This document shows, in pieces, positions 1 through 64,000 of a DNA stretch of 64,000 nucleotides. The position numbers and the translations under genes are program-made. The notes below the pieces were generated by a model. The model did not search any database and had not been told where the DNA came from. It was given only the letters and a program-made list of their open reading frames with translations. How positions within the stretch are numbered: the first letter of the stretch is position 1; every line of letters starts with the position of its first letter. Location: NCBI GenBank assembly GCA_964017185.1, contig OZ024871.1, positions 62,299,226 through 62,363,225 on the forward strand, given 5' to 3'. The stretch is from Rugalucina vietnamica. Taxonomy: Eukaryota > Mollusca > Bivalvia > Lucinida > Lucinidae.

Positions 1-508
1 AACACTATGTAAATAGCACATTTTCAAGGTGACCTAGATTTTGACCTCTAGCCCCACCCCCCGGGCATGGACCCAAGGTCCAAACTGACAGAAACAAAGC
101 AAACCCTATAGGGTACCTATGGTTAAAATATGAATGGTTTCTGATCATTTATTCATGAGATATACACCACCAGTGAAACTTAAACCAAAACTTTGACCCA
201 AAGTAAAGGTGTCCTAGATTTTGACCTCTAGCCCCACCCCCCGGGCATGGACCCAGGGTCCAAACTCACAGAAATAAAGCAAACCCTATAGGGTACCTAT
301 GGTTAAAATATGAATGGTTTCTGATCATTAGTTCATGAGATATACACCACCAGAGAAACTTTAACAAAAACTTTGACATAAATTCCACGAACGTTCCGGA
401 ATAACGAACGAACTAACGAACGAACTAACGAACAAACCAACGAACATACGAACGGAAAAGCCAAAACTATATACCCGTCGGCATAAATGCCGGGCGTATA
501 AATATAGG
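1..508 (+). mobile_element. 3' part of a tandem-core (pearl/HINE-like) element, 180-bp monomers
   Basis: Two 180-bp monomers (31-210 and 211-390) begin with CCTAGATTTTGACCTCTAGC. They are followed by an (ACGA)n-like tail (about 386-455) and a terminal hairpin (about 469-503, arms CGGCAT / ATGCCG). The same monomer family recurs at 49876-50645. Tandem core, microsatellite and 3' hairpin is the layout known for pearl/HINE elements. The 5' end lies left of the window. Confidence 0.65.
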
Positions 509-641
509 ATTTGGGGACAAAATATAGGAAGCTCTGAAAATATAGAAAAAAAAAATAGGAAAAATAGGAGCAGTGGGCAGCCTGAATCTGTCCTCCTGAC
601 TTTGCTACATTATGTACAACTGTAGCACACTACTGCATTAC

Positions 642-852
642 CTGGTGTAGTTGTAGCCCAGTCCACAGCAAACCCCTCCACCTGGTGACCAGAGAATGTG
701 AACACAGGTGATGGGGACTCCTCACTCCGGGTATACTCTGCCATGACACTGGAGTCATTGACTGCATGGAGGGGCCGAGTCAGGTCCCAGATATGAACCT
801 TCCCTCTGTCTGACCAGGTGGCGGCCAACATCTTCTCCTTAACTTTGGTGGC
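642..852 (-). CDS. GRWD1: GRWD1 internal exon: start of the WD40 propeller
   Basis: This 211-bp exon encodes 70 codons plus one base. It starts after a CTCTAG acceptor (854-853) and ends at CCAG followed by donor GTAATG (GT at 641-640). The peptide includes LAATWSDRGKVHIWDLTRPL and later FSGHQVEGFAVDW, matching the first WD strand of glutamate-rich WD-repeat protein 1. That family acts in the nucleolus in ribosome biogenesis, as a chaperone partner of ribosomal protein L3, and binds histones. The phase-0 start joins the upstream acidic exon seamlessly: NRVR followed by ATKVKEKM has the same spacing as in vertebrate GRWD1. The donor interrupts a Gly codon in phase 1. Positions 1-641 hold no further exon, so the rest of the propeller lies outside the window. 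A tandem-core repeat element begins about 10 bp from the acceptor, so the branch-point region of this exon is repeat-derived. Homology is recognised from memory of the family, without a search. Confidence 0.9.
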
Positions 853-862
853 CTAGAGGAGA

Positions 863-2336
863 CCAGAGGACCAATGGTCCTGTAAACGCTCACCTGAGAT
901 CTGCTGTATATAGGAATGTTATAAAATATAGTCCCAGTATAAGGGCAGATGAAGCCCTTGGGCCATTTTTTTCAGAATAATCAATATACTGTCCATACAA
1001 GTTTTTCCCTTCAAATGACATTTTAACAGTTTACCCATTCATATACATAGGCAACCCATGTTGACCTTGCCTTAAAATAGGTCAAGGTTATCACAGGGTC
1101 ATGATTTATAAATACATTGTTTGAGTCACTGAAGCCTCATGCCAAATTTCTTAGAAATCGGTCCACCGGTTCCGGAGAAGATTTTTGAAGGGTTTATACC
1201 ATATATGGGCATGGCGGCCATCTTGGTCATGTGACCTTGATTATTTATATACACATTGATTCCCCCATTCTATAGATGCTTCACATGAAATTTGGCTTTG
1301 ATTGGCCAAGGGGTTTCACAGGAGAAGATGTTTGAATATTATGGTAATATACATGTATAATGCCCCGGGACTGGGGCAAATGAGCCCCTGGGGTCCAATT
1401 TTTTTCAGAATCATTAATATTCAGTCCTACTGCCCATTTCCTGCAAGACTTTTACTTTAAATGACATTTTAAAAGTTTTCCCCATTCAAATGCATTGGCG
1501 ACCTATGTTGACCTTGCTGTAAAATAGGTCAAGGTCATCCAAAGGTCATAATTTATAAATACATTGTAGTACTTCTGTCCCCAATGCCTCATGCCAAGTT
1601 TTGTTGAAATCGGTCCATTGGTTCAGGAGAAGAAGAATTTTAAAGGGTTTTTACCATATATGGGTATGGCGGCCATCTTGGACATGTGACCTGGATTATT
1701 TATAAACACATTGATTCCCACTTCCCATAGATGCTTCCTATAAAATTGGGCTTTGATTGGCCAAGTGGTTTAAGAGAAGAAGATCTTTGAATATTTTTGT
1801 AATATACATGTATATTGCCCCGGTGGGGGCAGAATAACCCCTGGGGTCCAAATTTTTTTCAGAATTACCTACCTTCAGTCCATTTGCCCATTTCCTGCAA
1901 GATTTGCCTTTCAAATGACATTTTAACAATTTTACGCATTCAAATGCATGGGTGACCTATGTTGACCTTGCTGTAAAATAGGTCAAGGTCATCCAAAGGT
2001 CATAATTTATAAACACATTGTAGTACTCTAGTCCCTGATGCTTCATGCCAAGTTTCGTTGAAATCAGTCCAGTGGTTCCGGACAAGAAGAACTTTGAAGA
2101 GTTTTTACCATATATGGGCATGGCCGCCATCTTGGTAACGTGACCTGGATTATTTATAAACACATTGGTTCCCCCTTCCTATAGATGCTTCATATAAAAT
2201 TTGGCTTTGATTGGCAAAGCGGTTTCAGAGAAGATCTTTAAAATGGTGGACATCGGATGGACGGACGACGGATGGACGCCGGATCATGGCCAGCCTAAAA
2301 GCTCACCTTGTGAGCCTAACGGCTCAGGTGAGCTAA
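863..2336 (+). mobile_element. HINE-like element A (1.47 kb, three ~455-bp monomers)
   Basis: The 5' end carries the palindrome GGACCAATGGTCC and then GCTCACCTGAG. Three degenerate ~455-bp monomers follow, each with a GTTGACCTTGC...AGGTCAAGGTCA block and a CATATATGGGCATGGCGGCC-type block. An ACGG-rich tail and the hairpin GAGCCTAACGGCTC within CTCACC...AGGTGAGCTAA close the element. The 5' CTCACCTGAG and 3' CTCAGGTGAG are inverted complements. No coding capacity is evident. It starts ~10 bp from a GRWD1 acceptor. Confidence 0.75.
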
Positions 2337-2444
2337 AAATGGAATTGCTCAGTCAATGGTAGTGTTAATTTCCATTAATATTTCACTGCTTAAAACAGCT
2401 AAAGGAACACAAATTACTTTCTCTTATCATCATTACAGAAAAAA

Positions 2445-4346
2445 CCAGAGGACCAATGATCCTGTAAACGCTCACCTGAGATCTGCTGCATATACCAATA
2501 AACATGTTTGAATATTATGGTATTTAACCCCAGTGCAGGGGCAGATTTCCCTTCAAACGATATTTTAACAGTTTTCCTAATTCAAATGCATGGGCAACAC
2601 ATGTTGACCTTGCCATAAACTGGGTCAAGGTCATCACAGGGTCATGATTTATATACACATTGGAGTACTTTAGCCATCGATGCTTCACGCCATGTTTCCT
2701 TGAAATCAGTCTATTGGTTTAAGAGAAGAAGATTTTTGAAGGGTTTTTGCCATATATGGGCATGGCGGCCATCTTGGTCATGTGACCTAAATTATTAATA
2801 TACACATTGGTTCCCCCATCCTATGGATGCTTCACTTAAAATTTGGCTTTAATTGGCCAAGCAGTTTCAGAGGAGAAGATTTTTGAATATTATGTTAATA
2901 TACATGTATATTGCCCCGGGGTGGGGCCATATAAGCCATTGGGTACAACTTTTTTCAGAATCATTAATATTCAGTCCTACTAACCATTTCCTGCAAGATT
3001 TTCACCTCAAATGACTGTTTAAAAGTTTTCCCCATACAAATACATTAGCGACCTACGTTGACCTTGTCGTAAAATAGGTCAAGGTCACCACAGGGTCATG
3101 ATTTATATACACATTGTAGTACTTTAGCCATCAATGCTTCATGCCAAGTTTCTTTGAAATCAGTCTACCAATTTCGGAGAAGAAGATTTTTGAAGGGTTT
3201 TTACCATATATGGGTATGGCGGCCATCTTGGTCATGTGACCTAGATTATTTATACACATTGATTCCCCCATTCTATAGATGCTTCACATAAAATTTGGCT
3301 TTGTTTGGCCAAGCGGTTTCAGAGGAGAAGACATTTGAATATTATGGAGATATACACGTATATTGCCCCGGGGAAGGGGCACATGAGCCCCTCGGGTCCA
3401 ATTTTTTTCAGAATCATTAATATTCAGTCCTACTGCCCATTTCCTGCAAGACTTTCACTTTAAATGGCATTTTAAAAGTTTTCCCCATCCAAATGCATTA
3501 GCGACCTATGTTGACCTTGCCATAAAATAGGTCAAGGTCACCACAGGGTCATAATTTATATACACATTGGAGTACTTTAGCCATCGATGCTTCACGCCAT
3601 GTTTCCTTGAAATCAGTCTATTGGTTTAAGAGAAGAAGATTTTTGAAGGGTTTTTGCCATATATGGGCATGGCGGCCGTCTAGGTCATGGAACCTAAATT
3701 ATTAATATACACATTGGTTCCCCCATCCTATGCATGCTTCACATAAAATTTGGCTTTAATTGGCCAAGCAGTTTCAGAGGAGAAGAATTTTGAATATTAT
3801 GTTAATATACATGTATATTGCCCCGGGGTGGGGCCATATAAGCCCTTGGGTACAACTTTTTTCAGAATCATTAATATTCAGTCCTACTGCCCATTTCCTG
3901 CAAGACTTTCACTTTAAATGACATTTTAAAAGTTTTCCCCATTCAAATGCATTAGCGACCTATGTTGACCTTGCCGTAAAATAGGTCAAGGTCACCACAG
4001 GGTCATGATTTATATATACATTGTAGTGCTTGAGCCATTGATGCTTCATGTCAAGTTTCGTTGAAATCAGTCCACCGGTTCTGGAGAAGAAGATTTTTGA
4101 AGGGTTTTTACCATATATGGGTATGGCGGCCATCTTGGTCATGTGACCTGGATACTTATATACACATTGGTTCCCCCTTCCTATAGATGCTTCATATAAA
4201 ATTTGGCTTTGATTGGCCAAGCGGTTTCAGAGAAGATCTTTGAAAATGGTGGACGACGGACGGACGACGACGACGACGGACTGACGCCGGAGCATGGGTA
4301 TACTATAAGCTCACCTGTGAGCCTTCGGCTCAGGTGAGCTAAAAAT
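2445..4346 (+). mobile_element. HINE-like element B (1.9 kb, four ~455-bp monomers)
   Basis: It has the same ends and monomer as element A, with four monomers; the GTTGACCTTGC block recurs near 2602, 3057, 3510 and 3964. An ACGACGACGG tail lies at about 4252-4290, and the 3' hairpin is GAGCCTTCGGCTC. About 108 bp of unique DNA separate it from A. Confidence 0.75.
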
Positions 4347-5097
4347 GTAATCATGACATTCAGACATTTTTGGAAACTTAATACAAGAATGTTGAGACAT
4401 TGAACTCCATACCTCATGAAAAGTATTACACCATCATTCCTTGTAAAGTTTATCCGATATCCTGATAAATTGCATTGTAAATATTATGCTGCAGAGAATA
4501 CCATTAATCCAAAATGGTCCTATAAACATTTTGAACATAACTTTAACAGGTTATCAAAACAATAACTGAATCAAGTTATTAAAGCATATGAAATTATCTT
4601 CCTCTCCAAGATGTAAGAGTAAGCTTTTCTTGGATATTTTTTGGCTAAAAAATCACTTATATAAGTTATGATTTGAATCAGCGATATCATCAATATTAAC
4701 TTGCTTGCTCTATTATCAGTCAGGGACAAAACCTAAACAAGTTATAAAAAAAATAACTGAAACAAGTTATTAATACACTTTAAATGATCTCCCTTTCCAA
4801 GATGTTAGAGTTCACTTTTCTTGGATATTTTTTTCAGATCAAAAAACCACTTATATAAGTTATGCTTTTATTAGTAATTATGACAATATTAACTTGAATA
4901 GGTTATTAGTATCATTACCCCACTTGTCTTTGAGGTACCTGCGTACCACTTTTTAGACTATGCGTACTAAGAAATTCTTTTGTAGTAGCTACATTAAAGT
5001 TACATCATCCTAGGAAAATTGTCTAGACATGTGCCAAAATTCTTGTAAGGTGGGAACAGATGTTTTAAAATCAGGGATTTTGCCATTCTGATACCAA
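4347..5097. other. Gene-free AT-rich spacer with internal inverted and direct repeats
   Basis: No gene is seen. Motifs such as AACAAGTTAT and ATAACTGAAACAAGTTATT recur in both orientations (near 4555 and 4745). A degenerate direct repeat of 4950-5050 is found at 7380-7480. Confidence 0.5.
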
Positions 5098-7332
5098 AAC
5101 TAGAGGACCATTGGTCCTGTAGCTCACCTGAGAGATTATCACATTGTAAGCTCATGAGATTTAAATTAATTGAGAATCGACCAATGAAAGTCTATGCATG
5201 GACACTATTGACCCCCGGGCCGGGGCATGGCCAAATTAGACCCAGGGGCATGACTGGCACAATTTATAATGGGGACTACCAAACATTGCTACATACAAAA
5301 TATAGAAGCTCTGGGCCTTTTGGTTTCAGAGAAGAAGATTTTTGTTAGTTTTTCCCATTGTAAATCTATGGAGACTATCTACCCCCGGGGCGTGGCCAAA
5401 TTTGACCCCAGAGGCATGGCTGGCACAATTTATGTAGAGGACCATTAGCCATTGCCACATACAAAATATCAAAGCTGTGTGCCCTGTGGTTTCAGAGAAG
5501 AAGATTTTTGAATTTTTTTCCCATAGCAAGTCTATTGAGACTATCAACCTCCGGGGCCTGGCCAAATTTGACCCCAGGGGCATGAATGGCACAATGTATG
5601 TAGAGGACCATTAGCCATTGCTACATACCAAATATCAAGCTGTGGGCCTAGTGGTTTCAGAGAAGATTTTTTATTTTTTTTCCCATAGTAAGTCTTTGGA
5701 GACTATCAACCCCCGGGGCGTGGCCAAATTTGACCCAAGGGGCATGAATGGCACAATTAATGTAGAGGACCATTAGCCATTGCTACATACCAAATATCAA
5801 AGCTGTGGGCCTAGTGGTTTCAGAGAAGAAGATTTTTTTAGTTTTTCCTATTGTAGGTCTATGGAGACCATCGACCCCCAGGGCGTGGCCAAATTTGACC
5901 CCAGGGACATGATTGGCACAATTTATGTAGAGGACCATTAGCCATTGCCACATACAAAATATCAAAGCTGTGGGCCCTGTGGTTTCAGAGAAGAAGATTT
6001 TTTAATTTTTTTCCCATAGTAAGTCTATGGAGACTATCAACCCCCGGGGCGTGGCCAAATTTGACCCCAGGGGCATGAATGGCACAATTTATGTAGAGGA
6101 CCATTAGCCATTGCTACATACCAAATATCAAAGCTGTTGGCCTGGTGGTTTCAGAGAAGAAGATTTTTTTAGATTTTTTTTCCTATTGTAGGTCTATGGA
6201 GACCATCGACCCCCGGGGCGTGGCCAAATTTGACCCAAGGGGCATGATTGGCACAATTTATGTAGAGGACCATTAGCCATTGCCACATACAAAATATCAA
6301 AGCTGTGGGCCCTGTGGTTTCAGAGAAGAAGATTTTTGAATTTTTTTCCCATAGTAAGTCTATGGAGACTATCAACCCCCGGGGCGTGGCCAAATTTGAC
6401 CCCAGGGGCATGAATGGCACAATTTATGTAGAGGACCATTAGCCATTGCTACATACCAAATTTCAAAGCTGTGGGCCTAGTGGTTTCAGAGAAGATTTTT
6501 TTAGTTTTTCCAATTGTAAGTCTATGGAGACTATCGACCCCCGGGGCGTGGCCAAATCTGACCCCAGGGGCATGGCTGGCACAATTTATGTAGAGGACCA
6601 TTAGCCATTGCCACATGCCAAATATCAAAGCTGTGGGCCCTGTGGTTTCAGAGAAGAAGATTTTTGATTTTTTTTCCCATAGTAAGTCTATGGAGACTAT
6701 CGACCCCCGGGGCGTGGCCAAATTTGACCCCAGGGGCATGAATGGCACAATTTATGTAGAGGACCATTAGCCATTGCTACATACCAAATATCAACGCTGT
6801 GGGCCTAGTGGTTTCAGAGAAGAAGATTTTTTTAGTTTTTCCCATTGTAAGTCTGTGGGACCTATCTGTTGCCATGGAAACCACAATTTTGATACAATCT
6901 GCTCCAAAACCTAATGCCATCAATCCCCCAACCCAATTATGGTTCATTAAATTTGATCAAGATCGACCTACTAGCTTCAGAAATATTCTTCTTTGAAATT
7001 GTGGACGGACGACGACGACGACGGACGACGACGACGGACGACGGATGCCTGCCTATCCTATAAGCTCACCTGTGAGCCTTCGGCTCAGGTGAGCTAAAAA
7101 TGCATAAAAAACTGAAATTTTCAAAATCTTAATGGTATATACTAACTTTCAGCCATGTGAGTATAAAGCTCTCATCTTGCTGCATCTCCCATTAACATTT
7201 TAATTATGTAAAACCCTGCATATTACAATTAAATTCAGAAAAACTTCACAGATTTTGACTGATGCAGGGAAAATGAAAAATAACTTGTTTCAGTTATTTT
7301 TTTTATAACTTGTTTAGGTTTTGTCCCTGACT
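4718..7332. repeat. 53-bp perfect inverted repeat flanking element C
   Basis: Positions 4718-4770 and 7280-7332 are exact reverse complements over 53 bp. The left arm begins AGTCAGGGACAAAACC and contains an A8 tract matched by a T8 tract on the right. The arms enclose 2.5 kb containing all of element C, so C may have inserted between the arms of an older palindromic repeat. Confidence 0.85.
5098..7095 (+). mobile_element. HINE-like element C (2.0 kb, ~165-bp monomers)
   Basis: The 5' end is GAGGACCATTGGTCCTGTAG then CTCACCTGAG, and the 3' end has a (GACGAC)n tail (about 7002-7048) and hairpin GAGCCTTCGGCTC. The ends are those of A and B, but the core is a different ~165-bp monomer, about ten copies, each with CCCCGGGGCGTGGCC, a GACCCCAGGGGCAT block and a GGTTTCAGAGAAGAAGATTT block. 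The short minus-strand frames here all repeat the same translated monomer and are not genes. A GTTGCCATGGAAAC sequence lies at 6868-6881. Confidence 0.75.
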
Positions 7333-7730
7333 GATTATTATTGCTACCATATTAGTCTTCAAACAATGTGCTAACAACTTTTTTGACGATGCATACAAAG
7401 AAATTTGATTGTGATTACCAAATTGAATATCTTCCTAGGGAAAATGTGGAGACATTTGGCAAAATTGCACTATTAGGTATGGATACAAGATTTGACCTTT
7501 TTGATGAATAAAGCTCTTGCCTAACAGCACCTGTTTTGATGACGCAAAGCTATTCGAATTTCAAATAGATAAAGGAAACAGTGGACAATTTTGACCGATC
7601 CAGGAGAAAAATTAACACAATTGAGTTACCTTTTTAAGGATACCTGTTAAGGTTATGTCCATGACTGTTTAATTTTCATTCAAGAAGAAAAACGATTCTT
7701 GTCTTTATCTAAGTGACCTACCCCTTAGAA

Positions 7731-7830
7731 GCCTCCTTGGCAAAGTGGCTAAGCCACATGCTTTGTAAACCAGGGGTCGCAGGTTCGATCCTGGGCTTCT
7801 CTTGTCCTTCAGATTGAGACTATAAACCAA
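7731..7830 (+). repeat. tRNA-Thr-like pseudogene / SINE head
   Basis: The sequence has a perfect A box, TGGCAAAGTGG (7738-7748), and a B box, GGTTCGATCC (7782-7791). A CTTTGTAAACCAGGGGTCG stretch (7761-7779) resembles the tRNA-Thr(TGT) anticodon and variable region. The acceptor stem does not pair and the T-loop lacks a base, so it is unlikely to be a working tRNA. The following ACTATAAACCAAGGTCCC (7820-7837) resembles the conserved core of some metazoan SINEs, from memory only. No clear 3' tail is visible because the minisatellite begins soon after. Confidence 0.55.
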
Positions 7831-7969
7831 GGTCCCATGACAATTTTCCTGATCAAACTGCTGACAAGGACATACCATGACAAGGCTGGAGACTATGCTG
7901 TACCCAATGTGTTAAGTCCAAGGGACCTAGTCTTCAAACATGACTTACGGACAAAAACTGTACACACAA

Positions 7970-10900
7970 TGACAGCCCCTGATTTGTGTGTTACTAGTGC
8001 TGTCTCAAGCTCATTGTCCTACCCTAGTTCTATTGACAGCCCCTGTCTTGTGTGTGACTAGTGCTGTCGCCAGCTCAGTGACCTACCCTGATTCTATTGA
8101 CAGCCCCTGTCTTGTGTGTGACTAGTGCTGTCGCCAGCTCAGTGACCTACCCTGATTCTATTGACAGCCCCAGACTTGACTGTGACTAGTCCTGCCACCA
8201 GCTCAGTGACCTACCCTGATTCTATTGACAACCCCAGACTTGTCTGTGACTAGTCCTGCCGCCAGCTCAGTGACCTACCCTGATTCTATTGACAGGCCCA
8301 GACTTGTCTGTGACTAGTCCTGCCACCAGCTCAGTGACCTACCCTGATTCTATTGACAGCCCCAGACTTGTCTGTGACTAGTCCTGCCACCAGCTCAGTG
8401 ACCTACCCTGATTCTATTGACAGCCCCAGACTTGACTGTGACTAGTCCTGCCACCAGCTCAGTGACCTACCCTGATTCTATTGACAGCCCCAGACTTGTC
8501 TGTGACTAGTGCTGTCACCAGCTCAGTGACCTACCCTGATTCTATTGACAACCCCAGACTTGTCTGTGACTAGTGCTGCCACCAGCTCAGTGACCTACCC
8601 TGATTCTATTGACAGCCCCAGACTTGTCTGTGACTAGTGCTGCCGCCAGCTCAGTGACCTACCCTGATTCTATTGACAGCCACTGACTTGTCTGTGACTA
8701 GTCCTGCCACCAGCTCAGTGACCTACCCTGATTCTATTGACAGCCCCAGACTTGTCTGTGACTAGTGCTGTCGCCAGCTCAGTGACCTACCCTGATTCTA
8801 CTGACAGCCCCAGACTTGTCTGTGACTAGTGCTGTCCCAGCTCAGTGACCTACCCTGATTCTATTGACAGCCCCAGACTTGTCTGTGACTAGTGCTGTCG
8901 CCAGCTCAGTGACCTACCCTGATTCTATTGACAGCCCCAGACTTGACTGTGACTAGTCCTGCCACCAGCTCAGTGACCTACCCTGATTCTATTGACAGCC
9001 ACTGACTTGTCTGTGACTAGTGCTGCCGCCAGCTCAGTGACCTACCCTGATTCTATTGACAGCCCCAGACTTGTCTGTGACTAGTGCTGTCGCCAGCTCA
9101 GTGACCTACCCTGATTCTATTGACAGCCCCAGACTTGACTGTGACTAGTCCTGCCACCAGCTCAGTGACCTACCCTGATTCTATTGACAGCCACTGACTT
9201 GTCTGTGACTAGTGCTGCCGCCAGCTCAGTGACCTACCCTGATTCTATTGACAGCCCCAGACTTGTCTGTGACTAGTCCTGCCACCAGCTCAGTGACCTA
9301 CCCTGATTCTATTGACAGCCCCTGACTTGTCTGTGACTAGTGCTGTCTCCAGCTCAGTGACCTACCCTGATTCTATTGACAGCCACTGACTTGTCTGTGA
9401 CTAGTCCTGCCACCAGCTCAGTGACCTACCCTGATTCTATTGACAGCCCCAGACTTGTCTGTGACTAGTCCTGCCACCAGCTCAGTGACCTACCCTGATT
9501 CTATTGACAGCCCCTGACTTGTCTGTGACTAGTCCTGCCACCAGCTCAGTGACCTACCCTGATTCTATTGACAGCCCCAGACTTGTCTGTGACTAGTCCT
9601 GCCACCAGCTCAGTGACCTACCCTGATTCTATTGACAGCCCCAGACTTGTCTGTGACTAGTGCTGCCGCCAGCTCAGTGACCTACCCTGATTCTATTGAC
9701 AGCCCCTGACTTGTCTGTGACTAGTGCTGCCGCCAGCTCAGTGACCTACCCTGATTCTATTGACAACCACTGACTTGTCTGTGACTAGTCCTGCCACCAG
9801 CTCAGTGACCTACCCTGATTCTATTGACAGCCCCAGACTTGTCTGTGACTAGTGCTGCCACCAGCTCAGTGACCTACCCTGATTCTATTGACAGCCACTG
9901 ACTTGTCTGTGACTAGTCCTGCCACCAGCTCAGTGACCTACCCTGATTCTATTGACAACCCCAGACTTGTCTGTGACTAGTGCTGCCGCCAGCTCAGTGA
10001 CCTACCCTGATTCTATTGACAGCCCCAGACTTGTCTGTGACTAGTCCTGCCACCAGCTCAGTGACCTACCCTGATTCTATTGACAGCCACTGACTTGTCT
10101 GTGACTAGTCCTGCCACCAGCTCAGTGACCTACCCTGATTCTATTGACAGCCACTGACTTGTCTGTGACTAGTCCTGCCACCAGCTCAGTGACCTACCCT
10201 GATTCTATTGACAGCCCCAGACTTGTCTGTGACTAGTGCTGTCGCCAGCTCAGTGACCTACCCTGATTCTATTGACAGCCCCAGACTTGACTGTGACTAG
10301 TCCTGCCACCAGCTCAGTGACCTACCCTGATTCTATTGACAGCCCCAGACTTGTCTGTGACTAGTGCTGCCGCCAGCTCAGTGACCTACCCTGATTCTAT
10401 TGACAGCCCCAGACTTGTCTGTGACTAGTCCTGCCACCAGCTCAGTGACCTACCCTGATTCTATTGACAGCCCCAGACTTGTCTGTGACTAGTGCTGCCG
10501 CCAGCTCAGTGACCTACCCTGATTCTATTGACAGCCCCAGACTTGTCTGTGACTAGTGCTGTCGCCATCTCAGTGACCTACCCTGATTCTATTGACAGCC
10601 CCAGACTTGACTGTGACTAGTCCTGCCACCAGCTCAGTGACCTACCCTGATTCTATTGACAGCCACTGACTTGTCTGTGACTAGTGCTGTCGCCAGCTCA
10701 CTGACCTACCCTGATTCTATTGACAGCCACTGACTTGTCTGTGACTAGTGCTGTCGCCAGCTCACTGACCTACCCTGATTCTATTGACAGCCACTGACTT
10801 GTCTGTGACTAGTGCTGTCCCAGCTCAGTGACCTACCCTGATTCTATTGACAGCCCCTGACTTGTCTGTGACTAGTGCTGCCGCCAGCTCAGTGACCTAC

Positions 10901-13900
10901 CCTGATTCTATTGACAGCCCCAGACTTGTCTGTGACTAGTGCTGCCGCCAGCTCACTGACCTACCCTGATTCTATTGACAGCCCCTGACTTGTCTGTGAC
11001 TAGTCCTGCCGCCAGCTCAGTGACCTACCCTGATTCTATTGACAGCCCCAGACTTGTCTGTGACTAGTGCTGTCGCCAGCTCAGTGACCTACCCTGATTC
11101 TATTGACAGCCCCAGACTTGTCTGTGACTAGTGCTGCCGCCAGCTCACTGACCTACCCTGATTCTATTGACAGCCCCTGTCTTGTGTGTGACTAGTGCTG
11201 TCACCAGCTCAGTGACCTACCCTGATTCTATTGACAGCCACTGACTTGTCTGTGACTAGTGCTGTCCCAGCTCAGTGACCTACCCTGATTCTATTGACAG
11301 CCACTGACTTGTCTGTGACTAGTGCAGCCACCAGCTCAGTGACCTACCCTGATTCTATTGACAGCCACTGACTTGTCTGTGACTAGTGCTGCCACCAGCT
11401 CAGTGACCTACCCTGATTCTATTGACAGCCACTGACTTGTCTGTGACTAGTGCTGTCCCAGCTCAGTGACCTACCCTGATTCTATTGACAGCCCCAGACT
11501 TGTCTGTGACTAGTCCTGCCACCAGCTCAGTGACCTACCCTGATTCTATTGACAGCCCCAGACTTGTCTGTGACTAGTGCTGTCCCAGCTCAGTGACCTA
11601 CCCTGATTCTATTGACAGCCACTGACTTGTCTGTGACTAGTGCTGCCACCAGCTCAGTGACCTACCCTGATTCTATTGACAGCCACTGACTTGTCTGTGA
11701 CTAGTGCTGTCGCCAGCTCACTGACCTACCCTGATTCTATTGACAACCCCAGACTTGTCTGTGACTAGTGCTGCCGCCAGCTCAGTGACCTACCCTGATT
11801 CTATTGACAGCCCCTGACTTGTCTGTGACTAGTGCTGTCCCAGCTCAGTGACCTACCCTGATTCTATTGACAGCCCCAGACTTGTCTGTGACTAGTGCTG
11901 TCCCAGCTCAGTGACCTACCCTGATTCTATTGACAGCCACTGACTTGTCTGTGACTAGTGCTGCCGCCAGCTCACTGACCTACCCTGATTCTATTGACAG
12001 CCCCTGTCTTGTGTGTGACTAGTGCTGTCGCCAGCTCAGTGACCTACCCTGATTCTATTGACAGCCCCTGACTTGTCTGTGACTAGTGCTGTCTCCAGCT
12101 CAGTGACCTACCCTGATTCTATTGACAGCCCCAGACTTGTCTGTGACTAGTGCTGTCCCAGCTCAGTGACCTACCCTGATTCTATTGACAGCCACTGACT
12201 TGTCTGTGACTAGTGCTGTCTCAAGCTCAGTGACCTACCCTGATTCTATTGACAGCCCCAGACTTGTCTGTGACTAGTGCTGTCGCCAGCTCAGTGACCT
12301 ACCCTGATTCTATTGACAGGCCCAGACTTGTCTGTGACTAGTGCTGCCGCCAGCTCAGTGACCTACCCTGATTCTATTGACAGCCCCAGACTTGTCTGTG
12401 ACTAGTCCTGCCGCCAGCTCACTGACCTACCCTGATTCTATTGACAGCCCCAGACTTGACTGTGACTAGTCCTGCCACCAGCTCAGTGACCTACCCTGAT
12501 TCTATTGACAGCCCCAGACTTGTCTGTGACTAGTCCTGCCACCAGCTCAGTGACCTACCCTGATTCTATTGACAGGCACTGACTTGTCTGTGACTAGTCC
12601 TGCCACCAGCTCAGTGACCTACCCTGATTCTATTGACAGCCCCAGACTTGACTGTGACTAGTGCTGCCACCAGCTCAGTGACCTACCCTGATTCTATTGA
12701 CAGCCCCTGACTTGTCTGTGACTAGTGCTGTCGCCAGCTCAGTGACCTACCCTGATTCTATTGACAGGCACTGACTTGTCTGTGACTAGTCCTGCCACCA
12801 GCTCAGTGACCTACCCTGATTCTATTGACAGCCCCAGACTTGACTGTGACTAGTCCTGCCACCAGCTCAGTGACCTACCCTGATTCTATTGACAGCCCCT
12901 GACTTGTCTGTGACTAGTGCTGTCGCCAGCTCAGTGACCTACCCTGATTCTATTGACAGCCCCAGACTTGTCTGTGACTAGTCCTGCCACCAGCTCACTG
13001 ACCTACCCTGATTCTATTGACAGCCCCAGACTTGTCTGTGACTAGTGCTGCCACCAGCTCAGTGACCTACCCTGATTCTATTGACAGCCCCAGACTTGTC
13101 TGTGACTAGTCCTGCCACCAGCTCAGTGACCTACCCTGATTCTATTGACAGCCCCTGACTTGTCTGTGACTAGTCCTGCCACCAGCTCAGTGACCTACCC
13201 TGATTCTATTGACAGCCCCTGACTTGTCTGTGACTAGTCCTGCCACCAGCTCAGTGACCTACCCTGATTCTATTGACAGCCCCTGACTTGTCTGTGACTA
13301 GTGCTGTCTCCAGCTCAGTGACCTACCCTGATTCTATTGACAGCCACTGACTTGTCTGTGACTAGTGCTGTCTCCAGCTCAGTGACCTACCCTGATTCTA
13401 TTGACAGCCCCTGACTTGTCTGTGACTAGTGCTGTCCCAGCTCAGTGACCTACCCTGATTCTATTGACAGCCCCAGACTTGTCTGTGACTAGTGCTGTCT
13501 CCAGCTCAGTGACCTACCCTGATTCTATTGACAGCCACTGACTTGTCTGTGACTAGTGCTGTCTCCAGCTCAGTGACCTACCCTGATTCTATTGACAGCC
13601 CCTGACTTGTCTGTGACTAGTGCTGTCCCAGCTCAGTGACCTACCCTGATTCTATTGACAGCCCCTGACTTGTCTGTGACTAGTGCTGTCTCCAGCTCAG
13701 TGACCTACCCTGATTCTATTGACAGCCCCTGACTTGTCTGTGACTAGTGCTGTCCCAGCTCAGTGACCTACCCTGATTCTATTGACAGCCACTGACTTGT
13801 CTGTGACTAGTGCTGCCGCCAGCTCAGTGACCTACCCTGATTCTATTGACAGCCCCTGACTTGTCTGTGACTAGTCCTGCCACCAGCTCAGTGACCTACC

Positions 13901-16900
13901 CTGATTCTATTGACAGCCCCTGTCTTGTGTGTGACTAGTGCTGTCGCCAGCTCAGTGACCTACCCTGATTCTATTGACAGCCCCAGACTTGTCTGTGACT
14001 AGTGCTGTCCCAGCTCAGTGACCTACCCTGATTCTATTGACAGCCACTGACTTGTCTGTGACTAGTGCTGCCGCCAGCTCAGTGACCTACCCTGATTCTA
14101 TTGACAGCCCCAGACTTGTCTGTGACTAGTCCTGCCACCAGCTCAGTGACCTACCCTGATTCTATTGACAGCCCCAGACTTGTCTGTGACTAGTCCTGTC
14201 ACCAGCTCACTGACCTACCCTGATTCTATTGACAGCCCCAGACTTGTCTGTGACTAGTGCTGTCCCAGCTCAGTGACCTACCCTGATTCTATTGACAGCC
14301 CCTGTCTTGTCTGTGACTAGTGCTGTCCCAGCTCAGTGACCTACCCTGATTCTATTGACAGCCCCAGACTTGTCTGTGACTAGTGCTGTCCCAGCTCAGT
14401 GACCTACCCTGATTCTATTGACAGCCCCAGACTTGACTGTGACTAGTCCTGTCCCAGCTCACTGACCTACCCTGATTCTATTGACAGCCACTGACTTGTG
14501 ACTGTCTGTGACTAGTCCTGCCACCAGCTCAGTGACCTACCCTGATTCTATTGACAGCCCCAGACTTGTCTGTGACTAGTCCTGCCACCAGCTCAGTGAC
14601 CTACCCTGATTCTATTGACAGCCCCAGACTTGACTGTGACTAGTCCTGTCCCAGCTCACTGACCTACCCTGATTCTATTGACAGCCCCAGACTTGTCTGT
14701 GACTAGTGCTGCCGCCAGCTCAGTGACCTACCCTGATTCTATTGACAGCCCCTGTCTTGTGTGTGACTAGTGCTGTCGCCAGCTCAGTGACCTACCCTGA
14801 TTCTATTGACAGCCCCTGACTTGTCTGTGACTAGTCCTGCCACCAGCTCAGTGACCTACCCTGATTCTATTGACAGCCCCTGTCTTGTGTGTGACTAGTG
14901 CTGTCGCCAGCTCAGTGACCTACCCTGATTCTATTGACAGCCCCTGACTTGTCTGTGACTAGTCCTGCCACCAGCTCAGTGACCTACCCTGATTCTATTG
15001 ACAGCCCCAGACTTGACTGTGACTAGTGCTGCCGCCAGCTCAGTGACCTACCCTGATTCTATTGACAGCCCCAGACTTGACTGTGACTAGTCCTGCCACC
15101 AGCTCAGTGACCTACCCTGATTCTATTGACAGCCCCAGACTTGTCTGTGACTAGTGCTGTCTCCAGCTCAGTGACCTACCCTGATTCTATTGACAGCCCC
15201 TGACTTGTCTGTGACTAGTGCTGCCGCCAGCTCACTGACCTACCCTGATTCTATTGACAGCCCCAGACTTGTCTGTGACTAGTGCTGCCGCCAGCTCACT
15301 GACCTACCCTGATTCTATTGACAGCCCCAGACTTGTCTGTGACTAGTGCTGCCGCCAGCTCAGTGACCTACCCTGATTCTATTGACAGCCCCTGACTTGT
15401 CTGTGACTAGTGCTGCCGCCATCTCAGTGACCTACCCTGATTCTATTGACAGCCCCAGACTTGTCTGTGACTAGTGCTGCCGCCAGCTCACTGACCTACC
15501 CTGATTCTATTGACAGCCCCAGACTTGTCTGTGACTAGTGCTGCCGCCAGCTCACTGACCTACCCTGATTCTATTGACAGCCCCAGACTTGTCTGTGACT
15601 AGTGCTGCCGCCAGCTCAGTGACCTACCCTGATTCTATTGACAGCCCCAGACTTGTCTGTGACTAGTGCTGTCCCAGCTCAGTGACCTACCCTGATTCTA
15701 TTGACAGCCCCAGACTTGTCTGTGACTAGTCCTGCCACCAGCTCAGTGACCTACCCTGATTCTATTGACAGCCCCAGACTTGACTGTGACTAGTCCTGCC
15801 ACCAGCTCAGTGACCTACCCTGATTCTATTGACAACCCCAGACTTGTCTGTGACTAGTGCTGTCGCCAGCTCAGTGACCTACCCTGATTCTATTGACAGC
15901 CCCTGACTTGTCTGTGACTAGTGCTGTCCCAGCTCAGTGACCTACCCTGATTCTATTGACAGCCCCAGACTTGTCTGTGACTAGTGCTGTCGCCAGCTCA
16001 GTGACCTACCCTGATTCTATTGACAGCCCCTGTCTTGTGTGTGACTAGTGCTGTCGCCAGCTCAGTGACCTACCCTGATTCTATTGACAGCCCCTGACTT
16101 GTCTGTGACTAGTGCTGTCGCCAGCTCAGTGACCTACCCTGATTCTACTGACAGCCCCAGACTTGACTGTGACTAGTCCTGCCACCAGCTCAGTGACCTA
16201 CCCTGATTCTATTGACAGCCCCAGACTTGTCTGTGACTAGTCCTGCCACCAGCTCAGTGACCTACCCTGATTCTATTGACAGGCCCTGACTTGTCTGTGA
16301 CTAGTCCTGCCACCAGCTCAGTGACCTACCCTGATTCTATTGACAGCCCCAGACTTGTCTGTGACTAGTGCTGTCCCAGCTCAGTGACCTACCCTGATTC
16401 TATTGACAGCCCCAGACTTGTCTGTGACTAGTGCTGTCCCAGCTCAGTGACCTACCCTGATTCTATTGACAACCCCAGACTTGACTGTGACTAGTGCTGC
16501 CACCAGCTCAGTGACCTACCCTGATTCTATTGACAGCCCCAGACTTGTCTGTGACTAGTCCTGCCACCAGCTCAGTGACCTACCCTGATTCTATTGACAG
16601 CCCCAGACTTGTCTGTGACTAGTCCTGTCACCAGCTCAGTGACCTACCCTGATTCTATTGACAGCCCCAGACTTGTCTGTGACTAGTGCTGTCTCCAGCT
16701 CAGTGACCTACCCTGATTCTATTGACAGGCCCAGATGATGGCCCCGACTTGTGTGTGACATGTGCTGTCTCCAACTCACTGACCTACCCTGATTCTATTG
16801 ACAGCCACTGACTTGTGACTGTGTGTGACTAGTGCTGCGGCCAGCTCAGTGACCTACCCTGATTCTATTGACAGCCTCTGACTTGTGTAAGACAAGTGCA

Positions 16901-16945
16901 GTCTCCAGCTCAATGACATACCCTGACTCTATTGATGGCCCCTGC
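7970..16945 (-). repeat. 64-bp minisatellite derived from the GRWD1 acidic-exon end and splice donor (~140 copies)
   Basis: The 64-bp unit (62-bp variants lack two bases near GTCCCAGCT) is repeated across ~9 kb. On the minus strand each unit reads CTGAGCTGGCGACAGC, CTAGTCAC, AAGTC..GGGGCTGTCAA, TAGAATCAGG then GTAGGTCA. That is the last ~55 nt of the GRWD1 exon at 31973 plus its donor. Edge copies near 8000-8110 and several inside keep exon-like bases such as CACACACAAGACAGGGG. The donor hexamer GTAGGT is retained in nearly all units. Because 64 is not a multiple of three, the array has no long open frame. Confidence 0.92.
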
Positions 16946-17084
16946 AGGGTTGCCACTCATTTTCCATTTCAAAATTCCTTTCATTTTTCCATAACTTTTC
17001 CCTGACTTTTCACAGTTTTCTAGATATTTCTGACTGCATTTGGACTCCCATTTCAGCTCTTCAAAGCCACCCAATCTTCCATAA
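16946..17084. other. Short unique spacer between the 64-bp array and element D
   Basis: T-rich sequence with repeated CATTTTCC / TTTTCCC blocks. No gene is seen. The last array bases before it (GATTCTATTG giving way to GACTCTATTGATGGCCCCTG) match the 29-bp array at 30.4 kb rather than the 64-bp array. Confidence 0.4.
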
Positions 17085-18567
17085 CCTGAGGACCAACTGT
17101 CCTGTAAACGCTCACCTGAGATCTGTTGTACAGTCCCAGTAAAAAATCAACAACATATTCCTCTTTTCTCGGAGGACCCTAAGCTATTTTTCTCGGAGAA
17201 AGAACGCTAAATTTCTCTTTTCATTAAGATATTTCACGTTTCGTTCAGTTCGATTTCTCAGAGAAACACCGAGAAATTTCACCGCGACCGCAGGTATTAA
17301 CCGGTGAAAACAGGTGAGTCCAGATTTACCTGTTCGCGGTGTTTCTCGGAGAAATATTGTGCACGATTGTGAAAATCGATTTTACCATATTTTTAATAAT
17401 TAAAGTAGTTTTAGACCTTTAACTGATCAGTATTTATAAGTGTTTTTGTATATGGCACCTCTAACAGATTGACACGTTTTAATAAGGCACATTAATTACT
17501 GAGCAAACATTCCACAATCTTCTTCACTGGTTTCCGTTACGGTTGGTCAGGCATGATTCGACTCGCATTTGACATACAAATTAAGAAGTACTTTGTTTCA
17601 TCTCAATTATGTCTTTATCCAAGTAGTTTCATTTGTTTGAGCTATGAAACATAAAAGCAATAGGCCATAAACATGTACGAGTATAATAGGTAACCATTTT
17701 GCACATTCTTGAATTCATATTGTAATGAAATAAATGTTGTCTGGTTCTTGTTGTATGTCAAGCTATGGAAACGTGCATGTAGAATGAAATGGCATAATTT
17801 CATCACATTGTCAGCTTATGGAGCAAGCTATTTTTGTAAAATTTTATTGACCCGATTACCCTGCATGAATATGCATTACAACATTCTCGATGATAAGGAT
17901 ACACAGTATTTAACTAGCACAAAGTTTTGTCAATACCTCTAAATCACTCATTTATCAGGGGCACTGTTCGCATAAACACTTTTTTTATACCAAATTTATG
18001 ACCAAATCTTCACATAAGGATAAGGTGGATAACGAGAAAACAATTTATACACTTTTCTTTTTTTAAGAATCTGTTTTTCTTGCTAGCTGCATAAACGCAA
18101 AACCTATTGCCATGCATAACGACAACTCCACAATGAACATTTTGTGTTGGCGGCATGTTGTTTTTACAAGGTGCGGTCCGAAATGTCAAGTGCATAGAGA
18201 AGTGCATGATACATGGTGAAAAATGACAAGTACATGTAAAGACAATTTATCAATTACTGATAATTGATAAATTAATTGATAATTAATCGAGTAAATTAAC
18301 AAACGCATTTACATGTTCATGTGCTTTAAACCCATATACATTGTATGAGGTATTAACTCAACATATTTACACACATCATGATAACATGTCCATGTAATGT
18401 ATACCCCACTTTTATATGAGCCCCGTCATGAGAACGCTGGACTTATACTCATGCGATAATAAAGTCGCAGATCAACTGTGCAGTATCTGCACAGCTGATC
18501 AGCGCCTTTGTTTTCACTACTCGGCTAGTACAATCCCCCTACTTCTTTAATCTGATATTTCTGTACG

Positions 18568-18644
18568 CTGTGGCTTGGCTCAGATGTATGTTACATGTAA
18601 CGTGGCTGTACGTTACATGTAACGCACAGCCGAGCCAAGCCACA
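18568..18644. repeat. Imperfect palindrome beside the TRIM-like element
   Basis: GCTGTGGCTTGGCTC (18568-18582) is the exact reverse complement of GAGCCAAGCCACAGC (18630-18644). Two copies of GTTACATGTAAC, itself palindromic, lie in the loop. The right arm lies inside the left LTR of the adjacent element, so the left arm looks like an inverted fragment of that LTR. Confidence 0.6.
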
Positions 18645-19033
18645 GCAAACCCCGTCGATGGAAAAGCATGCTCATCCACCAAGGGTGGTTTACTGCGCTA
18701 TATACCATATAACCTGCGCTATATATAACACTTACTCGATTCACAAAGTCATGAGCTATCCCGTTACATTACTTCCCCCTCCGAGAAGACTCGCCCCGAG
18801 TCTTTGCCTTGGGACTACATGGGTAAGGCAACCCCGGTCTGGCGGTTGTCATCATCCCACCGCTGCCACCAAATGTAACGAGCGGCCGAGCCGAGCCACA
18901 GCAAACCCCGTCGATGGAAAAGCATGCTCATCCACCAAGGGTGGTTAACTGCGCTATATACCTAACACTTACTCGATTCACAAAGTCTCGAGTTTGAAAT
19001 TTGCATATTTCTAAGGGAAGCTATCCCGTTACA
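18618..19033 (-). mobile_element. TRIM-like miniature LTR element (151- and 160-bp terminal direct repeats)
   Basis: Direct repeats at 18618-18768 and 18874-19033 share TGTAACG at one end and CCCGTTACA at the other, giving TG...CA termini. The 105-bp interior, read on the minus strand, begins TTTGGTGGCAGCGGTGGGAT next to one repeat, a primer-binding-site-like position. It ends CTCGGAGGGGGAAGTAA next to the other, a polypurine-tract-like position. No coding sequence fits in the interior. A 5-bp target duplication was not found. The layout is that of a terminal-repeat retrotransposon in miniature. Confidence 0.65.
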
Positions 19034-21535
19034 TGATCAAGATGTATAGATATGAATTTTTCACCGTATTCGATCTAATAAGTGCACTTGTTCCAAAAAT
19101 CGCACATCCTGATCGTTTCCGAAAAACATGTGCAGCTCGACTAGCACACAGCTCAACTGGCGTATGGATATCTTACATCCAATCTACACGTTAAATCGCA
19201 TTAAAACTTAACCTTTATTAATGTATCCATAGAAGGCAGGAACGGATACACTCATTTTACACGAAAACAAATACATGACCTTATATTTTGGTGTCAGTTT
19301 TAAAAATTACCGGGACCGTCTAAGTATACAAACTTTAATATGCATGTGCATGAATAGAAAAATCACTGCGCAATATTGCTGTTACTAACGTCCTTGTCCT
19401 CAGCCACGGTTATGTCGGTACGTTTTCGTCGCTTTATGGTACTGTACAAGTTTGGGATGTCCTGCATTCGAAATGGGCTACACAACATTCGTATTTGTAA
19501 ACCCTTCACTTACAAAAACTACCGAAACAGCATCCGACACGCTATGAACTGCAGATACTTGAGTATGTATGTTTTGTATGTTTGATGCATCCACATTTAT
19601 ATCTCGATGTCGTAACACAAATGACGACAAAATAATGGTGCATACGTAAAGGAAAAATAAAAGAAAAATACTATCATAACCGACATTGTCCCAAATATAT
19701 GTACATGTAAAGAAAAGTTTGTATATTTCAGCCACTTACTTTGATGCACTGTGTGACATATCCTATACAAAAGTATTTGTTGCACATAATGCATTTTTCA
19801 TCTAATAATATCAATCAGATTTAAAGAGGGAGCGAAATAAAAATTTAAGACCATTAAAATTTCTCGACTGTATATACATGTACATTTACAATGTTCCATA
19901 CAAACCCCAATTCTGCACAAGGTATAACAAACATGTAAATGTATTTATGAGGTTTTCCGATCTCTCCTTCCGAAAGCGTTGCTGCCTTTTGTGTCGATGA
20001 TGTTTTAAAGAAATAATTTCATATACCGTAACTTTAAAATTACGAAAACATGCCCATGCAATATACAGAGATGTTTAAAGAGGAAAAAAAATGAAAATTT
20101 TCAGTAGAAAATGTTTGCTTTTTCTTATTCATGCTCAAAACATAGATTGTGGGTACACGTTATAACCACCTCTATAACCGCCTCACCGAGGCGGTTCAAA
20201 CTAGTACCCACAATCTTATGTTTTGGAGCAAAAGATAAAAAATAAAGATATACCCCTGCATACCCCAGTTTTGCTTTTGATGGGATACACATTTTCCATG
20301 AAATGTTTTCCTGATGTAAAATGTTTGAACAAGAATGATTTTAATGATGCAAATGCATGTGCATGAATAGCAATGTATGGACATGTACATTCATATCTAC
20401 GTGATGTATTTAGCCGTCAATTGGGAGTAAGTCATATGACAGTGTTGGCTGCACGGTCGGCATTTTTATTTGCTTGACTTTTTATTTCACTTTACGGCAG
20501 ACAGCTTCCTTATCGTGTGAAGGAGCAGTGTCAGCTTCGTGTTCATTAGAGAATGTGACACAAGAACATGACTGTGTATGCCGAAACACACTTCCTGGTA
20601 ATGCTGCAAATTCTACCACTTGGCCAAATCAGTCTAAAATGATTTCTGTAAATTTTGTTGACCATTTATGTATGTTAATATACCATGCAATATTACGGGT
20701 GAAAGGGCATCAATTTAGGCGATCCCATAAGTTCATGATTTAAACGGCTTTGTGGTTGTTCATGGAGAATAACTTTTGATGCAAATTCTTTCCTACTACA
20801 TGTAGTCTCGATCTAAAACATACGAATATATATACATGTTCATGTACATGTACAAATGCTCAAATTATTTGCGATTTATATGGAACCATAATCTGAATAT
20901 TTGATAACGGTTACGTTAACAGCTTACCAAGAAATGCTGGCGGACAAGTAAGGTCCGAACATGTAATAAGAAGACAGGCCGCGATGGTTTTACATGTATA
21001 GATAGTGCGTTCGCTTCGAAAAAAAAAAGTTGCGATTTTGATCTCCGGCCGGTATATTCATGTTATTTTGATGACTTGTGTTTATCCTGACATAATTAAA
21101 GTAAACCGCCTGTTAAATCATTGCTATTGTACATAATTCAATACATTTGATCAAATGTCATTAAACTTATTTATTCATTCAATGAAAATGATTCTGATTA
21201 TCCACATAGTCACTAGAAGTGTGGTAATTTTATTCTTTGTCGGAAAGGACAATGCTCAAGGCGCGAATTTTTAATGACGCCCTTGATTTTTAAATGATTT
21301 TTTCGCTTCCATTCTTCTGTTCAAAGATCGAATAATCAAGGATGATGTGAAGAGCAACACAAGTGACAAAGGTCATCATAAATTTTAATGTAATCAAGAA
21401 TATATTTATGTGGATTATAAGCCATCTTAACAAATACGTAACATCTGCAAGTTTCATACTTGCAAATACTTATTATTTTTTTAATTTATTGTTTTATATT
21501 TGTTCAAAAATTATAAACATGCATTTGTCTTTTAA
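19034..21535. other. Interior of the 4.6-kb TIR element, no gene recognised
   Basis: The region is AT-rich with many ACATGTACATGTA-type motifs. One plus-strand frame (20474-20743) encodes a Cys-containing stretch with CVCRNTLPGN, but no splice sites or family could be assigned. Other short frames look random. Confidence 0.4.
20121..20240. repeat. Palindromic repeat, second copy of the 55.2-kb hairpin
   Basis: Arms CATAGATTGTGGGTAC and GTACCCACAATCTTATG enclose a GCCTCACCGAGGC centre. Flanks with TATACCCCTGCATACCCCAG also occur near 55.1 kb. This copy is more diverged than the 55153-55255 palindrome. Confidence 0.6.
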
Positions 21536-22348
21536 ATTCCTCCGAGAAACTCCAAGAAAAAGAGTTTTATCGATAAATCCAGGTAATTACCTTTCTCGGA
21601 GAAACACCGAGAAATTTCACCGAGAAACACCGCGAAATTTCACGAAGACGATTTCGTCTACCTGGCTTATTTCGCGGTGTTTCTCCGAGAAATAAAAATT
21701 TCGCATTGGCCATGGTTGCTGAGAAACGCGGAATATGTTGTTATTTTTTTACCGGGAGTGTATATACCAATAAACATGTTTGAATATTATGGAAAATAGT
21801 CCAAGTAAAGGAGCAGATAAAGCCCTGGGGCCATTTTCTTTTCATAATAATTAATATCCTGTCCATTTGCCAATTTCCTGCATGTCTTTTCCTTCAACTG
21901 ACATTTTAACAGTTTTACCCATTCAAAGGCATAGGCGACCTATGTTGACCTTGTCATAAAATAGGCCAAGGTCACCACAGGGTCATGATTTGTAGTACTT
22001 TGTAGCACATTGTAGTACTTTAGTCATCGATGCTTCATGCCAAGTTTCTTTGAAATAGGTCCACCGGTTCCAGAGAAGATTTTTGAAGTTTTTTTTTTAC
22101 CATATATGGGCATGGCGGCCATCTTGGTCATGTGACCTGGATTATTTATATAGAATAGAATAGAATAGAATAGAATACTTTTATTTCAACCAATCAAGGG
22201 TCATTTCTGACATATAAAATAGTGAAACTAACAAACATATCAAAATACATTGTGAATAACGACAAATTATTCTGAACAAAAGAATGAAAGAGAAACAATA
22301 TAAATAATGCGGAAACCTTTGGCGATATTGATATATATTCGACAATAC

Positions 22349-22669
22349 CTAATGTTTACTAATACTTCTGAGGGAAAAACAATCATAGATATACCTAGAG
22401 AACAGAAAGATTATTTCATCACATTCATTTGTCATCAACCAAATGAGCCGAGCCTCCTGAGATAGGTTTGAAAAGTGTTTACATAATTTTTTAATCTCTG
22501 TGAAGAAGTTTTGGCGAAGGGAATCGTACAAACTGCATTCAAAGATAAAATGTTTTTCGTCCTCAACAGTATTCGAACTGCAATAAATACATACTCTTTT
22601 TTCTACTGAATGTCTTTTATGCCTACCTCTTTCAATTTCTAGTTTATGAGAACTGATTCTAAAAGACAT
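22349..22669 (-). pseudogene. LINE reverse-transcriptase ORF, C-terminal fragment
   Basis: The frame encodes 107 residues including a zinc-binding-like RVCIYCSSNTVEDEKHFIFE segment ending in ECSLY. This CxxC...H...C arrangement is typical of the region C-terminal to the polymerase domain in CR1/L2/jockey-type LINEs. It ends at a normal stop, followed by ~175 bp of 3' UTR and the AGAAT-repeat tail. The upstream part of the ORF is missing because the sequence flips orientation at ~22670. CR1-like assignment rests partly on the ATTCT-repeat tail and is tentative. Confidence 0.75.
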
Positions 22670-22673
22670 TTTA

Positions 22674-23125
22674 TCGTCTGGTTCTTATCCATCAAACTGG
22701 AAAACTGGTTATATTAAACCACTATATAAAGGAGAGGATCCCAACTTACCTTCCAATTATAGAGGAATTACTGTAATGCCATGCTTGGCAAAACTGTTTA
22801 ATAGCATTTTAAACAATAGACTCCAAAAATACTTAGATGAATATAAATTGATAAATCCCTGTCAAATTGGCTTTCAGCCAAAATCTAGAACCGTTGATCA
22901 TATGTTTATTCTAAGAACTTTAATTGAAAAATATACAAACAGCAAATCAAAACTATATGTTTGTTTTGTAGATTTTCAAAAGGCTTTTGACTCAGTTATG
23001 CATTCAGCCTTATTTTCAAAACTAGCAAAACTTGACATTAAAGGACCATTTTATAATATTCTTAAACATATGTATTTAAATAACACACTACAAGTGCGTA
23101 TAAAAGATAAAATGACATCCACGTA
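22674..23125 (+). pseudogene. LINE reverse-transcriptase palm-domain fragment (inverted part)
   Basis: An open frame, without a start codon at the junction, includes SNWKTGYIKPLYKGED, NYRGITVMPCLAKLF and YVCFVDFQKAFDSV. The last is motif A of the polymerase, with the catalytic Asp in FVDF. The frame stops at 23124 before the YADD-type motif C, so it cannot be active. It is in opposite orientation to the C-terminal fragment at 22349-22669, as twin priming produces, with the intervening ORF segment deleted at the junction. It probably belongs to the same LINE copy. Confidence 0.85.
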
Positions 23126-25879
23126 AAAGATAAAATGACATCCACGTTTGGACTTCCGGTGACGTCACATATACGTTGGTTACCCCATCCTATAGATGCT
23201 TCACATAAAATTTGGCTTTGATCAGAAGAGAAGATGTTTGAATATTATGGATATACATGTATACTGCCCCGGGGTGGGGACATATGAGCTCCTGGGGACC
23301 ATTTTTTTCAGAATCATTAATATTCAGTCCTACTTCGCATTTCCTGCAAGACATTCACTTTAAATGACATTTTAAAAGTTTTCCCCATTCAAATGCATTG
23401 GCGACCTATGTTGACCTTGCCATAAAATAGGTCAAGGTCATTGCAGGGTCATGATTTATGTATACATTGTAGTACTTGAGCCAGCAATACTTCATGCCAA
23501 GTTTCGTTGAAATCAGTCCACCGGTTCCAGAGGAGAAGATTTTTGAAGGGTTTTCACCATATATGGGCATGGTGGCCATCTTGGTCATGTGACCTGAATT
23601 ATTTATATATGCATTGATTCCCCCTTCCTATAGATGCTTCATATAAAATTTGGATCTGATTGGCCATGCAGTTTCAGAGAAGAAAGAAGAAGATTTTTGA
23701 ATATTATGGTAATATACATGTATATTGCCCCGGGGTAGGGGCATATGAGCCCCTGGGGTCATTTTTTTTTCAGAGTCATTAATATTCAGTCCTGTATACT
23801 GCGCATTTCCTGCAAGTTTTTCCCTTTAAATGACATTTTAACAGTTTTCCCCCATACAAATGTGTAGGCGACCTATGCTGACCTTGCCGTAAAATAGGTC
23901 AAGGTCATCACAGGGTCATGATCTATATATACATTGTAGTACTTGAGTCATTAATGATTCATGCCAAGTTTCGTTGAAATCGGCCCACCAGTTCAGGAGA
24001 AGAAGATTTTTGAAGGGTTTTTATCATGTATGGGTGTTCATGTGACCTGGATTATTTATATACACATTGGTTATACTTGGATTTTTTTCAATGTGCAGGG
24101 CAGGGTTTAGCTAAGCCCAGCCTTGGGTGATTTCATTGTTGAGATAGGGTCCCTGAGCTGACAATGTATAATTGAGGTAAAGATGACTATGCTTGTTGTC
24201 TTTGTGCTATACCTGTGTTTCACCTGAATGATTTCAAAATATGTGAAGTGTATGGTAGACACACAAAAACATAAACATTTTGTTTTCTATAATCCGCGCA
24301 CTGTTGATTGTCATGTCAATAGGTCACACATTTCATTAACAGCGTCGAAATAGGTAAACATGTTATAAATAGCAATCCGGAAAGTGTACGCCTTTTCCGG
24401 AGAATCAAGAGTTTTCCCTTTTATGCTAAATACATTTAAGACACCATTATAAGTTAACACTTCAGTCATAGTCGTGATAGTACGACCGTGGATCAATATT
24501 AAAGTGTTATTGGTTATATTTTGGTAGGCGTTCGAATCCCATTTTTGACTTTTTTTTTTTTTTTTTTTAGATTTTTTCCCTCTTATTAGTACACTATTGC
24601 CTGTATTTATTTTATAATATTTTATGTCCCGCAAAACTCTCCAGATTCTACGCCTATTGACCCCTGTCATGAGCTGTGTCCCCACTCAGTCTTCAAGGAT
24701 ATGGACATGCCGCTTTTTCTCTCTTCTTTCCTACAAGACTCGTATATATTCTTTGCTGGTATGTTTAAATGTTCTTTCGCCCTGTGTTCCACTTCGCAGA
24801 ATGATGTGAATAACATTGGATACTGGATAGGCCGATTTGGAAAGCAAAATGAGTGTTTTACTAAAATAAATTACACATGTAAAACGTACATGTACATGTA
24901 ATGCACCAGTCATATATATCCACGGCCCCTAAAGGACCGGGTTAACTTTTCAATTTTAAAACCCCGCTAAAAGCCCGGCATTGCGGGGTCATATTTGTAA
25001 TCATGAAGTCCATGCTAATAGCCACGGGCCCCTTAGGCTGACAATACTACGGCAAATCTCCGGTACTGCCGGGACTCGTCCAATGTTTAATTCCGGCACT
25101 TCAGTCCCACTTTGTCCCCGCTATACCGGGGATGCGAATGACTGGTCCATAATACAAGTGCCACGTACATATATATGCACACATCCTTGTTAATACAGAA
25201 ACTGAATAACTATTTTAATTAACTACATGTATAATTGCTTAAACTACTTATGTATAAATTATATATTAAAATCGAAGTTATACTTTTGTGAGAGAATACA
25301 AATAAAATTCAGAAGATAAAAAATAAATAAATGGTTTCGAACCTCAGCCCCCATCCTCATACCTGTACAATATGTTGTAATGCACGACGGACTCGTAACC
25401 ACACGGCTTTAGTGTTTAACTGGGAATCAATGTAGAAAACGCACATGATTTAATACGTATGTTTACCTCACGAGGGCCTCATGGAAGATTAGCTATTGCA
25501 CATGCTCTCATTTATATATGTACATGGATATATGCTAAATGTAGAAACCCTCTTTAAATAAAGTCTTTACTTACTTATAACGGACTTCCCGAAAATCTCT
25601 GGTACTACGCGTCTAATTTCGTCAGCTCACCTGCACGCCCGTTTTCGAGGATTAGTTGATATTTAAAAGTACAAAAACATGACATGTTTACAAAATTGGA
25701 TTATAAAATATAACCATACTGCTTCACTCAAATATTTCTATCAAGTTAGCCAATGCCTCTATTTTTGTAAACAACTCTTTGCTTTACTGATGGTACATGA
25801 CCGCAGTAGAAGGTCAATAAAGTACCATTCGAAAAAATAAAGCCATTCGGAGAACCAGCAGATTTGACTTATTTTTCCT

Positions 25880-26175
25880 ACAAGGTCAGCTCAGTCAAAT
25901 TAGCAGCAAATTTGCTGCATCAAAAACGGTCAAGTTTGCAGCAAGTTTACTGCAGCAAAATCGGTCATGTTACATGTAGCAGCAATTTTGCTACAGCAAA
26001 AGCAGTCAAGTTAACGGCAATTTTGCTTGCAGCGTTAGAATTAAATTTGCAGCAGCAAAATACAGTCAAGTTAGCGGAAATTTTGCTGCAGCGAAATTGA
26101 TCAAGTAAGCAGGTATTTTGCTACAGCGAAAAACAGTCAAGTAAGCAGCAATTTCGCTTGCAGCGAACATTTTTG
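25880..26175 (+). repeat. Degenerate GCAGCAA/TTGCTGC minisatellite
   Basis: About seven irregular ~45-bp units contain GCAGCAA, TTTGCTGCAGCAAAA and GTCAAGTTAGC-like blocks. The open frame at 25864-26100 is only the translated repeat. An inverted fragment occurs at 26780-26880. Confidence 0.65.
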
Positions 26176-26779
26176 TCGCAGAATGTTTTGGCTTTAATCT
26201 AGGTGATAACGCATAAGAAAATGATGATTTTTGCCACAATCACATCTTTTCGACGTCACCTACGAAAAAAGTTCGATGTAAGTGGAAATGTTTATCACCA
26301 TTTTTTTATTATTTTAGTCTTCTTAAAAATTTTTCTTTTTCGTCTGGCTGTGGTCGCTATGTAGAAAACGATGATGAATGCTGCAACATAACTTTTCTAG
26401 ACCTTATATTACCAACTTTATGGAAAATGTTGCTGATTTTTTACATTTTCATCTGGCTGTGAGTGCTATAGGAAACGAATACTTATGCTGCAAACAAGAC
26501 TTTTCTACCCCACCCATAACATAGCTTAAGGACAAAAGTTCCCTGCCAACAGTAAAAGTGTCCATAGACTGGGTAATAGGTGGGATAAAAACACGTCTGT
26601 TTGTGATGACATTCATCATCTTATACATGTAGCGCTCATAGACAGACTTAAACGAAAACGAGAGACCGAATTGTGCCGTAGCTCACCTTAGTGATTTGCT
26701 GATCAGAGTAAGCTTCAAGATAGACGATGATACTCTGGAGCCTTGTCTGTATGAACAATAGACAATTTGTGGCAAAAAG

Positions 26780-26802
26780 TTTCGCTGCAGCTAACTTGAC
26801 CG

Positions 26803-26834
<32 letters not shown>

Positions 26835-26880
26835 CTGCTGCTGCTGCTGCAACAGATTCGCTGCTAACTTTACTGAACTG
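26780..26880 (-). repeat. Inverted fragment of the GCAGCAA minisatellite, T28 and (GCT)n
   Basis: TTCGCTGCAGCTAACTTGAC is followed by 28 T (26803-26830), (GCT)6-7 (26831-26850) and TTCGCTGCTAACTTTACTG. This is the reverse complement of the 25.9-kb unit interrupted by two simple repeats. Confidence 0.65.
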
Positions 26881-27649
26881 TCAGTAGCACTTTACAGATC
26901 CGTACTGTAGTTATTGCACTTTTTCTGCCGCCTTCATTAGTAAATTAGTAATTTAAAGTAAGTTTAATTGTATCAGAATTAAAGTTTTAAACTTGAAACG
27001 AAAAACAGAGAGTCATACAACAAGAATGTTTACCAGGCATTTACTGAGGGAATTTTCAATATGGTCATACATAAATACAGTCATGTAGTACAGAATATTT
27101 TTTCTATGACAGTATGTGTTTATCCATCATTTTAGTGCATGAGGTTTAGTTTTGACACTGATTGGTTCAACAATAACAAGTGGATCAAAGTAACAGTCCA
27201 AGTGAGAACTACCTATTTTTATATGTAATGGTCAACTTTGTCATTGTCAATCAAAAATTGACAGGCTCCGCCCTGCACATTGAAAAAAGTCAGACTATAC
27301 CCTTTCCTATAGATGCTTCATATAAAATTTGGCTTTGATTGGCCAAGCGGTTTCAGAGGAGAAGATCTCTTTGAAATTGTGGACGGACGCCCGACGGACG
27401 CCGGGGCATGGCCATCCTATAAGCTCACCTTGTAAAAGGTGAGCTAAAAAAAGCACCTTTAGGTAAGTTTTCAAAGGAATAATTGTGTCTTTTTGCATCC
27501 TTCTGTTATTCTCACTGTTACTTAAGGAGAAAAATAAGGCTTTTACATAGCGACAGTTCCATCTCCCTATACAGCACTATCTGTAGGGATCAGGCAAAAA
27601 AAAACAACACCTACCCCATGTGATCAAGAGTGTAAATAAAACAAGTAGC

Positions 27650-30117
27650 CCAGGGGCAACGATCGCTCACCTGAGAGCCAACAAGTACAGTCACTGGACA
27701 AAGTAGTTGGCATTTTTAACATATATGGGTATGATGGCCATCTTGGTCATGTGACCTTGAAACCCTACTTACATCAGCAGATGAGCTCTTGTCTGGATTG
27801 TGTATCCTCTTTTCTGCCATTTTGGTTCACTTGAAAAAATCATCTAACAAGGTCAGGGTCCTATAATGACCCCCGGGGTTGGGCCATATTTGACTCCAGG
27901 GGCAAGATTGGCAGGATTTATGTAGAGCTCCACATGACAATGTTGTATATCAAATATACAAGCTTTGTGTCATGCTGTTGCAGAGAAGATTTTTTCACAT
28001 ATTTCCCTTATAAGTCTATGGTAGATGATAACATGCCTGGGGCATGGCCTGTATGGACCCCAGGGGCACCGTAGGCAGGATTTATAAAGAGGAACACTAT
28101 ACATTGCTACAAATAAAATATGAAAGCTCTGGGCCTTGTGGTTTCGGAGAAGAAGATTTTTTTTATGCTTTTCCCATGACGCCCCCGGGGCGGGGCCCGT
28201 GTGGACCACAGGGGCACGGTTGGCAGGATGTATAAAGAGGATCACTATATATTGCTACAAACAAAATGTGAAATCTCTGGGCCTTGTGGTTTCGGAGAAG
28301 AATTTTTTTTATGTTTTACCCATGACCCCCCCGGGGCGGGGCCCGTATGGACCCCAGGGGCACGGTTGGCAGGATTTATAAAGATGACCACTATACATTG
28401 CTACTGACAAAATATGAAAGCTCTGGGCCTTGTGGTTTTGGAGAAGAAGATTTTTTTATGTTTTTCCCATGACACCCCTGGGGCGGGGCCTGTATGGACC
28501 CCAGGGGCACGGTAGGCAGGATTTATAAAGAGGACCATTATACCTTGCTACACAAAAAATATGAAAGCCTTGTGGTTTTGGAGAAGAAGATTTTTTATGT
28601 TTTTCCCATTGTAAGTCTATGGGAGCTAATGACCCCCGGGCGGGGCCATTTTTGACCCCAGGGGCATGATTGGCAGGATTTATATAGAGGACCACTAAAC
28701 ATTGCTACATACAAAATATGAAAGCTTTGGGCCTTGTGGTTTTGGAGAAGAAGATTTTTTTATGTTTTTCCCATGACACCCCTGGGGCGGGGCCTGTATG
28801 GACCCCAGGGGCACGGTAGGCAGGATTTATAAAGAGGACCATTATACCTTGCTACACACAAAATATAAAAGCTCTGGGCCTTGTGGTTTCGGAGAAGAAG
28901 ATTTTTTATGCTTTCCCCATTGTAAGTCTTTAGGAGCTAATGACCCCCGGGGCAGGGCCATTTTTGACCCCAAGGGCATGATTGGCAGAATTTATATAGA
29001 GGACCACTAAACATTGCTACATACAAAATATGAAAGCTTTGGGCCTTGTGGTTTTGGAGAAGAAGATTTTTTTTGTTTTTCCCATGACACCCCCGGGACG
29101 GGGCCCGTATGGACCCCAGGGGCACGGTAGGCAGTATTTATAAAGAGGACCATTATACATTGCTACACACAAAATATGAAAGCTCTGGGCCTTGTGGTTT
29201 CGGAGAAGAAGATTTTTTTATGTTTTTCCCATTGTAAGTCTATGGGAGCTAATGACCCCCGGGGAAGGGCCATTTTTGACCCCAGGGGTATGATTGGCAG
29301 AATTTATATAGAGGACCACTAAACATTGCTACACACAAAATATGAAAGCTCTGGGCCTTGTGGTTTCAGAGAAAAAGATTTTTTTTATATTTTCATCATG
29401 ACGTCCCCGGGGCGGGGCCGTGTGGACCACAGGGGCACGGTTGGCAGGATTTAAAAAGAGGAACACTATATATTGCTACAAACAAAATATGAAAGCTCTG
29501 CCAGCTGCTCTGGGCCTTGTGGTTTCGGAGAAGAAGATTTTTTTATGTTTTTCCCATTGTAAGTCTATGGGAGCTAATGACCCCCGGGGCAGGGCCGTTT
29601 TTGACCCCAGGGGCATGATTGGCAGGATTTATATAGAGGACCACTAAACATTGCTACACACAAAATATGAAAGCTCTGGGCCTTGTGGTTTCAGAGAAGA
29701 AGATTTTTTTTATATTTTCATCATGACGCCCCCGGGGCGGGGCCCGTATGGACCCCAGGGGCACGTATGGCAGGATTTATGAAGAGGACCACTAGACATT
29801 GCTACACACAAAATATGAAAGCTCTTGGCCTTGTGGTTTCAGAGAAGAAGATTTTTAAATGTTTTTCCCATTGTAAGTCTATGGGAGCTATCTGTTGCCA
29901 TGGAAACCAGAGTTCTGATCCGACCTGGCCCAAAACCTAATACAACCTTTCCCCTTCCTCAATGATGCTTTAGATAAAATTTGGTCACGATTGGCCTTGT
30001 TGTCTTAGAGATATTGAAGTTTGAAAATGTGGACGGACGCACAGACGGACGGACGGACGCCGGCTCGACTACTATACTATAAGCTCACCTCGTGAGCCTT
30101 CGGCTCAGGTGAGCTAA
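27650..30117 (+). mobile_element. HINE-like element E (2.5 kb, alternating ~150/165-bp monomers)
   Basis: The 5' end is a variant, GGGGCAACGATCGCTCACCT followed by GAG. About 13 monomers alternate between a GCCCGTATGGACCCCAGG type and a GGGCCATTTTTGACCCCAGG type. The tail is (ACGG)n (about 30030-30060) and the hairpin is GAGCCTTCGGCTC. The core is related to that of element C, including the TCTGTTGCCATGGAAACC block near the 3' end (29891-29908). The many overlapping frames are translated monomers. Confidence 0.75.
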
Positions 30118-30286
30118 ATATGTGACATTATGTAGGCATGGGCTTGGGGGCCGCGTAGGCCCCCAGAAGCTCTTGAGTAATTGATGTTATCACCTGTGAT
30201 CTTGGCTTTTCCTGAGGTCACTTACCAATTTTTTTTATCATACAACAAGGTGAAAATAAAAAGTCAATACTGCAGAAAAAAAAAAA

Positions 30287-31972
30287 GTGTGTGACTTTTG
30301 TTGTCGCCAGCTCAGTGACATTGATACTATTGACGGCTCCTGACCTACCCTGACACTATTGACAGCCCCTGACCTACCCTGACACTATTGACAGCCCCAG
30401 ATCTACCCTGACACTATTGATGGCCCCTGACCTACCCTGACTCTATTGACAGCCCCTGATCTACCCTGACACTATTGATGGCCCCTGACCTACCCTGACT
30501 CTATTGACAGCCCCTGATCTACCCTGACACTATTGATGGCCCCTGACCTACCCTGACTCTATTGACAGCCCCTGATCTACCCTGACTCTATTGACAGCCC
30601 CTGATCTACCCTGACACTATTGACAGCCCCTGATCTACCCTGACACTATTGACAGCCCCTGATCTACCCTGACACTATTGACAGCCCCTGATCTACCCTG
30701 ACACTATTGACAGCTCCTGATCTACCCTGACACTATTGACAGCCCCTGATCTACCCTGACACTATTGACAGCCCCTGATCTACCCTGACACTATTGACAG
30801 CCCCTGATCTACCCTGACTCTATTGACAGCTCCTGATCTACCCTGACTCTATTGACAGCCCCTGATCTACCCTGACACTATTGACAGCCCCTGATCTACC
30901 CTGACTCTATTGACAGCCCCTGATCTACCCTGACACTATTGACAGCCCCTGATCTACCCTGACTCTATTGACAGCCCCTGATCTACCCTGACACTATTGA
31001 CAGCCCCTGATCTACCCTGACTCTATTGACAGCCCCTGACCTACCCTGACACTATTGACAGCTCCTGATCTACCCTGACTCTATTGACAGCCCCTGATCT
31101 ACCCTGACACTATTGACAGCCCCTGATCTACCCTGACACTATTGACAGCCCCTGATCTACCCTGACACTATTGACAGCCCCTGACCTACCCTGACACTAT
31201 TGACAGCTCCTGATCTACCCTGACACTATTGACAGCCCCTGACCTACCCTGACACTATTGACAGCTCCTGATCTACCCTGACACTATTGACAGCCCCTGA
31301 TCTACCCTGACTCTATTGACAGCCCCTGATCTACCCTGACACTATTGACAGCCCCTGATCTACCCTGACACTATTGACAGCCCCTGACCTACCCTGACAC
31401 TATTGACAGCTCCTGATCTACCCTGACTCTATTGACAGCCCCTGATCTACCCTGACTCTATTGACAGCCCCTGATCTACCCTGACACTATTGACAGCCCC
31501 TGATCTACCCTGACACTATTGACAGCTCCTGATCTACCCTGACTCTATTGACAGCCCCTGATCTACCCTGACACTATTGACAGCCCCTGACCTACCCTGA
31601 CACTATTGATGGCCCCTGACCTACCCTGACTCTATTGACAGCCCCTGATCTACCCTGACTCTATTGACAGCCCCTGACCTACCCTGACTCTATTGACAGC
31701 CCCTGATCTACCCTGACTCTATTGACAGCCCCTGATCTACCCTGACTCTATTGACAGCCCCTGATCTACCCTGACACTATTGACAGCTCCTGATCTACCC
31801 TGACACTATTGATGGCCCCTGACCTACCCTGACTCTATTGACAGCCCCTAATCTACCCCGACACTATTGACAGCCCCTGACCTACCCTGACTCTATTGAC
31901 AGCCCCTGATCTACCCCGACACTATTGACAGCCCCTGACCTACCCTGACACTATTGACAGCCCCTGACCTAC
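30287..31972 (-). repeat. 29-bp minisatellite of the GRWD1 splice donor (~57 copies)
   Basis: The minus-strand unit is GGGGCTGTCAATAGTGTCAG then GGTAGATCA, that is the last 21 exon bases plus the first 8 intron bases of the adjacent GRWD1 exon. The array begins directly at the real donor (31972). By hand count roughly 15 of ~57 copies keep GTAGGT; most have GTAGAT, an A at donor position +5. The far end (30287-30330) keeps a 64-bp-type unit (GTGTGTGACTTTTG, GTCGCCAGCTCAGTGACA), linking it to the 7.9-16.9-kb array. Confidence 0.92.
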
Positions 31973-32116
31973 CCTGACTCTATTGACAGCCCCTGACTTG
32001 TGCGTGACTAGTGCTGTCTCCAACTCAGGTTTTTCATCTTCGTCTTCACTTTCACTGCTGCTCTCATCTTCTTCATCCTCTTCTTCATCTTCTTCATTCT
32101 TCTCCTCCTTTTTTGC
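31973..32116 (-). CDS. GRWD1: GRWD1 internal exon: acidic Glu/Asp tract
   Basis: This 144-bp exon (48 codons, phase 0 at both ends) lies between an ATTAAAG acceptor (AG at 32118-32117) and an AGG|GTAGGT donor (GT at 31972-31971). It encodes about 28 residues dominated by Glu, Asp and Ser, then KPELETALVTHKSGAVNRVR. In the GRWD1 family the acidic region is followed by a KPQLELAMVPHYGGINRVR-like stretch, so both composition and order match. Acidic tracts of this kind bind histones and basic ribosomal proteins in the family. A CTAAT branch-point-like sequence lies upstream of the acceptor. The last ~21 nt of the exon plus the first 8 intron bases form the unit of the adjoining 29-bp minisatellite. 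The last ~55 nt plus ~9 intron bases form the unit of the distant 64-bp minisatellite. Reading through the donor meets a TAG after ten codons. Confidence 0.9.
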
Positions 32117-32948
32117 CTTTAATGGAATAACAACAAAACTTATTAGTCTCTCAATCAGGAGCAGTCAGACTTTTATTACATTTTGACATATCCTCAAACT
32201 TAATATTACAAAAAATGACTTGTTGAGTGATTCTACAAATTAAAAGAGCTCCATCAGACTGCTCCTTCAACATCGTGTAGTTTAGTAACTTTGTGTTACT
32301 GATCGTTCCAAGTCGATACTTCTGCTGTGGTTCTTTTTGTTTTATGTCTTGGTGTTTAAAAAATTTTTGTGCTGTTGGCGCCTTATGTATGTTATCATAT
32401 TTTTAGTTAAGTTAAGGTAACTCAGAGTGGCCACCTATTGGGAAAATAGCTGCTCATTCGGCTTACGATATGTTTCATGGTATAAGTAGCTGATTGTTAG
32501 TTTGGTTTTTTCCCACCTCGGTTTTTGGAGTGGGAATCTTTTTCTGATTGCACTTTTTCCTGATCTTTGCCTACTTGTACCTTTTTAGTATAGTGATTCC
32601 CCTAAGCACTTTTACTATGGTGCCTCGACATGCCCTTTTCCTGATTCTGCATACTGTACGTGCCCAACAATTTTATAAAAGGTTAGTCAAAATCAGACAA
32701 AATATGAGAAGGTTACAAGATTTTTGTGGCCAGTCAAAGTGCTTCGTATCCTCATATATGCCGTATGTTAATCAACATTTTAAAAACAATTCTTGCATGT
32801 TCTTCCTTAATTAAAAATAAAGGATGGGATGGGATTTTTGTTATTTAAAAAAATCATATTGATTGGATGTGAAACATCTTTTGAAATGAACCAGTCGGGG
32901 AACTTTCCGATTGTACCTCATAAAAGAAACGGCAATGCATGTATTAAC
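32117..32948 (-). other. GRWD1: GRWD1 intron between the GAPCLSFD and acidic exons (832 bp)
   Basis: The intron starts at donor GTTAAT and ends at acceptor ATTAAAG. Most of its length (about 32300-32582) is a dispersed repeat that also occurs inverted at 57361-57640. Open frames at 32548-33089 on the plus strand are antisense to the exon or repeat and are not genes. Confidence 0.8.
32300..32582 (+). repeat. Dispersed ~280-bp repeat (copy 1)
   Basis: The sequence matches the reverse complement of 57361-57640 along its length, including CCACCTCGGTTTTTGGAGTG, GATCTTTGCCTACTTGTAC and TTGGCGCCTTATGTATG. A weaker third copy may start near 58250 (CTGTTGTGGTTC). It lies within a GRWD1 intron. The class is unknown. 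Confidence 0.75.
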
Positions 32949-33115
32949 CTTTGGTTTTGTAGTTCTGTGAAGGTTGGCCATTTTCATTACAATGACATGG
33001 TTAGTTTTGCCCCTCTCAGCTTGTGTGCCAGCAACTATGTAGCATGTGAGTGGAAACTGCTCCCTGTTGGGTCCAAGGTTGTCTGGTAGAACATCAAAAC
33101 TCAGACAAGGAGCAC
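32949..33115 (-). CDS. GRWD1: GRWD1 internal exon: GAPCLSFD / histone-binding N-terminal region
   Basis: This 167-bp exon follows a TTTGTCAG acceptor (AG at 33117-33116) and ends at CCAAAG before donor GTTAAT (GT at 32948-32947). It enters in phase 1 and leaves in phase 0, fitting the acidic exon next in line. The peptide contains GAPCLSFDVLPDNLGPNREQ, CYIVAGTQAERGKTNHVIVM and KMANLHRTTKPK. These align without gaps to the N-terminal region of GRWD1 (CAF1C/RbAp histone-H4-binding type, ending near the LSFD and AGTQA motifs). A 110-residue open frame covers 32841-33173 here, but its ends are intron sequence on both sides. The preceding exon, expected to end in a YHxAQTG-like motif, was not found in the window. 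Confidence 0.9.
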
Positions 33116-33544
33116 CTGACAAAGTACACATCAATAACAATATCAGACAAAGGTAGACTAATGCACTAGTCATTTGTCACCATGATCCTGCCTCCCTCCC
33201 CCCCCCCCACCCCCCAAAGCATGTGGATACCAATACAAGGACTTTTTATCCAGCAAATACAATGTCTTATGTTTTATGTTAATTGCTCAGGAAATGCTAT
33301 ATTTATAGGGGAAATTACACTATGCTTTTTACATATGTGATCATGCTTTTAATACTCAAACAGAAGATATGCATGCCAGAAATTTTATTCAGTAACAAAC
33401 ACAAGTTTCATATTATTGTTATTTGTTTATACACTTATCAAAACAATTTCCTTATGAGAATTTGTCCATGCCAATTTCGATCTCTATCCTTTTCATCAAG
33501 GCTGCCCCAGTATTGACACAGCCAAGCATTTTAATGCAGATTAT
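33116..33544 (-). other. Presumed GRWD1 upstream intron, nothing recognised
   Basis: The region contains a C-rich run (33199-33222) and otherwise unique AT-rich sequence. The preceding GRWD1 exon was sought on the minus strand and not identified. Confidence 0.4.
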
Positions 33545-34213
33545 TATCATCCATAGTGCAGATTATATTTTCCATTTGGTCCTTTGAGATCAGCGAGGGT
33601 ATTCTGAGAAATCAGAATTTCATTCATTTTCTAACCAACGTTCTATGATTTGGCTCTGTTTGGATGATAGTAGTCTTTTGATCTACTATCCTGTTGAAAG
33701 TTGCAAAATTACAGTATTTTACTTTGGCTCCATTTTGCCAAATCTAAAGGGTCACTGAAGAGGCTTCAGTAGCCAAAAACCACTGTATGGCCCATATCCT
33801 TTTTCTCATTAATATGCTCATTGCTCTTAAAGGACCTCTGTTTCATTTGCTAATACTGCAGCTGGTGTTGTGCCATGTGGTGGCCCTAAAAAGTCTCCTC
33901 GTACATCATGCATAGTGCAGATTATTTTTTCCGTTCAGTCCTTTGAGATCAGCGAGAGTATTCTGAGAAATCAGAAATTCATTATCAGTTTAGATATATT
34001 TTCTAACCAACATTCCATATATTTGGCTCTGTTTGGACAATAGTAGTCTTTTGATCGACTATCCTGTTGAAAGTTGGAAAATTACAGTATTTCACTTTGG
34101 CTCCATTTTGCCAAACCTAAATGGTCACATTTGAGTAACATTGCCTGAACCGGGTATGGCCCATCCCTTTTCTCATTAATATGCTCAATGCTCTTAAAGG
34201 ATCTCAGTTTTAT
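33545..34213 (+). repeat. ~350-bp tandem duplication
   Basis: Units 33545-33905 and 33910-34213 share CCTTTGAGATCAGCGAG, CTAACCAAC, TTTGGCTCTGTTTGGA, ATCCTGTTGAAAGTTG and TTTTCTCATTAATATGCTCA. They differ by small indels and substitutions. No coding sequence is evident. Confidence 0.8.
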
Positions 34214-34760
34214 TAGCTCAACTGAGCCGAAGGCTCACAAGGTGAGCTTATAGGATGGCCATGCTCCGTCGTCATCGTCCGTCCGTGCACAATTTCAAAG
34301 ATCTTCTCTGAAACCACTGGGCCAATCAAAGCCAAACTTCATGTTGAGCATCCTTAGGAAGGGGGAACGAAAGTTTATATAAATGGTCCAGGTCACATGA
34401 CCAAAATGGCCGCCATGCCCATATATGGTAAAAAACATAAAAAATCTTCTTCTCTGGAACTGGTGGACCAATTTCAACGAAACATGTTATGTAGCATCAG
34501 GGACTCTGGCCCATTATAGTTTATATAAATCATGACCTTGGGTTGACCTTGACCTATTTTATGGGAAGGTCAATTTTGGTTACATAGGCTTTTCAATGGA
34601 GAAAAGTGAAAACATTGAATTTTTCAGGAAGTTTTGAAGCCTATGGCCTGAAAGTTGGTAGATACAGACAACATGTTGAGCCAATGAAGTGTTGTGAGTA
34701 TTAAAGGTCAAGGTAATTTCTTGACCTTGGCCAAAGTTTAGTTACAAATTAAATGTTAAA
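34213..34760 (-). mobile_element. HINE-like element F, 3' part, reverse orientation
   Basis: Reading the minus strand from 34760 gives a single monomer, an ACGG-like tail near 34270 and the hairpin GAGCCTTCGGCTCAGTTGAG at the 34213 end. It is truncated at its 5' side, where element G begins head to head. Confidence 0.7.
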
Positions 34761-34772
34761 CTTAATTAAACA

Positions 34773-36292
34773 ACCAGAGAACCAATGGTCCTGTAAACGC
34801 TCACCTGAGTCTGCTGCATAAATCAATAAACATGTTTGAATATTATGGTATTTAACCCCAGTGCAGGGGCAGATGAAGCCCATGGGCCGTTTTCTTTTTT
34901 CAGAATAATCAATATTCTGTCCATTTGCCAATTTCTTACTGGCTTTTCCCTTCAAATGACATTTTAACACTTTTTCCCATTCAAATGCATGGGCAACCCA
35001 TGTTGACCTTGCCATAAACTTGGTCAAGGTTATCACAGGGTCATGATTTATATATACATTGTAGTACTTCAGCCATGGATGCTTCATGCCAAGTTTCATT
35101 GAAATCAATCTATTGGTTTCAGAGAAGAAGATATTTGAAGGGTTTTTACCATATATGGGCATGGCAGCCATCTTGGTCATGTGACCTAGATTGTTAATAT
35201 ATACATTGGTTCCCCCATCCTATAGATGCCTCACATAAAATTTGGCTTCAATTGGCCAAGTGGTTTCAGAGGAGAAGATGTTTGAATATTATGGTAATAT
35301 ACATATATATTGCCCCGGGGTGTGGGCATATGAGCCCTTAGGTCCATTTTTTTTTTCAGAATCATTAATATTTAGTCCTGCTACCCATTTCCTGCAAGAT
35401 TTTCACCTCAAATGACTTTTTAAAAGTTTTCCCCATTCAAATGCATTGGCGACCTATGTTGACCTTGCAGTAAAAAAAAGGTCAAGGTCATCACAGGGTC
35501 ATGATTTATATACACATTGTAGTACTTGAGCCATCAATGCTTCATGCCATGTTTCTTTGAAATCGATCCACTGGTTCTGGAGAAGAAGATTTTTGAAGGG
35601 TTTTTACCATATATGGGCATTGCGGCCATCTTGGTCATGTGACCTGGATTATTTATATACACATTAATAACCCCTTCCTATTGATGCTTCACATAAAATT
35701 TGGCTTTGATTGGCCAAGCGGTTTCAGAGGAGATGATGTTTGAATATTATGGTAATATACATGTATATTGCCCCGGGGAGGGGGGCATATGAGCCCCTGG
35801 GGTCCATTTTTTTCAGAATCATTAATATTCAGTCCTACTGCCCATTTCCTGCAAGACTTTCACTTTAAATGACATTTTAAAAGTTCTTCCCCATTCAAAT
35901 GCATTGGCGACCTATGTTGACCTTGCCGTAAAATAGGTCAAGGTCATCACAAGGTCATGATTTATATACACATTGTAGTGCTTGAGCCATCGATGCTTCA
36001 TGCCAAGTTTCGTTGAAATCAGTCCACCGGTTCTGGAGAAGAAGATTTTTGAAGGGTTTTTACCATATATGGGCATGGCGGCCATCTTGGTCATGTGACC
36101 TGGATTTCTTATATACACATTGGTTCCCCCTTCCTATAGATGCTTCATATAAAATTTGGCTTTGGTTGGCCAAGCGGTTTCAGAGAAGAAGATCTTTGAA
36201 ATTGTGGACGGACGGACGACGGACGGACGGACGCCGGATCATGGCCATCCTATAAGCTCACCTTGTGAGCCTAACGGCTCAGGTGAGCTAAA
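34773..36292 (+). mobile_element. HINE-like element G (1.5 kb, three ~455-bp monomers)
   Basis: It has the same ends and monomer as A and B. The GTTGACCTTGC block is near 35001, 35458 and 35918. The (ACGG)n tail is at about 36205-36232 and the hairpin GAGCCTAACGGCTC at about 36267. The 143-residue minus-strand frame at 34749-35180 spans repeat and is not a gene. Confidence 0.75.
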
Positions 36293-39200
36293 AATAATGG
36301 TGTCATATTTTTCAGGCATGCAGCTATCAAACTGAATTCGCACATTTAATAAATATATTGACGAAACACTTTAACATTTATAAAGCGTTAAAGCTGTTAC
36401 AGTCCAGGGCTGTAGTAATTGTAATCAGTAATTGTAATCAACTGTAATTAAATACAATTTTCAAAGTAATCATAAGTAGTTGTAATCATGAATTGGCTCA
36501 AATACATGTAATGTAATGATTACAATTACTGAAAATTTTCTCAGTTGTGATTATAATTACTTTCAAATACATTTCACTTTTCCCACTGCAAGTTAAGCCA
36601 CAACTAGAAACTAAATGGTACAGGTAGTGAAAGTTGAGCCACAACTAGAAACTAAATGATACAGATAGTGAAACTTGAGAAACAAAAGATAAGTAAAGCA
36701 AGCATGAAGACATTGCTGTATAAATTAACACGAATCATATTTATACAGGTCTGCATAAAAATGTTATACTCCATTTATACCATTTCAACTTAATGAATAT
36801 TATCATTCTGCTGGCGGAATACTTGTTTATAACTTTGATTCATTCTTACCAATCCATAGCATATGTTTTTTCTTTGTCTTACATTTGTTAGACCCTAATG
36901 ACCCTAGGGTTGATGCGTCATTAAACATCAATCAATCAAACCTCCCCTATTTGAGAACATGCTGATCTGTGCCTTCGCTGGGTGCATATTATTTTTAATG
37001 TCATGTGTACATCTGTTGTTACTTATTTATTTATTCATTTGTTTGTTCGTTTATGTCATAGATTTTATTTTAATGTTGTGTCTTTATCTGTTATTTACTT
37101 AATTACCATATCTATTTATTTATTTATTTGTTCGTAACAAACGTTGTTCGTTCATTCATTCATTTGATTACATTTCTTCCCTTTTAGGATCTTTTGATCA
37201 TTGCCCATGTTTAGCTTTTTATTCGGAGAATCTTGTATCATAATGTTAATTTCTTCCTTCTTAAGATATTTTATGCAAAATTTATGAGGTCACTCAACAG
37301 ATTTCACCTTTTTATTGTCTATGAAAATAGTAAAGAAAATTTAAATGTGTCCATTCTGTGTAAATATGTTTTCATGTAGATAATGGTCACCTTTTATAAG
37401 GCTCTAACAATTATTATTTTATGTGTATTCAAACTTCATTAATTCAATATACATGTAGTTAATAAAATTTCTGACACCTTTTTTCTTGCACAGGACATAT
37501 GTTATTCAATGTTTACCAACTTTAAACTGGCTAATCTTCGTATCATGTCATATAATGTACAAAGCCTTCAAAGTTCAGAAAAAAGAATGGATGTATTTGG
37601 TTTAAACTTTTATTTTAGTTCATATAACAGTAAAGCAGCATAAATAGATATGAATACAAACATTATACAAATGGGATCCAGAAAGAAGTCGAATGACTTA
37701 TTTGAATCTGTATCCCAAAATATGCTATGAATAAATGTACTACGTAATAATGTCACAATGTTTACAAAATAGAAAAATGTTTAACAGTTTCTTATGAAAA
37801 AAGTTGTTTTTCAGAAAACTAATTGTTTGATGAGATGTGAAGTAGTGACTCCAACTGTTTTTTCAAACTCAACTTTTCTGCACAGCTTTTACAAAAATGG
37901 TGTCTCCAGTCCTCTAGAAATATAGAATTACATCACTTTTCCACAAAGAAGTTCATTTAAATGAGAAACTATTGCCTTGACAACAGCCACATGCACTAAA
38001 TCCTTCACCATTGTTGACAATGGCTGATAGTCTCAAACCCAAAACAAAACCTTGCAATTCATTTTTACTTTTATTGTTCTATTGCAAAACATTGCATAAA
38101 ATAGTTTTTTAAGTAGTCAGACAGTCAAATTAAATGCTAGAAAATTGTTCAATTTGAAAAATAATAAAAAAAAATCAAAAGGTCAAATAGTCTCAGAGCA
38201 TGGGTCAAGCAGTGACCTGTAAGTGACCTCACAGGTTCCCAGCTATGCAATGGACATGGCCACTGAGCAAGGTACCAAATCCAATATGGCCACTGTGCAA
38301 GGTATGAAAATGAAGTAAACAAAATTTATTTTGGCCTGCGCTTCATTGTGCTGCTATGTATTCATTTCAAAGCGGTCAGATGTTGTTTCTAACATACACA
38401 GCTTAGTTCTATCACATACGGATTGATTCGGAATGATAATAAGAAAAAAATCAATTTTCAATCAATGTCATCGCAACAGAGATAATCATCGAAAATGGTA
38501 CTTGCTGATGCATTTATCCATTTATTGATAAGATCCACAAGAAAGAAAAACATCAAAATTCGATTTTAATATCAAAACCACGCACTTCCAGTTGACACAA
38601 TTTGACTAAGAAAAAACTATGGATTATCCCGCCTGATTTCCGGTACCCGGCTTTTACTGAAGTCACTATGTGAAGCTCCACGGGGAATGGAGAAATAGGA
38701 TTCTCAGAAAAACTTATTTCAAAGGATGTATTTGACTATCTAAAGGACAAAAATTATGATATATATTGCCTGCAAGAATCTCTTAAGTTCTTAACCAAAC
38801 ACTCTTGGAACTAGAATTTTCGCATATATATCAGGCCTAAAAATTAACTTTGATAAGACACAGGTTATATGGAATTAATTAAGGATATTAATTAAAATTT
38901 AAGCAGTACAAAACATGTATTGAGATAGATTAAAGAACAAAGCATGTGTATCAAGCAAATCATTGTCCTGTGCCCCGCCCCCTCCCCACTTCTTGGCTGT
39001 GGCTGCCAAGCTAAAATAATGTGAACAGTATTATCAACTTAATACAAGAGTAATTCATCAAATGTTTTATCACTTCATGACTAGTTTTGTATTGTTTCAA
39101 TTACATGTATATACATGCAGGTAGGGAAAATGTCAGGTAGCGAACATGTACAGGTCGCGAAAGTGTTGGTAGTGAACGGGTCAGGGCATTATCGGGTCAT

Positions 39201-39766
39201 TTGGATCAAGTTCCAAGTAAGTTTTTCAATTTTTCCAGGTAATTTCGCCTGGACTACTTTTTATCTCAAACTTACTTGTTGAAAGTGGTAATTTGGTTTT
39301 ATGAATGAAATTGAAGGGGACTATATTTTGATAAAGGTAGTGGTGCAGTTTATTCTGTAATTAAGACATAGGTGCACGGTAAACTGAATGGTGAATGGAA
39401 ATTCTCTATTTTAACAGGAAGAAGTATGGTTTATTCCGTCTTAGAAGAAACTTACTGCATTCCTCTATATCATAGAACTTACAATCATTTAAAAAAGTGA
39501 CTCACATTTTTCTATGATCACTACAAGATGACTGGTATTGGCTTCAATGAATAATAACATTTGACCTAATTTGTCGCCTTAATACTTCGGTTATTTAGAA
39601 CGCTTTCATTGAAAGAAGTCGTGAAGACACTAACCCCAAAAGAAACCAAGTCCCATTTCTTTGAAATAGATATCCCCCAAAGAAACACTTTTCCTGGGGA
39701 ATCTTCCCCTTGGAAGGCAATTTAATCATTCTTTTATTCTCAATTGAACTAGCGTCGCTATATATA
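36293..39766. other. 3.5-kb gene-free region with small repeats
   Basis: At 36400-36560 there is a TAATTGTAATCA-rich stretch in both orientations beginning CAGGGCTGTAGTAATTG, possibly a hAT remnant. A 41-bp tandem pair (36590-36671) contains GCCACAACTAGAAACTAAAT. At 36885-36950, GTTGATGCGTCATTAAACAT then CAATCAATCA resembles the 3' tail of mollusc SINEs. The remainder is AT-rich and without recognisable coding frames. Confidence 0.45.
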
Positions 39767-39948
39767 CAGTGATCGAAATTAGGATTTTTCCTCAGTAGCC
39801 CGAACCCCTATATCTTTAATCATTTGCCAAAATTTTCAACTAGCCCAACCTATATAGGTATTAAATGGGTTTAACAGAGAAAAACTACTAGCCTAACAAC
39901 CCTTTGGCTAGTATCAGGCTATCGAGCTAGTGCTACTTTCGATCACTG
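39767..39948. mobile_element. hAT-type MITE (182 bp)
   Basis: The ends are CAGTGATCGAAATTAG and CTACTTTCGATCACTG, a 16-bp inverted repeat with one mismatch. The 8-bp flanks are TATATATA and TAAATATA, seven of eight identical. A CAGTG start and an 8-bp duplication fit hAT elements. There is no coding capacity. Confidence 0.75.
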
Positions 39949-39954
39949 TAAATA

Positions 39955-42709
39955 TACTCCGGTTTATTGGATTGCCCAAATATCCAACAAATGGATAGAT
40001 ATAAAATATCCAACAAATATCCAACAAATATAAAATATCCAACAAATGGATAGATATAAAATATCCACTAAATGGATAGATATAAAATATCCAACAAATG
40101 GATAGATATAAAATATCCAACAAATGGATAGATATGAAATATCCAACAAATGGATAGATATGAAATATCCAACAAATGGATAGATATGAAATATCCAACA
40201 AATGGATAGATATGAAATATCCAACAAATGGATAGATATGAAATATCCAACAAATGGATAGATATAAAATATCCAACAAATGGATAGATATAAAATATCC
40301 AACAAATGGATAGATATAAAATGTCCAACAAATGGATAGATATAAAATGTCCAACAAATGGATAGATATAAAATGTCCAACAAATGGATAGATATAAAAT
40401 GTCCAACAAATGGATAGATATAAAATGTCCAACAAATGGATAGATATAAAATGTCCAACAAATGGATAGATATAAAATGTCCAACAAATGGATAGATATA
40501 AAATGTCCAACAAATGGATAGATATAAAATGTCCAACAAATGGATAGATATAAAATGTCCAACAAATGGATAGATATAAAATGTCCAACAAATGGATAGA
40601 TATAAAATGTCCAACAAATGGATAGATATAAAATGTCCAACAAATGGATAGATATAAAATGTCCAACAAATGGATAGATATAAAATGTCCAACAAATGGA
40701 TAGATATAAAATGTCCAACAAATGGATAGATATAAAATGTCCAACAAATGGATAGATATAAAATGTCCAACAAATGGATAGATATAAAATGTCCAACAAA
40801 TGGATAGATATAAAATGTCCAACAAATGGATAGATATAAAATGTCCAACAAATGGATAGATATAAAATGTCCAACAAATGGATAGATATAAAATGTCCAA
40901 CAAATGGATAGATATAAAATGTCCAACAAATGGATAGATATAAAATGTCCAACAAATGGATAGATATAAAATGTCCAACAAATGGATAGATATAAAATGT
41001 CCAACAAATGGATAGATATAAAATATCCAACAAATGGATAGATATAAAATATCCAACAAATGGATAGATATAAAATATCCAACAAATGGATAGATATAAA
41101 ATATCCAACAAATGGATAGATATAAAATATCCAACAAATGGATAGATATAAAATATCCAACAAATGGATAGATATAAAATATCCAACAAATGGATAGATA
41201 TAAAATATCCAACAAATGGATAGATATAAAATATCCAACAAATGGATAGATATAAAATATCCAACAAATGGATAGATATAAAATATCCAACAAATGGATA
41301 GATATAAAATATCCAACAAATGGATAGATATAAAATATCCAACAAATGGATAGATATAAAATATCCAACAAATGGATAGATATAAAATATCCAACAAATG
41401 GATAGATATAAAATATCCAACAAATGGATAGATATAAAATATCCAACAAATGGATAGATATAAAATATCCAACAAATGGATAGATATAAAATATCCAACA
41501 AATGGATAGATATAAAATATCCAACAAATGGATAGATATAAAATATCCAACAAATGGATAGATATAAAATATCCAACAAATGGATAGATATAAAATATCC
41601 AACAAATGGATAGATATAAAATATCCAACAAATGGATAGATATAAAATATCCAACAAATGGATAGATATAAAATATCCAACAAATGGATAGATATAAAAT
41701 ATCCAACAAATGGATAGATATAAAATATCCAACAAATGGATAGATATAAAATATCCAACAAATGGATAGATATAAAATATCCAACAAATGGATAGATATA
41801 AAATATCCAACAAATGGATAGATATAAAATATCCAACAAATGGATAGATATAAAATATCCAACAAATGGAGAGATATAAAATATCCAACAAATGGATAGA
41901 TATAAAATATCCAACAAATGGATAGATATAAAATATCCAACAAATGGATAGATATAAAATATCCAACAAATGGATAGATATAAAATATCCAACAAATGGA
42001 TAGATATAAAATATCCAACAAATGGATAGATATAAAATATCCAACAAATGGATAGATATAAAATATCCAACAAATGGATAGATATAAAATATCCAACAAA
42101 TGGATAGATATAAAATATCCAACAAATGGATAGATATAAAATATCCAACAAATGGATAGATATAAAATATCCAACAAATGGATAGATATAAAATATCCAA
42201 CAAATGGATAGATATAAAATATCCAACAAATGGATAGATATAAAATATCCAACAAATGGATAGATATAAAATATCCAACAAATGGATAGATATAAAATAT
42301 CCAACAAATGGATAGATATAAAATATCCAACAAATGGATAGATATAAAATATCCAACAAATGGATAGATATAAAATATCCAACAAATGGATAGATATAAA
42401 ATATCCAACAAATGGATAGATATAAAATATCCAACAAATGGATCGATATAAAATATCCAACAAATGGATAGATATAAAATATCCAACAAATGGATCGATA
42501 TAAAATATCCAACAAATGGATAGATATAAAATATCCAACAAATGGATAGATATAAAATATCCAACAAATGGATAGATATAAAATATCCAACAAATGGATA
42601 GATATAAAATATCCAACAAATGGATAGATATAAAATATCCAACAAATGGATAGATATAAAATATCCAACAAATGGATAGATATAGAGAACGACCCAAATA
42701 AACGGAGTA
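39955..42709. mobile_element. TIR-bounded element carrying a 26-bp satellite (~104 copies)
   Basis: The outer sequences TATACTCCGGTTTATTGG (left) and CCAAATAAACGGAGTATA (right, 42694-42711) are inverted complements apart from one indel, with TA flanks. Between 39980 and 42684 a 26-bp unit (ATATCCAACAAATGGATAGA then TATAAA) repeats ~104 times almost perfectly. The minus strand of the unit has no stop in any frame, so three frames of 887-994 codons stay open. These are low-complexity artefacts and not genes. A block at about 40320-41010 carries ATGTCC in place of ATATCC, and one at about 40130-40255 carries ATATGAA. Confidence 0.85.
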
Positions 42710-43439
42710 TATATATATACACACAAAGCAATGTTGTCCGTAAATATTACAATATTTACTTTAGCAACGAGAAGCTGAAAAAAACCAAATGCCAGAGTAT
42801 TTAGGCGACGACGGAAACATAAAATTCTGTTTTCAATACAATGTTCATGACTATCACAGTTCTTTGCACATTTTGATACACAAACCTTCACAATTGAAAA
42901 TGGAAAATTACGGAATAAACTGAAATAGTATATGAAACTGGCAGTCATTTTATTGGGCCGCTAGACATTATTACGTTCAATGCACAAACGATTGATAAAA
43001 TGTAAAAAGATATAACACCCAGGCCAACATTAGAAATATTCTTGTTTCCCCTTTCCCGACCCTGTATCTCAGGTATGAGTCGGTCGGTCGGATTTTATTT
43101 TTATCCATACATACCCTTATCAATGAATTACCTGTTCTAGTATAAGTAAAACATCTATATAAAGGTACACAAATGAGTTTACAATTGAAGATGCAATTTA
43201 TCTGTGTTCTTCAAGGATAGAAATGTTAGCAATTTAAGTCAATTCTTCCTTCTGGAGCATATTTCTTTTCTGGTCATGCAGTTAAAAAAATCTTGAAGGA
43301 AAAAATGCAATAAAATTTTTTGGGTCGGGGCAAATTTTTAGGGTCAGTCGGGGAAGGGGAAACAAATGTAATTATTTTTGGCCCGAGGAATACACATGAG
43401 CGTAGGAATATGTGTACTAGTTAGTGTTTAGTTCACTGA
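42710..43439. other. Spacer, no gene recognised
   Basis: AT-rich sequence with a short (GGTC)n-like patch near 43080 (CGGTCGGTCGG). No open frame resembles a protein. Confidence 0.4.
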
Positions 43440-43811
43440 CCATGATGAGCCAATTCGTCGCCTTAATACTCTGGTTAACTGGATCGCCTTTTTTACGCAT
43501 TTTCTGACGCTTATAACCAGCCAAATATACCCAATTTCCATTTCTTTAATTATTTGCATTATAGTTAAGACAGAAAATGAGAAAAGACGCTTCGTTTTGA
43601 AGGTACATGCATTTTTTGAGGAAAAGGGTTTGAGATCATTTTTAGGGGTATTTTGGTATGCTGAATCCAAAAACCAATGTTGGCAAGCTGAGAAATGGCT
43701 CCTTCACCATCTAATTTGCATATTTCCAAGATGGCCGCCAAAATTAAGAAAAATGTCAGTTGCTGCAAATTGGTATATGTTTAGGATTCCAAACTGCTAC
43801 AAAATAATAAA

Positions 43812-46800
43812 AACTAGAATTGTCAGAGAATCTGACTATAGCCCCGCTTCTCAGCTTTTTTTGCAGGGTGAAAAAAACAATGACAGGTAACTATCACAGG
43901 CTATCACAAGCTAGATCTCATCAATATTGATGCTCATACAAAATTTGGTCTGATTATGTCAATTCGTTCTCTTTCAAAATTTTGCGAAAAATGACGGGTA
44001 ATAATCCAAAGCTAGATCTTGTCAATGATGATGTGCATACAAAATTAGACGGATTCTGTCTATTCGTTCTGAAGATATTGAGCGGAAACAAAATTCTGAA
44101 GTCAATCAAGGGCTGTTAACTCCGTCAAAATTTTGCAAAAAATGATGGGTAATAATCCCAAGCTAGATCTTGTCAATGACGATGTGCATACAAAATTTGG
44201 ACGGATTCTGTCAATTCATTCTCCAGATATTGAGCGGAAATGAAATTCTGATGTCCATCAAGGGCTGTAACTCCATCAAAATTTTGTGAAAAATGACGGG
44301 TAAGCCAGATCTTGTCAATGTTGATGTGCATTCAAAATTTGGTTGGATTCTGTCAATTCGTTCTCAAGATATTGAGCGGAAACGAAATTCTGACGTTAAT
44401 TAAGGGCCATAACTCCATCAAAATTATGGGAAAAATGACGGGCAACAATCCCAAGCTAGATCTTGTCAATGTTGATGTGCATACAAAATTTGGTCGGATT
44501 CTGTCAATGCGTTCTCAAGATATTGAGCGGAAACGAAATTCTGACATCAATCAAGGGCCGTAACTCCGTCAAAATTTTGCGAAAAATGACGGGTAACAAT
44601 CCCAAGCTAGATCTTGTCAATGATGATGTGCATACAAAATTTGGTCCGATTCTGTCAATTTGTTCTCAAGATATTGAGCGGAAACGAAATTCTGACGTCA
44701 ATCAAGGGCCATAACTCCGTCAAAATTTTGCGAAAAATGACGGGCAACAATCCCAAGCTAGATCTTGTCAATGTTGATGTGCATACAAAATTTGGTCGGA
44801 TTCTGTCAATGCGTTCTCAAGATATTGAGCGGAAACGAAATTCTGACGTCAATCAAGGGCCGTAACTCCATCAAAATTTTGCGAAAAATGGCGGGCAACA
44901 ATCCCTAACTAGATCTTGTCAATGTTGATGTGCATACAAAATTTGGTCGGATTCTGTCAATTTGTTCTTAAGATATTGAGCGGAAACGAAATTCTGACGT
45001 CAATCAAGGGCCGTAACTCCATCAAAATTTTGGGAAAAATGACGGGCAACAATACCAAGCTAGATCTTGTCAATGTTGATGTGCATACAAAATTTGGTCA
45101 ATTTCTGTCAATTCCTTCTCAAGATATTGAGCGGAAACGAAATTTTGACGTCAATCAAGGGCCGTAACTCCATCAAAATTTTGCGAAAAATGACGGGCAA
45201 CAATCCCAAGCTAGATCTTGTCAATGTTGATGTGCATACAAAATTTGGTCGGATTCTGTCAATGCGTTCTCAAGATATTGAGCGGAAACGAAATTCTGAC
45301 GTCAATCTAGGGCCGTAACACCATCAAAATTTTGCGAAAAATGGCGGGCAACAATCCCAAGCTAGATCTCTTCAATGTTGATGTGCATACAAAATTTGGT
45401 CGGATTCTGTCAATTTGTTCTCAAGATATTGCAGATATTGAGCGGAAACGAAATTCTGACGTCAATCAAGGGCCGTAACTCCGTCAAAATTTTGCAAAAA
45501 ATAACAGGTAACAATCCCAAGCTAGACCATGTCAATGTTGATGTGCATACAAAATTTGGTCGGATTCTGTCTATGCGTTCTCAAGATATTGAGCGGAAAC
45601 GAAATTCTGACGTTAATCAAGGGCCATAACTCCGTCAAAATTTTGCGAAAAATGGCGGGCAACAATCCCAAGCTAGATCTTGTCAATGTTGATGTGTATA
45701 CAAAATTTAGTCAGATTCTGTCAATTTGTTCTTAAGATATTGAGCGGAAACGAAATTCTGACGTTAATCAAGGGCCATAACTCCGTCAAAATTTTGCGAA
45801 AAATGACGGGTAATAATCCCAAGCTAGATCTTGTCAATGATGATGTGCATACAAAATTTGGTCCGATTCTGTCAATTTTTTCTCAAGATATTGAGCGGAA
45901 ACGAAATTCTGACGTCAATCAAGGGCCATAACTCCGTCAAAATTTTGCGAAAAATGACGGGCAACAATCCCAAGCTAGATCTTGTCAATGTTGATGTGCA
46001 TACAAAATTTGGTCGGATTCTGTCAATGCGTTCTCAAGATATTGAGCGGAAACGAAATTCTGACGTCAATCAAGGGCGGTAACTCCATCAAAATTTTGCG
46101 AAAAATGGCGGGCAACAATCCCAAGCTAGATCTTGTCAATGTTGATGTGCATACAAAATTTGGTCGGATACTGTCAATTTGTTCTCAAGATATTGCAGAT
46201 ATTGAGCGGAAACGAAATTCTGACGTCAATCAAGGGCCGTAACTCCGTCAAAATTTAGCAAAAAATAACAGGTAACAATCCCAAGCTAGATCATGTCAAT
46301 GTTGATGTGCATACAAAATTTGGTCGGATTCTGTCAATGCGTTCTCAAGATATTGAGCGGAAACGAAATTCTGACGTTAATCAAGGGCCATAATTCCGTC
46401 AAAATTTTGCGAAAAATGGCGGGCAACAATCCCAAGCTAGATCTTGTCAATGTTGATGTGTATACAAAATTTAGTCAGATTCTGTCAATTTGTTCTTAAG
46501 ATATTGAGCGGAAACGAAATTCTGACGTCAATCAAGGGCCGTAACTCCGTCAAAATTTTGGGAAAAATGACGGGCAACAATACCAAGCTAGATCTTGTCA
46601 ATGTTGATGTGCATACAAAATTTGGTCAATTTCTGTCAATTCCTTCTCAAGATATTGAGTGGAAACGAAATTTTGACGTCAATCAAGGGCCGTAACTCCA
46701 TCAAAATTTTGCGAAAAATGACGGGCAACAATCCCAAGCTAGATCTTGTCAATGTTGATGTGCATACAAAATTTGGTCGGATTCTGTCAATTTGTTCTTA

Positions 46801-47225
46801 AGATATTGAGCGGAAACGAAATTCTGACGTCAAACAAGGGCCGTAACTCCATCAAAATTTTGGGAAAAATGACGGGCAACAATCCCAAGCTAGATCTGGT
46901 CAATGTTGATGTGCATACAAAATTTGGTCAGATTCTGTCAACTTGTTCTTAAGATATTGAGCGGAAACGAAATTCTGACGTCAAACAAGGGCCGTAACTC
47001 CATCAAAATTTTGGGAAAAATGACGGGCAACAATCCCAAGCTAGATCTTGTCAATGTTGATGTGCATACAAAATTTGGTCAGATTCTGTCAACTTGTTCT
47101 TAAGATATTGAGCGGAAACGAAATGTTCACGGAATGACGGAACCACGGAATCACGGAATCACGGAACCACGGAAGGACAGGGTGAATCCAGTATAGCCCC
47201 ACTTTTCCAAAGCGGGGCTATAATA
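43812..47225 (+). mobile_element. Tandem-core element with 151-bp monomers (~21 copies)
   Basis: The 5' end is AATTGTCAGAGAATCTGACT then ATAGCCCCGCTT. About 21 monomers of 151 bp follow, each with GTTGATGTGCATACAAAATT, AAGATATTGAGCGGAAACG and TCAAGGGCCGTAACTCC. The tail is (ACGGAACC/ATC)n (about 47128-47180) and the 3' hairpin is TATAGCCCCACTTT...AAAGCGGGGCTATA (47192-47223). The 5' TATAGCCCC motif recurs in the hairpin. The ladder of 66-86-residue frames is the monomer read in successive phases, not a gene family. Confidence 0.8.
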
Positions 47226-48218
47226 AATTTTATAATGATTAAAAGGTCTTCAATGAATAAAAAAATCTCAAAAGTTAAAAGGCTTAGGTGGGGGTGCGGA
47301 GGGGGCAGGGGTGTGGGCTTTTCTACTTGTACCTACAAAAGTGATCATATTTCCACTGTTCCTGGACCACTGCACCTGGTCTTACTGTAAAGCATAGATG
47401 TAGCCTTCAGATCCTTTAATAAGTAATGCAAATTATCTAATTTGCATATTCATGAATTTTAATGAAAACATTAAAAATGGCTGAAAACTGGTTTTAAACT
47501 CCATATATAAACAAATTTCAGACTGAAGCTATCATTATGACAACATGTTATTGCACCAGTAATACCATTTATGACAAATATATTGATGTCATGGGTCAAT
47601 ATGAAACTCATCTCATTAGCATATTCATGGATATTAATTGAAATGTCAAAAATAGGAGCGAAAACCAGGGAAAAAAACTATTGCCATTGAAAGGTGTTTG
47701 GTGCGTTATATGATCGTTGTTGCATTTTAGGACAAATTTTCATGGCTGCCAGTTTAGTCAGATGGGCCAATTAAATGCCATAGAAAGATGTCTTCAACAA
47801 TGAACACATTCACATGATGTAAATATCACATTGTTTCCACAACCACCCCTAGTGTGATTCTATAGAATGGGATGAACTTACAAAAATACCCATGTCCCAC
47901 CAAAAGCATACTTTAGAATACTATGATTGGTCTGATAGAATTGCATTGACATAGCAATTTAACCTTCATACCTAATATTGAAATCATTGAATTAACATAT
48001 ATTCATGAATGTTAAAAAAATCATAATGGGAGAAAAATCATGGAAAACATAGGGGTATACGTATAAAAATACATGTACCCACGCTGTTAATGAACCTAGG
48101 ATGCCGAAAGAGATATCAAATGAATGCTGTGGCAATTTACTATCACTCTGAAATATAAGAATAATCGGATTTGTAGTTTCATGTATATTAATGAAATCTT
48201 TAAAAACAGGACAGAATA
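47226..48218. other. Left arm of the large inverted repeat, no gene
   Basis: Repeated ATTCATGAAT(T/A)TTAAT-type blocks lie near 47450, 47625, 48000 and 48180 in an irregular ~180-bp periodicity. No coding frame is seen. Confidence 0.5.
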
Positions 48219-49805
48219 AGAGCTGTCGCAGGACAGCGTGCTCGACTGCTTCTGACCTTTGTCAAACATAAGGCCAAACCCGACTAGTAACCCAGAGCAT
48301 TATGCTCATACATCTTTTTGCCTTGATGCAATAAGGCAAAATCACTGAACCATGAAAGTTAACAATAACTACCTAAGATTTAAAGGTCTCACTCATATTG
48401 TGAAAGAAGTGTGTTCATATACCAACTGAGTGCCAAGACACAAGGCAAAATCACTAAACCGTGAAATAAGGTCACACTGACCTATAAGTATTTCAGGGTC
48501 AAAGCCTCAAAGGTCTAGTGATACTTACTCATAATGTGAAAGAAATCTGATCATATACCCATTCAGTGTTGAGATATAAAGCAAAATCACTGAACCATGA
48601 AATTAGGTCATAGTGACCTATAAGTATGTTTGGGTCCAAGGTCTAGTCATACTCATTCATTATCAGAAAGAAGTATGAAAAAATACCAACTGAGTGTTGA
48701 GATATAAGGCAAAATCACTGAACCATGAAATTAGGTCACAGTGACCCAGGAATACGTTACGGTCAAAGGTCTTGTCATACTCATACATATCGTGAAAGAA
48801 GTATGTTCATATACCAATTGAGTGCCGAGATATAAAGGAAAATCACTGAACCGTGAAATTAGGTCATATTGACCTAGGACTACTTTAGGGTCAAAGGTCT
48901 TGTCATACGCAAACATAGTGTGAAAGAAGTTTGTTCATAAACTACTTAAGTGCCGAGATATAAGGCAAAGTCACTGAACCGTGAAATTAGGTCACAGTGA
49001 CTATAAGTATATTGGGGTCAAAGGTCTGGTCATACACACTCATAATCTGAAAAAAGTATGAAAATATTCTAATTGAGTGTCAAGATATAAGGCAAAATCA
49101 CTGAACCGTGAAATTAGGTCACAGAGACCTAGGACTACTTCAGGGTCAAAGGTCTTGTCATACGCAAACATAATTTGAAAGAAGTTTGTTCATAAACCAT
49201 TTGAGTATCGAGATATAAGGCAAAATCACTGAACCGTGAAATTAGGTCACAGTGACCTATAAGTATATTGGGGTCAAAGGTCTGGTCATACTCACTCATA
49301 ATCTGAAAAAAGTATGAAAATATACTAAATAAGTGTCAAGATATAAGGCAAAATCACTGAACCGTGAAATTAGGTCACAGTGACCTAGGACTAATTCAGG
49401 GTCAAAGGTCTTGTCAAACGCAAACATACTTTGAAAGAAGTTTGTTCATAAACCATTTGAGAACTGAGATATAAGGCAAAATCACTGAACCGTGAAATTA
49501 GGTCACAGTGACCTACAAGTATATTGGGGTCAAAGGTCTGGTCATACTCACTCATAATCTGAAAAAAGTATGAAAATATACTAATTGAGTGTCAAGATAT
49601 AAGGCAAAATCACTGAACCGTGAAATTAGGTCACAGTGACCTATAAGTCTATCGGGGTCAAAGGCCTGGTCGTACTCACTCATAATCTGAAAGAAGTAAG
49701 AAAATATACTAATTGAGTGTCAAGATATAAGGCAAAATCACTGAACCATGGAAAGTAGGTCAACCGACCCTTTCCGTCATGACACACAAGTCAGTGTCAT
49801 AAAGT
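48219..49805 (+). mobile_element. Tandem-core element with ~128-bp monomers rich in AGGTCAnnnTGACCT
   Basis: The 5' end GAGCTGTCGCAGGACAGC is a hairpin. About eleven ~128-bp monomers follow, with CACTGAACCGTGAAATTAGG, AGGTCACAGTGACCT and GGGTCAAAGGTCTGGTCAT. A terminal hairpin ATGACAC...GTGTCAT lies at about 49779-49800. Perfect AGGTCACAGTGACCT copies are at 49244, 49372, 49500 and 49628; other units carry one or more changes. An ACGG tail is absent. Confidence 0.75.
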
Positions 49806-49875
49806 CAAAAGATGAATGACCAACCATCTTCCTAAGTTGTTTCTATTAAGAAATAAAAAGAAAAAAAATTCGGGG

Positions 49876-50645
49876 AGTTCTAGATTTTGACCTCTAGCCC
49901 CGCCCCCCTGACTCCGACCCAGAGGTCCGATGTCATGGAACCTAAAGTGTATGAAGTATGAATGCTTTATGATAAGTTGTTGTCAAGATATGGACTCCTT
50001 GTAAAAGTTACACAGCAGTACATCTATTTTTTACAGTGTTCTAGTTTTTAACCTCTAGCCCCACCCCCCAGGCATGGCCCCGAGAAACCCGATGCCATTA
50101 AATGAAACTCAACCCTACAGGGTAACTATGGTCCGAGTATGAAAGCCCTCTGATAAAAAGTTTTCAAGATATAGACTTCTAGAATACTATATCACAGAAA
50201 AGCCATTATTATTAATGGTGTTCTAGATTTTAACCTCTAGCCCCACCCCCTGGCATGGACCCAGGGATCTGATGCCATGGAATGAAAGCCGACCCTACAG
50301 GGTGTCAATGGCCCAAGTATCAATGCTTTCTGATGAGTGGTTGTCAAGATATGGACTTCTAGAAAACTTTAACACAAGAATTGCCATTTTTGAAGGTGTT
50401 CTAGATTTTAACCTCCAGCCCCACCCCCTGGCCTGGACCCAGGGGCCCGATGCCATGGAATGAAAGCTAACCCTACAGGGTATCTATGGTCCAAGTATGA
50501 ATGCTTTCTGATGAGTGGTTGTCAAGATATGGACTTCTAGAAAACTTTAACGCAAGTGTGACGCGCACGCGCACGGGAACGGGAACGGGAACGTGGACGA
50601 CCGAGGTGACTGCAATAGCTCTATGCACTTCGTGCAGTCTAGCTA
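49876..50645 (+). mobile_element. Tandem-core element with ~160-183-bp CTAGCCCC monomers
   Basis: Four monomers start near 49876, 50036, 50219 and 50397 with GTTCTAGATTTTGACCTC and a CTAGCCCCACCCCC block. A simple tail (GCGCACGCGCACGGGAACGG) and hairpin TGCACTTCGTGCA (about 50622-50636) end the element. The monomer is shared with 1-390. The 3' end matches 54985. Confidence 0.75.
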
Positions 50646-52860
50646 AAAAATGGAAAAATTAAAGGGGTAAACATAAGAAATGACTTGTATCTTCCCAACC
50701 CAAAGCCCGTAAGTACTGGTTGTTAAGGCAGTATTATGCCATCCTATATTACAATTTATAAGTCATTTTGATTTTTATTTTCATGAATATCAATAACATC
50801 TTTCGGAATTGGGGTAAAATGCTGAGAGCATAAGGCGGTATACACGTAAAAAACGCACATATCATAGTTGCTGATAGACCTAGAGAGCTGGGATTGGTAT
50901 CAAATGATTGCTTAGACGTTGTTATAATCTGATAGTTGCTTTATCCGACATATTTATTGTATAAACGCTAATAAGATCTTTATAAATAAGAAAAAATAAC
51001 CAGAAAATGAAGGTTTTTTTTGTAGCATGCATGGCGTTTAGTAAGATGTTTTATCTATCAGTTTACATGGTTTTTAATCAGATACTGTATACCTATCAGA
51101 CTATATTGTCCTGACTTTCTATAGGTACCATTTTCATCCCTCTAAGGATATTAGTAGAGGAGATATAAGCAACTTTGTTGGTATATCGCCTGTAATATTT
51201 GGTGATATTTCTCTGATTTAAACGATCCCATTAATATCCATACAACAAAAATATCTAGTTGCCCTTATATATCAGATCATATGGTTATAGAACATTGTCA
51301 TATCAATCATTTGATTTCAACTTCTGCTCTTTAGGTCCTTCAGAAGCCAAGATACATGTGTTTAAAATCAATACCTCCTAATTTTTTCCTGCATTTTACC
51401 CCAATTCCTAAAGCCTTTATTAATATTCATGATAATGAAAAATCAAATAACTTATCTATTACAGTATGGATGGGTATAATATTGCCCTAGCAACCATTTG
51501 TTTCCCTTTTCAGCACTTCGGGGTTTTGATTGCCTAAACACGTGTATTTGAAGGTGTATCTGTATAATCTTTTCCATTTATTTCTCCCAATTTCATAATT
51601 TTTCATTAATATACATGAAATTGAAAATTATTTTTTCTTATATCGTACTTCAAAGGGTTAGTACGATACCTTAGCATTTATTTCATACCATATTCACCGT
51701 CCTAGGTTTATTTACAGCCCACATACAAGTGATTTTGTATGTACACCCCATATTTTCCATGATTTCCTCCCATTTCTTACAATTTTCATTTATATTCATG
51801 AATATGCAAATTCAATGATTTGAATAAAAGGATTATCATTAAATCGTTCTGTCCAAGCTCTACTATCAGATCAATCATAGTACTCTAGAGCTTGCTATTG
51901 GAATGATATGGGTATTTTTGAAAGTCCGTCCAATTCTTTAGAATCACACAATGGATGGGCATGGAAACAATATGATTTTACATCATGCAAATATGTTCAT
52001 TGTCGAGGACAATGTTTTACAGCATTTAATTGGTCCCTCTGACCAAAATGGCAGCCATGAAAATTTGTCCTAAAATGCAAGAAGGCTCTTATAATCCATC
52101 AAAAACCTTTCAATGGCAATAGTTTTCTCCTGGTTTTCACTCCAGTTTTCAACATTATAATGAGTATTCATGAATATGAAAATGAGATAAAATTTTCAAA
52201 TAGGTCCATGACATCAATATATTTGTCACATGATATATTACTAGTGCAATAACAATGTCATAATGGTGGTTTTGGCCTGAAAATTGTTCATTTATGGATT
52301 TTAAACCTTTTTTAATGTTTTCATTAAAATTCATGAATATGCAAATAAGATAATTTGCATTACTTACCACAGGATAAAAGGGATATGTCTAGCCTTAACA
52401 ATGAGACCAGGCTCAGTGGTCTAGGACAAATAACAATGGCGATATGATCAATTTTGTAGGTACACCCCGTGTCAAGAATAACGTTAACAGTTGCCATGGA
52501 AGCCATGCATTTTTTCATATTGAAATTGAGTTTATCTTTGCGGGCAAAACTTTTTTGCATTTAAATTTAAGTAATTTAGTCAAGCAATTATCTAACAATA
52601 TATTTTAAGTGATTTTAGGCTCAGATCATGACAAACAAATGAAACGTTTCATCAATATAACAGAGTCTAGATATTTTGGCGGCCATTTTGAATATATGCA
52701 AATTAGGACATTAAGACGTCATTTCTCAACTTGCCAACATTGGTTTTTGGATTCAGCACACCAAATTACCCCTAGTTCAAGTGTCAAACCCTTTTCCTCA
52801 CAAAATGCCTGTACTTGTTAACTTTTCTCAATTCCTGTCTTACCTATTAGAATAAAACTC
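50646..52860. other. Right arm of the large inverted repeat, no gene
   Basis: AT-rich sequence with ATTCATGAATAT-type blocks at irregular ~180-bp spacing, complementary to 47.2-48.2 kb and, at its right end, to 43.5-43.8 kb. No coding frame is recognised. Confidence 0.5.
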
Positions 52861-54224
52861 TTCTTTCAGTATTTGCCACATACATAGGTAAATTTCAAAT
52901 GTGGTTACATTAGACGGAATATTTCCATCGGTATTCCGTTAAACCTCTCCATACCGACGGAAATGGGATATATTCAGTCCTTGGTCGAAATGAAAATTCA
53001 GCAAAACTGCAAAACTGTGTTATTCTAACTTATGTTAGATCTTTTCTTGTATATATATGACAAATTATAAATATTCTAGTTGTTAAAGTACGCAGAATCA
53101 TATAATACTTCATTTTTTTTTCTATCTGTCTATGGAAAATTTCAAAGATGTCTATAAATAGATTATCGGAGATTACTGTAGAATTAGCGACTCAAAGTCG
53201 AAAATCGTTTGTTTTTCTTCATTAATTTCAACGATTTAGGCAATTTTATGTGTTTACTGGAAGATCACTGGTACAAATGCATAACAAAAATAATATGATT
53301 AATAGCAAAATAACACTGCTGCAAGTTGCTTACTAAATCCGCAATCAGCTCGACTTTGGTTTAAATGCAACCTATGCTAAGCTGTCAGGGAAGTGGAACG
53401 AGGTACCGAAGTGACAGTTAGCCAGCTGATCTATGCTTACGTATATACACAGGTACAAACACTACGTCACAAACCACGTGGTCTATAAAATCAAGGTAAG
53501 TCATGTGACCTTCATGTGACCTTTTTTCACTTCCGGGTGGCAAAAAAAAGCAACCTCGGGTCAATGAATGTGTAATGAATTGTAATGTTTTGATGTATAA
53601 AATTGTAAAATAATGTCAAAATATTACTTATTCATAACAAACTGATGTCCAAATATGTTTGTTCATTAATTGCTGCTTGTTTGTTATTTAGTATTATAAG
53701 TATTTAGCATTTCTTCCCGTGCGGAATTCGAAAATATTTATTTAAAATGTTTGTATCTCAGTCAAAATAGATGAAATATTTACACGGTAGAAATCAGATA
53801 TCAACGTTAAATATTTAATTTCCATGTCTTAATCAAGTTCAAGTCCCCCCCAAAAAAGGAATATCTTGAGCTGTCAGATGGGTGCTCTCACTCTCTCTCT
53901 CTCCTAAGAGCAAGCAATTTAAACTTGTCTTGCATGCGGTGAAATAATAAAACCACATGTTCAAGAGATTTAGACTTTAACCAAAAAATTTAACACAAAA
54001 TTTCTAACCACGGTTCAGGCTAAAGATACAGTACCGTATCCCTAGCCACTGCCTAATCTGAATACAAAGGTACAATGTTATTGTTTACATTATGTGACCT
54101 CGACCTTGATGACGTAGTAGGCGTTGCATTGTGGTTAAAATTTTCACTTCCGGGTGGCAAAAAAACTTTTAGGTTCAATGTTGTTTACATACATTACTGA
54201 GTTAGAATTAAAGTGAAATGTGTG
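52861..54224. other. Gene-free spacer
   Basis: A short (CT)n tract lies at 53888-53908. CACTTCCGGGTGGCAAAAAA occurs twice (near 53529 and 54147) in similar surroundings, suggesting an old duplication. No gene is recognised. Confidence 0.45.
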
Positions 54225-54985
54225 GTGCTATCCCAATTTCTAAGTCTGTGACCTTGACCTCAAGGTCACCCAGGGTAGGTCATGATGGTACTGCATAAAA
54301 CTTCAGACCAATATCTACCAACATGCAAAGTATCAACTCCATCAATCAACATGGTCAAGAAATATAGACTTACAAAAACGTAAATCAAAAACTTCAACAC
54401 AAAATTTCTAAGTCTGCGACCTTGACCTCAAGGTCACCGAGAGTGGGTCATGATGGTACTGCATAAAACTTCAGACCAATATCTAGCAACATGCAAAGTA
54501 TCAACTCAATCCATCAATATGGACAAGAGATATAGACTTACAAAAACTTTAACCAAAATCTTAAACACAAAATTTCTATGTCCAGGACCTTGACCTCAAG
54601 GTCACCAAGGGTAGGGTGGGTCATGATGGTACTGCATAAAACTTAAGACCAATATCTACCAACATGCAAAGTATCAACTCAATCCATCAATATGGTCAAG
54701 AGATATAGACTTACAAAAACTTAAACCAAAAAATTTCTATGTCCAGGACCTTGACCTCAAGGTCACCAAGGGTAGGGTGGGTCATGATGGTACTGCGTAA
54801 AACTTCAGACCACTTCAGACCATTGAACATGCAAAGTATCAACTTGATCCATCAACATGGTCAAGAGATATAGACTTATAAAAAAACTTAAACCGAAAGT
54901 GTGACACGGACATACACGTAAGCGTAAACGGGGACGACCGAGGTGACTACAATAGCTCTATGCACTTTGTGCAGGCGAGCTAATA
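54225..54985 (+). mobile_element. Tandem-core element with ~165-bp monomers and a palindromic GACCTTGACC block
   Basis: Four monomers start near 54249, 54416, 54586 and 54744, each with GTGACCTTGACCTCAAGGTC-type palindromes and GGTCATGATGGTACTGC. The 3' end AGGTGACTACAATAGCTCTA, TGCACTTTGTGCA is the hairpin used by the 49876-50645 element, although the monomers differ. A weak tail (ACACGTAAGCGTAAACGGGG) precedes it. Confidence 0.75.
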
Positions 54986-55152
54986 AATCACGGAAAGAGT
55001 TCTTTGACAGACATTTTTTTTTAACTAGAAAGCGCAAGTCTTAGAAAATGTCAAATAATTTTCATCAGGAAAACGAGTCTGTGTAATGTATACCCCCTTG
55101 AACCCCACTTTTATATAGTAAAACTGGGGTATGCAGGGGTATATCTATTTTT

Positions 55153-55255
55153 CTTATTTTTGCTCCAAAACATAGATTGTGGGTACTCGTTAGAACTGCC
55201 TCGGCGAGGCAGTTCTAATGAGTACCCACAATCTATGTTTTGGAGCAAAAATAAG
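55153..55255. repeat. 103-bp near-perfect palindrome
   Basis: Two 51-bp arms around position 55204 are complementary except at one position (CTCG versus CTCA). They contain GCTCCAAAACATAGATTGTG, GGGTAC and AGAACTGCCTCG. A diverged copy is at 20121-20240. Flanks share TATGCAGGGGTATAT and GAAAATTTTC with that copy, suggesting a palindromic MITE. Confidence 0.85.
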
Positions 55256-56100
55256 AAAAAAAAATTCTACTGAAAATTTTCAATTTTTACAACTTTAGAA
55301 AAAATGTACATTACACTAGTCCGGTAGAATCTGAGGTGGACCTGGATTTGGGGTATATAGAAAATGTTTTAATGGATTTTGATAGTTAACACCTTCAAAC
55401 ACAAAATTCTGGTGGGTGCCACCTTGGCACCCTTGGGCAACTCTCAGAATTCAATATGGCATCCAAGATGGATGACAACTGTAAAGGACATACTGTATAA
55501 GATCTTAACTCTAACAAAGTAAACTCATTTTTGGTCTAAAAGGGTCATACAATCATTAAAATGAATTAAAATAAATTAAAATACATTTACTTTGTTGCTG
55601 GATATAGGGCGAAAAAAGATGACATCCAAGATGGCGGTCAAAACTCTGAAAATTATTATTTGTGTCATTTTTATTGCTATTTTTGGCAATATTATTGCTC
55701 TAAAGTGATATAAAAATTGATTCACAACTTTAAAATAAATCTCTTCAATGAGTGTCACCATTGGACAACTCGTAGAATTCAATATGGCACCTAAGAGGGT
55801 TGTCACTTTTAAAGGGGTTTCTCTATTAAGACTTTGCGATAACAAAATGAACTTTATTTGGTTTAAAGGGCCATAGAAGTATGCTGACCCATCAAAAAGA
55901 GCTAAAACAAATTTCATGTGTTGTTAAATTACAAAAGCAAATAGAAAAAGAAAAAGATGACATCCAAGATGGTGGACAAAACTCTTAAAATGGTTTATGT
56001 GTCTTTTTACAACTTATATGGCAATATTATTGGTCTGAAGTGGAATAAATTTTGAAAGACCTATAGAATATACTTATCCACTAAAAAGGCAATAGAAAAA

Positions 56101-57360
56101 TGAAAAACAGACATTAAAAATTATTGGTATATGATTTACCATTCTCACGTACATGATACAAGTATTTTAAACAAAAGCAGACAAGTTTATATATGGAAGT
56201 CTGAAAGAGTAAAAGGGATTTTTAAGTCATGCAGAAGTACAGATGTATTTCTGAGACTTTGGGATTGACTTTGTAGTGTCTCCTCTGCTTACATTGAGAG
56301 CACTTTCCCTCCTGTAATTTTCCTTACTGAATTTTCTATAATGGAAAGTGCCTATCATTTATTCTTACAGCAATTATCAAACCAGCTTAGCCGTGCTTGC
56401 TTAAAGAACATATGAATGATTTGCATTCCTGATATTTTCTTCTGGAATCACATCCTGCCCTTTGATCTATGACAGTTCTATCAAGTGGAAATGATTATGT
56501 CCATTATGACATGCTAATGACCTACTATCTAGGTCTTGCATGCATGTAAGAGGGTTGAAAGTACCGCAGACTTGTAGACATTTAGCTGTGTGTAAAGCTT
56601 TATTCCATTTTGCTCTCAGACATTCTTACAGTCTCCCGAATGCCACATTTGCTTTCGCACTTCTGACAGTTATCAAACTGCTTTGGAAAAATGCTCCTCA
56701 GGTAGGTGAAGTTTTCAACTTCTTTTAGCTTAAGCCCATTCACAGTTAAATATTAAGTCTCTTGGTATACAATGGGTGTGCATACCATTGGTGTACTGTC
56801 CACATCTCGAATGCATATTAAGAGGATCATGAATATATTTCAAATTGGTGTCATACATGATCCTTTTTAATAAAACGTTTGTTGATGTCTTCCAAATGCT
56901 ACACACACTTTCACAGCGCTGGCAATAACGATCATCAAAGAGCACTGCTCTAGTGAGAGTACCTCACAAGTAGGAGATATATGGACAACCTTCTTTTTTG
57001 TCCATTTTCAGGAATGACAGTGGTTCAGGTTTTAAATGCTGCATTACCAATTTTTGTGTTGTTTGTAAGGCCATAGCTGTCATATCATAGTGAAATCTGA
57101 TTCATATCACCTTGCATTTTGCATTTCATCTAGTATTCAATTCATTGTCATCTATATGTAATGTATAGCTCATCCAACATGCCAGACTCTGTCTTAGTAG
57201 TTACATGTAGCCTCCTTAGGTTGAATAATTACCTGTAAAAGTGGCACCTGGTTGTATCACAGTCCTAGCATAGATCAGTGAGCTTAACAAAAGTATTTTG
57301 GTGGCACAACACGTACAGTCCTTTTTGATCCCATTAGTCACCAGAAAGGTTGCAAAAAAG
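56101..57360. other. Central part of the long-inverted-repeat element, no gene
   Basis: There are two short similar blocks around TTTGC...CACTTCTGACAGTTATC (56650) and the reverse-like CACTTTCACAGCGCTGGC (56908). No recognisable protein was found in any frame. Confidence 0.35.
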
Positions 57361-57640
57361 GTACAAGTAGGCAAAGATCAGGAAACGCGCAATCAGAAAA
57401 AGATTCCCACTCCAAAAACCGAGGTGGGAAAAAACTAAATTAACAATCATGTACTTATACCATGAAAACATATCGTAAGCCAAATGTGTAGCTATTTTCC
57501 CAATAGGTGGCCACTCAGTTACCTAAACTTAACTTAAAATATGAAAACATACATAAGGCGCCAACAGCTCAAAATTCTTAAACACCAAGACATAAAACAA
57601 AGAACAACCACAGAAGTATCGCCTTGGAACGATCAGCAAC
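57361..57640 (-). repeat. Dispersed ~280-bp repeat (copy 2, inverted)
   Basis: The reverse complement of 32300-32582, including GTACAAGTAGGCAAAGATCA, CACTCCAAAAACCGAGGTGG and CATAAGGCGCCAACAG. The 74-residue plus frame starting at 57541 is repeat-derived. Confidence 0.75.
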
Positions 57641-58590
57641 ATAAAATTACTGGCGGGCTTAAATCAATTTTACATGGCCATAACCTCACCCTCAGCTTCT
57701 GCAGTGTTTTCATATCATTTAGTTTTTTCATCGGTCCTCTTGTTGAATCTCTAACTAGTCAATGAATAATCATGGACAAACAAATAAATCATGATAAACA
57801 TCCTGATGAATCAAAAAGGAGGAGTCAACAGATTCAGTAAGCAATGGAGATCCCTGGGCACTGAATAACTTACTGAAACCCTGAGAAAAAGAAAAACATC
57901 AGTTGGACCCCGGTTGGCCAAGTAACAGACAAGAAGCTCCGGCCCCAACCAACTAAAATGAATAGCGTTAAGTCGGGGCCATCAAACACTTAAATGACTT
58001 AATCATTCTGAACACTAGCCTGCAAGCCATGATGATAATGGTGTTTCACTTCTACGAATCTGGAAGGACAGCTTATCTTGGCCAGGGTGTTTTAGAGCTC
58101 ATCACAATTGATTTTTGTTGAAAGCATTGAAGAGTGGACAAATATCATTTAGGGTTTTTATTTTGTGTTTGGCATTTCTCTTGAAGTTTCCTGTAAAGCT
58201 GGTTTGAGCCCCAACTATCTTATATTTCTGACTGTTAAAAGGCCCCACTTCTGTTGTGGTTCTATTTGTTTCATGTTTTGATGTTTATGTTTGCACTTTT
58301 CACATGCGTTTTCATATTTTAATTCAGTTCAGTGGCTTAATTTAGGAAATCATTTCTCTTTGTATCAGTACCTAATTGTTATTTTTCATCTGGGTTTAAG
58401 GTGGGACTTTGGTTCCAACTGCATCAGATTCTGATAATTGCTTTCTTTACCCTTTGCTGTAAAGATCACATCTTTTTGTCCTTTCCAAATAAGCATTGGC
58501 TGTCTGGTAAAAGTCCAGCCAGATCAATATGCACATTCAGGCGTTAAACATGATTTTGTTAGTATCATGCATTTGGTAAGTGGGAAATGA
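57641..58590. other. Gene-free spacer with a possible third copy of the dispersed repeat
   Basis: At 58250-58450, CTTCTGTTGTGGTTCTATTT and TTCATGTTTTGATGTTTATG resemble the start of the 32300 repeat. Nothing else is recognised. Confidence 0.4.
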
Positions 58591-59560
58591 CTCTTAAGTT
58601 CTTACATGATAGCCTTCTTTCTCCTTATACCTTGGAACAATTATGTCAGTGTCTCTGAACTTTCTGAGATGACAGTTGTTGCGCCGGCTTTCTTGTCTGA
58701 AACTCTGAATTGTAGATAGAGCGTCTGAATTTGCCATCATGGATGCCATCATTAATATCTTAAAAGTTTTATTAAATACATTTACATGTAAAACCATCCT
58801 CTTTGGAATCATCCTAGTGTTTGTATGCCAGTAACTGAATACATGAACAATTTTCAATACATATGCTGCCTTAACGTGGAAATAACAGCAAACTCCATAT
58901 TTGGGAGACTTTTTGTGAACCATCTTGAATATGTAATATGCCAAATGACTTTTGTAAATAATATCAACCTCTGTAAAGAAAATTCTTTGTATGTCTGCAT
59001 ATGAATAAAAGAATATTTTCCATATATTTCAAGCCAAATGATAACAATATTGGCAAAAAATATGTATTTGGGTGTCATCTTGGTTGTCATCTTTAACGTA
59101 TTTACTTATGATGTAATATCTAATGATGTTTTGAGATTACATAACCGTTATTATGATATCTATATAAGCCTGTACCAAATAAATCGTTATTTTGATAGAT
59201 ATTAAGCATAACAATTCTTGTAGCAAAAATATGTAATTTGAAAGCCATTTTGGATGCCATTTTGAATATTTTCAAAGCTTAATATTCTTTTTTTGTTAAT
59301 TTGACTAACCATTTTCATGATCTAGATTCTGACTGCACCTCATAAAGTGATTGATTTCAATCGATTTTAAACATGAAACGACAATAATTGCAAAACTCCT
59401 TATTTGGAGACCATCTTTGATGCCATCTTGAATATTTTGAGTTGCCCAAAAAAGGTGACAAGGTGGCTCATTCTCTTATTTGTTAGTAGAGGTCATTTGT
59501 AAAACATTTTCTATATACCCCAAATCCAGGTTGACCAAAAAATCCCCTATGTTCTACAGG

Positions 59561-60336
59561 ACTACACGGGCGTGTTTTCGTAATGGTTTTAAATATTCAA
59601 GTAAATGCACTTACGTGGAGAGCCGCAATTCAAATTCACGCCGTGTCTTTATCTGCAGTGCTTTGATAAGGACATGTTTTACATAGATAGATAGATTCTC
59701 TCACTCCTGTCCCTCGAGACTTGAAGTTCTTGCCGCCGTGAATACACCTGAATGTAACCTCACAGTATTTTAGTCTTTCGCTCAACTTATACTAAATACG
59801 CACTTGCGCCCTTTCTATCTCTCTTATAAAACTGAACGCTTTCGGCATTCTGATAGCGCTCAATAGCACTTTCAAATGCTTGAAAGGTTTCAACTTTTTG
59901 CCCGATGTGTTCTGACGGTTTGAATCAAGATTTGCATGCATGTTTTAAAATTGTACGGCTATTGAATTGAGGGCTTAATTGTTTTATATTGCAGTTACTT
60001 ACTTAACCATAACAAAAAATTAAAGCATTCGCCGAATAATAATTGGCAAATTAAACAATGCCAATGTCTTACTTCAGGGGTTTAGCGGTAGGACAAAATA
60101 AATCAACACTTCTTTACTGTTTTGTTTGTTGTTCGCAAATTGAGGCGCGGACATCGCATTGATGGCTAAGCAACTTATTGAGGCTAATATTATCTTGTTA
60201 TTTTATATCCTTTGATGTCGGTCAAAGGATTGTAGATAATGGTGATATTGCACAAACACACACTCAAATATGACAGTTGAAAATTTCGTTACATGGGGTT
60301 AGAAATAAAATTTCTCTCAACTTTATACATTAACAT
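59561..60336. other. Gene-free spacer
   Basis: No repeat or coding sequence was recognised. Confidence 0.35.
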
Positions 60337-61137
60337 CAGGGCTCTCATTTGCCGAAATTTGGGGCCGAAATTCGGCCCCATTCCCAATGCCAAAAAGTAT
60401 GTTTTTTTCCCAATCAAAAGTTAAAAATTCCCAATTGTACCAAGACTACTTGGTCCCAGAAAATTGCATTTATCTTCCGAGCAAATTGTATTTAAACATT
60501 TGATTACTGTGAGAGAACTCCATGTATTCTGTTTGGAACAAAAAATACTTCCGATTGAAATATCATCTTGTTAAAAATCTTGTTGGGAGATGGCTGATTT
60601 TCGCCGAAACGATCTTTTGGTCGGGACCAGTAGACTGTTCCGGTTTTTATACTGACTGCTAGAGTAATTTCCCTTCTACGCGAGAGCGAATCGCATTGCT
60701 TTCGAAGCGATATCGATAATGATTTGCCAAATTTGACAGCAAATATCACCGTGGTACACTACAAATTTATTACTTTTTTGTGCTGTATGAAATGAACTCG
60801 TTTAATTCTGATAAATAATGCAGACCAGGAGTTTTCTTTGTTAATTTATGTGTATTATTTTATTCGTACCCAGATAGATTTTGCACAGTACCGTTCGGCC
60901 ATTCCTTCTTGTAAGGCCGTTGCAAAAAAAAAACGGTGAAGACACGGTCTGTGAAAGAGGCAGGAAACTTGTTATACATTTCAAAGAATAACTTACAACA
61001 ACAAGATAACCAGGTATAGCCATGTTCTGGATCTTGTATGCCTATATACTATTTTCCCAGTTTTAACCGAAACACCGCTAATTTTCCCAATGCCAGGGGC
61101 CCTGACCCCATTCCCAAAAATAGTAGTGAGAGCCCTG
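60337..61137. mobile_element. hAT-like element (801 bp) with CAGGGCTCTCA termini
   Basis: The ends CAGGGCTCTCA (60337-60347) and TGAGAGCCCTG (61127-61137) are a perfect 11-bp inverted repeat. Subterminal CCCATTCCCAA blocks occur at both ends. The CAGGG start is typical of hAT elements. A clean 8-bp target duplication is not visible. The 81-residue frame at 60504-60749 has no recognised homology. Confidence 0.6.
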
Positions 61138-61699
61138 CATTGGTTTTTTTTTTTTAAGTCTGTGACTCTAGTCTTCCGTACCTTTAGCCATTTAGGATAC
61201 TTGCAATGATTCAACTTAAAACTCTCCTGAAAATATTTTATTATCGATTTTTTAATCTATACCGTACCTTTAGCCATTTCCGATATGGGTGATTTTCAAA
61301 AAAATGAAGTAAAACACTCATTCTAAAATAAGCAGCGCACCCCCTGTCTCGGGGTGTTAAATAAAAATTGGAGTGACATTGTTCAATATATCACCAAGAT
61401 TGGCTGTATTTTCAAAACTTGGTACTATCTCCATTTAAACCGAATAAAGTATGATACCCCCTTATGTTTTTAAGATCTCTGGTAGTAGAGAATAATGCAT
61501 GACCCCACCAAAAACGGCATGTCACAAACTGAAATGCAAAAATTCAAAAGGCGATAGAATGAACAAATTCTATTTTAACACGAAACAACATCGTTCGATT
61601 TACTTAATTTGACATTATCTTTTGGTAAAAGAAATGGTTATTTTATATCTTGTAAACAAACAAATATATCAAACATCAAAAATCAAAAATAGCATGTCA

Positions 61700-63895
61700 C
61701 AGAGTTTCTGTAATTTACGTGACGCTATAGAAGATTGTCTAAATCTTAAAACTGCTTTCTCTTATTGCAGACCAAACTGTGTCAATTAAATAGTTAAATA
61801 TATCCTTTATATGGATAACATATGGATTTTTCATTTTGCTTTACTATTTTGGTCAAAAATATCTAATCCCCCTGCTTAACCATTGCGTCCCTTTTAAGAT
61901 GTAATCATACGTGACACCATTTTTCTACAAATCCAACATGGTATTTGAAACAACGTTATCTGAATATGAAAGTATGGAGGATGAATACATCTCACAAAAA
62001 CTAAAGTTAATATCAAACGACCCTAAGGTGTTTTTTTGGGATGCTAAAGTTGAAAATGTAATAAACGTGACAGTAATTTACGTGACGGTACTTACTTTCA
62101 AAATGTCAATATGACATATTATATAGCTAAGATTATGCTTTGAATCAGCATCAATAAATGTTTTAATGTCCATTATGTACTTTTCAGTAGTTCAGTTTAC
62201 TGAATATGATGTTTTTTCAAGCAGTGTCACGTAAATTACGCATTTGTCACGTAAAATACAAAGGTAGTTTAAGTCTATTTATCAGTTATAGTTGAAAACA
62301 GTTGAATCTAAAAGGATCATACCTCCTTCAATCAAAGACATAGCAATACTACATTTGTTATTCGCATTTGTCCATTCCAAATACTGACCAACAGTAAAAT
62401 ATCAGCCCTGAGATTAATATACATTTTTATCAATATAAAACAGTTTTGTTTTACTGTATAATTACGTGGTTAATTAATGGAAGGATTTACTTCTGTTGCA
62501 GACTGTTTCAAATTCCTTGCTTCGTTTAGAGTTAGCAAAATTTCAAACATATCTAAGTTTCAAAATAATGTAGGTGACTTAAATATTACAGTCACGTAAA
62601 TTACAGTATTCCGTCACGTATATTACATTTTTATAGAATGTTGTGCAAAAAGTAAAACAATATTAAAAAATTAAATAGGATCACACAAGATTGTCTGTTT
62701 GGAGTAAACGTATCCAGATAAAGTCTTTCAGATAATATCTAATGTCATTGTGTATCTGTATTGCAAAAATAATTTATGTTGCGGTTTGCAAGTAATTTAC
62801 GTGGCGCTGAATAAAACAAGACCTGCCATATAACAAGATGTATTTAGAAAAGTAATTATAAGCTTCGCCACTCATGTAGGACAAATGTAATTATCATTAC
62901 ATGTTTTGATATAATTCTGATGTACAGGTCAGATGTTATTATAATTGCAAGTTAACAACACTGAAAATTCTGAATCAAGAAGCCTGCATCATACACATAT
63001 TATCTAACATTTTTCTATAGTAGATATGAAAGGACGTTTATTGTTTGATTTAATCTACTTAATATTTATCTTTATTTGAGAAACTGAAGTCTGCTAGTCA
63101 GAGATATACGTTGAGTTTGTGTTATCGTTACATTTAGTTCATATGTAGTGCGTCACGTTGATTACCAAATTGGAATATACCCATCAAGTTTCAAAATGAT
63201 GTAGAAATTGCAAGAATATCGGGAAGGTGGTGAAATTTTACAGGATGAAGCCTGAATGATCCACAATAGTGATGGTATGTCGAAAAAGTGTAATTCTAAA
63301 AGTTTATTTTTCTTCATTTTTTTTCTCCAGGATTTGCACCTTATTTTAGAATGAGTGAAAAGTGTGACATTGACCCATTTTAGGTCAAAATTGAGATGTG
63401 CATTTGTCTGTTTAATTTTTGTTCCTGGTTTTTGTATGGATATCAAAATATGGCTGTTTGCGAAATTCCAGCCCCTTTTGTTGTTTTCTGACACAACACC
63501 TGCATGATGTCTCACCATAAGATCAAAGAATTTGAGTTCCCAAAATAGGACCATTATAACAGTTTATTTTCAATACAATCAATTTACCCAAATAGCCATT
63601 TACCTTGGACAAGTTCAGCTCCGCCCACCTGCCACCACTGAAGTAAGAACTACCTGACCTCTAATTATACTGTTTTGTCACTTGTCAGTGGCTGAATTTA
63701 TTTCAATATAGTACAAGAAGTATGTGTTTTCTGGACAGCTACAAAAGCACATTTAAACAGATAAGAGCAACATTTAATCTTGCAATTTGATCTAATCATA
63801 GGAGGACTAAATATTTTGAAGCATGTAAATATTTAATTGATTTTACTTCAATTCACCTGAGTCAGTGAATTGACCAGCTGTCACACAAATTACAT
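61700..63895. repeat. Cluster of GTCACGTAAATTAC-like 14-mers
   Basis: GTAATTTACGTGAC is at 61710 and 62073, with a variant at 62058 (GTAATAAACGTGAC). GTCACGTAAATTAC is at 62226 and 62591. Variants are at 62246, 62613, 62792 (reverse), 63152 and 63880. The intervening DNA is AT-rich and mostly dissimilar. Read in frame, the reverse form encodes VIYVT. No gene is recognised; the 130-residue minus frame at 63162-63554 is unassigned. Confidence 0.7.
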
Positions 63896-64000
63896 GGGCG
63901 GGACTTAGGTTTATCTACCAGCTTGAGTAAACTATAATTGGCTAATTCTTTGCCACTGTCTTGAGGTTAAACTAGTTCACTTTATACTACAAAGGGTTTT

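Follow-up and report, generated by a model that had tools for sequence, protein, structure and literature searches.

A 5' splice site of GRWD1 amplified about 200-fold with its exon end inside its own intron in a lucinid bivalve: a large, recurring case of a seldom described kind of repeat

Minisatellite-like tandem duplications that span exon-intron boundaries, with AG/GT in many of their copies, have been described in amphioxus as "mirages" (PMC3087553). So far as the available parts of these accounts go, the genes concerned are Adh3 and the globins BflGb6 and BflGb9 (PMC3087553), to which TnC and PGBD5 were added (PMC3902484); units measure 10-72 bp in Adh3 and 150-160 bp in the globins, BflGb6 haplotypes carry 6 and 3 units, edge copies lie outside homogenisation (PMC3087553), and splicing is reported as undisturbed or accurate (PMC3087553, PMC3902484). 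For the minisatellite of human 6-16/IFI6 (Turri et al. 1995), use of two downstream units as donors is described, with three mRNA species as the outcome (PMC4526556). In human segmental duplications, internal tandem repeats include minisatellites, some at exon-intron boundaries, and the variable ones are said to average four 30-bp units over all locations together (PMC2812944). In abalone, the 27-bp minisatellite in intron 3 of a TSSK1-like gene is not said, in the available text, to include a splice site (PMC6905558); the corresponding text on Conus gene structure deals with microsatellites and reports no boundary-derived units (PMC3862624), and neither do the available parts of papers on intronic minisatellites of C. 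elegans and earthworm. The open-access literature searched, as far as its text was available, yielded no report of a boundary-derived minisatellite in a mollusc, and the available part of PMC8724738 held nothing useful on the choice among many donors.

An array of this kind lies in GRWD1 of the bivalve Rugalucina vietnamica. The first-pass annotation knew of no described case, a claim that does not hold, given that the amphioxus mirages (PMC3087553, PMC3902484) and the human donor minisatellite, as far as their accounts were available, precede it. As in the mirages, the GRWD1 units span the exon-intron boundary (56 + 8 nt and 21 + 8 nt), 196 copies keep GT, and edge copies escape homogenisation, as a tendency and not in every edge unit. 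The mirages are known from cephalochordates and from donor and acceptor boundaries, whereas the present case comes from another animal, is so far confined to the donor side and, set against the available accounts, has about 200 units, two nested unit lengths and several genes. The GRWD1 minisatellite resembles that of IFI6, as described in the available text, in carrying donors beside an exon; unlike the productive IFI6 donors, all 196 GRWD1 decoys are predicted to lead to a premature stop, so productive use is unlikely. Human boundary repeats have been read, in the text available, as making new introns (PMC2812944), whereas the GRWD1 array sits in an intron between conserved exons. Likewise, splice signals are copied both here and in intron gain by AGGT tandem duplication, but in the available account of the latter the product is a new intron (PMC4974935) and here it appears to be decoys within one. 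As far as the open-access literature was searched, what is new is the size of the array, its combination of two nested unit lengths and a later insertion, its occurrence in a different animal and the recurrence in unrelated genes of one genome.

The window, i.e. the whole stretch of 64,000 nucleotides that was analysed (C3:62299226-62363225), belongs to a genome of 1.09 Gb and carries GRWD1 on its minus strand (Table 1). With human GRWD1 as query, six exon matches were obtained on the minus strand of one contig, running in order from C3:62380148 to 62290163, while three other matches were short WD-repeat hits on different contigs; this order supports the first-pass interpretation of the locus. 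The acidic exon that gave the repeat is not among the six and was placed by its frame, its phase and its position between two well-matched exons. It matches the human protein weakly (12 of 20 residues, E 0.14), finds nothing significant in Pfam, translates as AKKEEK...PELETALVTHKSGAVNRVR (an acidic tract followed by PELETALVTHKSGAVNRVR) and ends in phase 0 at AGG|GTAGGT. The intron that follows is 31,120 nt long (31972-853), parts two GRWD1 exons at a phase-0 junction, and is closed by an exon that by itself has no Pfam match. Its donor is not unusual in strength, since the three other GRWD1 donors that were located form U1 duplexes of -11.3, -8.4 and -4.1 kcal/mol as compared with -9.7 kcal/mol for the amplified one. 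Elsewhere in the window, a 26-bp minisatellite occupies an apparent upstream GRWD1 intron (39978-42684; 104 copies, 98% match) and a 151-bp tandem repeat of about 21 copies (91% match) lies at 43974-47124.

Table 1. Features of the GRWD1 locus (positions within the window)
Feature	Position	Strand	Evidence or content
Next GRWD1 exon (ATKVKEKMLAATWSD..., acceptor CTCTAG|GCC)	642..852	-	tblastn E 2e-11; borders from sequence
64-bp array, farther into intron	7970..16944	-	unit = last 56 exon nt + 8 intron nt; 140 GT-intact decoys
13.3-kb insertion inside one 64-bp unit	16945..30286		broken unit halves flank it; 146/312-bp repeats (TRF)
Stub of 64-bp unit, far end of 29-bp array	30287..30321	-	alignment to 64-bp unit, score 50
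29-bp array, adjoining exon	30322..31972	-	unit = last 21 exon nt + 8 intron nt; 56 GT-intact decoys
Genuine donor GTAGGT (intron bases 1-6)	31967..31972	-	phase-0 junction to exon 852-642 keeps GRWD1 frame
GRWD1 acidic exon, source of repeat units, ends ...AATAGAGTCAGG	31973..32116	-	frame, phase, position
GRWD1 upstream exon (CAF1C_H4-bd, GAPCLSFDVLPDNLG...)	32949..33115	-	tblastn, human GRWD1 query, 54% identity, E 6e-16; Pfam PF12265 E 6e-10; borders from sequence

Analysis of the intron by TRF gave 57.8 copies of the 29-bp unit (30322-31996, 93% match) and 140.2 copies of the 64-bp unit (7970-16942, 94% match). Both units had been described in the first-pass annotation as colinear copies of the exon end, and alignment bore this out: 49 of the last 56 exon nucleotides are identical in the 64-bp consensus with the intron bases excluded, and the local scores of the 64-bp and 29-bp units against the exon, 77 and 43, lie far above the maxima of 34 and 29 reached in 2,000 dinucleotide shuffles. 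Decoy donors were counted by searching the intron for the 13-mer TCAGGGTAGGTCA with up to 4 mismatches and keeping matches with GT in register inside either array. This left 196 GT-intact copies (56 + 140), all in sense orientation and with the genuine donor excluded, in agreement with the earlier estimate of about 200 decoys with authentic exon context in the transcribed orientation. Of the 358 intron matches the other 162 were set aside: 140 from the 64-bp region that lack GT in this register, 2 from the 29-bp region and 20 outside the arrays, 4 of which have GT; the antisense strand of the intron has 14 matches, none in either array. As donors the decoys fall short of that first description in one respect: GTAGGT, which equals the genuine donor in its U1 duplex (-9.7 kcal/mol), is found in 138 of the 140 donors of the 64-bp array (one GTATGT and one GTAGGA making up the rest) and in only 15 of the 56 exon-adjacent copies, the other 41 carrying the weaker GTAGAT (-7.3 kcal/mol). 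Among the matches listed in searches of the animal's own genome (100 and 75, both lower bounds), the array sequence occurs only at the GRWD1 locus.

The 139 full 64-bp units do not repeat a single sequence, many columns being variable; neighbouring units differ on average at 3.1 positions and units 40 apart at 3.6. The exon and the 64-bp consensus differ at 7 columns, at which the first three full units carry the exon state in 4, 1 and 4 cases and the last three in 3, 3 and 5 (of the 5 in the incomplete last unit, one falls in flanking sequence), compared with a mean of 0.97 in interior units. The edges of the array thus tend to be more exon-like than its interior, with the edge unit at 1 of 7 as an exception, which is the pattern expected if the exon was the source and the interior was homogenised. 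Given that the acidic exon also continues the GRWD1 reading frame, we conclude that it is the source of the units.

The two unit lengths reported at first stand, but they do not make two separate minisatellites. At its far end the 29-bp array passes into a 64-bp unit, of which the first part is present before a T-run, and the 64-bp array begins mid-unit at its near end; the two halves make up one unit minus about 4 nt. The 29-bp and 64-bp arrays are therefore one former array, and since the halves on both sides complete one 64-bp unit, the sequence at 16945-30286 was inserted later. Accordingly, the stretch 7970-31990 named in the first-pass annotation, which placed the amplification inside the exon's own intron, is not all array. 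No target-site duplication was seen by eye at the 13.3-kb insertion. Within the insertion, a reverse-transcriptase-like frame of a non-LTR element was noted by eye at 22650-23126 (plus strand). Similar tandem repeats (periods of 146-166 and 312-328 bp) that share motifs such as GACCCCAGGGGCA and GTGGTTTC lie on either side of the 64-bp array, at 5220-6866 and 28036-29890.

To judge the consequences for splicing, we computed the reading frame that results when the acidic exon is extended to each decoy. A premature stop followed in all 196 cases, in 195 of them inside the extension and for the first decoy alone in the frame-shifted next exon, indicating that a conserved GRWD1 must mostly use the first donor; from the sequence, only this donor would give a working protein. 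Strong acceptors are absent from the arrays: AGs with an upstream pyrimidine fraction of at least 0.76 number 0 of 252 in the 29-bp array and 0 of 1,196 in the 64-bp array, against 18 of 653 in the insertion and 8 of 329 in the rest of the intron. This absence is not absolute, since the two real acceptors have fractions of 0.71 and 0.76 and the best AG of the 64-bp array reaches 0.71. Given that the arrays offer donors and little that resembles an acceptor, the decoys would mainly compete with the genuine donor for the acidic exon. In exon definition the first donor wins, and we infer that this rule applies here.

A second giant case, in ACMSD, was found through a search for triples of AGGTRAGT. 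The exon, ...SIFVHPWDMEMGGRMSKYWLPWLV|G, matches PDB 4ign and others (E 1.6e-12), has no Pfam match by itself and ends at GTAG|GTGAGT (C1:57215710/57215711). The unit measures 41 bp, made of the last 21 exon nucleotides and 20 intron nucleotides, and TRF counts about 225 copies in the array at L056. Over L056 and L057 (C1:57215690-57225900) we found 212 units at up to 3 mismatches, the genuine boundary being the first and the last lying at 57225876; 205 of the 212 are GT-intact, 180 carry TAGGTGAGT, and none was found on the opposite strand. The next ACMSD exon, GMPAETATAICCMTMGG, begins near 57229476.

For the recurrence search, three donor words were sought at minisatellite-like spacing in the same genome, with each word written backwards as control. 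Triples of AGGTRAGT were found at 607 places (419 + 188; the first 100 of the 607 listed) against 223 for the control, triples of CAGGTRAGT at 85 places (24 + 61) in 12 clusters against 26 places, and triples of AAGGTRAGT at 133 places (133 + 0) against 26, with at least 8 clusters among the first 100 of the 133. Out of the 20 CAGGTRAGT and AAGGTRAGT clusters, the 5' side of 16 was fetched, two more were inspected, and two simple-repeat clusters were left out. In 13 of the 16 fetched clusters an open frame judged exon-like finishes at the first copy (L059-L061, L063-L067, L069-L072 and L074); no exon was seen at the other three (L062, L068, L073), and none was recognised at C1:29.340M (L028) or C1:26.187M (L054). 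Comparison of the first two copies in 12 of the 13 (not L064) revealed a copied exon stretch of 17-42 nt in 11, while at L060 nothing of the exon was copied beyond the donor itself. Six of the 13 exon-like frames have database support: APC1 (L060, E 1e-17), SLC6/SNF (L072, Pfam E 1e-15), MRP1/ABCC (L064, E 2e-8), ECM29 (L071, Pfam E 2e-7), a P-loop NTPase (L061, NPHP3_N at E 2e-5 among many P-loop families) and a PGAP1-like frame (L059, Pfam E 4e-5; its 23.8 bits narrowly miss the cut-off of 24.3). The remaining seven are supported by an open frame alone, the longest frames at L063, L065, L066, L067, L069, L070 and L074 being 178, 55, 73, 80, 22, 65 and 71 aa, respectively (the exon-like frame of L066 is the one of 62 aa). 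Given that chance frames have a median of 29 aa and a 90th percentile of 57 aa, L065 and L069 are especially weak candidates. None of these seven has a Pfam match up to E 0.1; in PDB, L066, L070 and L074 are unmatched and L069 reaches only E 0.21, and in NCBIfam, the one match of L063 (E 0.099) is meaningless, while L067 and L074 are unmatched. On the acceptor side, triples of TTTTACAG were found at 404 places (83 + 321) against 112 + 94 for the backwards control, with at least 16 clusters among the first 100 of the 404. One flank of each of 16 clusters showed no convincing exon start by eye, and Pfam matched 0 of 8 reading frames submitted. Since the last copy was a poor choice and TTTTACAG is not acceptor-specific, an asymmetry between donors and acceptors is not proven.

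The GRWD1 array belongs to a kind already known, the exon-intron-boundary minisatellite, and is a mirage of unusual size that is most likely neutral. Judged from its sequence, it is probably a donor-anchored minisatellite that is tolerated as the genuine donor comes first, splicing being presumed to proceed from there. For the order of events and the mutational mechanism we infer that a tandem duplication which took in the end of the exon and the 8 intron bases next to it gave rise to the 64-bp unit, and that 29 bp at the edge nearest the exon were duplicated later, probably between the GTCA tetramers that start at -25 and +5 of the donor, 29 nt apart. Both units may then have expanded through slippage or unequal exchange before the 13.3-kb insertion divided the array. 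The array has no evident function. It would persist since, past the acceptor of the exon, the original donor comes first and is still chosen by exon definition, while its copies lack a good acceptor and sit in an intron that gets removed. An artefact of assembly, or the joining of different loci, is extremely unlikely: long arrays do assemble with difficulty, but six GRWD1 exon matches are ordered on a single contig, the full 64-bp units are variable at many positions, and other loci show the same architecture. Very unlikely, too, is a functional decoy array that recruits U1 snRNP along the 31-kb intron and blocks premature polyadenylation or tunes GRWD1 via unproductive splicing. Such a role would account for the GTAGGT retained in nearly all donors of the 64-bp array and for the distribution of sense poly(A) signals, which number 11 AATAAA and 16 ATTAAA in the insertion, 2 and 5 in the remaining intron and zero in the arrays. 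However, recent homogenisation can explain the uniformity of the donors, most exon-adjacent decoys carry the weaker GTAGAT, and unrelated genes have similar arrays. The columns with common variants in the 64-bp unit (11 in number, none among the last 24) leave a gap of borderline significance (p 0.053), and constraint on the donor part is not claimed.

Whether donors in this lineage are more than tolerant sites bears on the recurrence. That 5' splice sites are a mutational hotspot, preferred as birthplaces of minisatellites beyond mere tolerance, appears unlikely to us. It is favoured by the similar abundance of single CAGGTRAGT words (17,034 against 16,789 for the backwards control), as compared with 12 against 5 clusters when tripled, and by the exon-like frames at the start of 13 of the 16 fetched clusters. 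The difference of 12 against 5 is weak and suggestive only, real donors being an unspecified share of the 17,034, and a donor-like ACAG|GTATAAAC also stands in one control cluster out of the 5 (C2:16.237M). Selection against arrays within exons or at acceptors predicts the same picture, and simple tolerance suffices, since the genuine donor stays in first place after a duplication of the donor-side boundary. We tentatively entertain, while leaning somewhat against it, the broader proposal that 5' splice sites of this genome keep giving rise to minisatellites, with many genes having their exon end and donor amplified, GRWD1 and ACMSD up to about 200 times, and decoys ignored via the first-donor rule. 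If this is true, pre-mRNAs of this animal would carry large natural arrays of decoy donors in authentic context, and the first-donor rule would be directly testable at these loci.

Together, the data indicate that the GRWD1 array is no one-off; it is a large member of a repeat type that has seldom been described and that recurs in this genome. Since arrays of this type occur in unrelated genes, boundary minisatellites appear not to be peculiar to lancelets, for which most descriptions were found; they may be a general route of intron growth, and exon-like copies inside introns can mislead gene prediction. Each array is in effect a natural experiment in 5' splice-site choice, with up to about 200 near-identical donors in the same exon context.

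Two further arrays were noted in the course of the recurrence search. At L054 (about 4263-6817; C1:26186260-26188820, minus strand) a polypyrimidine stretch with CAG|GTAAGT or similar recurs every 21-24 bp, so that the array resembles back-to-back acceptor and donor (recursive-splice-like) sites, and the other strand is partly an open repeat frame (ESHLPEDKYEIPESK). The cluster found with the backwards-control pattern at C2:16236868-16237506 (minus strand; G000) carries ATACAG|GTATAAAC in its 42-bp units and is a possible donor array.
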